Part shown: positions 1 through 64,000 of the stretch, piece after piece
How positions within the stretch are numbered: the stretch's first letter is position 1
Layout of the letters: each line of letters opens with the position of its first letter
Assembly (NCBI GenBank): GCA_946699065.1
Contig: CAMPDV010000262.1
Coordinates: 310,001 to 374,000 of the forward strand
Source: Loxodes magnus
Taxonomy: Eukaryota > Ciliophora > Karyorelictea > Loxodida > Loxodidae
DNA length: 64,000 nucleotides
Direction of reading: 5' to 3'
The notes under the pieces: model-generated
The model's input: the letters and a program-made list of their open reading frames with translations, nothing else
The model's database searches: none
What the model was told of the DNA's origin: nothing
Translations under genes and position numbers: made by a program

Positions 1-469
1 TTATTCTTCATTTAATCTACTAAATTAAATAATAAACTAAAATTTAAAATTTTACAAAAATATATAATTACAAAATTTAACTTTAAACTTAAATAAAATT
101 TTAAATATAAAAATAGCAATAAAATAATGTAAATAAAAATAAATATTTAAGCCACATATTTAATTATTTTTAAAATAAGGTAAAATATTTAAAAATCTAA
201 AATTAAGCTTAATATTTTTTTAAGCAAGGATTTATCTATTATTAATGCAAATTAAGTAAAAATAAATAACAAGTTTGAAATAATTAAATGATATTGATAA
301 TATGATATATTTATGGATTTAAGTAATTTAAACAAAATATATTTCAAACTTAAAAGACAAAAAAATTATTATAATTTAATCTATTTTTCTTAATTTATCA
401 AACATATAAAAGAAAAAATTAGCTTGTAATATCTATATTATTTAATTATTATATATAATAAAATAGATA
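1..469. other. AT-rich stretch, no gene recognised
   Basis: The bases are almost all A and T. I see no conserved motif, RNA fold or repeat with a partner elsewhere in the window. Confidence 0.5.
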
Positions 470-880
470 TCGGCTGCAGTCAGGAGAACTACTAGGTTGT
501 CTGGTGCAGTTTATATTGTATTGCGAGTAACCTAACACTAGTTATCACTATGGGGAAGAGTGGACAAGCTCTGAAAAGACAAGTCTAACTTACCCACAGG
601 TTTTTGACAGCAGTATAAACATTTGACTAAGGGCCTTCTAATAACTTAATTACTAATAATTATTTGGATTTTATTCAAGAAGACCGGAGCATTTGATTCA
701 AGATTGGAGAATAATTTTTAATAAGTAGATTTCCCATTTGGAGAAGCTAACATGGCTTATCGGACTACTAGAATTTTAACAAGATTTATGAGAACATTTT
801 TTCTTAATATTAAATATTTATACTGAAAGAGCTGCGCACCAACAAAGTGATAAGCGCTCTATAATCATCTTTATTTGTTT
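470..880 (+). repeat. A-element copy 1: SINE-like dispersed repeat
   Basis: This GC-richer block of about 400 bp stands out from its AT-rich flanks. It is clearly homologous to 43165-43600 (plus) and 20008-20306 (minus). Shared landmarks in order are a tggtgcagt box, a gggaagagtgga box, a block around gggccttct, a block around catttggagaagct and a box around gcgctctataatca. It ends in a T-rich tail resembling (TTTA)n. The tggtgcagtg form in the third copy fits a pol III A-box (TRGYNNANNG). A weak B-box-like ggttct follows in that copy. I see no long conserved reading frame. Size, simple-repeat tail and A-box suggest a SINE; it could also be the end of a larger element. Confidence 0.65.
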
Positions 881-894
881 TTTTATAATAGCTT

Positions 895-1975
895 TGAAAT
901 TTAAAACAACATTGATCTTGAGTTAAGAACTAAAAATTTCTCAGAATTTAAAAGTGACTAATATATTTTAAATTTATATAAAAAAATTTAAATCAAAGTA
1001 AAATAGCTTAAAGACTATCTTAAAGCTTAAGCTTAGTAAATATTAAAAATCTTAAATAGCTTTATTTTTTTTTTATTTATCTTTTTAAATTTATCATCAA
1101 AAAAATGTATGTTCTTTCTTTCATTTCTTATTGTCTTTGCTTCAAAATTTAAATTTAACTTTATGAAATTTTTATTAATTTTTGTTTGCTTGAATAACCA
1201 TATAAAAAATCTAAAATTTTGCTATTAAAATATCAAATATGCTTAGAAGTTAAAATTAATGCATATTTCATAAGTATTTGATAGTTTAAAAATTGTTTCC
1301 TGAGAGTAAAAATAGAGTAATTAATCTAAAATTAAATTAAGATCAACTTACTATGTTTAAGTACATATAATAAATTCCTAAGCACATTTTAATTTGAATG
1401 CTTATAATTTTATCTTTCCATTAAATTTTAAAATTGACACATTTCTTAGATTTAAGTTAAATATCATAATTCTCAACTATCTGAAATTTCGCAAATTTAT
1501 TAATTATGATTCACTATTTTCACATTATTCTTTGAGAACACGATAAATTTTTCTTTTTATTCAATTTTCCAACTTAAAATTAGAATCTAAAATTACAATA
1601 TCTAAAATTATAAATACAAAATTGCAGAATTAGATTTCTCTTATAATTTTAAAATTTTGGATAAATAATTTTTACACTATTTTAATAAACTTCTTTTCAT
1701 TCAATTTCTTATCTATTTAAGTAAGATAAAAATAGAATTTAATTCTTAAATATTTTAAATTTAAATTCTATCTTTTAAAACAGTGTAACTTAAACTTCTT
1801 ATTAATTTAATCTTAATTTAAATAAATAAAATCTAATTATTATATTTATTAGCTTTTCATTATCAAATAAACAATAATTAGCTTTTACCATTTTTAAAGC
1901 CTAATTAATAAGCTATTTTACAAAAAATATAAAGCTAAATAATAGATATTACTCTAATATGATATTGTAATTAGG
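895..1975. repeat. Segmental duplicate, partner at 30880-31925
   Basis: The order of recognisable words matches 30880-31925 over about 1 kb with many substitutions and small indels. Examples are tatgttctttctt, cttagaagttaaa, taatctaaaattaaa, and the runs around caactatctgaaatttc and aattagctttt. No protein motif was recognised in either copy, so this is an old duplicated non-coding or unrecognised segment. It directly follows an A-element here; the partner copy does not. Confidence 0.6.
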
Positions 1976-2639
1976 TATTTAGAAGAAAAATAACATAAAT
2001 ATAAGCTTTCCTATAGCAAATCCGTATTGTCTTTTATTCCATTTTCTTGCTTCCATTATTATTCGAGGTATTGCTTGAATGATTTATTGTTCTTTTCTTC
2101 TATATAATTTTGCTTATTTTGTGCATTATATTCTAAATATTTTATTTCTTGTCTTTCGTTCTTCTGTTTTTCTTTTTCCTAAAAATTCCAACAGTTTCTT
2201 AGATTAATAAAGAATAAAGGCAGCAGAGATAGATTGCTAAGTTATAGAAAATGTTTACTTTAAATAAATAGTTGTAACTTTAAAATAAATAATTAACTAA
2301 TTAATAATAAATACTATAAAGTTTATTTTCATATATCATTACAGAAAGTCAGAACAAATATAAAAAAATCTAATCAATACAATCAATTAAAAGTGCAAAT
2401 GTAATAAAAAGATTTAGATTATCAATATATATTAACTTAGTAATAAAGTGAAACCACAAAAATAAAAAATTTTATGATTGACAGTTTTAAAAGTAATAAA
2501 AATTCTTTAAGAATATCCACTTAAAACTTCAAGAATTTGTCAAAATAATAAGTTTATTTAAACATTCCTACTATATTAATGACAGAAAATTTAAACTAAA
2601 TTATAATGAATAGAAGCTTCATTTAGCAAAATGAAATGA
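1976..2639. other. AT-rich stretch, no gene recognised
   Basis: Nothing conserved was found. A slightly less AT-rich patch at about 2020-2180 has no recognisable motif. Confidence 0.4.
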
Positions 2640-5600
2640 AATTTAATGATGTGAGTAGTTTTGTTAAGCAGACTTGGCTGATAGAAATTACTTATAACTT
2701 TAACAATCATATCATCAATTAAATTAAATTTTATTCAAAGTAAAATTAATAGGAGAAAGTCTAAAAATGATAGTTAGTTAATCAAAAATTAAATAGAAAT
2801 TTATTTAAATAAACAACTAAATTGTGGTTTATAGATAAACAAAGCTAGATAGACTTTTGTGAAAATGAAAAAAATATTGTTCTGAAAATTTTAATTAGTT
2901 CAAAAGAAAAAATGAAGAAGATAATAATTAATTCTCCAGTTAAACGATCAATTTAGAACCATTAAAACCTATAGGAATGTAATATTTTAACAATCGATTT
3001 CAATTTAAAAGTTCCTCAGCTTTAAAATTTTATCAGACAAGGTTCTTGAAGAATTAAATAATATGAAAGGAGTAATATCTTAGAGAGATATATTACTATT
3101 TACTTAGAATTAACTCATGGTACTGTAGATAGTACCTAAAACACAATAAAGATAGATAAAATATTGCTAGAATCTTACAATATCTAAGTAATTTATATCT
3201 TAATTTAATTTTTCCACTAGCATCTTGAACAAAAAAAACAACTAATAAACATTTAAAGCAATAATTAAAGAAATTGATATATTCGCATTTATTATGAAGG
3301 GCTTTCTTGTGGGGTGTAAACATCTAAATTAACTCAAACAAGACAAATTAACATAAATTCAAGTATATATGAAAAAGGACTATTTGATGAGTCGTAAAAA
3401 TTTCCATAAAGAACTAGTGTGAATCAGAATAAGTTTGAATATGTCAATATGAAAGAAATGGCAAGAAAATTTTATGCAGTTGAAGAATTTATAAGAAAAT
3501 CAGTATTGGCATTTTTTAATTAACGAAACTTGATTAAAAAAATTTTCCCTTTAATCTTAATATAGAATTATAGAATTTATTAAAAAATTCAGTGGAGAAA
3601 GTTTATGTCTGATCATAAAAGAAGAATTAAATATTACTGAAGAAACTAATATAATTGATGTATCCTAGAATCGATTTATTACAGCCGAACTGGATAATAT
3701 ATTTATTATGTTCTGATATATTGAAAGATCAAGCATATTACTTTAATAATAATAAATAAAAAAATTGGTTTGGTTCACCATTATTTGGTTTATCACGAAA
3801 ATATTAATTTTCTACTTAATCAATTCCGAAACAACTTAAATATTCTAATGGGAGATTTCAATACATTCTTATAAAATGATGGAGATAAATTCAGTAAAGG
3901 CTATGATATTAGGAATATATTCTAGTAATTTCTTATTCAGAATGATCTTGAAATAGTTATTAATATGAACAACAACACTTGCATACATAAAGGAACATAA
4001 TTTATGTATTGCAATGACTGTATTGTAATAAATAATCACCTGAATATTAATCACTATGCATCTTTCTAACCCACTATAACTAATTATTAGTGATCATATA
4101 CTAATTATCGCTAAATTTCTCTTAAACAAAATCCTTTATTAAGACAAAATTACTAAAGCAAAAAATAATTAAAAAGATGCAAGATTCAATTGAAGACAGA
4201 TTCATTAACTCTTTTTTGAAATTTATAAATAAATTTTTCTAATTGATAGAGATAATTTAAGAAAAATAAACCAAAGAAAAATTTCTCCTTCTCAATGAAA
4301 ATAATAAAGAAAATTTTTCACAAGCCAAAAGAATTTTTAATCTTAAAAAAGGAAATAAAACTAATTTAAATCAAGAAAGTTATTAAAATTTTTTTGCATC
4401 AGGAAAAAATTTTAGATTCAATGCAAATTTAAACTTGATATAGCAAAAGATTTATTTTAGCAACCCAAGAATAAATCAGATATATAAAAATAATTAAGAA
4501 ACTATAAGCTAACCATTATCATGCTTATAAGCTTTTGAATTTTTCACTTTAAAAGAAATTTAAGAAATCCTAAAAGAAATTCCAAATGATAAAGCAGGAG
4601 GCCAAAATAAAATCAAAGGAGAGTAGCTGAATTATACTGAAAATTATCTAACAATGATATTTCACTCTTTTCTAAAATAGTATATTTAAAGATCTATTTC
4701 GAAAATAAACCAAAGGAAAACTAAACTAATAGCAACTTTGATTGATGTGGAGAAAATTTTTGAATAAATATAAAGATGGTTCCTTTTTGATCAATTGAGA
4801 TGAGTTAAATTACCTTTAGCATTGAAATTAGCATTTGAATCTTTTTATTAAAATCTAAATTATTAATTTCTAATAGATGGAAGCCATTATAAAATTCTTA
4901 AATACAACAATGAAGTATGTGTAAGTAAGTTCACATGAAACAGTGCTTTCGTTGTTGTTTTATGATATTATTATTAGATATAAAGAAAAAAAAATTTGAT
5001 TAAATATGATAACTTCAATAATAGTTTAGATTTCAGAGAATGGGCAGATAATTTATCTCTTTTCTAAATCTAAAAAGAACATGTAAACATTAATAGATGA
5101 AACAAACAAATTTTTTAATTGAACTTACCTTAAAATAAATGACGTTAAATGTGAAGCAATTCAGTTTCTAAAAAGGAATAAAAGAAAAGAGGAAAGCTTA
5201 AACAATAAGATTGGAAATCATAAAATTGCATAAAATGACAAATTTTATATTTAGGGAGAATTCTTCATTAAAAAAATATTTAATAAACCATTGAAAGTAG
5301 GGTTCAACTAATTATCTGTCTGCTTTGAAGAAGGCGGTATTTATATATCAAGGTATAAAAAATTTGGTAGCTTGACAATTTAAGACTTGTGTAGTACCAT
5401 GATCTATCTAAAATGGATTTACTGCAATTACAAATAAAATTGATAAAAGCATGAGGTTGGCAAAGAAAGCCTTTAAAGCACCTGAAATACTTTGATGAAT
5501 CTTGTTATATAGATCTTAATTGAATGCCTTTTTTCTTTGAGGTTTTTTAAAAGAAATGATAAGATAGTACAAATATCTCCTAATCAGAAATAGGATCCCT

Positions 5601-6560
5601 CTTTAAGAATAAATGATAAGAAGGATATGAATATAGATATATATTAGCAAGATTATCTGAATATATTGAAATAGATATGATTAGGAAAATAAAAGTATCT
5701 TAAATATTTTTGCAAATATGCTAAAAGGAAGATTGAAAATAAATTTTATAAAGTAGCTACTTAAAGATTAAGAAGGAAGCCCATTCCAAAATGATATATA
5801 AAATGATTATATCAATAATAATAATTCCCAAAATAACATATCCAAAATTAAATAAATAATATAGAAGAGAAATAATTAGTATAACAAACTCAGAACCTAA
5901 TACTACAAATTTCGCAAAAGCCTTTGAGATTGACATTATTTAATTGAGAATTACATTGTGTCTGTGAAAAAATTGATTAATTTGAATATAATTAGGGTTA
6001 TAATTGCCATATAAATAGGCGAGAATGGATATTAGAAAAATTAGATAATGAAACATTAGAAATTAATAATGTATGACCAAAACTATATAAATTAATTTCA
6101 AATAAATAGAATATATTGATCTACAAAAAATTATTTTCATAGGATGTTACTTAAAAGGAGATTAGAAATTTCAAATTAGAAAAAGATAAATGATAAAAAA
6201 GTTCTAAGACTGGGTGAAAAGAGAAAGAAGAGCAAAAGGATTAAAAGGAAAAAATGAAGTAATCAACTGATGACAAAGATAATATAGCTGAAGAAGAGGT
6301 TGAAGATAAAATTAAGAAAAGTTAAAAACTTTTAAATAAATTATAACATCTTTAAATAAAGGAAGTAATTCCAATATCGAGAGAAAGAAAAATGTCCTTT
6401 TAATAAAAATTAAATTAAGAATTAATTAATAATAAGCAGGTTATTCCCATTTCCCTCAATATAGCAAACAAGATTGTGAATTATTTGAATAAATTAAAAA
6501 AATATCAATAGTTAATCGTAAAACTAAGAAAAATTTTTAAATATTGCTGTTTTATTGAAA
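2640..6560 (+). mobile_element. Decayed LINE (non-LTR retrotransposon) with endonuclease and reverse transcriptase
   Basis: Read with TAA/TAG as Gln and TGA as Trp, the plus strand encodes parts of a LINE ORF2. The apurinic-type endonuclease shows LMGDFNTF (about 3845-3868) and the terminal SDH (4089-4097). The reverse transcriptase shows DKAGGQNKIKG (about 4590-4620), motif A as LIDVEKIFEQIQRW (4738-4779) and a motif C variant EWADNL (5038-5055) in place of the usual FADD. A CxCE pair near 5950 may be the C-terminal finger. GDFN, SDH and motif A lie in three different frames, so at least two frameshifts have accumulated. With the altered motif C this makes the copy inactive. The ends and any ORF1 upstream of 3300 were not resolved. 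Confidence 0.75.
6190..6510 (+). CDS. Lys/Glu-rich open stretch at the LINE 3' end
   Basis: A hydrophilic, charged reading frame runs through this part, with pieces such as EKEEQKDQKEKMKQS, AEEEVEDKIKKSQK and SFQQKLNQELINNKQV. It lies just downstream of the LINE finger region and could be the C-terminal tail of ORF2 or an unrelated host exon. Low-complexity Lys/Glu frames arise easily in AT-rich DNA without stop codons, so confidence is low. Confidence 0.3.
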
Positions 6561-6839
6561 TTATGCTTGTTATAAAATAATTTGGTTAAAAAAATTGAGA
6601 AATCGATAAAAGCCATTTCCAGCATAAATTTATAACTGATATTTTTTGATTAATAAAAGATATAAATAAAAAATTTTGCTGAAATAATTAATTTATAATT
6701 TTATGCTAAATTAAAGTATTTAGTTTTCATTTGTCATATTTATCACAAAAATCTCTTTCTTTGATTTATGCATACATTGTCTAATTTTATGATTTTTACC
6801 TCTTCTAAAAAATATTTTATTTAAATATTGATAATAAAC

Positions 6840-9800
6840 TGCGTTAAAGTTTTTTTCCTTCATATCAAATACCTTCATAAATATCTCCATTTATAGATTA
6901 ATATTTTCCTTATCCATGTTTTTTGTCTTAAGACCAATTACCTTCATAAATATCTCCATTTATATAAAACTTAGTTCCTTTTCCTTATCTTTTTCCTTCA
7001 TATCAATTACCTTCATAAATATCTCCATTCTTTGATTCATACTTTCCTAAATCATGCTTTTTGTCTTAAAACCAATCACCTTCATAAATATCTCCATTTA
7101 TAGAAAGTTCTTTTCCTTTTCCTTATCTTTTATCTTTATATCACTATCCTGAATAACTATCTCCATTTTTAAATAAATATTTTCCTATTCCATGTTTTTT
7201 GTCTTAAAACCAATCACCTTCATAAATATCTCCATTTATATAAAACTTAATTCCTTTTCCTTATCTTTTTCCTTCATATCAATTACCTTAATAAATATCT
7301 CCATTTATAGATTAATATTTTCCTTATCCATGTTTTTTGTCTTAAAACCAATCACCTTCATAAATATCTCCATTTATATAAAACTTAATTCCTTTTCCTT
7401 ATCTTTTTCCTTCATATCAATTACCTTAATAAATATCTCCATTTATAGATTAATATTTTCCTTATCCATGTTTTTTGTCTTAAGACCAATCACCTTCATA
7501 AATATCTCTATTTATATAAAATTCTTTTCCTTTTCCTTATCTTTTTCCTTCATATCAATTACCTTAATAAAATTCACCATTTTTAAATAAATATTTTCCT
7601 TATCCATGTTTTTTGTCTTAAAATAAATCCCCTTCATAAATGTCTCCTGTTATTATATACTCAATAGCTTTTTATATATTATTTTCTTTTTCAAATATTA
7701 CTATTATCCCGTTTTCAGTTAAATTTATTAAAATACCGCTCATAAAGTTGCAGTTTTAGTTTTCTTGTTCATTTTAATTAATTGCCATTTATTGTAATGA
7801 GAAATTTAAATTTTTTGCTTATATCCTTTTGTATATTTTATTTAATGCTAAATAATTTTTCTATGTTGAAAAATTTTGATTCATTTATTATTTTCAAAAG
7901 TATATCTAATAAAAGTATAATTTTTAAATTTTTAAATTTGCTTTCTTTTAAAAGTTTTACTTTTAATTTTAATAAAAATCTATTTCTTCTTTTTATTTTT
8001 TAAACTTTATATTTTATTATTAAATTGCATCGCATTTTTTTAATAATTTTTTGAAAATTTCTATAATTTTTATCATTAAATTTTTGTTTAAGTTTCTGTT
8101 TTTTATTTTTATTTGGTTAACTTGTTTTTAAATATAAAATTATCATAAATTAATTGTTATATTTTCTTCTTCAACTAGATTAAGAGTTTTCTTAATAGAT
8201 AAAAACATATTTAAAATTAGGTCGTATTAAAAATTTTTTCTATAATTTTGTTAACTTCATTAACTTAAATTAGACTCTTCAATTACTTATTTTTCAAATT
8301 TCATATATTGAAAAGATCATTTTACAAACTTTTAATCTCATTTTCTTAAATTTTAAATTTCATCCTAATTATTTAATATTTTTTAATTTAAAATTTTATT
8401 CAAAGAGTATATTGCTTTAATTAATTTTTAATATTTCAAATCTATTAAAATCCCTTTTCCATGTTTTTTGCCATTGATAAAGAATCCTTAATAAAATGTT
8501 TATTCTTACTAATTAAATATTTTTCCAAAACCATTTGGCTTTTATTTCAAATTTATTTCTCCTTCATAAGTTTCTTAATCATTTATCTTTATTAAAAAAA
8601 GTTGGCTACTTTCTATATAAATTTTAATTTTCATTATTTAAGTAAATCTTTCTATAAATTTAATAATCAATGCATCATTTATTGATAGTTGAGGAAATTA
8701 TATGTTTCTGCTTAAAAATTAGATATCTAATTTATAATTTTGATTTAATATTTATTAGGAGTATATTATTTTATCAAATTCATAACAAACTCTTTCTATA
8801 GTTCTGTTTTCTAAGTTTATTAGAAGTCCATTTCCATTTTTTAATCCATTTTTAAATTCTCCTTCATAATATATTTCTTTTTGTAAAAGTCTTCCTATAC
8901 CTTCTGGAAATAATTATTAATTAACTTATCCAATATAAATTTTTTATTAAAAAGCAACTTAGGTAGAAATAAAATATCTAGTATATTGTTATGTACACAA
9001 CTTTTGCTATTATAAATAAATCAAATAAAAGTATCAAGAATAATTAGATTCTATATTACCTAGTTTAAGATAAGGAATTTCCTCTATTTTAAACAAAATT
9101 TTAAAAACTTTTGAAAAACCGTGAGTTAATTATATTGTTGATGTAAACTTATATGATTATAAATTGGTATTCTGTGATTCTTTTAATTCAGATGTTTAGG
9201 TTACTTAATTTTTATCAATGGAATAAAATTTATCAGTAACTAATTAAAAACCAATAGTTTCTTATTTAGATTGTGAAGATCTAGTTATTGATGAAATTCA
9301 ATTTTCAACGTTTTATATACCAAGATTTTATATTTTTGGGTTTTAACATAAATTGTACTAGTTTATATTATATTTTTGATAATCAATGATTCCATTCCTA
9401 CAAATTTGCTATAATTAGGTAAAATTACATCTATTTTCTTCATCTCATTAAAGCATTAGAAATAGAAGTCATTATAAGCATTCTCTGTTTTAATTGGGAT
9501 AGTATTTATCTATTAACTATCCTATCAAATTACATAATTATTAATTATCCATTTTTATTTCATTCAATTTAAGATGACTTTAGTTTTTAAGAGTAACAAC
9601 TTCAAGTAAAGTAATTCCTAATGAAAATACATCTGACTTATATAGATTTCTGTCTTTATGAAATATTTATGGAGATTAATAACCTTTAGTAAAGATAGTA
9701 GAATTATAATTTTAAATTGTAATTTAAGGATCTGAATAATCAAAGTCTCCTATTTTTAAATTTCCTTGCTTATCTACAAAAATGTTTTCAGGTTTTATAT

Positions 9801-12800
9801 CTTAATGAGAAATTTCTAAATGTTAAAGGAAAGCAAACGCATCAATAAGAAATGCAGTCGTTTTTTAAATTCAATCAAACTCAAAATTTATTCCGTTTCT
9901 ATCATTGATGAGTTGATATAAAGATCCTTATTCGCAATATTACATCTCTATCCAATATTAATTTTTTTAAGAAACATCATAATTATAAACTTGAACACAA
10001 TATTATTTATATGTCTCATTAGAATTTCATAACTTTTTTATAATTTATTCAATTTTCTGATGATTCTTAGCTGATTTTATAAATTTTATAACCCTTATTT
10101 CCTTTTATCAATTTAATACTTTTAAAATAACTACTTTGTCTATTTCATATACTTTTTCTACTAATGTATAGCCTGGGAATTTATGCTAAAATGTTCATAA
10201 TTTATCTTATTTATTATAAAGATTAAAATAAATTTCTATTATATGATCTGAAGAGAACTAAGAAATATTATATTCATATTATCGAAACTATATAATAATT
10301 TACTTTCAATTATAATTATTTTTCTTTAAAATATCAAATAGAATTTTAGGGTCATTTTAACCAAAAAAATAAGGAGAAATAACGTTTTAATTTTACCAAT
10401 CTAAAGAAATTCAATAAGAAATTTTCTGATTTTCAATAAAAAATAGATGTCTTATGTCTTTATAAGTATCAGTTAATTTTTGCTATACAGCAGAGTAAAA
10501 TTCTTCCATTTTATTACTTTTTAATAGTTTTATGTACTTTTAGTTTTGATCTTTTATTTTTTAGAAGAAATTTATAACGCTAATAACTTATGGAAATTCT
10601 TCAATTTCTTAATAGGAAATTAAATAAACTAGATGAATTAAATCGAATTTATTAAGATTGTTTATAAATTCTTATTTCTAATTTTCCTCTTCAAAATAAT
10701 CTCTACAGAGTTTTAAAATTTCTTTATTCTACTTTTTTCTAAAATTATATCAATTATTTTAATAATCAACTTTTTAAAAAATCAAAATATTAGAATTTTT
10801 CTAAAGCTAAAATAAGTGTGCAATTGTAAAATACATTATAAAATTTTCCTTATTTTTTTCCTCGTATAAGTTAACTTCTAATGAATCTAATTTAGATAAT
10901 TACTCAATTCTTTTTCTTTTAGTAATTTAATTAACAAATTAATACATTTCATCTATCTCTTATATCTGGTTCTTATCATAATTTTAGAAATGTATTTTAA
11001 AATTTTTAGTAATTTTTTAGTATAAAATTAAATATTCTTAAGCAAATCTAAATTTTAACTTTTATTAGCTATTTTCAATTTATATTTCCTCTATTTTTTC
11101 TTATATTTTTCTATAAATTTCTTCAAAATAATTATTTTTTCTATCATTTTATCAATTAATAAGACTTATTTAATTTAATTATTCTATATCTTATTTTATT
11201 TAATCTATTATCATTTAATTTTGCTTAAATTCGTTATTTTGATGTAAGATTCAATCTTCTTATTTTTAATATTTTTTCATTTCTTTCATTTCAATATAAC
11301 TACATATTTTTTAACTTTATTTTAATAAAGTTTCATTTTTAATTTCCTGAAATAAATATTTTTTTCTTTCAATCAATTTTGTTTCTCAAAATTCTAAATA
11401 TTCAATTTAATTCGTTAAACTTCAAATGCGTATATTTTAATATTTTATTTACATTTCTTTAACACAAAAATTTAATTAACTATTATCATTTTTAGCTTCT
11501 ATTGTTTCTATATTTTTCATATTTAAATTATAATCTAATTCTTCTAAATTATTAATTAGAGTGAATCTTTAAGATTTTTTTGTCTCCTCTATATAAAATT
11601 AAGTCATATAAAATCCTCAAAATTACATACTATATTTTAGTTTTTTCTTCTCAAATACATAGAAATAGTTTAACATATCATCTCATTATCTTAATAATTA
11701 ATCATTCAAATATTAATTTAACTAATATTTTTTATAATCTACTATCATATCAATAATTCATTATTTATCTGAAACATATTTTTTATTAACTTTGGGAAAT
11801 AAATTTAGAATTTGCTCAAGACTTTGAGATAATGATTCTTGTAGAATAAATGCCTACAAACTTTAAAGGAGGGAGAAATCATTTTCTATAGATTAAATTA
11901 AATGCTAAGTTAATTACTAAGATTTCAAAATTATATCTAGTTTATTAGATAAAAGTCGAATATCAATTTTTTTATATTCTGTTTAATCTTAATTTTATCT
12001 TTATTCTATAAAAACCGTTATATTTTAAGTAATATTTTATTCTTGAAGTATTTGTTTATTATCACTTATGTTCTGTTCTATATCTTCTAATTCTTCGTAA
12101 AAATAATATTATCAGTCATAGAAGTTATATATTTTTTTTATAATTTCATAAGTTGAAAATTATCTTTCTACTCTATAAAATTTAGATTTTATTTATTCTT
12201 TATCTTATAAATAAAAACCATTTACTTTTCCATTTTATCCCAATAATTTTATCTGTATTATTACCAGATTTTCTTCCCAAACATTTATACTTTCTAGATT
12301 CAAAAGCCTAAATTTCTAATTTTTTATATCCTTTTTATTTCTTAACTTTAATAGTTTCTGCTTTTATTTATCAAAGTTTTAAAAATAAATATGATTTTAA
12401 GTGAGAGAAATTCAATAGAGAAGATGTTAATTTCCAATGAAGAAAATATTTTTTCTTTTTTCTTTTCTTTAGATTCATTTATTTATTTATTCTTTAATTC
12501 CTTTTAATTATTTAATTCTATCATTTTAAATTGATTAAACTATTTCATCTGATCTAATTGGATCGTCATATGAAAACGTTCATAATTTTAGAAATTTAGC
12601 CATTTTTATTTATAAAATATCTTTAAGTATAAAAGCATATAATACTTTTATGAATCCATATTTTAACTCCAAATATTTAAGTAATTTAAATTGTAAGTCT
12701 GTTTTTTAAATTTACTCTCACTTTTCTATTAGTTTTGATTCCTATAAAATCACAAAATTCATTTTATAATTAAGTAAACTATATTCTTTATCTTAGTAAA

Positions 12801-13233
12801 ATAAATAAAACTTTTCTTTCAAAATAATTGGCTAACTTTAATTAAAGCTTATTACTTAATTCTTTTACTTTATTTCTTTTATATTTTATACTTTTTAGTA
12901 AGAATCGTTTATCTAAACCTTTTTCTAAAAATGTTAATTCTCTTCTTCCTTCTGTTCTTTATTTTTAATATCTTAGTCATGTAAAGAATGATCTCTTTCC
13001 AAGTTTTAATTGCTTTCTTTTTCGTTTTACTTTCAATTTGTTTATAATTTATTTATAAGAATAGTTTCTTTAATAAAGTCTGGACACATGTATTAGTTAC
13101 GGACAAGAAAATTAAAAGTTGATAAGACTTTATATTGATAATGAGTGATGCTTTGATTCTCATAGGGTAATTCAGATGAAAGATTTTTTGGATTGGATAA
13201 AATAGTCATAATAAGATGATCTCCTTACGACAT
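6840..13233 (-). CDS. MORN-repeat protein kinase, gene 1 (about 2,130 aa)
   Basis: Large probable signalling kinase. The start is ATG at 13233 (protein MSQGDHLIMTILSNP...), conserved in gene 2. Sampled codons at 13233, 10134, 9807, 7491 and 6939 are all in one frame, so some 6.4 kb stays open without introns if TAA/TAG=Q and TGA=W. Order: N-terminal conserved head; a long charged, probably coiled-coil region (about residues 60-1000); the kinase domain (about 1020-1270) with the beta-3 lysine in VVILKVL (codon at 10122), hinge YWIEMQYCEQGSL, catalytic HQDIKPENI (9807), GDFDYSDP (9747) and GYQSPQIF; scattered MORN-like motifs; then about six 138-bp C-terminal MORN units. The catalytic Asp, Asn and Mg-binding Asp are kept. 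HRD is HQD and DFG is DFD, so activity is uncertain. MORN repeats usually bind membranes or scaffolds. The 3' end is approximate. Confidence 0.8.
6850..7665 (-). repeat. MORN repeat array of gene 1, six 138-bp units
   Basis: The catg landmark recurs at exactly 138 bp: 6915, 7053, 7191, 7329, 7467 and 7605. Each unit encodes 46 residues, that is two MORN motifs, for example NGDIYEGDWFQDKKHGQGKY followed by NGDIYEGNWYEGKRQGKG. The Trp after GD is TGG while the Trp after GN is TGA, within the same unit. Confidence 0.85.
9430..10180 (-). other. Protein kinase catalytic domain of gene 1
   Basis: The motifs follow the eukaryotic kinase order: VVILK, EIRVIKFIK (helix C region), YWIEMQYCEQGSLYQLI (hinge), HLEISHQDIKPENIFV, LKIGDFDYSDP, GYQSPQIF, LYKSDVFSLGITLLEV and LQWDEENR (subdomain XI arginine). 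The domain is non-RD (HQD), DFG is DFD, and the APE glutamate is Gln. Confidence 0.85.
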
Positions 13234-14344
13234 TTTATTTATTTTTTTAAATACCAGTTAATTTTAAATGAAAAATATAATTTTTTTTAAATTTAAAATT
13301 TATAATTAAATCAGCCAAAAACTATAAAAATAGAATATATTTGTTTAATTTTATATTTGTTTTCTATTTTAAACTTTATTAACTTCTTACATTTAATATT
13401 CTACTAAATCTATTGAGAAAGCTTTTATTCTGTTTTATTGCAAATAAAATTTTGGAGCTGCATAAGAACTATAATAATTGTAAAGATGGTATGCTAAAAT
13501 GATAAATGGTAATAAATAACTAGAAATAAATAAATTTAAACTATAATTAAGATATAATTATTTATAAATACTTATATCTTTATACATTTATTTATTTTTC
13601 TTCTAATCTTCTATTGTAGTTTTACTAAATTAATTAAAAACTGAAGATTAAAGTTGCTAATTATTAATTAATATAATTTTACAGAAAAAGTTTAAAAATT
13701 GTATAATGAAAAAGTATTGGAATAAAGCCAATTTTCTAAATTTAAAAGTACAATTAACTACATTTTTTTAGTTATAAAATTAATAAAAACTTGAAAGAAT
13801 ATTAAAATTTGAGTTATTCCAAAACTTTTATTCAAATTATTGATTATAAATATATTAATAAAAAAATATAAAATATAGAAAATTTATGAATATTAACTTA
13901 TATAAAATTAATTTATTTTTAAGAGGAAATATTATTAAACATTTCCTTTAAATTAAAATAATAAATTTTAAAAATATTTAAAATATACAAAATAAAAACA
14001 AATTATCAAAAAAGGCAAATAAGGAAATAAATATTTTAATTTAAACATTATTTTATATTTAAGTAATAATTTTAAAAAAGATTTAAAATAAAATTAATTT
14101 TATAAATAATTAATCAAAAATTAAAGCTTTTATTGAAACAATTGCCTAAAATATATTAAAGCTGCTTTCTATATTTATTAAAAGTGATAAAATTATTATA
14201 ATTAATGAAAAAATAAGCAAATTTGATATAAATGAAATAAATAAAGAAATAGGAATTTATTAATTTAATTTATAGTAAAATAATATTTATTTATTTAAAA
14301 TATCTAGCTTATTTATTAAACTTATTTTTTAAGATTAAGATTAA
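13234..14344. other. AT-rich intergenic DNA
   Basis: This lies between the kinase start and the CCHC gene end. Composition changes sharply at about 14345, where GC-rich coding sequence begins. No element was recognised in the gap. Confidence 0.5.
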
Positions 14345-15310
14345 ATGAGAGTTAACAGTTATGCTAAAAAGCCGGTTAACGTCGGTGTTACTTTTGGACG
14401 GGTTTTTTTGACGGTTTTCCTTCCGCCGTGACACTCTTCGCGGCAAAATGTCACTCTGAGATCAGTCATTAAGAAAATCTTGAATATAAATGTGCGCCCT
14501 TGGGTCTTTCTAGTTCATTTCTTCTGGCGTTAATTTCCTATAAATCCTTCCGTTCGGATCGCAGTATAGCCTCTACTTATTAAAAAACAATTATCTTTCT
14601 TTTTGTTTTTAGGCTTATTCTGGTTTAATCCGCTTCAGTTCTAATGTCCTCCAATATTCTCTTTGTTAGTCTTAAAATTTACTGCAATTTCTAAAGAGAT
14701 GTCAGCTACTGCCACAGCAGTAACAAGATTTGGGCTGACTATATTGGATCTTGGGAGGTGAGGTAGAGGTCTAGGAGACGTGTTCTTACTCCAGATCCAT
14801 GAATTAATTTTACAGGAGAGCAGAATCCGGCTGATAAACCTACGCTTACACGTAATGGGTCTTCTGACCACTCAATTACTCGATAGTGCGACTCTGAAGT
14901 AAAATAGTATCGTGAGCTTATTTGAGCTCCGCTCGCATATCGAAAACCTCCTACTCAAGCTTAACAAGTCTGGCTTAATCCCAAGTACTCAACTTGGTGC
15001 CAGTTTGCATGATTTTTGTTAGAGTTTGCTTGAGGTCCTGTACCTCCTGTCTGAGCTCTGCTTACTCAATGGCTAGCTCGTTATCATAGACAGAGCCGGA
15101 CAGAGAGAAATAGCTCACTGAGGATTGTTGGAGTTAAGTTTTCTTTTTAGGTTTCTCTTCCTGCAGTGGCGTCCCTGGAGAATTCTGTAGATGTTTCTTC
15201 TGGGTCTGGGGAATAGTCTGTTGTTGATATTGGTCCTTTTCTTCCTTGCCCTCTTCCCCTTTTTTATTACCTGTTGGAGGTGGATAGAATCCTTTTTTCA
15301 GACCTGACAT
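14345..15310 (-). CDS. Coiled-coil CCHC zinc-knuckle protein (retroelement ORF1/gag-like), copy a
   Basis: Looks whole: one open frame from ATG at 15310 (MSGLKKGFYPPP...) for about 320 codons. Order: a Pro/Lys/Gln-rich head; coiled coil at about residues 75-150 (LRQEVQDLKQTLTKIM, LEQEVFDMRAELKQ); a Gln-rich linker; a CX2CX4HX4C knuckle CYCCGSSWHLFRNC; an EYW pair; and a downstream box RLYCDPNGRIYRK. The knuckle Trp and a later Trp are TGA. Codons are much richer in G and C than the surroundings, with a sharp edge at the 3' end, which suggests selection or recent arrival. It is divergent from copy b 620 bp away. Zinc knuckles and coiled coils are typical of nucleic-acid-binding ORF1 or gag proteins; a domesticated host gene is also possible. 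No polymerase is adjacent. Confidence 0.75.
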
Positions 15311-15929
15311 TTTGTTAATTTTTTTAAACTTATTTTTTAATTAGATATTAGCCTTTTAAATTAAGATGTTATTATTAAATTTTTAAGACATTTTGAAATT
15401 TCATACCAAGATGAAGCAAATTAATACATTTGATTACATTAATTTAAATCTTTTATTAATGCTCCTAATTAAAATATTAAAGGAAATAGCTAAAATTAGT
15501 TTTGGACAAAAAAATAAATTTAAAAAACCTCACAAGAAAATAAATTTATGCTAGATAAATCAAATTAAATAAAGGAAAAAGTACTAAATACTTAAATGAT
15601 TTTATAACTAAAAAATAAATTTCATCAAAGTAAATCAATCAATATCTTCAAGAGGAATAAACATAAAAATTAAAAAAAATTATAATTAATTTATTTTATT
15701 TGTCCTTTAAAAATGAAAATAAGCAATAGCTTATGATATTTATTATTGATTTATCGACTTAATAGTTCATATTTTTTATCAATTAAAATTAAGTTAGGCT
15801 TAAACATAAAAAAATAATTTATAAATAAAACAGATAGATAATTGAGATAGCAATGAAAAGCTCTTAGTAAATATAATTTTATAAATAAATAATTAATATT
15901 TAATTAAAAAATGGAAATAAGAAAAAAAT
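15311..15929. promoter_or_regulatory. Shared intergenic region of the divergent CCHC pair
   Basis: About 620 bp of AT-rich DNA separates the two start codons, so the two genes could share a bidirectional promoter. No promoter motif was recognised; this rests only on the head-to-head layout. Confidence 0.3.
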
Positions 15930-16805
15930 ATGGAAGGCTTAAAGAAAGGTTTCTACACCACCTCCAGGAAATAGGAGAGGAAACCAGAAGCCACTCTTAA
16001 TCAGTCGTCTTACACTTAACCCTAATCTTCTTCTTAATAAGACTTAACTCCGGTGAAGTAATATTAATTTTCCTTACCCAGGGAAGAATACCCAATTGCT
16101 AGGACAAGCCATGAACTCACTCCGTCAACGCAGGAAAAGCCAAGGAAGCAGCCTAAGTCGGCTCTACATTAGAAGGTGTCGGAAATCTATCCATCCGGGT
16201 AGTTGAGCATAGATCAACTAATCAAGGTAGTCATAAACCTATAGGAAGAGGTTAAGAAGCTCAAGAGCGAAAATACGAAGCTAATGGATTTAATTGAGCA
16301 ACAGGACTCAAGAGAGCTTCGAATGGCAAATTGGGAAAGGGAGCTTGACACTCTCTGGAAGTATTAGTAGGAAGAGTTGAAACAGATGAGCGCCTCAATA
16401 AAAACGATACAAGATTAGAATAAGGAAATAATATTAAGTTAGAGACAAGAAATTCCTAAGATCGACAAAATGGAAATAGAAGAAGAACAGGTAATCAAGA
16501 TGGAGCCGGCTAGAAAGATAAAGAAGAAATGTTACTTTTGTAAAAGCCAGAATCATCTGTACAGAAGATGTAAGAAATTCTAGAAATTCAAGAAAGAATA
16601 CTGAATTAAAGAAGAAAAGGAAAGGAAGAAACTGTATTGCAATAAAGACGGACAAATATACAAGAAAAAATAAAAACAATCAAGAACTTCAAGAATAGAG
16701 AAGATGAGAATTGGGACAAGAGAGAATCAAGAAGAAAAACCACCAAGATTAAAAAACTTGTATTTTATGCGGCGGCTTGAAGCTACTGTAAAACATTTAA
16801 ATTGA
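15930..16805 (+). CDS. Coiled-coil CCHC zinc-knuckle protein, copy b
   Basis: Looks whole. ATG at 15930 gives MEGLKKGFY, matching the start of copy a (MSGLKKGFY). The frame stays open for about 290 codons. Order: a Ser/Gln/Pro-rich head; coiled coil (LQEEVKKLKSENTKLMDLI); a short KMEIEEEQ linker; a CX2CX4HX4C knuckle CYFCKSQNHLYRRC; KEYW; the box KLYCNKDGQIYKK; and a basic tail. The sequence is well diverged from copy a, yet the same domain order and LYC box are kept, as expected for two members of a functional family. Composition is GC-richer than the flanks. The end near 16805 is set by the return of AT-rich DNA. Confidence 0.75.
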
Positions 16806-19182
16806 ATTAAATTAAAAAATGGAAATAAACATATCATAATTATCGAAGCAATTTTAAAATATTTGACCATTATAATTAATAAATATTTGCTTAAAATGTT
16901 CAAAAAATTAAATTTTTAAGTTAAATAAATTGCATGTATCTTCTTATAAATTCTGAAATTGTTTTTAAATTATTTCTTTAATCTATAGCATAATTTAATT
17001 TTAATGAGTAATTTCTTATATAAAATTTATTTAATTATAGAAATAATATTCATTGCCTCATATAAATTTAATAATTTTGAAAATATTATTTACAAAATAA
17101 AAGAAAGCTTTGCCTTAGTTAATTTAATTTTTATAGAGTACAATTCTTCAAGCAAGAACTTAAGAAATAATTATTTATTTTATTATTGCAAGAATTATTA
17201 TTTAGCTATTAAGATTGTTTAAATTCTTAAATTTTTTATTTAATATTTTGGTTTTATTGATTTAGTCATTTTTAAGAGATAAATAAAGTTTTTGAAAAAA
17301 GCAAATTATTAAATAATGTAGAATTGAAGAAACCAATAATTGCAGTAAAATATTATAAAATTTAATTTAGAAAATATTAATTAAAAATATCTAGGTAAAA
17401 GACTAAAAATTTAATTTAAGAAAAATTATATAATTAAATCGTATCAAATAAAATCTTACAAGAAGAATTCTATTAATAAGTTTTAAGATTCAAATTTTGA
17501 AATTAATTAACTCTTATATAATTAAAATCAATTTTAATTTCGATAGCTTAAAATAATTTTGTTTAAGATAAACTACATTTTGTTTTTATGTTTATTTATA
17601 AATTTTATTTTTTTATTTAAATTTATACCATATGGCTATTTTATAGGTTTATCTATTTGAGTCAAATGATGCAAAATTTCTTAAGTTTAAATAAAAAATT
17701 TAGAAATCTACTTGTAAGTTTTGCTAAAAACAATATAAAAATTAAAAAATTATAGGAAAAGAAAACTATTAAGCTACTTAAAATGCTTAAGTCGAAAGCA
17801 AATTTTACATCTGTCTTTACGTACATAATTTATTTTGCTTTAGTTGTAAATAGAAACAAAAATTTTGATAATCTAGAGGATGATTAAACACTTTTTTAAC
17901 TTTATTATCGTCTTTCATGTTCTATTTTTCTTAAATATGCATTTCTAATATTTTTAATGTTTGCTTAAGTTTTTCTACAATATTTTAAAAAGTATTTTAT
18001 TCAATTTAAAATTAAAAAGACTTACTTAATTTAAAATTTATTTAATATTTAATTTATTTAAACTACATATAAAATTTAAAAATGTTTAAATTTAAGAGTT
18101 GCTACATTCTTAATATATTTATATATGAATTATATTTTTTCATTTTTTTAATTTCTTTATTATTTGTTTACTTATTATGTTAATTTATAGAAAAAGTTTA
18201 TTATAGCTAATCTTAATTTTATATTCTTTTTAAAAAAATTAAGTAGATTATTAGTTTATTATTATTAAAACTTTCGATTTATTTTGATAATTAACTTTTA
18301 ATTTATTTTCAATTAAAAAATTTTTTTGCTTTAAAATAAAAAACAGAAAATAGCTGATTTGAAAATAATTGAAATTTTTATAATATAAAATAATGAAAAA
18401 GTCTCTGTAAAATTTAATTTAAATTAAGGAAATAATAATTGTCAAATAGTTAAATATATTATACATTTATTTTATAAATAATTGAAATAATTAAAATACA
18501 TTTTATAAATAACTCTTTTGAAAATTTAAATCAACGAACTTAATTTATGTCAAACTATTTTAGCTAGAAAGAAAAAAATGTAAAAATTGATAATTAAATA
18601 CAAAAGAATTTTAATTACTAGTTTTAAAATCTAAATTTTAATTGTTTTTAAGAATAAAATTCAAAAAATATTTAATTGAAGATTCTTAGCTTTTTCTAAA
18701 TAGCTAAAGAAGAATCATTTAATAGAATGTAGCTCGAATTTATTAATACTACATTATTTTAAAAGATTTATCTGAAATATTTTTAAAGTAGCTTAATATA
18801 AATAAATCAAAAACTTTTTATTAAAGCATAAGCAGAGTAAATAATTAAAAATTTTTTAATGTAATTGAAATTTATTATGATAATATAATTTGAATTAATA
18901 GAAAATATTTTAAGCATTCTTTACATTTAATTCAATCTTTCGTAATATTCCAAGAACCATAAATTTTTAATTTTTTTATTCTTTTTAACTTCAATAGAGT
19001 CACTTAACTTTGTAAATAAATCATATTGGAATTAAAAACTAAAAAGTATTTGTTCAATTATTATTTGGATGAATTAAAATAAGCAGCATATAGAAGTAGA
19101 AAAAAATATTTAAATTAAAATATAAATATAATACAGGATAATTACAAATTATTTATAAAAAAGTTAAAAAGCTTTGTTAAAG
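16806..19182. other. AT-rich stretch, no gene recognised
   Basis: About 2.4 kb without a conserved motif on either strand. Small open frames, such as one at 17004-17222, show no family features. Confidence 0.5.
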
Positions 19183-19340
19183 CCTTAGTAGTCAACCATC
19201 TGACCTATTCTATCAGCTTGTCTCTATTGTTTTGCCTTGAATTCCTACTAGGCTTAGTTAGGCGGTGTAGCACTTCATTAGTGCCCCATCCTTTAATATT
19301 CGGAATAGTTTTGGTCTTGCACTTAGCGTTCTTAATTATT
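19183..19340 (-). repeat. Short GC-richer repeat with a 3' box related to the A-element
   Basis: On the minus strand the segment holds a perfect hairpin gcactaatgaagtgc followed by tacaccgcc. The minus-strand A-element copy has cactaatgaggtgccacgc at the matching place. The rest differs. This suggests a second short repeat family sharing a 3' module, or a very diverged A-element. Confidence 0.4.
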
Positions 19341-19839
19341 TATCCAAGGATTAAGATTTGAATTAAAGAATTTTTTTCTATAAATTTTTCCGCTTTATGT
19401 TGGATATATCCTAAATAGTTTTCTAAATTATATTTTATTATTTTCTACTACTATATTATTTTTTCTTTAAAGTATAATTAAAATAGATTTTAGTAATTTG
19501 CCATATTTTAAAGAGTAACCAATATATTTGACAAATATTTTATTGAGTAAGATCTATAACATCTGATAAATTAAAATTTTTAATAAATATTTGAAAATAA
19601 TAAATGATTAAAGATAAATTAGTTTTTTATTTGATAAGGAAGAAGTTAATTAAGTTGAAGAGAAATTTCCTATATTAAAATATGAATTAGTGGTTTACTT
19701 TAATACTAAAATTTGCTTAACCTAATTTAAAAAATGAACAAAATTTAGAAATAATTATAATTTTTTATTTTTAAGTTAACTTGTTTAAAGATAAATATAA
19801 ATTTAGTTTATGAAAGTAAATATAGTGCTCTATTATATC

Positions 19840-19985
19840 TATCAGAAATCTGATTTAACTTATAATTAAATGCTTTAAGAGCAGCATTTTTACTTATTTT
19901 TTGAAAATTAAGCATCTAGTATATCGAAAGATCATATAGATTTTCTTTGCTTTCATTCAGCATAAAATCTTTGGTTTATAAATAA
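19840..19985 (+). pseudogene. Gene fragment paralogous to 60305-60440
   Basis: About 140 bp match the long membrane-protein gene near 60.3 kb at DNA and protein level. Shared peptides include LQEQH, NQASS or YQASS, and HIDF(L/I)CFHSAQN. The match stops just before the A-element at 20008, so this piece seems to be a truncated or interrupted paralogue. Confidence 0.5.
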
Positions 19986-20007
19986 GTAAATAAATAAATA
20001 AAAAATG

Positions 20008-20306
20008 ATTATAGAGCGCGTGGCACCTCATTAGTGTGCAGTTCTTTCAATATTAATATTTAATATTTAATATTAAGAAAATGTTCTCATGTTTCTTGTT
20101 AAAATTCTAAAGGTCCGATGAGTCATGTCAGTTTCTCCAAATGGGGAATCTTCTTATTAAAAATTATTCTATAATCTTGAGTCAAATGCTTCAGTCTTCT
20201 TAATAAGGTCCAAATAAGAGTTAGTTATTAATTCGGTAATTAGAAGGCCCGTCATCAAACTTTCATACTTCTAGAGAGAAGCATCGAGGTAAGTTAGGTA
20301 TGTCTC
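20008..20306 (-). repeat. A-element copy 2, truncated
   Basis: The reverse complement matches 43270-43590 and 580-860, with the same boxes in order, ending at its 3' side in (AAAT)n as seen on the plus strand (19975-20005). The 5' part with the A-box is absent. It sits directly against the start of the duplicated membrane-protein gene. Confidence 0.65.
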
Positions 20307-23300
20307 AGATCAACCTTTTAAGGATATAATAAAGAATCTTAATAAAAGCACTAAAAATTATAACTAAATCAAGAACATAATCTTAAAGGATTCTAATTAT
20401 ATTTCCAGCAAAAGGAACGGTATAGATAAGGCAAGTAAGATCAGTTTTCAAAAAGATAATTAAAAAATTCTAAATAACAAAGGTTAAGAACCTGCAACAT
20501 CAACAAAGTTTGTATTATTGTCTTTATTTCGTTCTTTTTTATGATAATTTATTTTCTATATTTTCTAATCTTTTAATGAAACTTGTAGCAATCATTTCTT
20601 TTTCTGGATTCAATTCTGTTTTTAATTCTATTGGTATTTTTTCTATTTCCATTTTTGTGTCGTATTTAAAATTTTATTATGATTAAGTTCAGAGTTATTC
20701 TTCCGTTATTAATTTGCTACAAATAAGTTATCTTCTAAGTATTAGTAATTCGTTGTTCTAATCTTCTATGTTACTCATTAGTTCCCGTATTTTTTCGCCT
20801 AAGTTGTAAGTTGTTTCTTCATAATTTGAGATTACTTTTTACATTTGGTCTAATTAAATTTAAAGTTTTTGATTAGTTTCGTTTTTAGGTTAACTTATCT
20901 CTATTTATCCTACCATAACTTTACCTTCTGAAGAAGAGCTTGGCTCCTCCTATTGTTATTATTTTTTCTAAATTTCTTTTGCCGCTTTTCTCTTTTAAAA
21001 GTAAAAATTAAACAACCTTTAAGTAAAGCCTTGCAATAATAGCTCTATTTCAAAATTTTTATAAGAAGCATAAAATTAATGAGCAATTTCTGCTTTATAA
21101 TAATCACTCCCTTGCAGCCGAACAGTAAAGACACAAATAAAACCAAAATCAGCTGATTTGAGAAGTATGACAAATAAATAAATCTAGGTTGAAGACACTT
21201 AGGCTCCTTATGAATAAGTAAATAAAAGTAATAAATAAATAAGTAGAGTTTCACCTTTATATTACTAAACCTCGTTTTCAAGTTTAGGTACTATATGCGA
21301 AGAAAGCTTTTAAAGTTCTAAGTCAAGTTTGCAATTGATTTCTAATGAAGAAACTTCCTCTAATTAATCGCTTCAACTTAATGAAGAAGAAATAGAGTAA
21401 GAAACTTTAGAAAAAGAAAACAAAAAAGGATCATAATAAATAGTTCTCTTATTTTCTTGCATGGCGGGTTTATTTAAGTCTATTTGTACTTGGTAATATA
21501 GACATGAATCAACCTTAGAATTTTTATAAAAATGTTTAATATATTATTATATAAACTCCTCATCATTATTTCATATTTCTCTCTTAAATTCTCATTTTCT
21601 TAATTTCTTAAATGTTCTTAAAATTCTTATAATTTTTTAATAGCTAAAAGCTGAAATATTAGTTCCTTAGATTTCTGATATAATAAAACATGATTTTTAC
21701 TAGGTTTCAATTAAAAAAGCTAGAAAGAAAACATATATGAAAAGAGAAAATTTCAAGCACTGTATAAAAACCCTTAAATACTAAATGTTTGAAAAAGTTC
21801 AGCTAAACTAAATGTTTAAAAAAGATCAATTTAATAGAAGATTTTAATTAAAAATCTTCATCTAATAAATATAAAGATACATATCTAATTTATTGTAAAC
21901 AAATTAAACTCTTTTATTATAATTTATTTCCAATACTAGAGTATATTAAAATGTTGTCTTTAACTAAGTAATTATGAGATAAAGTTATATGATGTTTATA
22001 GTTAGTCTCTATTTAATTATTATTTGTATATTTATTATAATTTAATTTCAAGAGTGAAAACTTATCTTAAGGTATTTATCATAATATTATTTAACTTGAA
22101 GTTATCTTTAATTTTAAAAGAAAAAGAATTAGAGTTTCTTTTTTATTTTAAGAATACCCTTTATTATTTAATCTTTCTAAAATTAATATTTAGTTATAAT
22201 TTTATTACTAATGATTCATCTAAACTTAAGATAAAAGCTTAGACCATTGATATTATATAGATAAATTTAGATAAATTGCTGAGAAATCATAAATAATAGC
22301 AATAATATGCTATACTTAATCTAATTTTATAGTATGAATTATCTAATTAATAATATAGATAATTTCATTTATATTTTAAGCTTATATTTCTTTATGATGC
22401 TTTATCTGAAGATTATTTATTTTAAATTATTAGAATAAAAATAATCCAAATTATTAAGTAGATTTTAGATTATTTTCTTCTAAAATTTTATACTAATAAA
22501 GATACAAATATCCCTTAGTTTGATATAGAGTTTATTGATTATACACTTAAATAAAGATATTTAAATTTTCTATTAAGATTCATCTTATTATTTAAAAGTA
22601 GAACAGATTAATACTAAATGTAGCCATTATGCAAGATAAATAGCTATTATATAGTTTCTACTAAGTAATTTAAAATTCTAACTTCTAGATATATTTTAAT
22701 ATTTTAACTTTTATTTAAAATTATGATCAACTTAACTAAATAGCTTTAAACCTCTACTATTTTAAATAATTTTCTGCACTTTTTTATTTTATTATTGTTG
22801 TGTTGAACTATTTTCTTTCTAGAGACTTTAAAATTAAAAAATTATAAATTTAAATCTATATTTAGTTACTTTTTCTAAATTGCTAGCTTTACTAATGCTA
22901 TATATATTTTCGCTATTCTGCTTGTTTAATATAATTTTCTCTTTTTTAGGTTAAAAAAATCTTAAGAATATTTAAATTTGAGTGTTCCTATAAAATATTA
23001 CTGTAATTTAATCTGCTCTTTGTTGATATTGATGATTTTAGAGTTTGATAATCTTCATTAATATCTTATATTTTCTGATTTAATATAACTTAATATCTTA
23101 ACTATGATAAGAAAGAATAAACTAGTAGATAATTTAGTTATTTTCTAGTGGTTATTCTAATTTTATATCTATCTTAAATAAATAATTAGTATCTTAATGA
23201 TAAAAGCTATAATATCTGAATTTCCTAAAAGTTAAATTCTATACAGCTTTCTATAATAGATTCAATTATCTTAGCTATTTTATCTTATTAAACTAATTTC

Positions 23301-24450
23301 TTAAGCTACTATTTAATTTTAATATTCTACGCCCTCACCTTTAGTTAGTTCATAATATTTAATTTATTGGCTTTCTAAATCTTATTTGGTACTTAATCCT
23401 TTTATTTATTCTTCTAGTGTCTTAGTTTCCTTTAGCTACTTTTATAGTAATAATTCTCAATTTGTATCTTAAATTAATAATAAAATGCTTAAATTATTTT
23501 ATAGTTTTTGCTTAGATATTAATTAAAAATATTAAATCTCTTAAATAAGTAAAATGCATTCTAATTTATGAATTATAAGCTTTAAAGCTATTAAAATATT
23601 AGTTAAATGTATAATAAGCTAGTAATCTGATTTATAAGATACTTAGTTAGAAACGCTTAATAGAAAAGCCTTAGTAATTAAGATTTATAAGATAGTACTT
23701 ATTATAATTATTAACTTTTTATTTCTATATTCTATATACCTTTATAAAGTAACTATTAATTATGCATATTATTATTATATAATTATAGAGATATTTATCT
23801 TTATTATTACAAGTACCAATACCTTAAATTTATTTAAATACTAATCAATCATATCAATTACTAACAATCAATTACCACTATCTATCATTATTATATTAAC
23901 TATTAATTACTTATCCATTATATTTAATACTCATCATTTATATTTTATATTCCTATCTTTAAACATAATCAGTCATCACTTATTTACATTTATTACTTAA
24001 ACATTATCAAAAGTTAAATACCTTTTGCTTTATATGCTTCAGAATTAATTACACAATAATATATAAATATTAATTTTTTTAATTTAAATAATTTATTCAA
24101 AAGCAAAAGTCACATGTTGTATTGCAAGTTTATTTCTCTAAATTATGTCATTCCATTCTCAGATTATCTTCATTAAAAATATTTATTTAGTTAAGCTTTT
24201 ATTTATTATCTTATAATATTTTTTTCTTTCTATATTCTTGTAATCAGACTTCAAATATTTTAATTTTTTTAGCATAATATTCGTATTTCCATTTTCATTA
24301 TTAATTTTAAAAGTTCTTCAGTAGCATTAGTAGATCCAATTAAATCTAATATTTTAGCATCTATTTATCTTATAAATAAATTTTATTTATTTAATTTTTT
24401 TAAGATTTTTAATTAATTTTTTCTCACAATTCTAAGATCTAGTTATAATT
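20307..24450 (+). CDS. Membrane-protein gene, copy 1 (interrupted paralogue of 33700-42480)
   Basis: The plus strand encodes the same protein as copy 2. Conserved peptides include KLQLNQEHNLKGF, FSKRQLKN, LMSNFCFIIITPLQPNSKD, WFEKY, QINLGWRHLGS, SPLYYQ, SFSSSLGTI and LQLNEEEIEQETLE, then GSQQIVLLFSCMA and more hydrophobic sequence. The Trp codons in WFEKY and LGWRHL are TGA. A candidate 16-nt intron (21228-21243) keeps the frame. Relative to copy 2 the exon is split by a 503-bp insertion at 20493-20995, and the 5' side is cut by an A-element, so this copy is probably not functional. The function of the family was not recognised. It seems to be a basic N-terminal region, a Ser/Glu-rich linker and then membrane segments. 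DNA similarity to copy 2 continues to about 24450. Confidence 0.5.
20493..20540 (+). repeat. Left arm of a 48-bp inverted repeat
   Basis: Begins tgcaacatcaac and ends cgttctttttt. The exact reverse complement is at 26051-26098. No target-site duplication is visible outside the arms (gaacc on the left, aatca on the right). Confidence 0.85.
20493..20995 (-). mobile_element. 503-bp insertion carrying a fragment of a CCHC-family coiled-coil protein
   Basis: The paralogous locus near 34434 lacks this segment: gaacc joins directly to ctaaaagtaaaaatt there. The insertion starts with the 48-bp sequence that recurs inverted at 26051-26098. Its minus strand encodes a coiled-coil fragment (for example LGEKIRELMSNIEDQ, KMEIEKIPIELKTE, RLENIENKLSQKR) resembling the linker of the CCHC proteins. 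It is incomplete: no knuckle lies within it. Confidence 0.6.
21228..21243 (+). other. Candidate 16-nt intron, copy 1
   Basis: The sequence gtaataaataaataag is bounded by GT and AG. Removing it joins the LGWRHLGS frame to the SPLYYQ/SFSSSLGTI frame, both conserved with copy 2. The same 16 nt occur at the same place in copy 2. Confidence 0.55.
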
Positions 24451-26050
24451 TTCGTGTATCTAATTTAATTTAAATTAAAGAGATTGTAAAAAGAAGTATT
24501 TTTATCTTTTGATTTTATATTTTATATTATAATTGTAGTTATTTTAATTATTTTTAGTTTCCCAATTTTTAATATTTTCTCATAATGCTTCATCAGATAT
24601 TTTGCTTTACAGACAAAACCTATTTGATTATACTTATCCCTATAATTTTCTTATTTATTAAAAGGTTTAATTTTAAAGTTATTCAACCCTTTAAGTTTAG
24701 TTTATTTTAATTAGAAGCTCTTTATAGTAAAGCTATTTTGCATTTATCATAAAACATATTAACAATCTGAAATAAAAACTTCTTTAAGAAAGGGTTATTT
24801 AGTTTTTAAAAAATTAAAGATTCCAGCTAGAGAAATATCTATTTAGCTTAATTTTATTTAAGCCTTTGTTTCTAAACTACTGCAAGAATAATTTAGAATT
24901 TCCACCTAATTATAGTATAATATTTTTAAACTAAGACATTAAAAATATTTTAATTTATTATTTATTTTTATAAGCATAGATTCTTATAATAAACTTCCTT
25001 TTTTCTAAAGAATGTTTTATAAAAAATTTATTCAGCATTATGCTTTCTAAGCATAGAAGATTCAAATTGACATTTAAATAATGCAAGTTCAAAATTCCAT
25101 GTATCTCCTCTTTAATTCTTTTAAGCATGTATTTCTCATTGCTATAATTGTTTAACAGATATATAAAAATAATCTTTACCTTCTAATTCACCACGCAACA
25201 CTAACTTCCTTAAGCATTAAGGAAAAAATAAAAATAAACTATAAAATAAATTATAAATCTAAATTTCTTGTAGAAAAGTTCCTTTACATTTTAAGCTTCC
25301 TCATTGTTGTTTAAAAGCATTAAATACAAGAAAAGTAGCTTTGTCGGCAATCCATTAAGAAAATAGAGCAGGAATTATAGATATTCTTTAAGCATTATAA
25401 TTAGCTATTTGCTTAAAATAATTCCTTTTTTATATTCTAATATACTTAAACATTTCATTAGTAATTCTTAATACCCAGAAAATCACATAAGTATTTAAAC
25501 TTATAAAAGGATTTATTTATTCTTTTCAAGTTACATATACTTCTTAAGTTTAAAAATTTGATAATTTTAAATACTTTTTCACTAAAAAATTAGTTTCATT
25601 TTATTTACTTGGAATATAATTTAAATTTACGTTGTAGTAATTTTTTCTAAATCCAAGTTTAACTATTTTATTAATAATCAATTTCGGTGATGAATTACAA
25701 AATCTCTCATTTCAACAATTTGATGCAACGAATACTCTACCTAATTTAAAATAAAATATTCCTTGTTTTGCATCTAAATAAGTTCTCCTTGTCCTTTAAA
25801 CTTATCTTAGTTTTTAACATTAAGTCTTAATATTCATTTCTATAATAATTAAAAGTTTCTCCTTAATATATTCTTCCATAAGCTTTCTAACAAACATCCT
25901 AGTCTTGCATTATTCCTTTAAAACTTTATTCTTCATATTTAAGTCCGCTCCTATATATAAAAATTCCAATGTCAAGTTTCATCATCAAACCAATTCTTAC
26001 CATATATTAAACCTAATAATCTCTTTTTTAATTTAATTAATTAATTAATT
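24451..26050 (-). other. Unresolved open region between gene copy 1 and the right inverted repeat
   Basis: This segment has no counterpart in copy 2. All three minus-strand frames give plausible peptides because no codon stops, so the true frame cannot be chosen by eye. One frame has GIFYFKLGRVFVASNCW and ADKATFLVFNAFKQQW; another has IFIYRSGLKYEEQSFKG. A gene or transposon ORF is likely but its product was not recognised. Confidence 0.3.
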
Positions 26051-26098
26051 AAAAAAGAACGAAATAAAGACAATAATACAAACTTTGTTGATGTTGCA
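26051..26098 (-). repeat. Right arm of the 48-bp inverted repeat
   Basis: Exact reverse complement of 20493-20540. The two arms enclose 5.6 kb. Confidence 0.85.
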
Positions 26099-26224
26099 AA
26101 TCAAATCAACATATTTAAAAAAACTGTTGATAATGAAAGAAAATAAACGAATAAGAGCAGAAAAGAACATGGAGACAACTCAATAAACTATGAATAACTC
26201 CAACAGGGATTTACAAATAAAAGC

Positions 26225-26395
26225 TTTTTGCAAGACCACTTGAACGGTTACAGTGGTAACCTTCCACTTAATAAAAAGGTCGTGGATCACACCCACGTTA
26301 AAAAAACTGTCCGCAGGAACTGGTTGCAATTCCAGAGAATGCAAAACTCTACTAACTTTAAGTATATTATTATTATTAATTAATTAATTTTAACT
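26225..26395 (+). repeat. tRNA-derived SINE-like repeat
   Basis: A D-arm-like hairpin ggttacagtggtaacc is followed 20 nt later by a T-arm-like hairpin with a 5-bp stem and 7-nt loop (cgtggatcacacccacg). The ggatcacaccc inside it is close to a B-box. No acceptor stem pairs and no anticodon arm folds, so it is not a working tRNA. An (ATT)n/(AATT)n tail follows at about 26368-26390. This is the layout of a tRNA-derived SINE. Confidence 0.45.
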
Positions 26396-26429
26396 ATAAG
26401 GGTTAGGATCATCTTAATTAGAGGAAATA

Positions 26430-27340
26430 TTTCCTCAAATTAAAGACAATAAAAGTTTTTATATTCAATAATAAACTGTACATGTCTTCATCTGAATCAA
26501 TTTCAAACTGAGATAATTCTTCTTTCTCTTCAATAAGCTCATAGAATTGTTCTTCAATTTTCTTTTCATTTTTCTCCAGCTTCTCTAAACAAATTCTAAG
26601 GTCGTTGTTGTCCTTTTAAAGCTATTTATTCTGTTACTATTAATTACTAAGATCTTGTTTGATTAGTGTCACACTTGAATCATTTAATATCAGCTTCTTT
26701 CTGTAAATACCTCCAAAGTAGTTACAATATAGCCTCCTCGATGTTCCAAATTCTTTGCAGTGCTGCTCAAGCACTCTTCTCCACTTCGGACATTACCTCC
26801 AAAAATGTCCAGCCTTTTGACAACAATAGCAACGTTTGTTAAGGACTCGAATTAAAATTTTTATTCTATTTACATTTTTTCAATTTCCATCTTATCTTTT
26901 TGAGGTTAGTTTTTTTAGATTGGTAATCGAATTTCTTCTTTAATTTTCTATTGATTTGTTACTATGTTTTTTTCTAATATTCAAATTAGGAAGTTAATGC
27001 TTCAATTTAAAACTAAACTTTACTTACCAAGTCTTGATCTTCCTTTTTTCTATCTTACAAAAGAAGCCGAAGATTCAAGTTTTCCGCTTTCAGGATCTAT
27101 ATTTCGTTATTCGTTTTCTCAATTAACGAATAAAGCTAAATAAGGTCTTGTTCGTGGGGTTTCTCAAGCTTTTTTAGTTTGCTAGGAAATTAAGTATTTC
27201 CCAATCCTTAACAGGAGTAGATTTATCTTTTTTGAATTCTTGGTTCTTGTTAGTTAACTGAGACTTAAGATTGATCTTTAAGGTTAGAATTTAAGGCTTA
27301 GATTCCCGGGTTTTTTTCCGTTTCTTTAATACTATATTCA
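26430..27340 (-). mobile_element. CCHC zinc-knuckle/coiled-coil element, copy c (broken)
   Basis: The minus strand holds the family's parts in order: coiled coil (NNEIQILKAENLNLRLL), a KMEIEKMQIEQ linker like those of copy b and of the insertion at 20.5 kb, the knuckle CYCCQKAGHFWRQC, the LYC box RLYCNYFGGIYRK, and a further coiled coil (LEKLEKNEKKIEEQFYEL) with an acidic end. The copy looks broken, with about two breaks, and is older than copies a and b. It is most like a retroelement ORF1 or gag fossil. Confidence 0.6.
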
Positions 27341-29390
27341 AAACCTAAAATTATATATTTAAAAGTTGAATACTTGATCTAACAACGAAGATAATTTAAA
27401 GCTTAATTAATGTAAAATAATAAATAAATAAAGGAAGATAATTATAGAAATCTTAGTATAAATGGATAAATCTATTTTGCATCTTTTCATTTAATATAAT
27501 TAAGCTTAACTTTGTTATTATTTTTGCTTTATTTTTTATCTTCAATTATACTAATTTAATTTTTTTATTTACATCACTTGTTCTTTTTAAAACTATAAAA
27601 CATTGAGCTACTCTTTCTTTTACATTTTACATACCAATATCGAAGTAATTTCTCCTTTAATATAGACACAAAGAATTATATATAAAAACCTCATTAATCA
27701 TAAGATAACTTGCTTACTACTAAATTTATAATTTGTATTTAAAAAGCTTTATAGTTAATCCTGTAGCATATAATGAGTGCAGCTAAAAGGATTATAATTA
27801 AAGATTTGATAAGTTTAGAGGTAATTAATAGAAGATATTAAATAGTTGTATAGCTTCACTAAATGAATAAATGAATATAGATTAAAGCAAATATTGATAG
27901 AAGCTTTAAATATATTGGAATATATTTTCCTAACTTTATCTTCATATAATACAATTAAACAATATTTCAATCTCTTTTATGTCTTCATTTAGTAATAAAT
28001 ACAATTTCAGTTCCTAAGCATTTTTGGATTTCATGTGAGCATTAATATCTAGAAAATAATAAATAAATAGAGTAATATGAATTGTGAAATAATGAAATGC
28101 TATATTTTAAGATATGATAATATAAACTTATTAGATAAAGAAGTTAGAAACTATCTATACTTAATTATCTAAGTGTAGTATAACAAATAAATTATATAAA
28201 GGTAAATTAGCTTTAGGTTTATATAGTATGATAGACTAAGGAACATTATGATAAATTAATTAACTATATGTGTTTAGGTTATAAGTAATAAATATATTTA
28301 TTTATAGGCACTATTCTATAAATTTAGTATTTTAGCAGGAAACAAATGTTATTTCCCAAGTTTTAAAATACTAATAAAATGAGTATAACTAAGTTTTTAT
28401 CGTATTAAACATTTTAAAATTAAAAACCAACCTTGCCACATATTACCTTTAAATCCGAAATTATAAATAATTAGCAGATGCATAACTGCAACTTTAGAGC
28501 CTCTTTTAAACTTAATAAATTTGGATGAGAAATAAAAATAAAAAAGAAAGATAATAAAATAAAGTTAATTTATTAATGAAAAAGATAAAATTTATAAAGA
28601 AAAGATTAAGATATTTTAAAAAGTAAATCATAATCTCATTATTTAAGCTTTTTGAAGATAATAGTAAATTTTAGCTTATAGAAATTAAGATCAATTTCTT
28701 TAAATAAAATGATAAAATGACATGCTATTGATTCCCTAAAGGTTAAAACTCATTAAAAATTGAATGCAATAAAAAAATAATAAAATGAAAGATTTACTTT
28801 TTATTTAGATTTTAAACTTCAAAGACAGAAGCAGCTAACGGAAAAATTAATTTCCTACTTTAATATTTTAAGATATATAACTAATAAAAAATCCTAGATT
28901 TACAATTCAAATCTTTTAGTACTTAAAATAACCTTATACTATTTGGGTCAATTAAACTTATAATTCAGCTTATTTTAAAACAAATAAGCATAAGACTAAA
29001 CTTTACTTTAAATTCTTGATTAAGAGTCTACCTAAAAGCATTTTTACCTAGTTTATTTATAATTATAATTTTAATACTAAAATGAAATAAAGGTTATAAC
29101 CTCTTTAATACATCTTAAACTAAAAATAAATTATCTAAAAGTAAAACTTTAAACTAAAAAAGTTAAGAATTTACACCAATCATTCACTTCAATATACAGC
29201 TTGATTCTCTTCCATATTTTACGAAATTCAAGTAAACTATTTATTTACAGGTCTTTCAGACAAAAATTCATCCTCAAGTTAAAATTAATTTAAAAGAAGA
29301 AAAGACTTAGAAGATCTTAATTACCTTTTTGCTTTGAAACTAAAGTAAATTGATATAGCTAAGTATTTTAATTTTATTCCTATTTATTCC
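27341..29390. other. AT-rich stretch, no gene recognised
   Basis: Two kilobases without conserved motifs or partners elsewhere in the window. Confidence 0.45.
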
Positions 29391-29399
29391 TTTTTTATA

Positions 29400-29860
29400 A
29401 TCTACATAATGATTTGCCTTTTACTTTTACCTTCATGTTTTATTTTAATAATTATCTTTTATATTTTCCTTTCATATAAGCTAGTGAAAAAACCGAAAAG
29501 CAAAGTGTAAATAATTTCATAAATATAAGGATTAAAAACTCATAATTTTACTAATTGCAACTAGTAAGATCTTTAAAAATGTTTTAAGAAGCAACCATAA
29601 ATTGTTAACTTTAATATTTATCTCTTATTTTATTTACTACCACAATGGTCTTAAGTAATTGCTAAAACCACATACAAAATAAAATTTTTTAGACTTAACA
29701 TCATTTAAACTTGTAAAATTCAGTTCGGCATTAATATCAATTGGGTCATATTCGTGAGCTTGACCATATTGTCCTTAAATGCAAACAATTAAAGCTAATA
29801 AAATAGAAATTACAGACAAAAACAAAGTATTACCGTATAAATGCAAAAAACACTTCAAAT
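29400..29860 (-). CDS. Putative secreted or membrane protein, hypothetical
   Basis: A minus-strand frame opens with a signal-peptide-like stretch (LFLSVISILLALIVCIQG) followed by a polar mature part, QYGQAHEYDPIDINAEL, then LNDVKSKKFYFVCGFSNY and LRPLW. Codon choice here (gct cac gaa, gac cca, gcc gaa ctg) is richer in C and G than the flanks. No in-frame ATG precedes the signal stretch, so the first exon may lie upstream of a small intron; a short Met-led peptide near 29935 is a candidate. No family was recognised. The 3' end is uncertain. Confidence 0.4.
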
Positions 29861-30184
29861 TTTATCACCAAAGAGAATTTATAGCCTTAAAATAAATATA
29901 TTAAATCGCATTTTTGCTATATTTTTGCTATACATTTCCATAATTAAAAATAAAAATAATAAAACAACATAAACCCTAAATTAATAAGAAAATATATCAA
30001 AATACTCATAATTATTTTAAACATCTACATAACATCAACCATAAGCAAAATTGTAATTGTTGTTAAAACTTTAAAATTCCAGAGCTATTTATATAAATTT
30101 GAATCATTTCTTCCATATTATAAATAAAATAGATAAATCTTTCATTGAATATAAATTAGGCTAATATAACTTTTAAATTTGCAC

Positions 30185-30345
30185 GAATAGTTTCTACCCC
30201 ACTAGAGAGGTCTTGGATAAGTTAGTCTTATCCTATAAATTCACGTCCATACTTATCCTTGGAGCTACCTATTTCGATTATGAGAGTATTCTTAATGCAG
30301 TCTTTACCGGATTACCCATTCGGCTGATTAGGGTATATCGTCCAA
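30185..30345 (+). other. GC-richer segment with two hairpins, possible structured RNA or gene remnant
   Basis: Within AT-rich DNA this 160-bp patch contains ggataagttagtcttatcc (perfect 7-bp stem) and taccc...gggta around 30316-30337. A small open frame beginning at 30213 covers it but resembles no family. It could be an ncRNA, a SINE or a gene remnant. Confidence 0.3.
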
Positions 30346-30879
30346 TTTTTAAATATATATTTAAATATAAAATTAATAAGCATCAGGTTCATAATAGTGT
30401 TTCCTTAATCTAGGAAAATAATGATTCCTAATTTTCTGAGAAAGAAATATTCTATTTTTAATATCTTTCGCATTAATAAATTTATACTCTAAAACTAATT
30501 TTTCAAATAATACAAAAATAAATCATAAAGTTAGCTTTTATATTATATATATCTAATGATTTTCTAAGTTTTTAACTATTTAAGTAATTAAAAAACTATC
30601 TTAATGATATAAAGAAATAATTAGGCTAGCTCATAATTAAATTATTATAAAAAATCTATCAGCAGAATTATTATAAAATCCACAATCTGAAAATAATTTT
30701 AAATCCAAGACATATATATAAATCTTAAATGTCTAATCTTCCAAATATAATAAAATGGTTTAAATAAAATGTTTATATAAAATTAATTTTTAATTAATGG
30801 AATTTTATTGTAAAATGCTTAAAAGCTTTTAATTTAAAAATTCTAAAGATGATTTTTCTTAATCTTATTTATATTTTAA
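30346..30879. other. AT-rich stretch, no gene recognised
   Basis: Nothing conserved was seen. Confidence 0.45.
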
Positions 30880-31925
30880 TAGAACTAAACATTTCTGAGA
30901 AAATTAAAAGGGAAGAATATATCTTAAAGTTTTTTAAATTATTTTTAAATCAAACTAAGTTAGACTTAATGGCTATTTTAATGTTTAAGCTGAGTAAATA
31001 ATATAAAATCTTTAATTTCTTTATTTAATTTCTTTTATTTTTTCATTTAAATTTATCAAAAAATAATTTATGTTCTTTCTTACATTTTTCATTGCTTGCT
31101 AGAAATTAAAAATTGAGCAAGGTAGAATTTTCGACTAACTTTAATTTGATTGAATAATGACATAAAAAATAAAGATTCTATTATATAATTATAAGATATA
31201 CTTAGAAGTTAAAGTTAATTATATATATCATAAATCATTTATAGTATTAAATTATAGAGAGTGGAAAATAGATAAAATAATCTAAAATTAAAATAAGTTT
31301 AAGTTATTATATTTAAGTATATATAAATCCTTAAGATAGATTTTATATAAAAATGTTTTATTTTATTTATCTTTCAATTAAATTTTAGAATAGAAACATT
31401 TCTTTTCTTAAAGTCAAATATCTTAATTTTCAACTATCTGAAATTTTGTAGTATATATTAATTAGATTTCGCTATCTCTATGTCACTTTTAGAGATAAAG
31501 ATAATAATTTTTCTTTATAATCAAAATTAAGAACTTAAAATTATAATGTATAATTAAATATCTAAGCATTATAAATGTAAATTGCTGAACCTAGATGCAC
31601 TATTATTATTTTAATTTTGAATAAATATTAATTTATCTCTATTTAATTAAGCTTCTTTTAATTTTAATTTCTTATCTATTTAATTAAGATAAAATAGAAT
31701 TCTCTTCTTAAATATTTAAAATTTATTCCTATCTTTTAAAATAATGTAGCTTAAACTTCTTATTTATTTTACCTTTATTTAAATAAAATATATAATGTAT
31801 TTATTATATTTTCATAATCAAATAAGCAATAATTAATTTTTACCATTTTTAAAGTCTAATTAATAAATTATTCTTACTAAAAATGTAAAGCTATTTAATA
31901 GATATAACACTAAGGCTTATAAATT
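30880..31925. repeat. Segmental duplicate, partner at 895-1975
   Basis: Same order of landmarks as the partner, with many substitutions. No coding motif was recognised. Confidence 0.6.
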
Positions 31926-33699
31926 AGTCTTTTGTAGTTTATTTTTTATTAATTTAACTAGAAATATTTAAATATATATTTATATATCCATTATTATCTT
32001 TTATACTGATATATCCCTTACTTTGAAAAATTAGCTTGTGAACCTTCAAATTTATAAAGTTTTAAATGTTAAGATTATAACTTAATTAAAAAGGATAATT
32101 AATAAATGTAATTATTCTCCTTTAAAATTTAGCTATAAAGTCTCTGATTAAATATCTAATATTATTAATATAAAACTAATATTTTTCTTAAATATTTAAT
32201 GTTTCTTTATACTTTTATAATCATTTTTTAAATAAATACACTAGCTAATCCATTATTCAATCTATTATAATTCAATTTGGTATTAAGAAAGATTGTTGCA
32301 TTCTTTCTCCTTGCTTATGCTTAGGGAAACTTATTAAAAGAATAAGCTTTAATTAATTAGCTATTGAATCATAGAATTTGATATATTGCTTATAAATATT
32401 AAGGTATTTAATTTTAAGTTAATTTTATTATTATTTGCTTAAATCTTCATATTCTTCATTTTTTGTTTCTTGCTTATCATTTATACAATTAGCTTTATTT
32501 TAAGTTCTAAGATATTATTTTTAATCTTATTATTGCTTAGTTTACTTTAAAATACGAAAGAAAGTATGAATAGATATCATTTATTTCAATTTATCTACCT
32601 TTAGAAAGATATTTTTTAGAATGGAGATCAAAATATATTTCAAGCCTAAACAGAATATAACCTAATACAAAAAATTAAGTTGATTACATGAAAGCCTACA
32701 ATCATAATTATTGTTTACTAGGTATAGTTAATAAATTAATTATATAAATAAATAAGATAAATACTTGTATAATTAAATCTACTAATTTCTACTATGCTTT
32801 TAAAGGTAATTTATAAAAATTAATAAAACATATTAAAGAGGAAATAAAATGAAGCAATTATGTAATATATTAGAATATATTACGATTCCAAAACTTTATT
32901 GTTTCTTAAGGCAAATTTGTATTAACTAGCGAAAAACAATTAGACTTCTAATAAATATTCTACAATTTAGGATATTTAAATCATATAATTTAGTTATCAT
33001 TTTGATATTTTATCTTTTACTAAAATAGCTATTTATAATTGACTTTATATATTTGCTAAATAGAATCACATATGCTAAGAAATTATGTATTTCAAGGAAA
33101 AATGGAAAAATTGTTCTTAAGCTTTTATTTTTATTTGGTATACTTCATAATATGAAAAAAATATCATATTTTTAGATTTTATGTTCTTAAAGAGTTAAAT
33201 GCTAAAAAATTATCTTTGAGGAAAATTTTTCATAAAAGTAAAAACGAGAAAGAAACTAAATTTCACTTAATAAATTATTTCTATAAAAATTATATTTCTA
33301 TCTTTTAATAATTTTAAGATTAATACTCCAAAATTGAAAATTAAGACCATGATATACAAAATCTAAGTAAATCATAAATTTAATATAATAATAGAATAAA
33401 AATTAAAAGCACTATCAAATATCTTTCTTTTTAAAATGATTCTTTATTATTTTAATCTATTTTAATTTTATAGATAAATGCTTATATCCTTAAATAAACT
33501 CATACTACTATTATTATATAATCAATACTGTTATTAATTTAAGTATTATTTTTCTATAATCAGATGGCTATTAAAATTTACTAAGAACTATAGCTCTCTA
33601 GTATTTTCCTTAGTTATTATATTTATACTTATTAACTAAAATATTTTCTATTTAAAACTTTAGATTATTATCATGATTAATGATTCAACTTTTAATACT
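31926..33699. other. AT-rich region upstream of membrane-protein gene copy 2
   Basis: No conserved motif was found. The 5' exons of copy 2 may begin here, since the reading frame is still open at about 33.7 kb, but no start could be chosen. Confidence 0.35.
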
Positions 33700-36616
33700 C
33701 TTTACCATACATTTCCTTAATTATCAAAACTTAGTCACAAGAAAAAATATTGTCTTAGTCATTATATAGAAATGATATAACCTTATACTGATAGCTATTA
33801 ATTATGCCTTATAAAATGTGAAGACATTTATTAATTAGCTAATCTTAAGATTATAGACTTATTATACCTATACTAGAAAAAGTTTTAAATTAATTAAAGC
33901 ATTTTTAAATTAACTGAGATAAAAGTTAGCTTTCATTTTATTTATAAAGTAAATGTGGAAGCAAGATTCTAGTGAATATACATAGCTCTTATCTATCGAA
34001 AAAAGTTAAGTGAGTTTGGAAATAGAGAATACGAAATAGAAGCTTTTATTTGGTAAATAAGGCTAAGCATGATGCTTATGTAAGAGCTATGAGGAAAAAG
34101 ACCACTAGCAAAAGCTTAAAAGCAAGGAAGAATAAAAGAACTTTTAGCTTGCTAAAACTTAAAGCTTGTCGCATTAAAAAACTAGAGAAACCTGTGATAA
34201 TTAATAGTATATCGACAGTAAAACCTTAAATGAAAAGCTTAAAATTTCTGATCAACCTTTTAATTACTAAACAAAGAATCTTAACAAAAGTACGAAAAAT
34301 TACAACTAAATCAAGAGCATAATCTTAAAGGATTTTGTTTCTATCTCCAATAAAAAGAGCATCATAAATTAGCCAAGTAAAATTATTTTTCAAAAAGATA
34401 ATTAAAAAATACTAGCAAACAAAGTTTAAGAACCCTAAAAGTAAAAATTAAACAACCTTTAAGTAAAGCCTTGCAATAATAGCTCTATTTCAAAATTTTT
34501 ATAAGAAGCATAAAATTAATGAGCAATTTCTGCTTTATAATAATCACTCCCTTGCAGCCAAACAGTAAAGACACAAATAAAACCAAAATAAACTGATTTG
34601 AGAAGTATGCCGAACAAATAAATTTAGGTTGAAGACACTTAGGCTCCTCATGAATAAGTGTATAAAAGTAATAAATAAATAAGCAGAATTTCTCCTTTAT
34701 ATTATTAAAGTTCTTTTTCAAGTTTAGGCACTATCAGTGAAGAAAGTTTATAAATATCTCCATCAAGTTAGATTTTGATTTATAATGGAAGAATTATCTC
34801 TAATTTATCGCTTCAACTTAATGAAGAAGAAATAGAATAAGAAACTTTAGAAGAAGAAAGAAAAAAAGGATCAGATTAGATGGTACTATTATTTTCTTGC
34901 ATGGCAATCTTACTTATAGTCTATTTGTACTTGATAATTAGACCTGAAGTAATTAGCCTATGAACTTTTATTCTACTTTTTAACTTATTAATCATATTAA
35001 CTCCTCATTCTTATTTCACATTTCAACTTTAAACCCTCATTTTCATAATTTCTTTAATTCTTAAGTGTTCTTAAAATACTTATTATTATTTTATAACTAA
35101 AAGTTGAAAATATTTGATAATTAGGTTGCTGATATAATAAATGACATTTTTTAATAGGTTTCAATTAAAAAAATAAAGAAATAAAAGTATATGAAAAGAG
35201 AAAGTTTCATACACTCTATAGAAAAATCCTTAAAATTAAATGTTTGAAAATATTCAGCTAAGCTAAATGTTTAAAACAGATCAATTTAATTAAAGGCTTT
35301 ATTAAAAATCTTCATCTAAAAAATAAAGTCACTTATCAAATTTATTCGGAGCAAACTTAACTCTATAATGCTAATTTAATTCTAAAGCTGAAGAATGTTA
35401 AAATTCTATCTTTTTATTAAGTAATTATAAGATAAATAGTTATAGGATGCTAATAACTAGTCTCTATTTAATTATTATTTAGGCTTTTATTAAATATAAT
35501 TTTAAATATGAACTATCTAGTTAATAATATAGAAAATCTCATTTAAATATTAAGTTAATTCTATTTTTTTGCTTGCTGATTTAAAAATTTTATATTTTAA
35601 AATTAATATCAAAATCTAATTATGTTAGTAAATTTAATTTTAACTAATATACTTATAAAATGCTTATTTCTATTTTATGCTTATATAGATATAAATATCC
35701 CTTAATTTTATATAGATTTCAAAGATTATATTCTTAAATAAAGAGGTTTAAATTTACCATTAAGAGTTTGAAAGAGATATAGATAAATACTTTATATAGT
35801 AAATATGAAATATAAATAGCAATTATATACTTTCTACTAAAATAATTGAAAATTCTAACTTCTATATATATTTTTAATGTTTTACCTTTTATTTAAAAAT
35901 TAAATTATTACTAATTTCAAAAATGTCTTTAGGCCTAGAAAATATAAGCAATTTTCTAAATATTTATTAATTTTTTATTAATTAGTGTAATAAGCTCTTT
36001 CCTTTCTAGAGGCTTTAAAATTAAATAATTATAATTTTTAATCTATATTTAGTTATTTTTTTATATTGCTAGTTCAATTTATGTTAAATAGGCTTTTATA
36101 TGGTTCTCACTTTCACTTTACTAAGATTAGAAAAAATATAAAAAGTCTCTAAGATTGAGTCTTGATATCAAATACTATTATTTTAATCTGCTCTTATTTA
36201 TTTTGATAATTTCAGAGTTTAATTATCTTCGTTAATATCTTACACTTGTTCATTAAATATATCTTCATATCTTAACTATGATAACAAAGAAATAACTAGT
36301 AGATTCTTCCGTCATTTTCTAATGTTTATTCTCGTTTAATATCTATCTTTAATAAATTATTAGTTTATCAATATTTTTTAGTTAGTTAATCAGACATAAG
36401 CTATAATAAAAGTCTGGACTTTTTAAAAAATTTAATACTATACAATTTTTTAGAATAAGTTCAAATATCTTGCTTATTTTATTTTATTAGACTGAATTTT
36501 TTCAGCCTAGATCTAATTTAAATATTCCATTCACTCACCTTTAGTTTACTCATAATATTTTAATTATTGTACTTCTCAATCTTATTTGGTACTTAATCCT
36601 CTTTAATATTCTTCTA
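33700..36616 (+). CDS. Membrane-protein gene, copy 2 (5' part up to the minisatellite)
   Basis: Long open plus-strand frame with peptides VSFHFIYKVNVEARF, LSEFGNREYEIEAF, IWQIRL, LIVYRQQNLKWKAQNFW, KLQLNQEHNLKGF, FSKRQLKN, LMSNFCFIIITPLQPNSKD, NWFEKYAEQINLGWRHLG, then after a candidate 16-nt intron SPLYYQ, SFSSSLGTISEES and LQLNEEEIEQETLEEERKK, followed by membrane segments (VLLFSCMAILLIVYLYLII, FILLFNLLIIL, LIFIISLILK). Residues and frame are conserved with copy 1 across indels, the best evidence that this is the true frame. Several Trp are TGA. The product is unknown: a basic cytoplasmic N-terminus and multiple C-terminal membrane helices are likely. The start was not identified. Downstream the gene runs into a large minisatellite. 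Confidence 0.55.
34668..34683 (+). other. Candidate 16-nt intron, copy 2
   Basis: Same gtaataaataaataag as in copy 1 at the equivalent position, between LGWRHLGSSWIS and SPLYYQ. Removal restores the conserved frame. Confidence 0.55.
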
Positions 36617-39600
36617 ATGTCTTAGTTTTCTTAACTATTTTTATAGCAATTATTCTCAATTTGTGTCTTAGTTTTCTTAACTATTTTTATAGCAATTATT
36701 CTCAATTTGTGTCTTAGTTTTCTTAACTATTTTTATAGCAATTATTCTCAATTTGTGTCTTAGTTTTCTTAACTATTTTTATAGCAATTATTCTCAATTT
36801 GTGTCTTAGTTTTCTTAACTATTTTTATAGCAATTATTCTCAATTTGTGTCTTAGTTTTCTTAACTATTTTTATAGCAATTATTCTCAATTTGTGTCTTA
36901 GTTTTCTTAACTATTTTTATAGCAATTATTCTCAATTTGTGTCTTAGTTTTCTTAACTATTTTTATAGCAATTATTCTCAATTTGTGTCTTAGTTTTCTT
37001 AACTATTTTTATAGCAATTATTCTCAATTTGTGTCTTAGTTTTCTTAACTATTTTTATAGCAATTATTCTCAATTTGTGTCTTAGTTTTCTTAACTATTT
37101 TTATAGCAATTATTCTCAATTTGTGTCTTAGTTTTCTTAACTATTTTTATAGCAATTATTCTCAATTTGTGTCTTAGTTTTCTTAACTATTTTTATAGCA
37201 ATTATTCTCAATTTGTGTCTTAGTTTTCTTAACTATTTTTATAGCAATTATTCTCAATTTGTGTCTTAGTTTTCTTAACTATTTTTATAGCAATTATTCT
37301 CAATTTGTGTCTTAGTTTTCTTAACTATTTTTATAGCAATTATTCTCAATTTGTGTCTTAGTTTTCTTAACTATTTTTATAGCAATTATTCTCAATTTGT
37401 GTCTTAGTTTTCTTAACTATTTTTATAGCAATTATTCTCAATTTGTGTCTTAGTTTTCTTAACTATTTTTATAGCTCTCAATTTGTGTCTTAGTTTTCTT
37501 AACTATTTTTATAGCAATTATTCTCAATTTGTGTCTTAGTTTTCTTAACTATTTTTATAGCAATTATTCTCAATTTGTGTCTTAGTTTTCTTAACTATTT
37601 TTATAGCAATTATTCTCAATTTGTGTCTTAGTTTTCTTAACTATTTTTATAGCAATTATTCTCAATTTGTGTCTTAGTTTTCTTAACTATTTTTATAGCA
37701 ATTATTCTCAATTTGTGTCTTAGTTTTCTTAACTATTTTTATAGCAATTATTCTCAATTTGTGTCTTAGTTTTCTTAACTATTTTTATAGCAATTATTCT
37801 CAATTTGTGTCTTAGTTTTCTTAACTATTTTTATAGCAATTATTCTCAATTTGTGTCTTAGTTTTCTTAACTATTTTTATAGCAATTATTCTCAATTTGT
37901 GTCTTAGTTTTCTTAACTATTTTTATAGCAATTATTCTCAATTTGTGTCTTAGTTTTCTTAACTATTTTTATAGCAATTATTCTCAATTTGTGTCTTAGT
38001 TTTCTTAACTATTTTTATAGCAATTATTCTCAATTTGTGTCTTAGTTTTCTTAACTATTTTTATAGCAATTATTCTCAATTTGTGTCTTAGTTTTCTTAA
38101 CTATTTTTATAGCAATTATTCTCAATTTGTGTCTTAGTTTTCTTAACTATTTTTATAGCAATTATTCTCAATTTGTGTCTTAGTTTTCTTAACTATTTTT
38201 ATAGCAATTATTCTCAATTTGTGTCTTAGTTTTCTTAACTATTTTTATAGCAATTATTCTCAATTTGTGTCTTAGTTTTCTTAACTATTTTTATAGCAAT
38301 TATTCTCAATTTGTGTCTTAGTTTTCTTAACTATTTTTATAGCAATTATTCTCAATTTGTGTCTTAGTTTTCTTAACTATTTTTATAGCAATTATTCTCA
38401 ATTTGTGTCTTAGTTTTCTTAACTATTTTTATAGCAATTATTCTCAATTTGTGTCTTAGTTTTCTTAACTATTTTTATAGCAATTATTCTCAATTTGTGT
38501 CTTAGTTTTCTTAACTATTTTTATAGCAATTATTCTCAATTTGTGTCTTAGTTTTCTTAACTATTTTTATAGCAATTATTCTCAATTTGTGTCTTAGTTT
38601 TCTTAACTATTTTTATAGCAATTATTCTCAATTTGTGTCTTAGTTTTCTTAACTATTTTTATAGCAATTATTCTCAATTTGTGTCTTAGTTTTCTTAACT
38701 ATTTTTATAGCAATTATTCTCAATTTGTGTCTTAGTTTTCTTAACTATTTTTATAGCAATTATTCTCAATTTGTGTCTTAGTTTTCTTAACTATTTTTAT
38801 AGCAATTATTCTCAATTTGTGTCTTAGTTTTCTTAACTATTTTTATAGCAATTATTCTCAATTTGTGTCTTAGTTTTCTTAACTATTTTTATAGCAATTA
38901 TTCTCAATTTGTGTCTTAGTTTTCTTAACTATTTTTATAGCAATTATTCTCAATTTGTGTCTTAGTTTTCTTAACTATTTTTATAGCAATTATTCTCAAT
39001 TTGTGTCTTAGTTTTCTTAACTATTTTTATAGCAATTATTCTCAATTTGTGTCTTAGTTTTCTTAACTATTTTTATAGCAATTATTCTCAATTTGTGTCT
39101 TAGTTTTCTTAACTATTTTTATAGCAATTATTCTCAATTTGTGTCTTAGTTTTCTTAACTATTTTTATAGCAATTATTCTCAATTTGTGTCTTAGTTTTC
39201 TTAACTATTTTTATAGCAATTATTCTCAATTTGTGTCTTAGTTTTCTTAACTATTTTTATAGCAATTATTCTCAATTTGTGTCTTAGTTTTCTTAACTAT
39301 TTTTATAGCAATTATTCTCAATTTGTGTCTTAGTTTTCTTAACTATTTTTATAGCAATTATTCTCAATTTGTGTCTTAGTTTTCTTAACTATTTTTATAG
39401 CAATTATTCTCAATTTGTGTCTTAGTTTTCTTAACTATTTTTATAGCAATTATTCTCAATTTGTGTCTCTAGTCTTAGTTTTCTTAACTATTTTTATAGC
39501 AATTATTCTCAATTTGTGTCTTAGTTTTCTTAACTATTTTTATAGCAATTATTCTCAATTTGTGTCTTAGTTTTCTTAACTATTTTTATAGCAATTATTC

Positions 39601-41422
39601 TCAATTTGTGTCTTAGTTTTCTTAACTATTTTTATAGCAATTATTCTCAATTTGTGTCTTAGTTTTCTTAACTATTTTTATAGCAATTATTCTCAATTTG
39701 TGTCTTAGTTTTCTTAACTATTTTTATAGCAATTATTCTCAATTTGTGTCTTAGTTTTCTTAACTATTTTTATAGCAATTATTCTCAATTTGTGTCTTAG
39801 TTTTCTTAACTATTTTTATAGCAATTATTCTCAATTTGTGTCTTAGTTTTCTTAACTATTTTTATAGCAATTATTCTCAATTTGTGTCTTAGTTTTCTTA
39901 ACTATTTTTATAGCAATTATTCTCAATTTGTGTCTTAGTTTTCTTAACTATTTTTATAGCAATTATTCTCAATTTGTGTCTTAGTTTTCTTAACTATTTT
40001 TATAGCAATTATTCTCAATTTGTGTCTTAGTTTTCTTAACTATTTTTATAGCAATTATTCTCAATTTGTGTCTTAGTCTTAGTTTTCTTAACTATTTTTA
40101 TAGCAATTATTCTCAATTTGTGTCTTAGTTTTCTTAACTATTTTTATAGCAATTTTTTATTCTCAATTTGTGTCTTAGTTTTCTTAACTATTTTTATAGC
40201 AATTATTCTCAATTTGTGTCTTAGTTTTCTTAACTATTTTTATAGCAATTATTCTCAATTTGTGTCTTAGTTTTCTTAACTATTTTTATAGCAATTATTC
40301 TCAATTTGTGTCTTAGTTTTCTTAACTATTTTTATAGCAATTATTCTCAATTTGTGTCTTAGTTTTCTTAACTATTTTTATAGCAATTATTCTCAATTTG
40401 TGTCTTAGTTTTCTTAACTATTTTTATAGCAATTATTCTCAATTTGTGTCTTAGTTTTCTTAACTATTTTTATAGCAATTATTCTCAATTTGTGTCTTAG
40501 TTTTCTTAACTATTTTTATAGCAATTATTCTCAATTTGTGTCTTAGTTTTCTTAACTATTTTTATAGCAATTATTCTCAATTTGTGTCTTAGTTTTCTTA
40601 ACTATTTTTATAGCAATTATTCTCAATTTGTGTCTTAGTTTTCTTAACTATTTTTATAGCAATTATTCTCAATTTGTGTCTTAGTTTTCTTAACTATTTT
40701 TATAGCAATTATTCTCAATTTGTGTCTTAGTTTTCTTAACTATTTTTATAGCAATTATTCTCAATTTGTGTCTTAGTTTTCTTAACTATTTTTATAGCAA
40801 TTATTCTCAATTTGTGTCTTAGTTTTCTTAACTATTTTTATAGCAATTATTCTCAATTTGTGTCTTAGTTTTCTTAACTATTTTTATAGCAATTATTCTC
40901 AATTTGTGTCTTAGTTTTCTTAACTATTTTTATAGCAATTATTCTCAATTTGTGTCTTAGTTTTCTTAACTATTTTTATAGCAATTATTCTCAATTTGTG
41001 TCTTAGTTTTCTTAACTATTTTTATAGCAATTATTCTCAATTTGTGTCTTAGTTTTCTTAACTATTTTTATAGCAATTATTCTCAATTTGTGTCTTAGTT
41101 TTCTTAACTATTTTTATAGCAATTATTCTCAATTTGTGTCTTAGTTTTCTTAACTATTTTTATAGCAATTATTCTCAATTTGTGTCTTAGTTTTCTTAAC
41201 TATTTTTATAGCAATTATTCTCAATTTGTGTCTTAGTTTTCTTAACTATTTTTATAGCAATTATTCTCAATTTGTGTCTTAGTTTTCTTAACTATTTTTA
41301 TAGCAATTATTCTCAATTTGTGTCTTAGTTTTCTTAACTATTTTTATAGCAATTATTCTCAATTTGTGTCTTAGTTTTCTTAACTATTTTTATAGCAATT
41401 ATTCTCAATTTGCGTCTTAGTT
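36617..41422 (+). repeat. 46-bp minisatellite, about 104 tandem copies
   Basis: The unit gtgtcttagttttcttaac + tatttttatagcaattattc + tcaattt repeats nearly perfectly over 4.8 kb. Four length variants were seen: a 6-bp loss near 37475, a 7-bp gain near 39467, a 6-bp gain near 40076 and a 4-bp gain near 40155. The first and last units carry edge mismatches (atgtctt; gcgtctt). In paralogous copy 1 only one diverged unit exists (about 23416-23470), so the array grew after the duplication. A length of 46 is not a multiple of 3, so reading through would cycle all three frames, each rich in hydrophobic residues. Confidence 0.95.
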
Positions 41423-42480
41423 GCATAATAAAAATATGAAGCTAAAATTATTTTATGGTATCATAGTTTTTGCTTTAGATATTAATTAAGAATATTAAAT
41501 CTCTTAAATAAACCAAATACATTTTAATTTTTGAATTATCAGCTTAAAACTATTAAAATATTTGTTAAATTGACAAATTCTATGATAAGCTATTAATATG
41601 ATTTATATAGGATATTTAGTAAGAATGCTTAGTTGAAAACCCTTAATAATTAAATTTTATAGATAAGTATTTATTATAATTATTAGCTTTGTTTTGTTTT
41701 AATAGCTTACATTCTATATAAGTTTTATAAAAGAATTATTATTTAAATATACGAGTGTGATAATTATAGATATACTTATCTATATTATTAAAAGATATTA
41801 TATCTTTAAATAAATTAATTATTAATAAATCATATTGCTTACTAAGAATAAAATATCAAGTATTTATAACTTATAATTATATTAACTAATTTCTTAATTA
41901 GATAATTATCTATTTTAAATAAATATTATTTATATTTTATATTCCTATTTTTAAACATAATCAATCATCAATTATATACATTTATTACATAAAAATAATT
42001 TAATTTTGCCAAAATAGCTTTTATTTTATATTTTTTTAGAATTAATTGAGAATAATATGAAAAATATTAATTTTTACTTTAATTTGAATAATTTAGTAAA
42101 ATGAAAAGTGACATCCTGTATTGAGAAGTTATGCTTCCTAAGTATGACATTCCTTACTCAGATTCTCCGTATAAAGCTTTAAATAAAAATATTTATTTAG
42201 TTAAGATTTACTTTATCATCTTTAATTAGTTATCACTTTCTATTTTCTCTTGATAAGACTTAAAATATTTTAAAGTTTTTTAAATATAGTATTTTTAATT
42301 ATATATTAATTGTTAATTGTAAAAATTTCTTTATTAGCATTAATAGTTCCATTTAAGTATAATAATCTAGCATCTATTTAATATCTAAATAATTTGTATT
42401 TAGTTAATGTATTTTCTATGTTCTAAGCTTTTTAATTAATTTATTCTTACTAAGTCTTAGATACTGAAACTAAATCAGAA
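41423..42480 (+). CDS. Membrane-protein gene copy 2, region after the minisatellite
   Basis: DNA similarity to copy 1 resumes (41440-42480 against about 23480-24450), with shared words such as tagtttttgctttagatattaatta and ttaaacataatcaatcatca. The reading is hydrophobic and rich in Ile, Asn and Tyr. Whether this part is coding or 3' flank is unclear. Confidence 0.35.
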
Positions 42481-43164
42481 AGAGTTATGCAAAATTAAAT
42501 AAAAGAAACAAGTAGAATTTTTAGATGGTCTTAGTTTAATATGAATATTAACAAATGGGTATCTATGTAAATACTAAAATATAAAAATATTTATAAACTA
42601 ACAGAAATAAACTTTTTTAGAAGTAATAAGTCATATACCTAAGTATATTTTTCATTAAAAAGAACCTCATTAGTCGCTATAATGAAGCTGCATTTTAATA
42701 TCTAGCCGCAGCAAATAAATCTGCTAATTAATTGATAAAACACAAAAATGTGACACATTAGACATTTTAAAATCCTTTGACGACTGTTTATTTTACCTAA
42801 AATGGAATATGTAAGGAAATTGGTACTATGAAGTGTATAAAAAAAAACATTAGTATTAAATAAAATTGATTCAATTATGAGATTCATATAAAGAAAATCT
42901 TTCTAAACTGAATCAAGGTTTTTTAATAAATTATGTATATAGATTTGGATTGCCTCTCTTTAAACTCATATGGCTCTAAGGTTTCTCAAATTCATTTACA
43001 AAATCAGAAAGGAAAGTTTGGTACAAAGTAATTCGACAATAAGAAGAATTTTTTTAAATAACTGAAAAGAAGGTTACTAGATCTATAATGATGTGATGAA
43101 TATGACTTAGTTTTATAAAATTTACTTAAGGGACCAAAAAATAAACAAAAATTTTATTATAATA
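42481..43164 (+). other. Possible small coding remnant, otherwise unrecognised
   Basis: About 42675-43140 is less AT-rich and reads as a soluble peptide in one plus frame (for example YLAAANKSANQLIKH, DLDCLSLNSYGSKVSQIH). No family was recognised and no second copy was found, so it is reported only as possible coding. Confidence 0.25.
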
Positions 43165-43600
43165 TAAAATGGATGTCTACCGCGTCAGACAAATTAGCAG
43201 GTAATCTGGTGCAGTGTATACTACTGTGTGAGTAATCTCGCACTAGATGCCACCACGGGGAAGAGTGGATAAGCTCCGTTGAGACAGACCTAACTTACCC
43301 CGAGGGTTCTCTCTTGCAGTATGAAAGTTTGACTGACGGGCCTTCTAATTACCGACTTAATAACTAATTCTTATTTGGACCTTATTCAAGAAGACTGAAG
43401 TATTTGACTCAAGATTTTAGAATAGATTTTAATAAGAAGATTCCCCATTTGGAGAAGCTTAAATGACTCGTCGGACCTCTAGAATTTTAGCAAGAAACAT
43501 GAGAACATTTTTCTTAATATTAAATATTAATATTGAAAGAGCTACGCGCCAATGAGGTTCTACGTGCTCTATAATCATTTTTATTTATTTATTTTATTTA
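43165..43600 (+). repeat. A-element copy 3, most complete
   Basis: GC-richest copy, with all boxes present, including tggtgcagtg, ccacggggaagagtgg, gacgggccttct, gattccccatttggag and the terminal ctacgtgctctataatc followed by (TTTA)n. It is probably the youngest copy, or the one closest to the family consensus. Confidence 0.7.
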
Positions 43601-43639
43601 TATTTAGCAAACATGTTAAAACTAAATAAAAGCTAGATT

Positions 43640-44175
43640 TTATAAAGATTCTATTCAAAAAATTAGCAAAATGATTCTAGCTATTATTTATACTAAATAA
43701 TTTAAAAACTTATCCTGGTTTCCAGAATAATATATTCCAAATTTAATAAGCATTATGTGAAATAAACTATTAGAATATATAAAATGGAACACAATCTTAC
43801 AGTTTTCGAAAGAAATTATAAGATTGTAATTTCCCTGATGATAACCCTAAATGTAGATGTTGAGAATACGACACATCTGATCAATTATAAAATGTATGCA
43901 TTATAAAAACTTAAGTGAATGATTTTAATAATAGGTTAGGAGACATTATATAAAAAGATTAATATTTTATGACTAGATAAATATTAATTAATTCCCAAGG
44001 AATTAATTAGAACATTTAGATTTTTAAATTAAAATTTTTATAGAATCTTGCTATCTTTCACAATTTACTTCTTGATTGTAATAAATGGAGAGGCAAAAGC
44101 AGAAGTCAAGTTAAATAATCTGAAGAAGGGAGAATACCGATTTGTTTTTTTAAGACTTTAAATATTTTTGATTGA
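43640..44175 (+). mobile_element. Possible LINE 3' fragment
   Basis: Near 43840 the plus strand encodes NPKCRCWEYDTSDQ then LQNVC, which resembles the cysteine finger at the C-terminus of LINE ORF2 proteins with the histidine lost. No reverse transcriptase motif precedes it. It directly follows an A-element. Confidence 0.3.
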
Positions 44176-45365
44176 AAGAAGCATCTCTTACAATTAAGAA
44201 GTCCTTAAACTCTTATAGTTAAAATTAATTAATAGTAACAAATAGACTCTCTATTGAGATAAATAACTTTTAATGAATTTAATCTTATATGAGATTTGAT
44301 TGATAATTGAACTTGATTTATAGATGCTATTTTTATTTAATCATATCAAATTTTATTAATATTACAATAATAAAATCAACTTTTAATAATATTTGTTATA
44401 TAATTTCAAAACGGAGTGAGATGCAATTAACTTTTATTTTTTATTGTCCTCTTTAATTATTTTAATAAGTATCCATTATTCCTATTATTTTGCGTTTATT
44501 AAGTTCATTTTATTTATTTTTAGTTCTATTAATAACACTTAAATTTATTTAAACTCATTCTTAATTAATTTACTTATATGAAAAAAATCAAGAAATAATA
44601 AAAATTTTAAATTCACCAATTTTTAGTTTTTATATGTAAAATATTTAGGTTAATTAATTTTTTATTTAAAACATTGAATATAAAATATTTTTTCTGATAT
44701 TTAGAAGCATTTAAATTATTTATTATATTTAATATATAGTAGATATTTAATAATTTATTTATAATACTATTAAATAAATAAAAAAATTATTTTAATATTT
44801 ATTAATTATTTTATAAATGCTTAATTGCTAGTTAAAACTTAGTAATCATTCTTATTTAAATTATACCATTTTGACTTTTAACACTAGCAAATAAAGCAGA
44901 TTTTATGTATAATTTACTATTTATTATCTATTTATCCTTAAATTTCTAGCTTTATCTACTTTTTAGCTAGAATTTTATGATTCTAAAGGATTAATAAAAA
45001 TAATAAAATATATTTAAATTAAGAATTTTAATTTTATTATTATTAAAAATAAGTTTTATTTATTAGTTATGCAAATATTGGATTATGCATTTATTTACTT
45101 TACTAAATTATTGTATTTATTTAATGAATAAAGCTATTTAAACTAAGATAAAAATTTATAAATAAATACTTTTATAAAAATTGCAAAACAGAAAAAAAAA
45201 TTTGAAAATTCCGATCTATAAAAAAAATGAAAGGAATACGCATGCATAAAAAAACGAAAATTAATAGAGAAAAGCGCTTTAAATTTGAATTAATTAATTT
45301 AATGAATATGGTTTAAATAAGTTTAAAAATTACCATTAAGTCTAAAAATTTTCATTTATTGATCC
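44176..45365. other. AT-rich intergenic DNA
   Basis: No motif was recognised between the LINE-like fragment and the MORN array. Confidence 0.45.
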
Positions 45366-45369
45366 TTCT

Positions 45370-48300
45370 TTTCCTTGTTTATTTTAAATCATTATGCAAG
45401 AATCCTTCATATAAATCTCTATATTTAAAGTAATATCTTCCTTTTCCATATAATATATTTTAGAATCAATCACCCTCATAAATTCTTCATTTACAAATTG
45501 TTCTTTTCCGTTTCCTTATCTTTATCCTTCATATCACTAACCTTCGTATATATCACCATTTTTAAATTAATATTTTCCTAATCCGTGTCATTTATTTTAG
45601 AATCAATCACCTTCATAAAAGTCTCCATTTATATACTGTTCTTTTCCTTTTCCCTATCTTTATCCTTCATATCACTAACCTTCGTATATATCTCCTCTTT
45701 TAGATTAATATTTTCCTTATCCGTGTCATTTATTTTAGAATCAATCACCTTCATAAAAGTCTCCATTTATATACTGTTCTTTTCCTTTTCCTTATTTATA
45801 TCCTTCTTATCACTAACCTTCGTATATATCACCATTTTTAAATTAAAATTTTCCTAATCCGTGTCATTTATTTTAGAATCAATCACCTTCATAAAAGTCT
45901 CCATTTATATACTGTTCTATTCCTTTTCCTTATTTATATCTTTCATATCACTAACCTTCGTATATATCACCATTTTTAAATTAAAATTTTCCTAATCCGT
46001 GTCATTTATTTTAGAATCAATCACCTTCATAAAAGTCTCCATTTATATACTGTTTTTTTCCTTTTCCTTATCTTTATCCTTCTTATCACTAACCTTCGTA
46101 TATATCACCATTTTTAAATTAAAATTTTCCTAATCCGTGTCATTTATTTTAGAATCAATCACCTTCATAAAAGTCTCCATTTATATACTGTTCTTTTCCT
46201 TTTCCTTATTTATATCCTTCTTATCACTAACCTTCGTATATATCACCATTTTTAAATTAATATTTTCCTTATCCGTGTCATTTATTTTAGAATCAATCAC
46301 CTTCATAAAAGTCTCCATTTGTATACTGTTCTATTCCTTTTCCTTATTTTTATCCTTCATATCACTAACCTTCGTATATATCACCATTTTTAAATTAAAA
46401 TTTTCCTAATCCGTGTCATTTATTTTAGAATCAATCACCTTCATAAAAGTCTCCATTTGTATACTGTTTTTTTCCTTTTCCTTATCTTTATCCTTCTTAT
46501 CACTAACCTTCGTATATATCACCATTTTTAAATTAAAATTTTCCTAATCCGTGTCATTTATTTTAGAATCAATCACCTTCATAAAAGTCTCCATTTATAT
46601 ACTGTTTTTTTCCTTTTCCTTATCTTTATCCTTCTTATCACTAACCTTCGTATATATCACCATTTTTAAATTAAAATTTTCCTAATCCGTGTCATTTATT
46701 TTAGAATCAATCACCTTCATAAAAGTCTCCATTTATATACTGTTCTTTTCCTTTTCCTTATTTATATCTTTCATATCACTAACCTTCGTATATATCACCA
46801 TTTTTAAATTAAAATTTTCCTTATCCGTGTCATTTATTTCAGAATCAATCACCTTCATAAAAGTCTCCATTTGTATACTGTTCTATTCCTTTTCCTTATT
46901 TATATCTTTCATATCACTAACCTTCGTATATATCACCATTTTTAAATTAAAATTTTCCTTATCCGTGTCATTTATTTCAGAATCAATCACCTTCATAAAA
47001 GTCTCCATTTGTATACTGTTCTATTCCTTTTCCTTATTTTTATCCTTCATATCACTAACCTTCGTATATATCTCCATTTTTAAATTAATATTTTCCTTAT
47101 CCGTGTCATTTATTTTAGAATCAATCACCTTCATAAAAGTCTCCATTTGTATACTGTTTTTTTCCTTTTCCTTATCTTTATCCTTCTTATCACTAACCTT
47201 CGTATATATCACCATTTTTAAATTAAAATTTTCCTAATCCGTGTCTTTTATTTTAGAATCAATCACCTTCATAAAAGTCTCCATTTATATACTGTTCTAT
47301 TCCTTTTCCTTATTTATATCCTTCATATCACTAACCTTCGTATATAGCTCCTCTTTTAAATTAATATTTTCCTTATCCGTGTCATTTATTTTAGAATCAA
47401 TCACCTTCATAAAAGTCTCCATTTATATACTGTTCTATTCCTTTTCCTTATTTTTATCCTTCATATCACTAACCTTCGTATATATCTCCACTTTTAAATT
47501 AATATTTTCCTAATCCGTGTCATTTATTTTAGAATCAATCACCTTCATAAAAGTCTCCATTTATATACTGTTCTTTTCCTTTTCCTTATTTATATCCTTC
47601 TTATCACTAACCTTCGTATATATCACCATTTTTAAATTAATATTTTCCTTATCCGTGTCATTTATTTTAGAATCAATCACCTTCATAAAAGTCTCCATTT
47701 ATATACTGTTCTTTTCCTTTTCCTTATCTTTATCCTTCTTATCACTAACCTTCGTATATATCACCATTTTTAAATTAAAATTTTCCTTATCCGTGTCATT
47801 TATTTTAGAATCAATCACCTTCATAAAAGTCTCCATTTGTATACTGTTCTATTCCTTTTCCTTATTTTCATCCTTCATATCACTAACCTTCGTATATATC
47901 TCCACTTTTAAATTAATATTTTCCTAATCCGTGTCATTTATTTTAGAATCAATCACCTTCATAAAAGTCTCCATTTATATACTGTTTTTTTCCTTTTCCT
48001 TATCTTTATCTTTCATATCACTAACCTTCGTATATATCACCATTTTTAAATTAAAATTTTCCTAATCCGTGTCATTTATTTTAGAATCAATCACCTTCAT
48101 AAAAGTCTCCATTTATATACTGTTCTTTTCCTTTTCCTTATTTTTATCTTTCATATCACTAACCTTCGTATATATCACCATTTTTAAATTAAAATTTTCC
48201 TAATCCGTGTCATTTATTTTAGAATCAATCACCTTCATAAAAGTCTCCATTTATATACTGTTCTTTTCCTTTTCCTTATTTATATCTTTCATATCACTAA

Positions 48301-51300
48301 CCTTCGTATATATCTCCTCTTTTAGATTAATATTTTCCTAATCCGTGTCATTTATTTTAGAATCAATCACCTTCATAAATATTTCAATTTATATAAATTT
48401 AAATACCTTTACCTTATCTTTATCCTTCTTATCACTAACCTTCGTATATATCTCCACTTTTAAATTAATATTTTCCTTATCCGTGTCATTTATTTTAGAA
48501 TCAATCACCTTCATAAAAGTCTCCATTTATATACTGTTCTTTTCCTTTTCCTTATTTTTATCTTTCATATCACTAACCTTCGTATATAGCTCCACTTTTC
48601 ACACAAAATTTACCTTATCCATGTTTTAAATTTTGGAATCAATCACCTTCATAAAAGTCTCCATTTTTTTTATATTCAATTACTTTATAATTATTTTCTA
48701 TTGTTTTTATTTGCATTATTATTTTATTTTCGTTTTTTTCTATAAATATACCATTTTTTAAAATTAAATTTTTATTTTTTTCTTCCTTATATAGCTATTA
48801 AAAGTCATCTTATTATTATATTTGCTAATTCTTTGTTTCATTTTTTTCAACAATTTTATTTTGATAATAAATTTTATTTGTTTATTTCAAAATCTAATTA
48901 GATTTTCCATTTTCAAGATTTTCTTTTATTTGTTTTATTTTTAAAGTTAGTTATTTTTTAATATTTATTTTATTTTATTTTATAATTTTTTTAACTTATT
49001 TTAATAGTTATAAATCTAAAAGCATATTTTAATGTTATTTATTATCAATTTCTATTTAAAGGTTTTTTATAGTTTTCATTATTTTTTTAAAATAGAATTC
49101 ATTTATATTTCTATTATTTATTTTTTGCTTTTGTTATTTTGTAATATAAAGTTACCATAAATTAATTTCTTTATATTCTTTTTCAATTACTGGAAATATG
49201 TCTTTTATTATATAAAATATTCACTAATATAATTCATTCTTCATCAAAAGCCAAATATTTTCTAGATCTTATTAACTTAACTTATAATTTATATCTTGTA
49301 TATTCTTAAATTTTTTATATTAAAACGACCATTATACTAACTTTTTATCTCATTTTCTTATAATTTATAAGTCTTATTGATCAGTTATTGTTTTTTAATT
49401 TAAAAGTTTATTAAAATTGTAGCTTACTTTGAATGCTTATTAATCATTCAATTCTATTAAAATACCTTTTCCATGTTTTTAACCGTTTATAAAGAATCCT
49501 TGAAATAATGTTTTTTCTTACTTATTAAATATTCTTCCATAACCATGTAATTTTTATTGTAAGTTTATTTCTCCCTCAAATATTTCTTATTCATTTATAT
49601 TAATTAAGTAAATTTAGTTGCTTTCTATAATAATCTTCGTCTTCATAATTTCAGTGAATCTGTCTATTAGTTTCTTAATCCTGTTGTCATTTATTAATAG
49701 TTAAGGAAACTATATGTTTTAATTTAAAATTTAGATATCTAAGCTCTTATTTAGATTTAATATTTATTAGGAGTATAGTATTTTATCATATTCATAATAA
49801 ACTCTTTCTATTGTTTTATTTTATAAGTTTATGAGAAGTCCATTTCCATTTTTTAATCCATTTATAAATTCTCCTTCATAATATATTTCATCATGCAAAA
49901 GTCTTCCTGCTCCTTCAAGTAATAATTATTAATTAAGTTATCCAATGTAAAGTTTTTACTGATAAGCAATTTAACTAGAGATAAAGTATTTAGTATATTG
50001 TTATGTATAAAGCTTTTATTACTATAGATATATCAAGTAGAAATATTAAGAATAATTAAATTCTATATCATCTAGTTTAAGATAAGGAATTTTCTCAATT
50101 TTATCCAAAGTTTGCAATGCATTTTTATATTTATGAGATAACTATACTGATTATGAGAGTTTAGAAGATTCTTATTTGGCATTTTATAATCTTCAAAGAT
50201 CAGACGATTAAGAGGACTATATTTTATTAGCATACTGAGACATATCAGAGAATAATTATTATAAAAAATCAGATTCTTATTATATACTTTGAGTTTTTGC
50301 TTTATTTTTACTCTCAAAATTATCATAAATGAAAACATTTGGGTTATGGCATAAATTTATCTTAAATTTTTAATAATCGATGATTTTATTTCTATAAATA
50401 TGTTATAATTATTTAAAATCACATCTCTATTCTTCATCTCATTAAAGCATCAGAAATAGAATTCATTATAAGAGTTCTTTACTTTAGTTAGGATAATATT
50501 CATCTATTAGCTGTCCTAACAAATGATATAATTCTTAGTTATCTTTTTCTTATTCATTTAATTTAAGATAATTTTGGTTTTTAAGAGTAATAACTTCAAG
50601 TAAAGTAATTCCTAAGGAAAATACATCTGATTTGTATAGATTTCTATTTTGATTGAATATTTATGGAGATTAATAACCTTCAGTATAGGCAGTGTAATTT
50701 TAATTTTAAAATAAGCTTTAAGGATCTGAGTAATCAAAATCTCCTACTTTTAAATTTTCTTGATTATCTACAAAAATGTTAGGAGGCTTGATATCTTGAT
50801 GTGAAATTTCTAAATGTTAAAGAAAGGCAAATGCTTCTATAAGAAATAATATGTTTTTAAGAATTCAATCGTACTCAAAATTTTATCCGTTTCTATTTTT
50901 AATGAGTTTATCTAAGGATTTTTTTTCACAATATTACATTTCTATCCAATATGAATTCTTTTATGAAATATCATAGTTATAAATTTGAACACAATATTAA
51001 ATATATGGCTCATTAGAATTTCATAACTTTTATATAATTTATTCAATTCTTTTATGATTTCTAGTTGTTTTCATAAATTTTATAATTCTAACTTCTTTTT
51101 ATTGGTTTAATGCTTTTAAAATATTTACTTTATTTGTTTCATATAAATTTTCCATTAATACATAGCCTGGTAATTTATGTTGATATGCTCTCAAAATGTC
51201 TTGATCTCTATGTTGATTAAAATAAACTTCTGTAATATTATTTGATGAAATTTTTAAAGAAATTCTATATTCATATTAACGAAACTATACTACAATTTAT

Positions 51301-54245
51301 TTTCAATTATATTTATTTTATTCTAAAATATCAAATATAATTTTAGGGTTATTTTATCCCAGAAAGTAAGGAGATTTAATATTTTATTTTTACTAATCTA
51401 AAGATATTCAGTACTATATATGCTAACTGTCTATAAAAAAGAGATATCTTATGTTGTTATAGGTATCTTTTAATTTTTGTTCTATAACCGAGAAAAGATC
51501 TTCCATTTGGTTATTTTATAGCAAGCTTATATATTATTAATTTTGATATTTTATACTTTAGAAGTAATTTATAGCGTTTATAATTTAAGAAAATTCTTCA
51601 ATTTCTTAAAAGTAAATTAGATAAACTAGATGTATTAAATCAAAATTATTAAGTTTATCTATAAATTCTTATTTCTAATTTTCTTTTTCTAAATAATCTC
51701 TACAGAGTTTTATAATTTCTTTGTTTGGTATTTTCCTAAATATTTATCAATTATTATTGCATTAAACACTTTCAAATATCAAAATGTTAGAGCATTCTTA
51801 AGACTAAAATAAGTGTGAAATTGTAAAATATGTTATTAATTTTTTCTTATTTTATTCGTCAAATAAATTCATTTCTAATAAATCTAACTTAGATTACTAC
51901 TCAACTATATCTTCTTGAATAAATTAATTAACAAATTTATACATTTCATTTATCTCCTATGTTTACTATCTATCATATTTCTATTAATTTTTTTTATAGG
52001 TTTAAGCAATTTATTAGTATATGATTAAATCTTCTTATGCAAAACTAAAATTTTACTTTTTTCATCCATCTTCACTTAATATTTCATCTACCATTTTTTA
52101 AATCACTTTATGCATTTCTTAAAACCAATTTTTAAAAAAATTACTTTATCAATTACTAACGTTTTTTTCAACTAACTATTTTATATCTTGCTTTATTTAT
52201 TTTATTTTCATTTGTTTTTATTTGAATTACTCTTTTTGATTAAATATTCAATCTTCTTAATTGACATTTTTGCTAATTTATTTATTTTCAATAAAATTGC
52301 ATATCATTTTGCTTTCTTATCGCAAACTTTCGTTTTTTAGTTCTTGATGTAAATATTTTTTTCTTTCAAGTAGTTTATTTTCTAAAAATGTTTAATAGTA
52401 TATTTCATTAATTTAACTTCAATTATTTATATTTTAATATCTTATTTATCTTTCCTAATCAAATAAAATTATTTAACTAACATCATTATTCACTTCTATT
52501 TTTTCTATCTTTCTTACATCTAAATTATCTTCTAATAGCTCTAAATCATTTGTAATGGTAAATTTTTAATTATTTTAAAGATCATAACTATAAAATTAAG
52601 TCATAAACAATTCTCAAAATTGCATTCTATATTTTATTTATTTTCTATCAAATATGAAGATATTTCTTGGCATTTAATCTTCATAAATCTATTCTTAGTC
52701 ATTAAAATATTACTTCAACTAATTATTTCTATTTTCTTATATCATTTTAATAACATTTTATTCTTATTATTTATTTCTTTTACTAATTTTGGAAAATTAA
52801 TTTAAAATTTCGTAAACTGTTTCTTATGATTAATCCTATAGAGTATATGCATATAAAATTAAATGGAGTGAGAAATTACCGCTTAGAAATATAATTAATT
52901 GCTAGGATAGATTTTAATTTTCTAAAATTTGAAGTAGTTTATCAGATAATTGTTAACTGGTTATTTTAATATATTCAGTTTAGTTTTAATTTTAGCTGTT
53001 CTCTATAAAAACTTAAATATTTTAATCATCACTTAAGTCATAAATATCAGAATATTCATCATTATTTCTGTTTTATTCAATTTTTAAAACTTCTTCATAT
53101 AGATAATACTGTCAATCATAGCAATCATGCAGTTTTTTTAAGATTTAATAGGTTGAAAGATTGGCTTATTCTTTATCTTATTAAGCTTCATTTTTATTTT
53201 CTAAATAAAAAGCATTCACTTTTCCATTTTAGTTTTTTAATTCTATCTTTACTATCACCGTATTTCCTTCTCAAATACTTATGCATTCAGGATCTAAAAA
53301 CTTAAAATTATAATTTTCTAAATCTTTCTTATTTCTTAACTTTATGATTTTCTTCTCTTATTTGTCGAAACGATAAAACTCTGAAAACTATTTAGTTAAT
53401 GAAATAAGATAAAGCTAATATTAATTTCCAAAGGCTATAATATTTTTTCTCTTTTCTTTTTTTTAGATTCATTTATTAATTTATTCTTAAATTCTTTTTA
53501 ACTACTTTATTTAATCTTATTAGATAGAAAGAATTATTTCCTTAGAATTTATTGGATCATCGTATAAAAATTATAATTAATCTAAAATTTTAGAAACTTT
53601 TATTTTTAAAATGTCTTTAAGTATCAAACCATACAAAATTTTGATGAAGCCATAAATTTTCTTATCCAAGTATTTAAGTAATTTGAATTTTAATTCTGAG
53701 TTTTAAATTTAATTTCACTTTTCTATTAATTTCCATTCTTGTACTAGCACGAAATTTTGTTTAGAATTCTCAAATTAATTTTAATTTTAAACCTAATAAA
53801 ATACTTAAAACTTTTCTTTTAAAGCAAATGATTGAACTTTAGATCCACTTAATATTTATTCCTTTTATTTTTTTACCATTTCGATTTTCCCCCCCTTGCT
53901 ATAAGACTACTAAGACTCTTTTATCTAATCCAAATTTTCCACATTTTGTTTTACTTCTTCTTTTGATTACCTATCTTTACCCTCTTCAGTTTGAATAGTA
54001 TTGGTATTTTAAATGTTTTGATTGGTGTCTTTTACTTGTTTTGAGTGTCGCTACTGTAATTAGTTTATGAGAATAGTTTCACTAATAAAGCCTGCACTAA
54101 AATATGATTTGCTGGCAAGAAAATTAAAAGTTGATAAAGCCTTTTATTATCAAGGACTGGCGCTTTAATTTTCTTAGAGTATTTCAGAGGAAAGATTTTA
54201 AGGATTGGATAATAATGTCATAATTAGATGATCTCCTTACGACAT
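45370..54245 (-). CDS. MORN-repeat protein kinase, gene 2 (about 2,950 aa)
   Basis: Paralogue of gene 1. ATG at 54245 gives MSQGDHLIMTLLSNPQNLSSE, near-identical to gene 1. Codons at 54245, 50801, 48644, 46712 and 45608 share one frame, so about 8.6 kb is open when all three stops are sense. Order: conserved head; charged coiled-coil region; kinase domain with HQDIKP (codon at 50801, residue about 1149 against 1143 in gene 1), GYQSPQIF and LMLQWDEENR; MORN-like linker; then a much larger MORN array from about residue 1860. HQD uses CAA where gene 1 has TAA. In the array both Trp positions use TGA. A single-base slip near 45485 puts the last partial MORN unit out of frame, either a decayed tail beyond the true end or a recent mutation. 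The 3' end is approximate. Confidence 0.8.
45400..48670 (-). repeat. Expanded MORN array of gene 2, about 23 units of 138 bp
   Basis: The atccgtgtc landmark runs from 45581 to 48617 (the last as atccatgtt), exactly 22 intervals of 138 bp with no net indel. Each unit encodes two MORN motifs, for example NGDIYEGQWYERYKQGKGK and NGDFYEGDWFQNKWHGLGK. One unit near 48360-48420 is more diverged. Perfect phase shows selection to keep the frame. Confidence 0.9.
50440..51190 (-). other. Protein kinase catalytic domain of gene 2
   Basis: Same motif order as gene 1: HLEISHQDIKP, EGYQSPQIFNQNRN, LYKSDVFSLGITLLEV and LQWILFLMLQWDEENR. Both Trp codons in the last motif are TGA. Confidence 0.8.
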
Positions 54246-56626
54246 TTTATTTATTTTCTTAAAGTTCGTTAGATTTAAATAAAGCAATCTACTTGTTTAA
54301 TTCTAGAACTATAATTAAATTAAATCAGCAAGACTTTAAATTAAACCTTGTTTATCAATCTAACTTAAATATGAATATTCATATACCTTTTTATCAATAT
54401 AGCCTCATGCTCTTATTATTTATCTTTTAATTAATATTTTTAGCTCTGTTTTTTATAAAATGCTAGGAGCTTCGTTTATTAAGTTGAGCTATTGTAGGAC
54501 TTGAGTGGTAGAATAATAAAAAAAATAAATGAGTAAATAAAAAATGAAAGTTATAGTTGTATTAGGGTTATTAATAAGCATTTTGATTTATTGAACTATT
54601 AATTTACATCCTAAATTTAAAAATAGTTAAACAGGATTTAGTTTTAATTTAATGTGAATGAAATCTCTATTTTTACTAGGAGCTTTTTTAGAGGAAGGTT
54701 AATTATTTGATGCTAGAAAATTATAAAAATAAATATTGTGATAAGATTAAATTTCTAAAGTTAAAAAATTAAGAAACTTAATTATTTTGGATTGCTAGTT
54801 TAAATAAATTAATTTGGTTTTAAGTCTAAGTTATTTTCAAAAATGCTATTTTAAAATAAATTATTATGAAAATTTTGGCTAAGTACATGCTTAAAAATCA
54901 GAAGATTTACGAGTATTAGTCTACTATGAAATAAATCAATCCTATTAATAAAATTTTAATTCAATTATTTTTTCAAGGAAATATACATAAAAATGAATCT
55001 CATAGCCCTAAAAGATTAAAAATTTTGATAAAAAGCTGATATCTTTACTAATAAAAAAAGCTTAGACTTTATCAATCTAATGCTAAAATTTAATTTAAGA
55101 TAGAATTGAAAGTCTTTAAATATTTTCTCATCTAAATAGATAAAGGGACTTTTAAAATTAAATAACTATAATAGCCTAAAGATAAATAATATCAATTTAA
55201 ATCAGAGCTTTATAAAGAAAAAACTTTTAAACAATATATAGAGGTTCTCTAACTATTTACATTAAAGCTAGTTAAAATGCTAAAGCTCATAACTAGAAAA
55301 AATAATTTGATAAAATATATTAGCAACTAATAAATAAATTTGATATATACAAATAATCTTAGCAAACTCCTTTAATTTGTTTTCCTATTTCTTAAGCATT
55401 TTTTATATTTTGTAGTTTAACATGCAAAATTAAAGTGATAGCTCTCTGTATTTTATAATTATGATAATTTACACTAAATCATGCTAAAAATATTAAATTT
55501 TCTAAATTTGTATATTTAATTAATAAAATATACATATATCATCAAAATTAATTAAGAAACAAAGGAATAGAAAAGATAATTGAAAGAATAATCTTATTGC
55601 TATATAAAAAATAAGCAATAATGCATTAATTCTTTATTTATAAATAAGCTTTCAGTAGTAACTAATTTACTATCTAAAGTCTAAAAAATCCCTGGTAAAA
55701 TATAATAATAAAAGAGAATAACTAAATGTTTAAAAAGATATAACTAAGCTATTCCATTTAAAAAGAAAAATAAACAAATATATAAAAGATAATTATTGAT
55801 ATCTCTATGATTTAATAGTGTATAATTCTATTAATTTAATAAAGGAAAATGTATAAGAACTATTAAAATAAATAAATTATTTTTATATCTTAAATACATT
55901 TTTATTCATGTCAAACTAAGCTTATTAATAAATTAAAATTGCTAAATAGCTGAGATATTTATCAATAACTTTAATATCATAATAATAAAAAAATTTGATA
56001 AACTAGAAATTAAAGAAAAAGGAAGATTAAAAGAACTAAGAATTAATAGAAGCATTTTTCAGTTTGATTTATTAAGATTTTTAAATTAATTTAATATAAT
56101 ATTGCTTAAAAGCCAAATCAGTTTGAATTATACTTATAATAAATTTAATAAAAAAGTTATAAAGATTCTTATATAAATTCTAAAAGTTTAAAGCTTTATT
56201 TATCTTATATAAACTTTAAACTTAACTATTAGCTATTTATTAGTCTTCAAGGATGTTTATCTTTGACAGTATAAATATAATTAAGCATTTATTTTAATTT
56301 ATAAGCATTCTACAATTTCCTAGCTTTTATAATTAAGATAATTTTAAAAATATCAAACATAGTTTTTTCATAATTTTTAAAAATAATAAAGTTTAAGCAG
56401 GGTTAAAATTTGTTTATCTCTTAGTTTGGAATACAAAATATTTTCCTAGGATTATATAAAGAAGGAAAGAGGAAATTAATAGAAATAAAAGTTAATTAAA
56501 AAATTCTTAAAACAATGAGGTTAATGATTACTAATAGAAGCTAAAATTGCTAAATAAAATAAAAATTAATAAAAGGAATAAAGCTATATACTTTATTTTA
56601 AAATTTAAATTTAAATATAACTAATT
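54246..56626. other. AT-rich intergenic DNA
   Basis: About 2.4 kb with no conserved motif. It separates the kinase start from the start of the next gene. Confidence 0.45.
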
Positions 56627-59600
56627 ATGAAGAGCACTAAAATTAATTTATCTTAATTTTAAGCTTTAATTTTAAATAAGTTTTGGCTTTAATTTCTATT
56701 TTCTTTATGATTTTTAGATTTAGCCAAAGCTTGTAAACAATTATTTTTAATTTGGTTATAATTATATTGTACTTTTTATTAAACTTAATAATTATAAATA
56801 TTAAAAGGCTTCACTTTGAAAGGAAAATTTGAAATTTTATTTATACTCTATAAAGTAAACGCCAAAATCACTTTTAAAATAGATTATTTAGATTAAGAGT
56901 CAGGTTTTTTCTTAAATAGTTATATCAATATGCTTTTTAAACTTCAGAACTGAGCTCTCTAAGGTAATTTATATTTATCCTCACTTACCATGATAGTTTA
57001 ATATTTTCTTAATTGATAGCTTGAAGCTATATTCAGTTATTTTAAAAACTTAGATATATTAGACTAAACTAAAGCAATCTTTCATTGGTAGGAAAAAAAC
57101 ACAAATTTATTCTTAACTTTTAGCAGCTATTCGATTTTTTTATCAGTTAATTTTTCTAGAACTCAAGATAAAGTAAAAATTCTTTCCTAAAACTTCAAAA
57201 ACATCTTTGGAAGTATCTGCTATTAAATTCTTAAATACTTTCAACTTTTCCTTAATTAACTAAAACCGTTCCCTTTTTTTTAAACTTTAAATTTAAAGAT
57301 TTTTGGATGATATGACGTCGCAATTTTCTTTTTAAATTCTTCGTAGCTTATCAAATTCATTTATGCAAATAAATATGCAAAGGGTTATTTTTTAACTTAA
57401 GGCTTAATTTAAGTTTAACAATTCTTCTTCAATCTTGAAGAAGAAATCTGAATGTTTCTTTATCCATGGTTTTTTTCATTCAATTAAATTGTTAACCTTA
57501 TATTTTTGCTGGGCATGTTACTCTATTATGAAATTTTTTTTTACTTATAAACCATATTTATTTATCTTTGCTTTCCTTCTTCCAATTAAGTGTATTTCTA
57601 TCAATAATTTAAATATTCTAATTAAGAGCGAAATTAATTATTTGCCTCTTTTTAAATGGCTTTATTCAATTTTTATTAAGTATAGGGAGATTTAATATTG
57701 TAATTTTCTTCGTAATTATGTAAGGCATTCTCTTAAGAAAGTAGCTTTTAGTCTCTTTGCTTTTTCTTTTAAATTCTAGAAATTTTAATTTTAGTATAAA
57801 ATGATAATTCCAAATCTTTCATAATTTTTATAGCTTCCAACAAGATTAACTTCTAACATTATAATCCTCTTATTTCTAGAATTAAAGAGACTTATAGCAG
57901 TCTTCTTTATTATGCTATTTTTAATTATATGCTTTTACTTTCTAATCTCAAGATGGCTGATTATGGTATGAATGTTTCAAGCTTCCACTAAATAATTTTA
58001 ATTAATATGTCCTGCTTTCTTTAGTAATCCTAGCAACCGAAAAATATGTATCTTTAACTCCATTAACTTTATACCACATCTAGCTTTCATTCCTTAGTAT
58101 CTGTCGCTCCGGTTATTCAGTCAAACTAATTTCACTTCTTTTATAGCAAAGTACTCTTCATGCAAGATTAGATAATAATTTAATAGCTTTATTCTTTTAA
58201 AAATTAATCTGATACTAACCCTATCGCTCATATGCCTGCTAACTTAAATCTGCTTTTTTAAGAATCTTATAAAGAGAAAATTGCAAACTTGTCTTATCTG
58301 TATATTCATTATAAGAATGAAGAAATTAAAGAAGCGAATTAAGATAATTAACTCATTATAATATGATACTATTAGCTAATTTCAAGGGAATTAAGTCTAT
58401 AGTTGAATGAAATTAGCGAAGTTATTCTTACTTTATCTTGCATTAGAGTGCTAAAACTCATTTGCATTTGCTGTCCTATATTTTCTTTAAACTTTTTTTC
58501 TAAATTCATATAAAAAAGAATTTAAATTCTCTCCATCAAATCATTTAAAGTTAAAACTTATATTTATGACTTAAATCTCAACTCAAATTTTTTAACTGTC
58601 TTAACTACCATATAATTCAAGAGAAAGAAAGTACTTAGAGTGCTATAAGCATTTTATCAATAACAATTATATAAGGTTAAAAACAGCAAGAACAATTTAG
58701 AAATATATAATACAAAGATAAATTATTATGAGATAGCAAGTACCTTAGATTATGAGATATAATATGATATCATTTTCTTTATGTACTTTCATTTCATCGA
58801 TATATAAAGCAATTTATATATCTTTAACATTAAATTAGAGATTTTCCAAAAATGTAACTAAACATCAAACCCGCAATTTAAATAGTCAAAGTTAAATTTT
58901 ATATTTTTATCTTCAAATTAAAATTAAAAGATATTCTAGGTAAATATTTTAAAGTACGATAAACCAAAGTATAGAAGTAGGAAAAGCTTTTTTATTTATT
59001 TTGAAAAGATTAAAAAAAGAGTCAGAAGAGGAATTAGAAGAGTTAGAAAAAGAATAAAATAAATATATGCAAAATTTACCAAAATTGGAAAAAATAAATT
59101 CGTATTAATGGAGTAAGAAAAAAGATTTGAAATATCCTCTCTAATATTCAAAAACTCCCTGCATCATAGAAAGATAAATAAATGTTAGAATAAAAGCTAA
59201 AATAAGTGGGATAAAAAGCATAATGATAGGCATGAAGATATACCTGTCTTAGATATCATAAATCCTTAATTATTTTTGTTCTTCCCAAAAAATATATGAA
59301 TAATTCTTAATGGAAAGAACAATATCCTTTATGAGAATACACTTAACTTAAATACAACAATCAAATTACGATTTATTTCCATTAAATATTTACATAGACG
59401 CGAATTAGAATATTAAGATAAGAGAGGATTTTGGATTTTAGATGATAAAATAATGGGCGACTCTATAATCATATTTTTACTCTTTCCAAAGATATGATTC
59501 TTGCTTTCCAGTAGTTAAATACAATAAAAAATAAGTGAAGAATAAGATATAAATAGTAAAAGCATAGAAATATGTGATATCACCAAGTACATTATATTCG

Positions 59601-61600
59601 GGAAAATGATATGTAGATGGAAAAATAGAAAATATAGTAGCTGCTAGAGTTTATTATATAAAAATAAATTCAATTCCTGTTGATTAAGTAGTATTTTGTC
59701 CTAAATAAGGATTAGATAAAAATTATGAATCCTAGATTAAAGATGAATCGCATAAAAAAGTGGATATTTTTGAAGAATCTGCGATCGTGTTTTCTAATTA
59801 ATTACTACATAAATTCCTAAAACTAGAGAACTAAACTAATTAGCCACTTCTCTCCTCAAGACTACTTATAAATTTGTTCGTAGAATCCCAAAAAACAATT
59901 AGAGAGTATTTATATTTGCGCGGATGTGAAAAAAGATTCTTATTAAACAATTAAGCAGAAATATAGTAAATTAATTTTATCATATAATGTTTCTAACTTA
60001 TCACCAGCAGAAGTTAAAAGGAGAAGAAAACTATCGAGAGATTGTGTGATGAATGATAGAAGTTGATTTTTAGGATATTCATTATGGAAAATGGAGATGC
60101 TTAACTTATTGATGGTTGTGCAAATTTAGATTAAATTATTGTTCATAATGTATATGGAAAAAATCCTATATCTAGAATAAAGATAAAGAAAATCTTTTAG
60201 TAATTAAATAATTATCATTAATTTAAATTATAATAACTCTTAATGTTTAGATTTAACCTCTTTATTTTTAATCTTACAGGGTTCTATTTTATCTCTAAGA
60301 AGTTTGATTTAATTTCTAATTATACACTTTAAGAGTAGCATATAACTTATTTTTTGAAATATTAAGCATCTAGTAAATCTTAAGGCCATATAGATTTTAT
60401 TTGCTTTCATTCAGCATAAAATCCTTGCCTTATAATAATTGGAAGAAAAATACTCTTTAAATATAAAAACCTTATTAAAGGATTATTCTCAAACACTTAT
60501 GATTTATCTTTAATTTTATCAATGGTAACTCATATGAAAAAGATAGATAAACCTATTGAAAATTGGTATTTAAATTTACGCTACAACCAAGAAGAATAAG
60601 AAATGATAGATATTTAGTTATGTAAGAATAAATGGAATAATAGTTGGAAGAATTTATATAAAATTAAAAATCTAATTGTTTTCATATATTAGTAGTGCTT
60701 TTTTTTCAGTAAACTTCTTGAAAGTTTGCTCTTCTAATTCTCTTATTTGCTTATTTTTTAACATTTATTATTTAGCAGAACATTTTTCTCAGCAGCAAAT
60801 GCCAAAATCTTATTTTTTCCTTGAAATATCTTGTGGACAAGAATATTACATTTTGTTGCTTTTGTGCTTTTATTGCAGAATTAAATAAATTTTCTATTTG
60901 AAATTTAGGAGTTAATCTAAGCAGCTGGATCCTTAATTACACTTCACTATCCTGGATAAATTACTTTAGAAGAAATTAATTCAGCATACAAATTAAATTT
61001 CTTTGTGTACTTCTAAAAATTATTGCTGAAAGAGTTTTCTTTGCCAAGTAAATTGTAACAAGAAAATAAAGCTTGTTATTTATACAGGTAAAAGCAAAAT
61101 GGCTATCACAATATTCAAGAAGTGGATATCACATTAATAGTGCTATTTTAAGTTTAGTTCATCATTTTATCTTCAATATGCTACATATTCATTCACAAGG
61201 CTATTCTTTAAACACCTCTTGGAAAATGTTCTAAAATTTGAACATTTTTAATAGTTTATTGCTCTTTATCCATATGATTTTAGTTAACTGTGACTTTTAA
61301 CGTTAAGATTTAGCTGATATATATGTTGTATACATCAATGAGATAAGAAAGCTTTCTTTATATTTTAATATCTCTATTATTTTAAATTTTCTCTTATTTA
61401 GATCTATCTATGGTTATTTAATTTACGTTGTTAAATAATCACATTACATTCCTCACAATAAAGTAATAAATTAATTTTTAACTATTTAACTAAGTTAAGC
61501 AGTAATACTCTACTAATATACGAATTATATAAAGTCTTAAACAATTGAATAAAGTATTTTGATTTTATATTTATCTAGATAATATTCTCTAAATTTATAG
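56627..61600 (+). CDS. Large putative multi-pass membrane protein, family unknown
   Basis: ATG at 56627 (MKSTKINLSQFQ) opens a frame with balanced soluble and hydrophobic composition: FTLKGKFEILFILYKV, KIDYLDQESGFFLNSY, FLNWQLEAIFSYFKNLD, FHWQEKN, GWYDVAIFFLN, NQERNQLFASFQMAL, YNPLISRIKETYSSLLYY, MADYGMNVSSFHQ. A 16-nt intron at 58300-58315 then moves the frame by one, and it continues as KLAKLFLLYLALECQNSF, ERKYLECYKHFINNNY, ESEEELEELEKEQNKY, GKWYVDGKIENIVAARV, CEKRFLLNN, HIDFICFHSAQNP and LITLHYPGQITLEEIN, with more hydrophobic segments to about 61450. Many Trp are TGA. A 140-bp piece recurs at 19840-19985. No known domain was recognised. The end is set by a composition change near 61.6 kb, and further small introns are possible near 60.7 kb, where a second frame also reads well. 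Confidence 0.55.
58300..58315 (+). other. Candidate 16-nt intron in the large membrane-protein gene
   Basis: The sequence gtatattcattataag is GT...AG and 16 nt long. Before it the coding frame is IANLSYL; after its removal it continues MKKLKKRIKIINSLQYD into a clearly coding membrane segment. It shares GTA at the 5' end and TAAG at the 3' end with the introns at 21228 and 34668. Confidence 0.55.
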
Positions 61601-64000
61601 AAATACAATAAATAAAAGAAGAATTAACTAAAAAGATACAAGTAACTAGAGTTTAACATATTTATTTATTTAGCTTATATTCAAATATCTAGCTATTAAT
61701 AAATATCTCAATCCTGCTTTAAAAACATTAAATTGGCTGCTAATTTAACTATGAAAAAATAAAATTAGTTTAATAGCTTCTAAATTTATTAAAAACTATT
61801 TAAATAATAATTCCTTAAATAATAAAAATTAAATAAATCTATAAATCAAAGTGCTTATTTATTTTAAAGCTTTAATAGCTTAAATGTATTATTAGATATT
61901 TTAGATTTATATTTAATATTAGTAATGCATGAAGCTTTATTTAAATCACTAATTAAATTATTATTTATGTAGAAATAATTTAAATTAGCTTGCTACTTAA
62001 ACAGTAGATATTAATAATCAAATATTTTTTATTTTATTAAGATTTAAAAAGATTAAATTATCTTCAAATAATAAAGAAAGCATCAAAAGTTTTATTTTAT
62101 TATTCTTTTTTTAAATAAATAAGTTAAATTTAACTTTTATGTCTATTAAACATATTAAAACTTATAAAGAGCAAAGATAAATGTTTATATAATTATTTCT
62201 TTCAGATAAATGGAAAAAGCAATAAATAATAATAATAAATAGAATAATAAAAATGTATAAAAATGATTTATAATAATTATTTTATAATTATTTAGATTTA
62301 TATCTTAGATATTAATTTTTTATTTTATATACTTTTTAAAACTTTTATCTCTTTTTTATTAAATTTTTCATAAAGTTTCTTAAATTATAAATTAAATAAT
62401 AAATAAAAAATAGAATATATAGCTTATTTAAAGTCTCTTATATAACTTCGTTTATTTTTAGAAATAAATACTAATAAATTATATTAATAAATATATTTTT
62501 ATTTATCAAGAATATACTATAATTTAGTAATAAAAGTATTTATTTTTATCAAATAATGCTTTGGATTTACAATCTAAATTTTTTTAATTTATTTGAAATT
62601 TAATTTTTAGTAAATATTATTATTATATAAAAGAGAAAAATAGCTAAATTTAACTTTTAACACTTTAGTTTATTTTCTTAGCTTCTTTAATTATTGTGAG
62701 CAACTATTAGATATAAAACTTTTAATCTTAATTATGCAAGAAGTAATTTTATAATTATTAAAATGAAATTTTAAAGCATTCTTAAACTAAATAATAGTAT
62801 TAAAGGAATGTATATTTCTTATTTTAAATTTGTAAATAATACAAATAATTTAAAATTTCTATCTAGACACTGTTTAATAATTTAATTAAACTGTAATCAT
62901 TTATAAAGATATTTAATTTATTCTTCATTTATCAAAATTATGCTAATATTATTTACCTTCTTGTACAAATTAAATATAAAAGGCTAGATATATTTCTTTT
63001 GGAAACTTTATTAAATAATTAATATCTTTAATCTAGTTATATTTTTAAAAGGAAATTATTATCTTATTTATAACTTTTATACCTAAATTATCTAAATCAT
63101 ATTGAAGATTAAGAATTTTACTATTTTTATTTTAATTCCTATAATTTAATAATTTTAGCAAAAACTAAGATATTTTATTACCTATTCAATCATCTAATAA
63201 GATGGTTACAGAACCTTTATAATTTTTATGATTATAAAATTTTATATTTAGAGTCTATTAAATAAATTTAAAGCTAAAATAATAAATAATATTAATAAAT
63301 AATATTAAGCATATACAAATAAATAAATATCTATATAATAGCTTAACTAGTAATTTTAAAGAAAATTATTTATTAATTAATTATTATAAAATTTAACTAT
63401 TTAATCACTAACAATCTAATATATTATATCTATCTACATTATAGCTATTAATTTCAATTATTAATTTTAATGTTAGTTACTTAAAGCAAAAAAATAAAAA
63501 CTAAAGATATTTTAAATTTAATTTTTAATAGAATAAATTTCTATTGGTTAGATAAATAAATTAAATCTTTGCCTTTTATACTTAGTAATAATAACTAAAA
63601 AACTAATATTTTTTTAAATTTAATTTAATTTATTAGTTTAAAATACTTTTTTGGATATTTTTAATTTTTTATGATCTAAGTCTATTATAACGAAATTTAA
63701 CTAAAAAAAATCTAAATTTTACTTTAATCTTTTCTGAAAACTAAGATTAAACCTTAAATTATGATATACTTTTTCACCAAATTAAATTATTTTAGATTTT
63801 TTTCGTTTTAAAAATAAAAAAAAATGGAAAAAATTTAAACCTGTTAAACGCTGAATGAAAAACGTAAAGCATTTATAATTTTATTTTATATTTCATTTAA
63901 TAAAATAAAATAAATACATTTTAATAAAGCCAATCTAAAGAAAAAAGTTTTAATATTTCTACAAAAAAGTTTAAAAAATTAAAAATTAAAAAATAAATAT
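61601..64000. other. AT-rich stretch, no gene recognised
   Basis: Composition becomes almost purely A and T. No motif or repeat partner was recognised. Confidence 0.5.

Follow-up and report, generated by a model that had tools for sequence, protein, structure and literature searches.

Two kinase-MORN genes on the minus strand

The window, by which we mean the whole 64,000-nt stretch of DNA that was analysed, carries two paralogous genes that share an N-terminal start (MSQGDHLIM) and combine a protein kinase domain with an array of MORN repeats (Table 1). From its ATG down to position 6849, gene 1 runs for 2128 codons, with 179 TAA, 26 TAG and 35 TGA in frame; from its ATG down to position 45480, gene 2 runs for 2922 codons, with 264 TAA, 57 TAG and 91 TGA. 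It was confirmed that both genes carry all three usual stop codons within coding sequence, as an earlier, sequence-only reading of this DNA had proposed: a single frame, of more than 6 kb in gene 1 and more than 8 kb in gene 2 as that reading had it, is kept only with TAA, TAG and TGA read through. The frame change in the last MORN repeat of gene 2 (at around 45480) may reflect an indel, a short intron or an assembly error.

Table 1. Features of the two kinase-MORN genes (window coordinates)
Feature	Position	Strand	Description
Gene 1	6727..13233	minus	Kinase and 12 MORN repeats; ATG at 13233; open only with TAA/TAG/TGA as sense codons
Gene 1, predicted true stop	TGA at 6729-6727	minus	Assigned to the first TGA that follows the array
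Gene 1, MORN array	6849..7647	minus	Trp column with 6 TGA, 5 TGG and 1 TTA in 12 repeats
Gene 1, protein kinase domain	9400..10260	minus	Pfam Pkinase, 106.6 bits with TAA/TAG as Gln; HQD encoded by CAT TAA GAT
Gene 2	45480..54245	minus	Paralog of gene 1; ATG at 54245; kinase and MORN array; single frame, 2922 codons
Gene 2, MORN array	45480..48662	minus	Trp column TGA in 46/46 repeats
Gene 2, continuation of last MORN repeat	45352..45480	minus	Neighbouring frame; possible stop TGA at 45354-45352

With TAA, TAG and TGA translated as residues, Pfam profiles matched gene 1 at 183.2 bits (MORN) and 100.3 bits (Pkinase), and gene 2 at 611.9 and 86.4 bits, respectively. Replacing all three codons with X lowered the gene 1 scores to 96.6 bits for MORN and 92.0 bits for Pkinase. 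No Pfam family was found in the other two minus-strand frames across the gene 1 kinase span. The gene frames were chosen by homology. Stop-triplet counts do not by themselves mark out the gene frame: an alternative frame across gene 1 holds 27 TGA. The dN/dS ratio between gene 1 and gene 2 was 0.50, which speaks against both genes being unconstrained; the sequence-only reading had named both genes proving unexpressed and unconstrained as an outcome damaging to its case.

Elsewhere in the window, a 2269-aa open frame at 35240-42049 was rejected as a gene, as it covers a 46-bp satellite. No Pfam family was found in the six frames of 14300-16800 or in nine frames of three other window stretches, and the 64,000 nt held no tRNA detected by ARAGORN and no Rfam match.

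Meaning of TGA, TAA and TAG in the window and in conserved genes

Within the gene 1 array, 6/6 TGA and 5/5 TGG codons fell at a single offset of the 23-residue MORN unit, that of Trp, bearing out the sequence-only reading that this Trp is written as either TGG or TGA. When TGA in the array was set to each of the 20 residues in turn and scored against the Pfam MORN profile, Trp ranked first (196.7 bits), ahead of Phe (190.6 bits) and Tyr (175.9 bits). The count of about 46 TGA codons at MORN Trp positions previously given for gene 2 was exact. However, that array is a 138-bp tandem repeat (94% matches), and as copies within it these 46 codons are not independent of one another. The gene 2 array also has 21 additional TGA codons at a second offset of the MORN unit, at which gene 1 has Lys. 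Upstream of the arrays, 1839 codons could be aligned between the paralogs and compared against 2000 shuffles. TGA or TGG faced TGA or TGG in 19 columns (shuffled mean 0.4, maximum 5), of which just 3 were mixed between the two codons. Where TGA in one paralog faced another codon in this region outside the arrays, it stood opposite Leu (3), TAA (3), Asn (2), Lys (2) and one each of Tyr, His, Glu, Arg and Gln.

For TAA and TAG, the same comparison placed these codons opposite CAA or CAG in 31 of the 1839 columns (shuffled mean 8.5, maximum 20). One such pair, noted previously and upheld here, lies in the kinase HQD motif, encoded by CAT TAA GAT in gene 1 versus CAT CAA GAT in gene 2. Profile scores alone do not settle the assignment to Gln: the gene 1 MORN profile was not decisive (His, 198.7 bits, scored above Gln, 196.7 bits, among nine residues tested), and the kinase profile was nearly tied (Gln 106.6, Glu 106.0 and Arg 105.5 bits; six residues tested). 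In the eRF1 copy at L002, aligned to a human-type chain, Gln stood opposite 6/12 TAA and 2/6 TAG codons. In the actin family TAA was commonest at Gln columns (10/52), while TAG was less clear (Met 5 and Gln 4 of 32). TAA and TAG stand for Gln, as in NCBI genetic code table 27, and the strongest single point is that, in the genome's own eRF1, both copies use TAA for the Gln of the catalytic GGQ motif.

The use of TGA was further evaluated in genes independent of the window. The assembly gave 96 actin-family matches, from which a sample of six, five of them picked for carrying TGA, was aligned to two solved actins. Of 11 reference-aligned TGA codons, six fell at Trp columns (binomial probability 3e-10, calculated over 10 actin TGA codons with one in the L093 tail omitted). 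Conserved Trp columns with TGA in otherwise colinear genes were 79, 86 and 340. The remaining five lay off Trp columns, at positions 38 and 43 (L088), 334 (L092), and 153 and 381 (L093). TGG was at Trp in 12/15 cells. At five of the six loci, TGA was also the codon immediately after the final reference residue. At the remaining locus, L093, which carries a divergent actin-related gene, there was no match at the C-terminal end. In both eRF1 genes the first TGA comes after DPDEDFL, at the C-terminal end, and a second in-frame TGA follows no more than two codons on. All seven gene ends placed by homology (five actins, two eRF1) were therefore TGA, and TAA or TAG was present internally in every one of these seven genes. 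Three actin-family loci (L088, L089 and L091) carry a Trp TGA and a stop TGA in one and the same gene. The occurrence of TGA at actin Trp columns together with its occurrence at actin and eRF1 ends indicates that the codon has both meanings: UGA specifies Trp within coding sequence and also acts as a stop, both as table 27 describes.

tRNAs and eRF1

Genome-wide searches covered an assembly of 705,730,643 bases. An exact tRNA-Trp(CCA) anticodon arm was found in 127 copies, of which 52 have A27-C43, 72 have U27-C43 and three have a paired U27-A43. Position 27-43, at the top of the anticodon stem, is thus unpaired in 124/127 arms, and a full 5-bp stem occurs in three. ARAGORN identified sampled copies of the arm as tRNA-Trp with anticodon cca, and Rfam scored the 5-bp type (L096) at 60.4 bits compared with 58.2 and 58.9 bits for the unpaired types. 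The CCA anticodon and the unpaired top pair of the stem are both features of tRNA-Trp with a 4-bp anticodon stem, which has been reported for Blastocrithidia, Condylostoma, Blepharisma and Loxodes (PMC13092985). The Loxodes arms resemble those systems, as that paper describes them, in their unpaired 27-43 position, and differ in the three 5-bp copies; for Blastocrithidia and Condylostoma the paper gives 26C.42U in its own numbering, whereas the two tandem arrays found here show A-C and U-C mismatches. These arrays, on C67 (48 copies, unit of ∼187 bp) and C148 (unit of ∼241 bp), hold most of the tRNA-Trp(CCA) copies and may be of use to researchers working on UGA decoding.

The search for a tRNA-Trp with a UCA anticodon that the sequence-only reading had suggested gave 42 pattern matches, of which 30 were examined, and at 30/30 of these loci there was no tRNA (a deviant gene could escape this pattern, in which the B-box consensus was fixed); the reversed-pattern control gave 103 matches. 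This result fits the 4-bp-stem tRNA-Trp(CCA) reported for Loxodes (PMC13092985). Patterns for tRNA-Gln matched 331 times with a UUA and 133 times with a CUA anticodon. At the loci examined, ARAGORN called tRNA-Lys(UUU) at 6/12 and tRNA-Arg(UCU) at 11/12, matched out of register, and no tRNA at the rest, and these loci were rejected as tRNA-Gln. A further 15 tRNA-Gln(UUA/CUA) candidates yielded no tRNA by ARAGORN and two weak tRNA-like matches by Rfam (L101, 37.5 bits; L108, 36.6 bits), which were not counted as tRNA-Gln.

The best eRF1_1 match in the assembly, on C2, was dropped as eRF1; judged by eye it resembles the related Dom34/Pelota protein. Release factor eRF1 is present in two copies, both on C196. 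Both copies carry E55A, T58R, S70A, Y125F, D128E and K130T, encode S60 by TAA and keep NIKS, so that the motifs read RAQNIKS and FLCENTF with Ala70. These three features are identical to the entries for Loxodes striatus eRF1 in Table 2 of PMC4695839, the comparison being of those entries alone; the eRF1 sequence was among the checks proposed by the sequence-only reading.

An ambiguous code and its alternatives

Taken together, the window almost certainly belongs to the somatic genome of the karyorelict Loxodes magnus and follows the ambiguous code already described for this ciliate (NCBI table 27), in which TAA and TAG specify Gln and TGA specifies Trp inside genes and a stop near the mRNA end. 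The L. magnus paper (PMC11441545) reports table 27 for this species, with UGA as the sole stop or, at sufficient distance from the poly-A tail, as Trp; it describes UGA as scarce just upstream of the true stop, in the context of short 3′ UTRs, and gives assembly sizes of 706 Mbp (MAC) and 848 Mbp (MIC). The 705,730,643 bases of the assembly searched here agree with the MAC figure. Compared with the code set out for L. magnus in that paper and for Parduczia in PMC4967479 (UAA and UAG as sense codons, UGA as Trp or stop), no difference was found here. The earlier proposal of a karyorelict- or Condylostoma-like code, with TAA and TAG as Gln, TGA as Trp and true stops marked by context, is accordingly supported by the L. 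magnus paper, the dual use of TGA in actins and the TAA codon in the eRF1 GGQ motif. It requires the refinement that the three codons are unlike one another, TGA alone having a dual role and being, according to the same paper, the sole stop.

That each of TAA, TAG and TGA is both sense and stop, as in Condylostoma magnum, is very improbable. Such a code would share the sense use of UAA, UAG and UGA seen in gene 1 and gene 2, including UGA as Trp, and it has a precedent in C. magnum, for which PMC4967479 describes all three codons as sense and also as stops, with UGA read as Trp and without a UCA tRNA-Trp. However, C. magnum terminates at all three codons, whereas here the homology-placed ends were 7/7 TGA, with TAA or TAG internal to all seven genes, and UGA is the only stop given in the L. 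magnus paper (PMC11441545). Still less credible is the explanation that gene 1 and gene 2 are decayed pseudogenes and their in-frame stops disabling mutations. The out-of-frame last MORN repeat of gene 2 and the 21 second-offset TGA codons that face Lys in gene 1 would suit this explanation. Nevertheless, it is opposed by the paralog dN/dS, by the confinement of TGA in the gene 1 array to the Trp offset (6/6) and by the use of the same codons in independent conserved genes (actins and eRF1). Ciliate code 6, in which TAA and TAG are Gln, TGA is always a stop and internal TGA would reflect introns or errors, can be set aside almost entirely: it agrees with TGA at the ends of actin and eRF1 genes, but not with 35 and 91 in-frame TGA codons in gene 1 and gene 2 or with TGA at conserved Trp columns 79, 86 and 340 of colinear actin loci, with which short introns would not be expected to coincide.

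Under the table 27 code, and following the mechanism given in the literature, a UGA lying inside the mRNA and far from the poly-A tail would be read as Trp, while one near the mRNA end would act as a stop, at which tRNA-Trp may compete with eRF1 on the ribosome. The 4-bp anticodon stem of tRNA-Trp(CCA) would, on the same literature, be what permits UGA decoding. A speculative and rather unlikely extension is that the tRNA-Trp(CCA) genes form separate pools, the A-C and U-C arrays reading UGG and UGA and the few 5-bp-stem copies reading UGG only, with copy number setting the strength of UGA as Trp against eRF1.

This code is already known: descriptions from 2016 cover Parduczia and Condylostoma, and later ones karyorelicts including Loxodes. 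It is striking in that the meaning of a codon is set by its distance to the mRNA end. The contribution of the window is a compact, naturally occurring example: across the repeats of one gene, a single Trp column alternates between TGG and TGA.

tRNA-Trp(CCA) genes

The tRNA-Trp(CCA) genes of the Loxodes magnus assembly include two large tandem arrays that differ in the unpaired 27-43 position at the top of the anticodon stem (A-C versus U-C); the word "tRNA" does not occur in the main text of the L. magnus paper (PMC11441545). Three further arm copies have a 5-bp anticodon stem; in the two that were read, the T arm contains one additional base, so these may be decaying.

Features of the assembly (G000; C, contigs; L, fetched loci) and of the window
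Feature	Location	Strand	Details
tRNA-Trp(CCA) tandem array	C67:482318-491201 (L014-L033)		unit ~187 bp; 27-43 A-C
tRNA-Trp(CCA) tandem array	C148:157310-173042 (L095, L100)		unit ~241 bp; 27-43 U-C
Three tRNA-Trp(CCA) arm copies	C110:362509, 422983, 470102 (L096, L097)		5-bp stem, all paired
Two eRF1 genes	C196 (L002, L003)		~35 kb apart
Last MORN repeat of gene 2 (kinase-MORN), continued in neighbouring frame	window 45480-45352	minus	
CX2CX4HX4C zinc-knuckle-like motif	window 16530-16571	plus	read by eye
46-bp satellite	window 36618-41422		104 copies, 99% matches

Stop codons of the eRF1 genes

In both eRF1 genes, a second in-frame TGA, at the third codon, follows the stop TGA.

Other features of the window

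The zinc-knuckle-like motif lies in a GC-richer stretch, in which a Pfam search of all six frames found no family; it is perhaps part of a retroelement. The long open frame at 35240-42049 was rejected as spurious, being a product of the 46-bp satellite.
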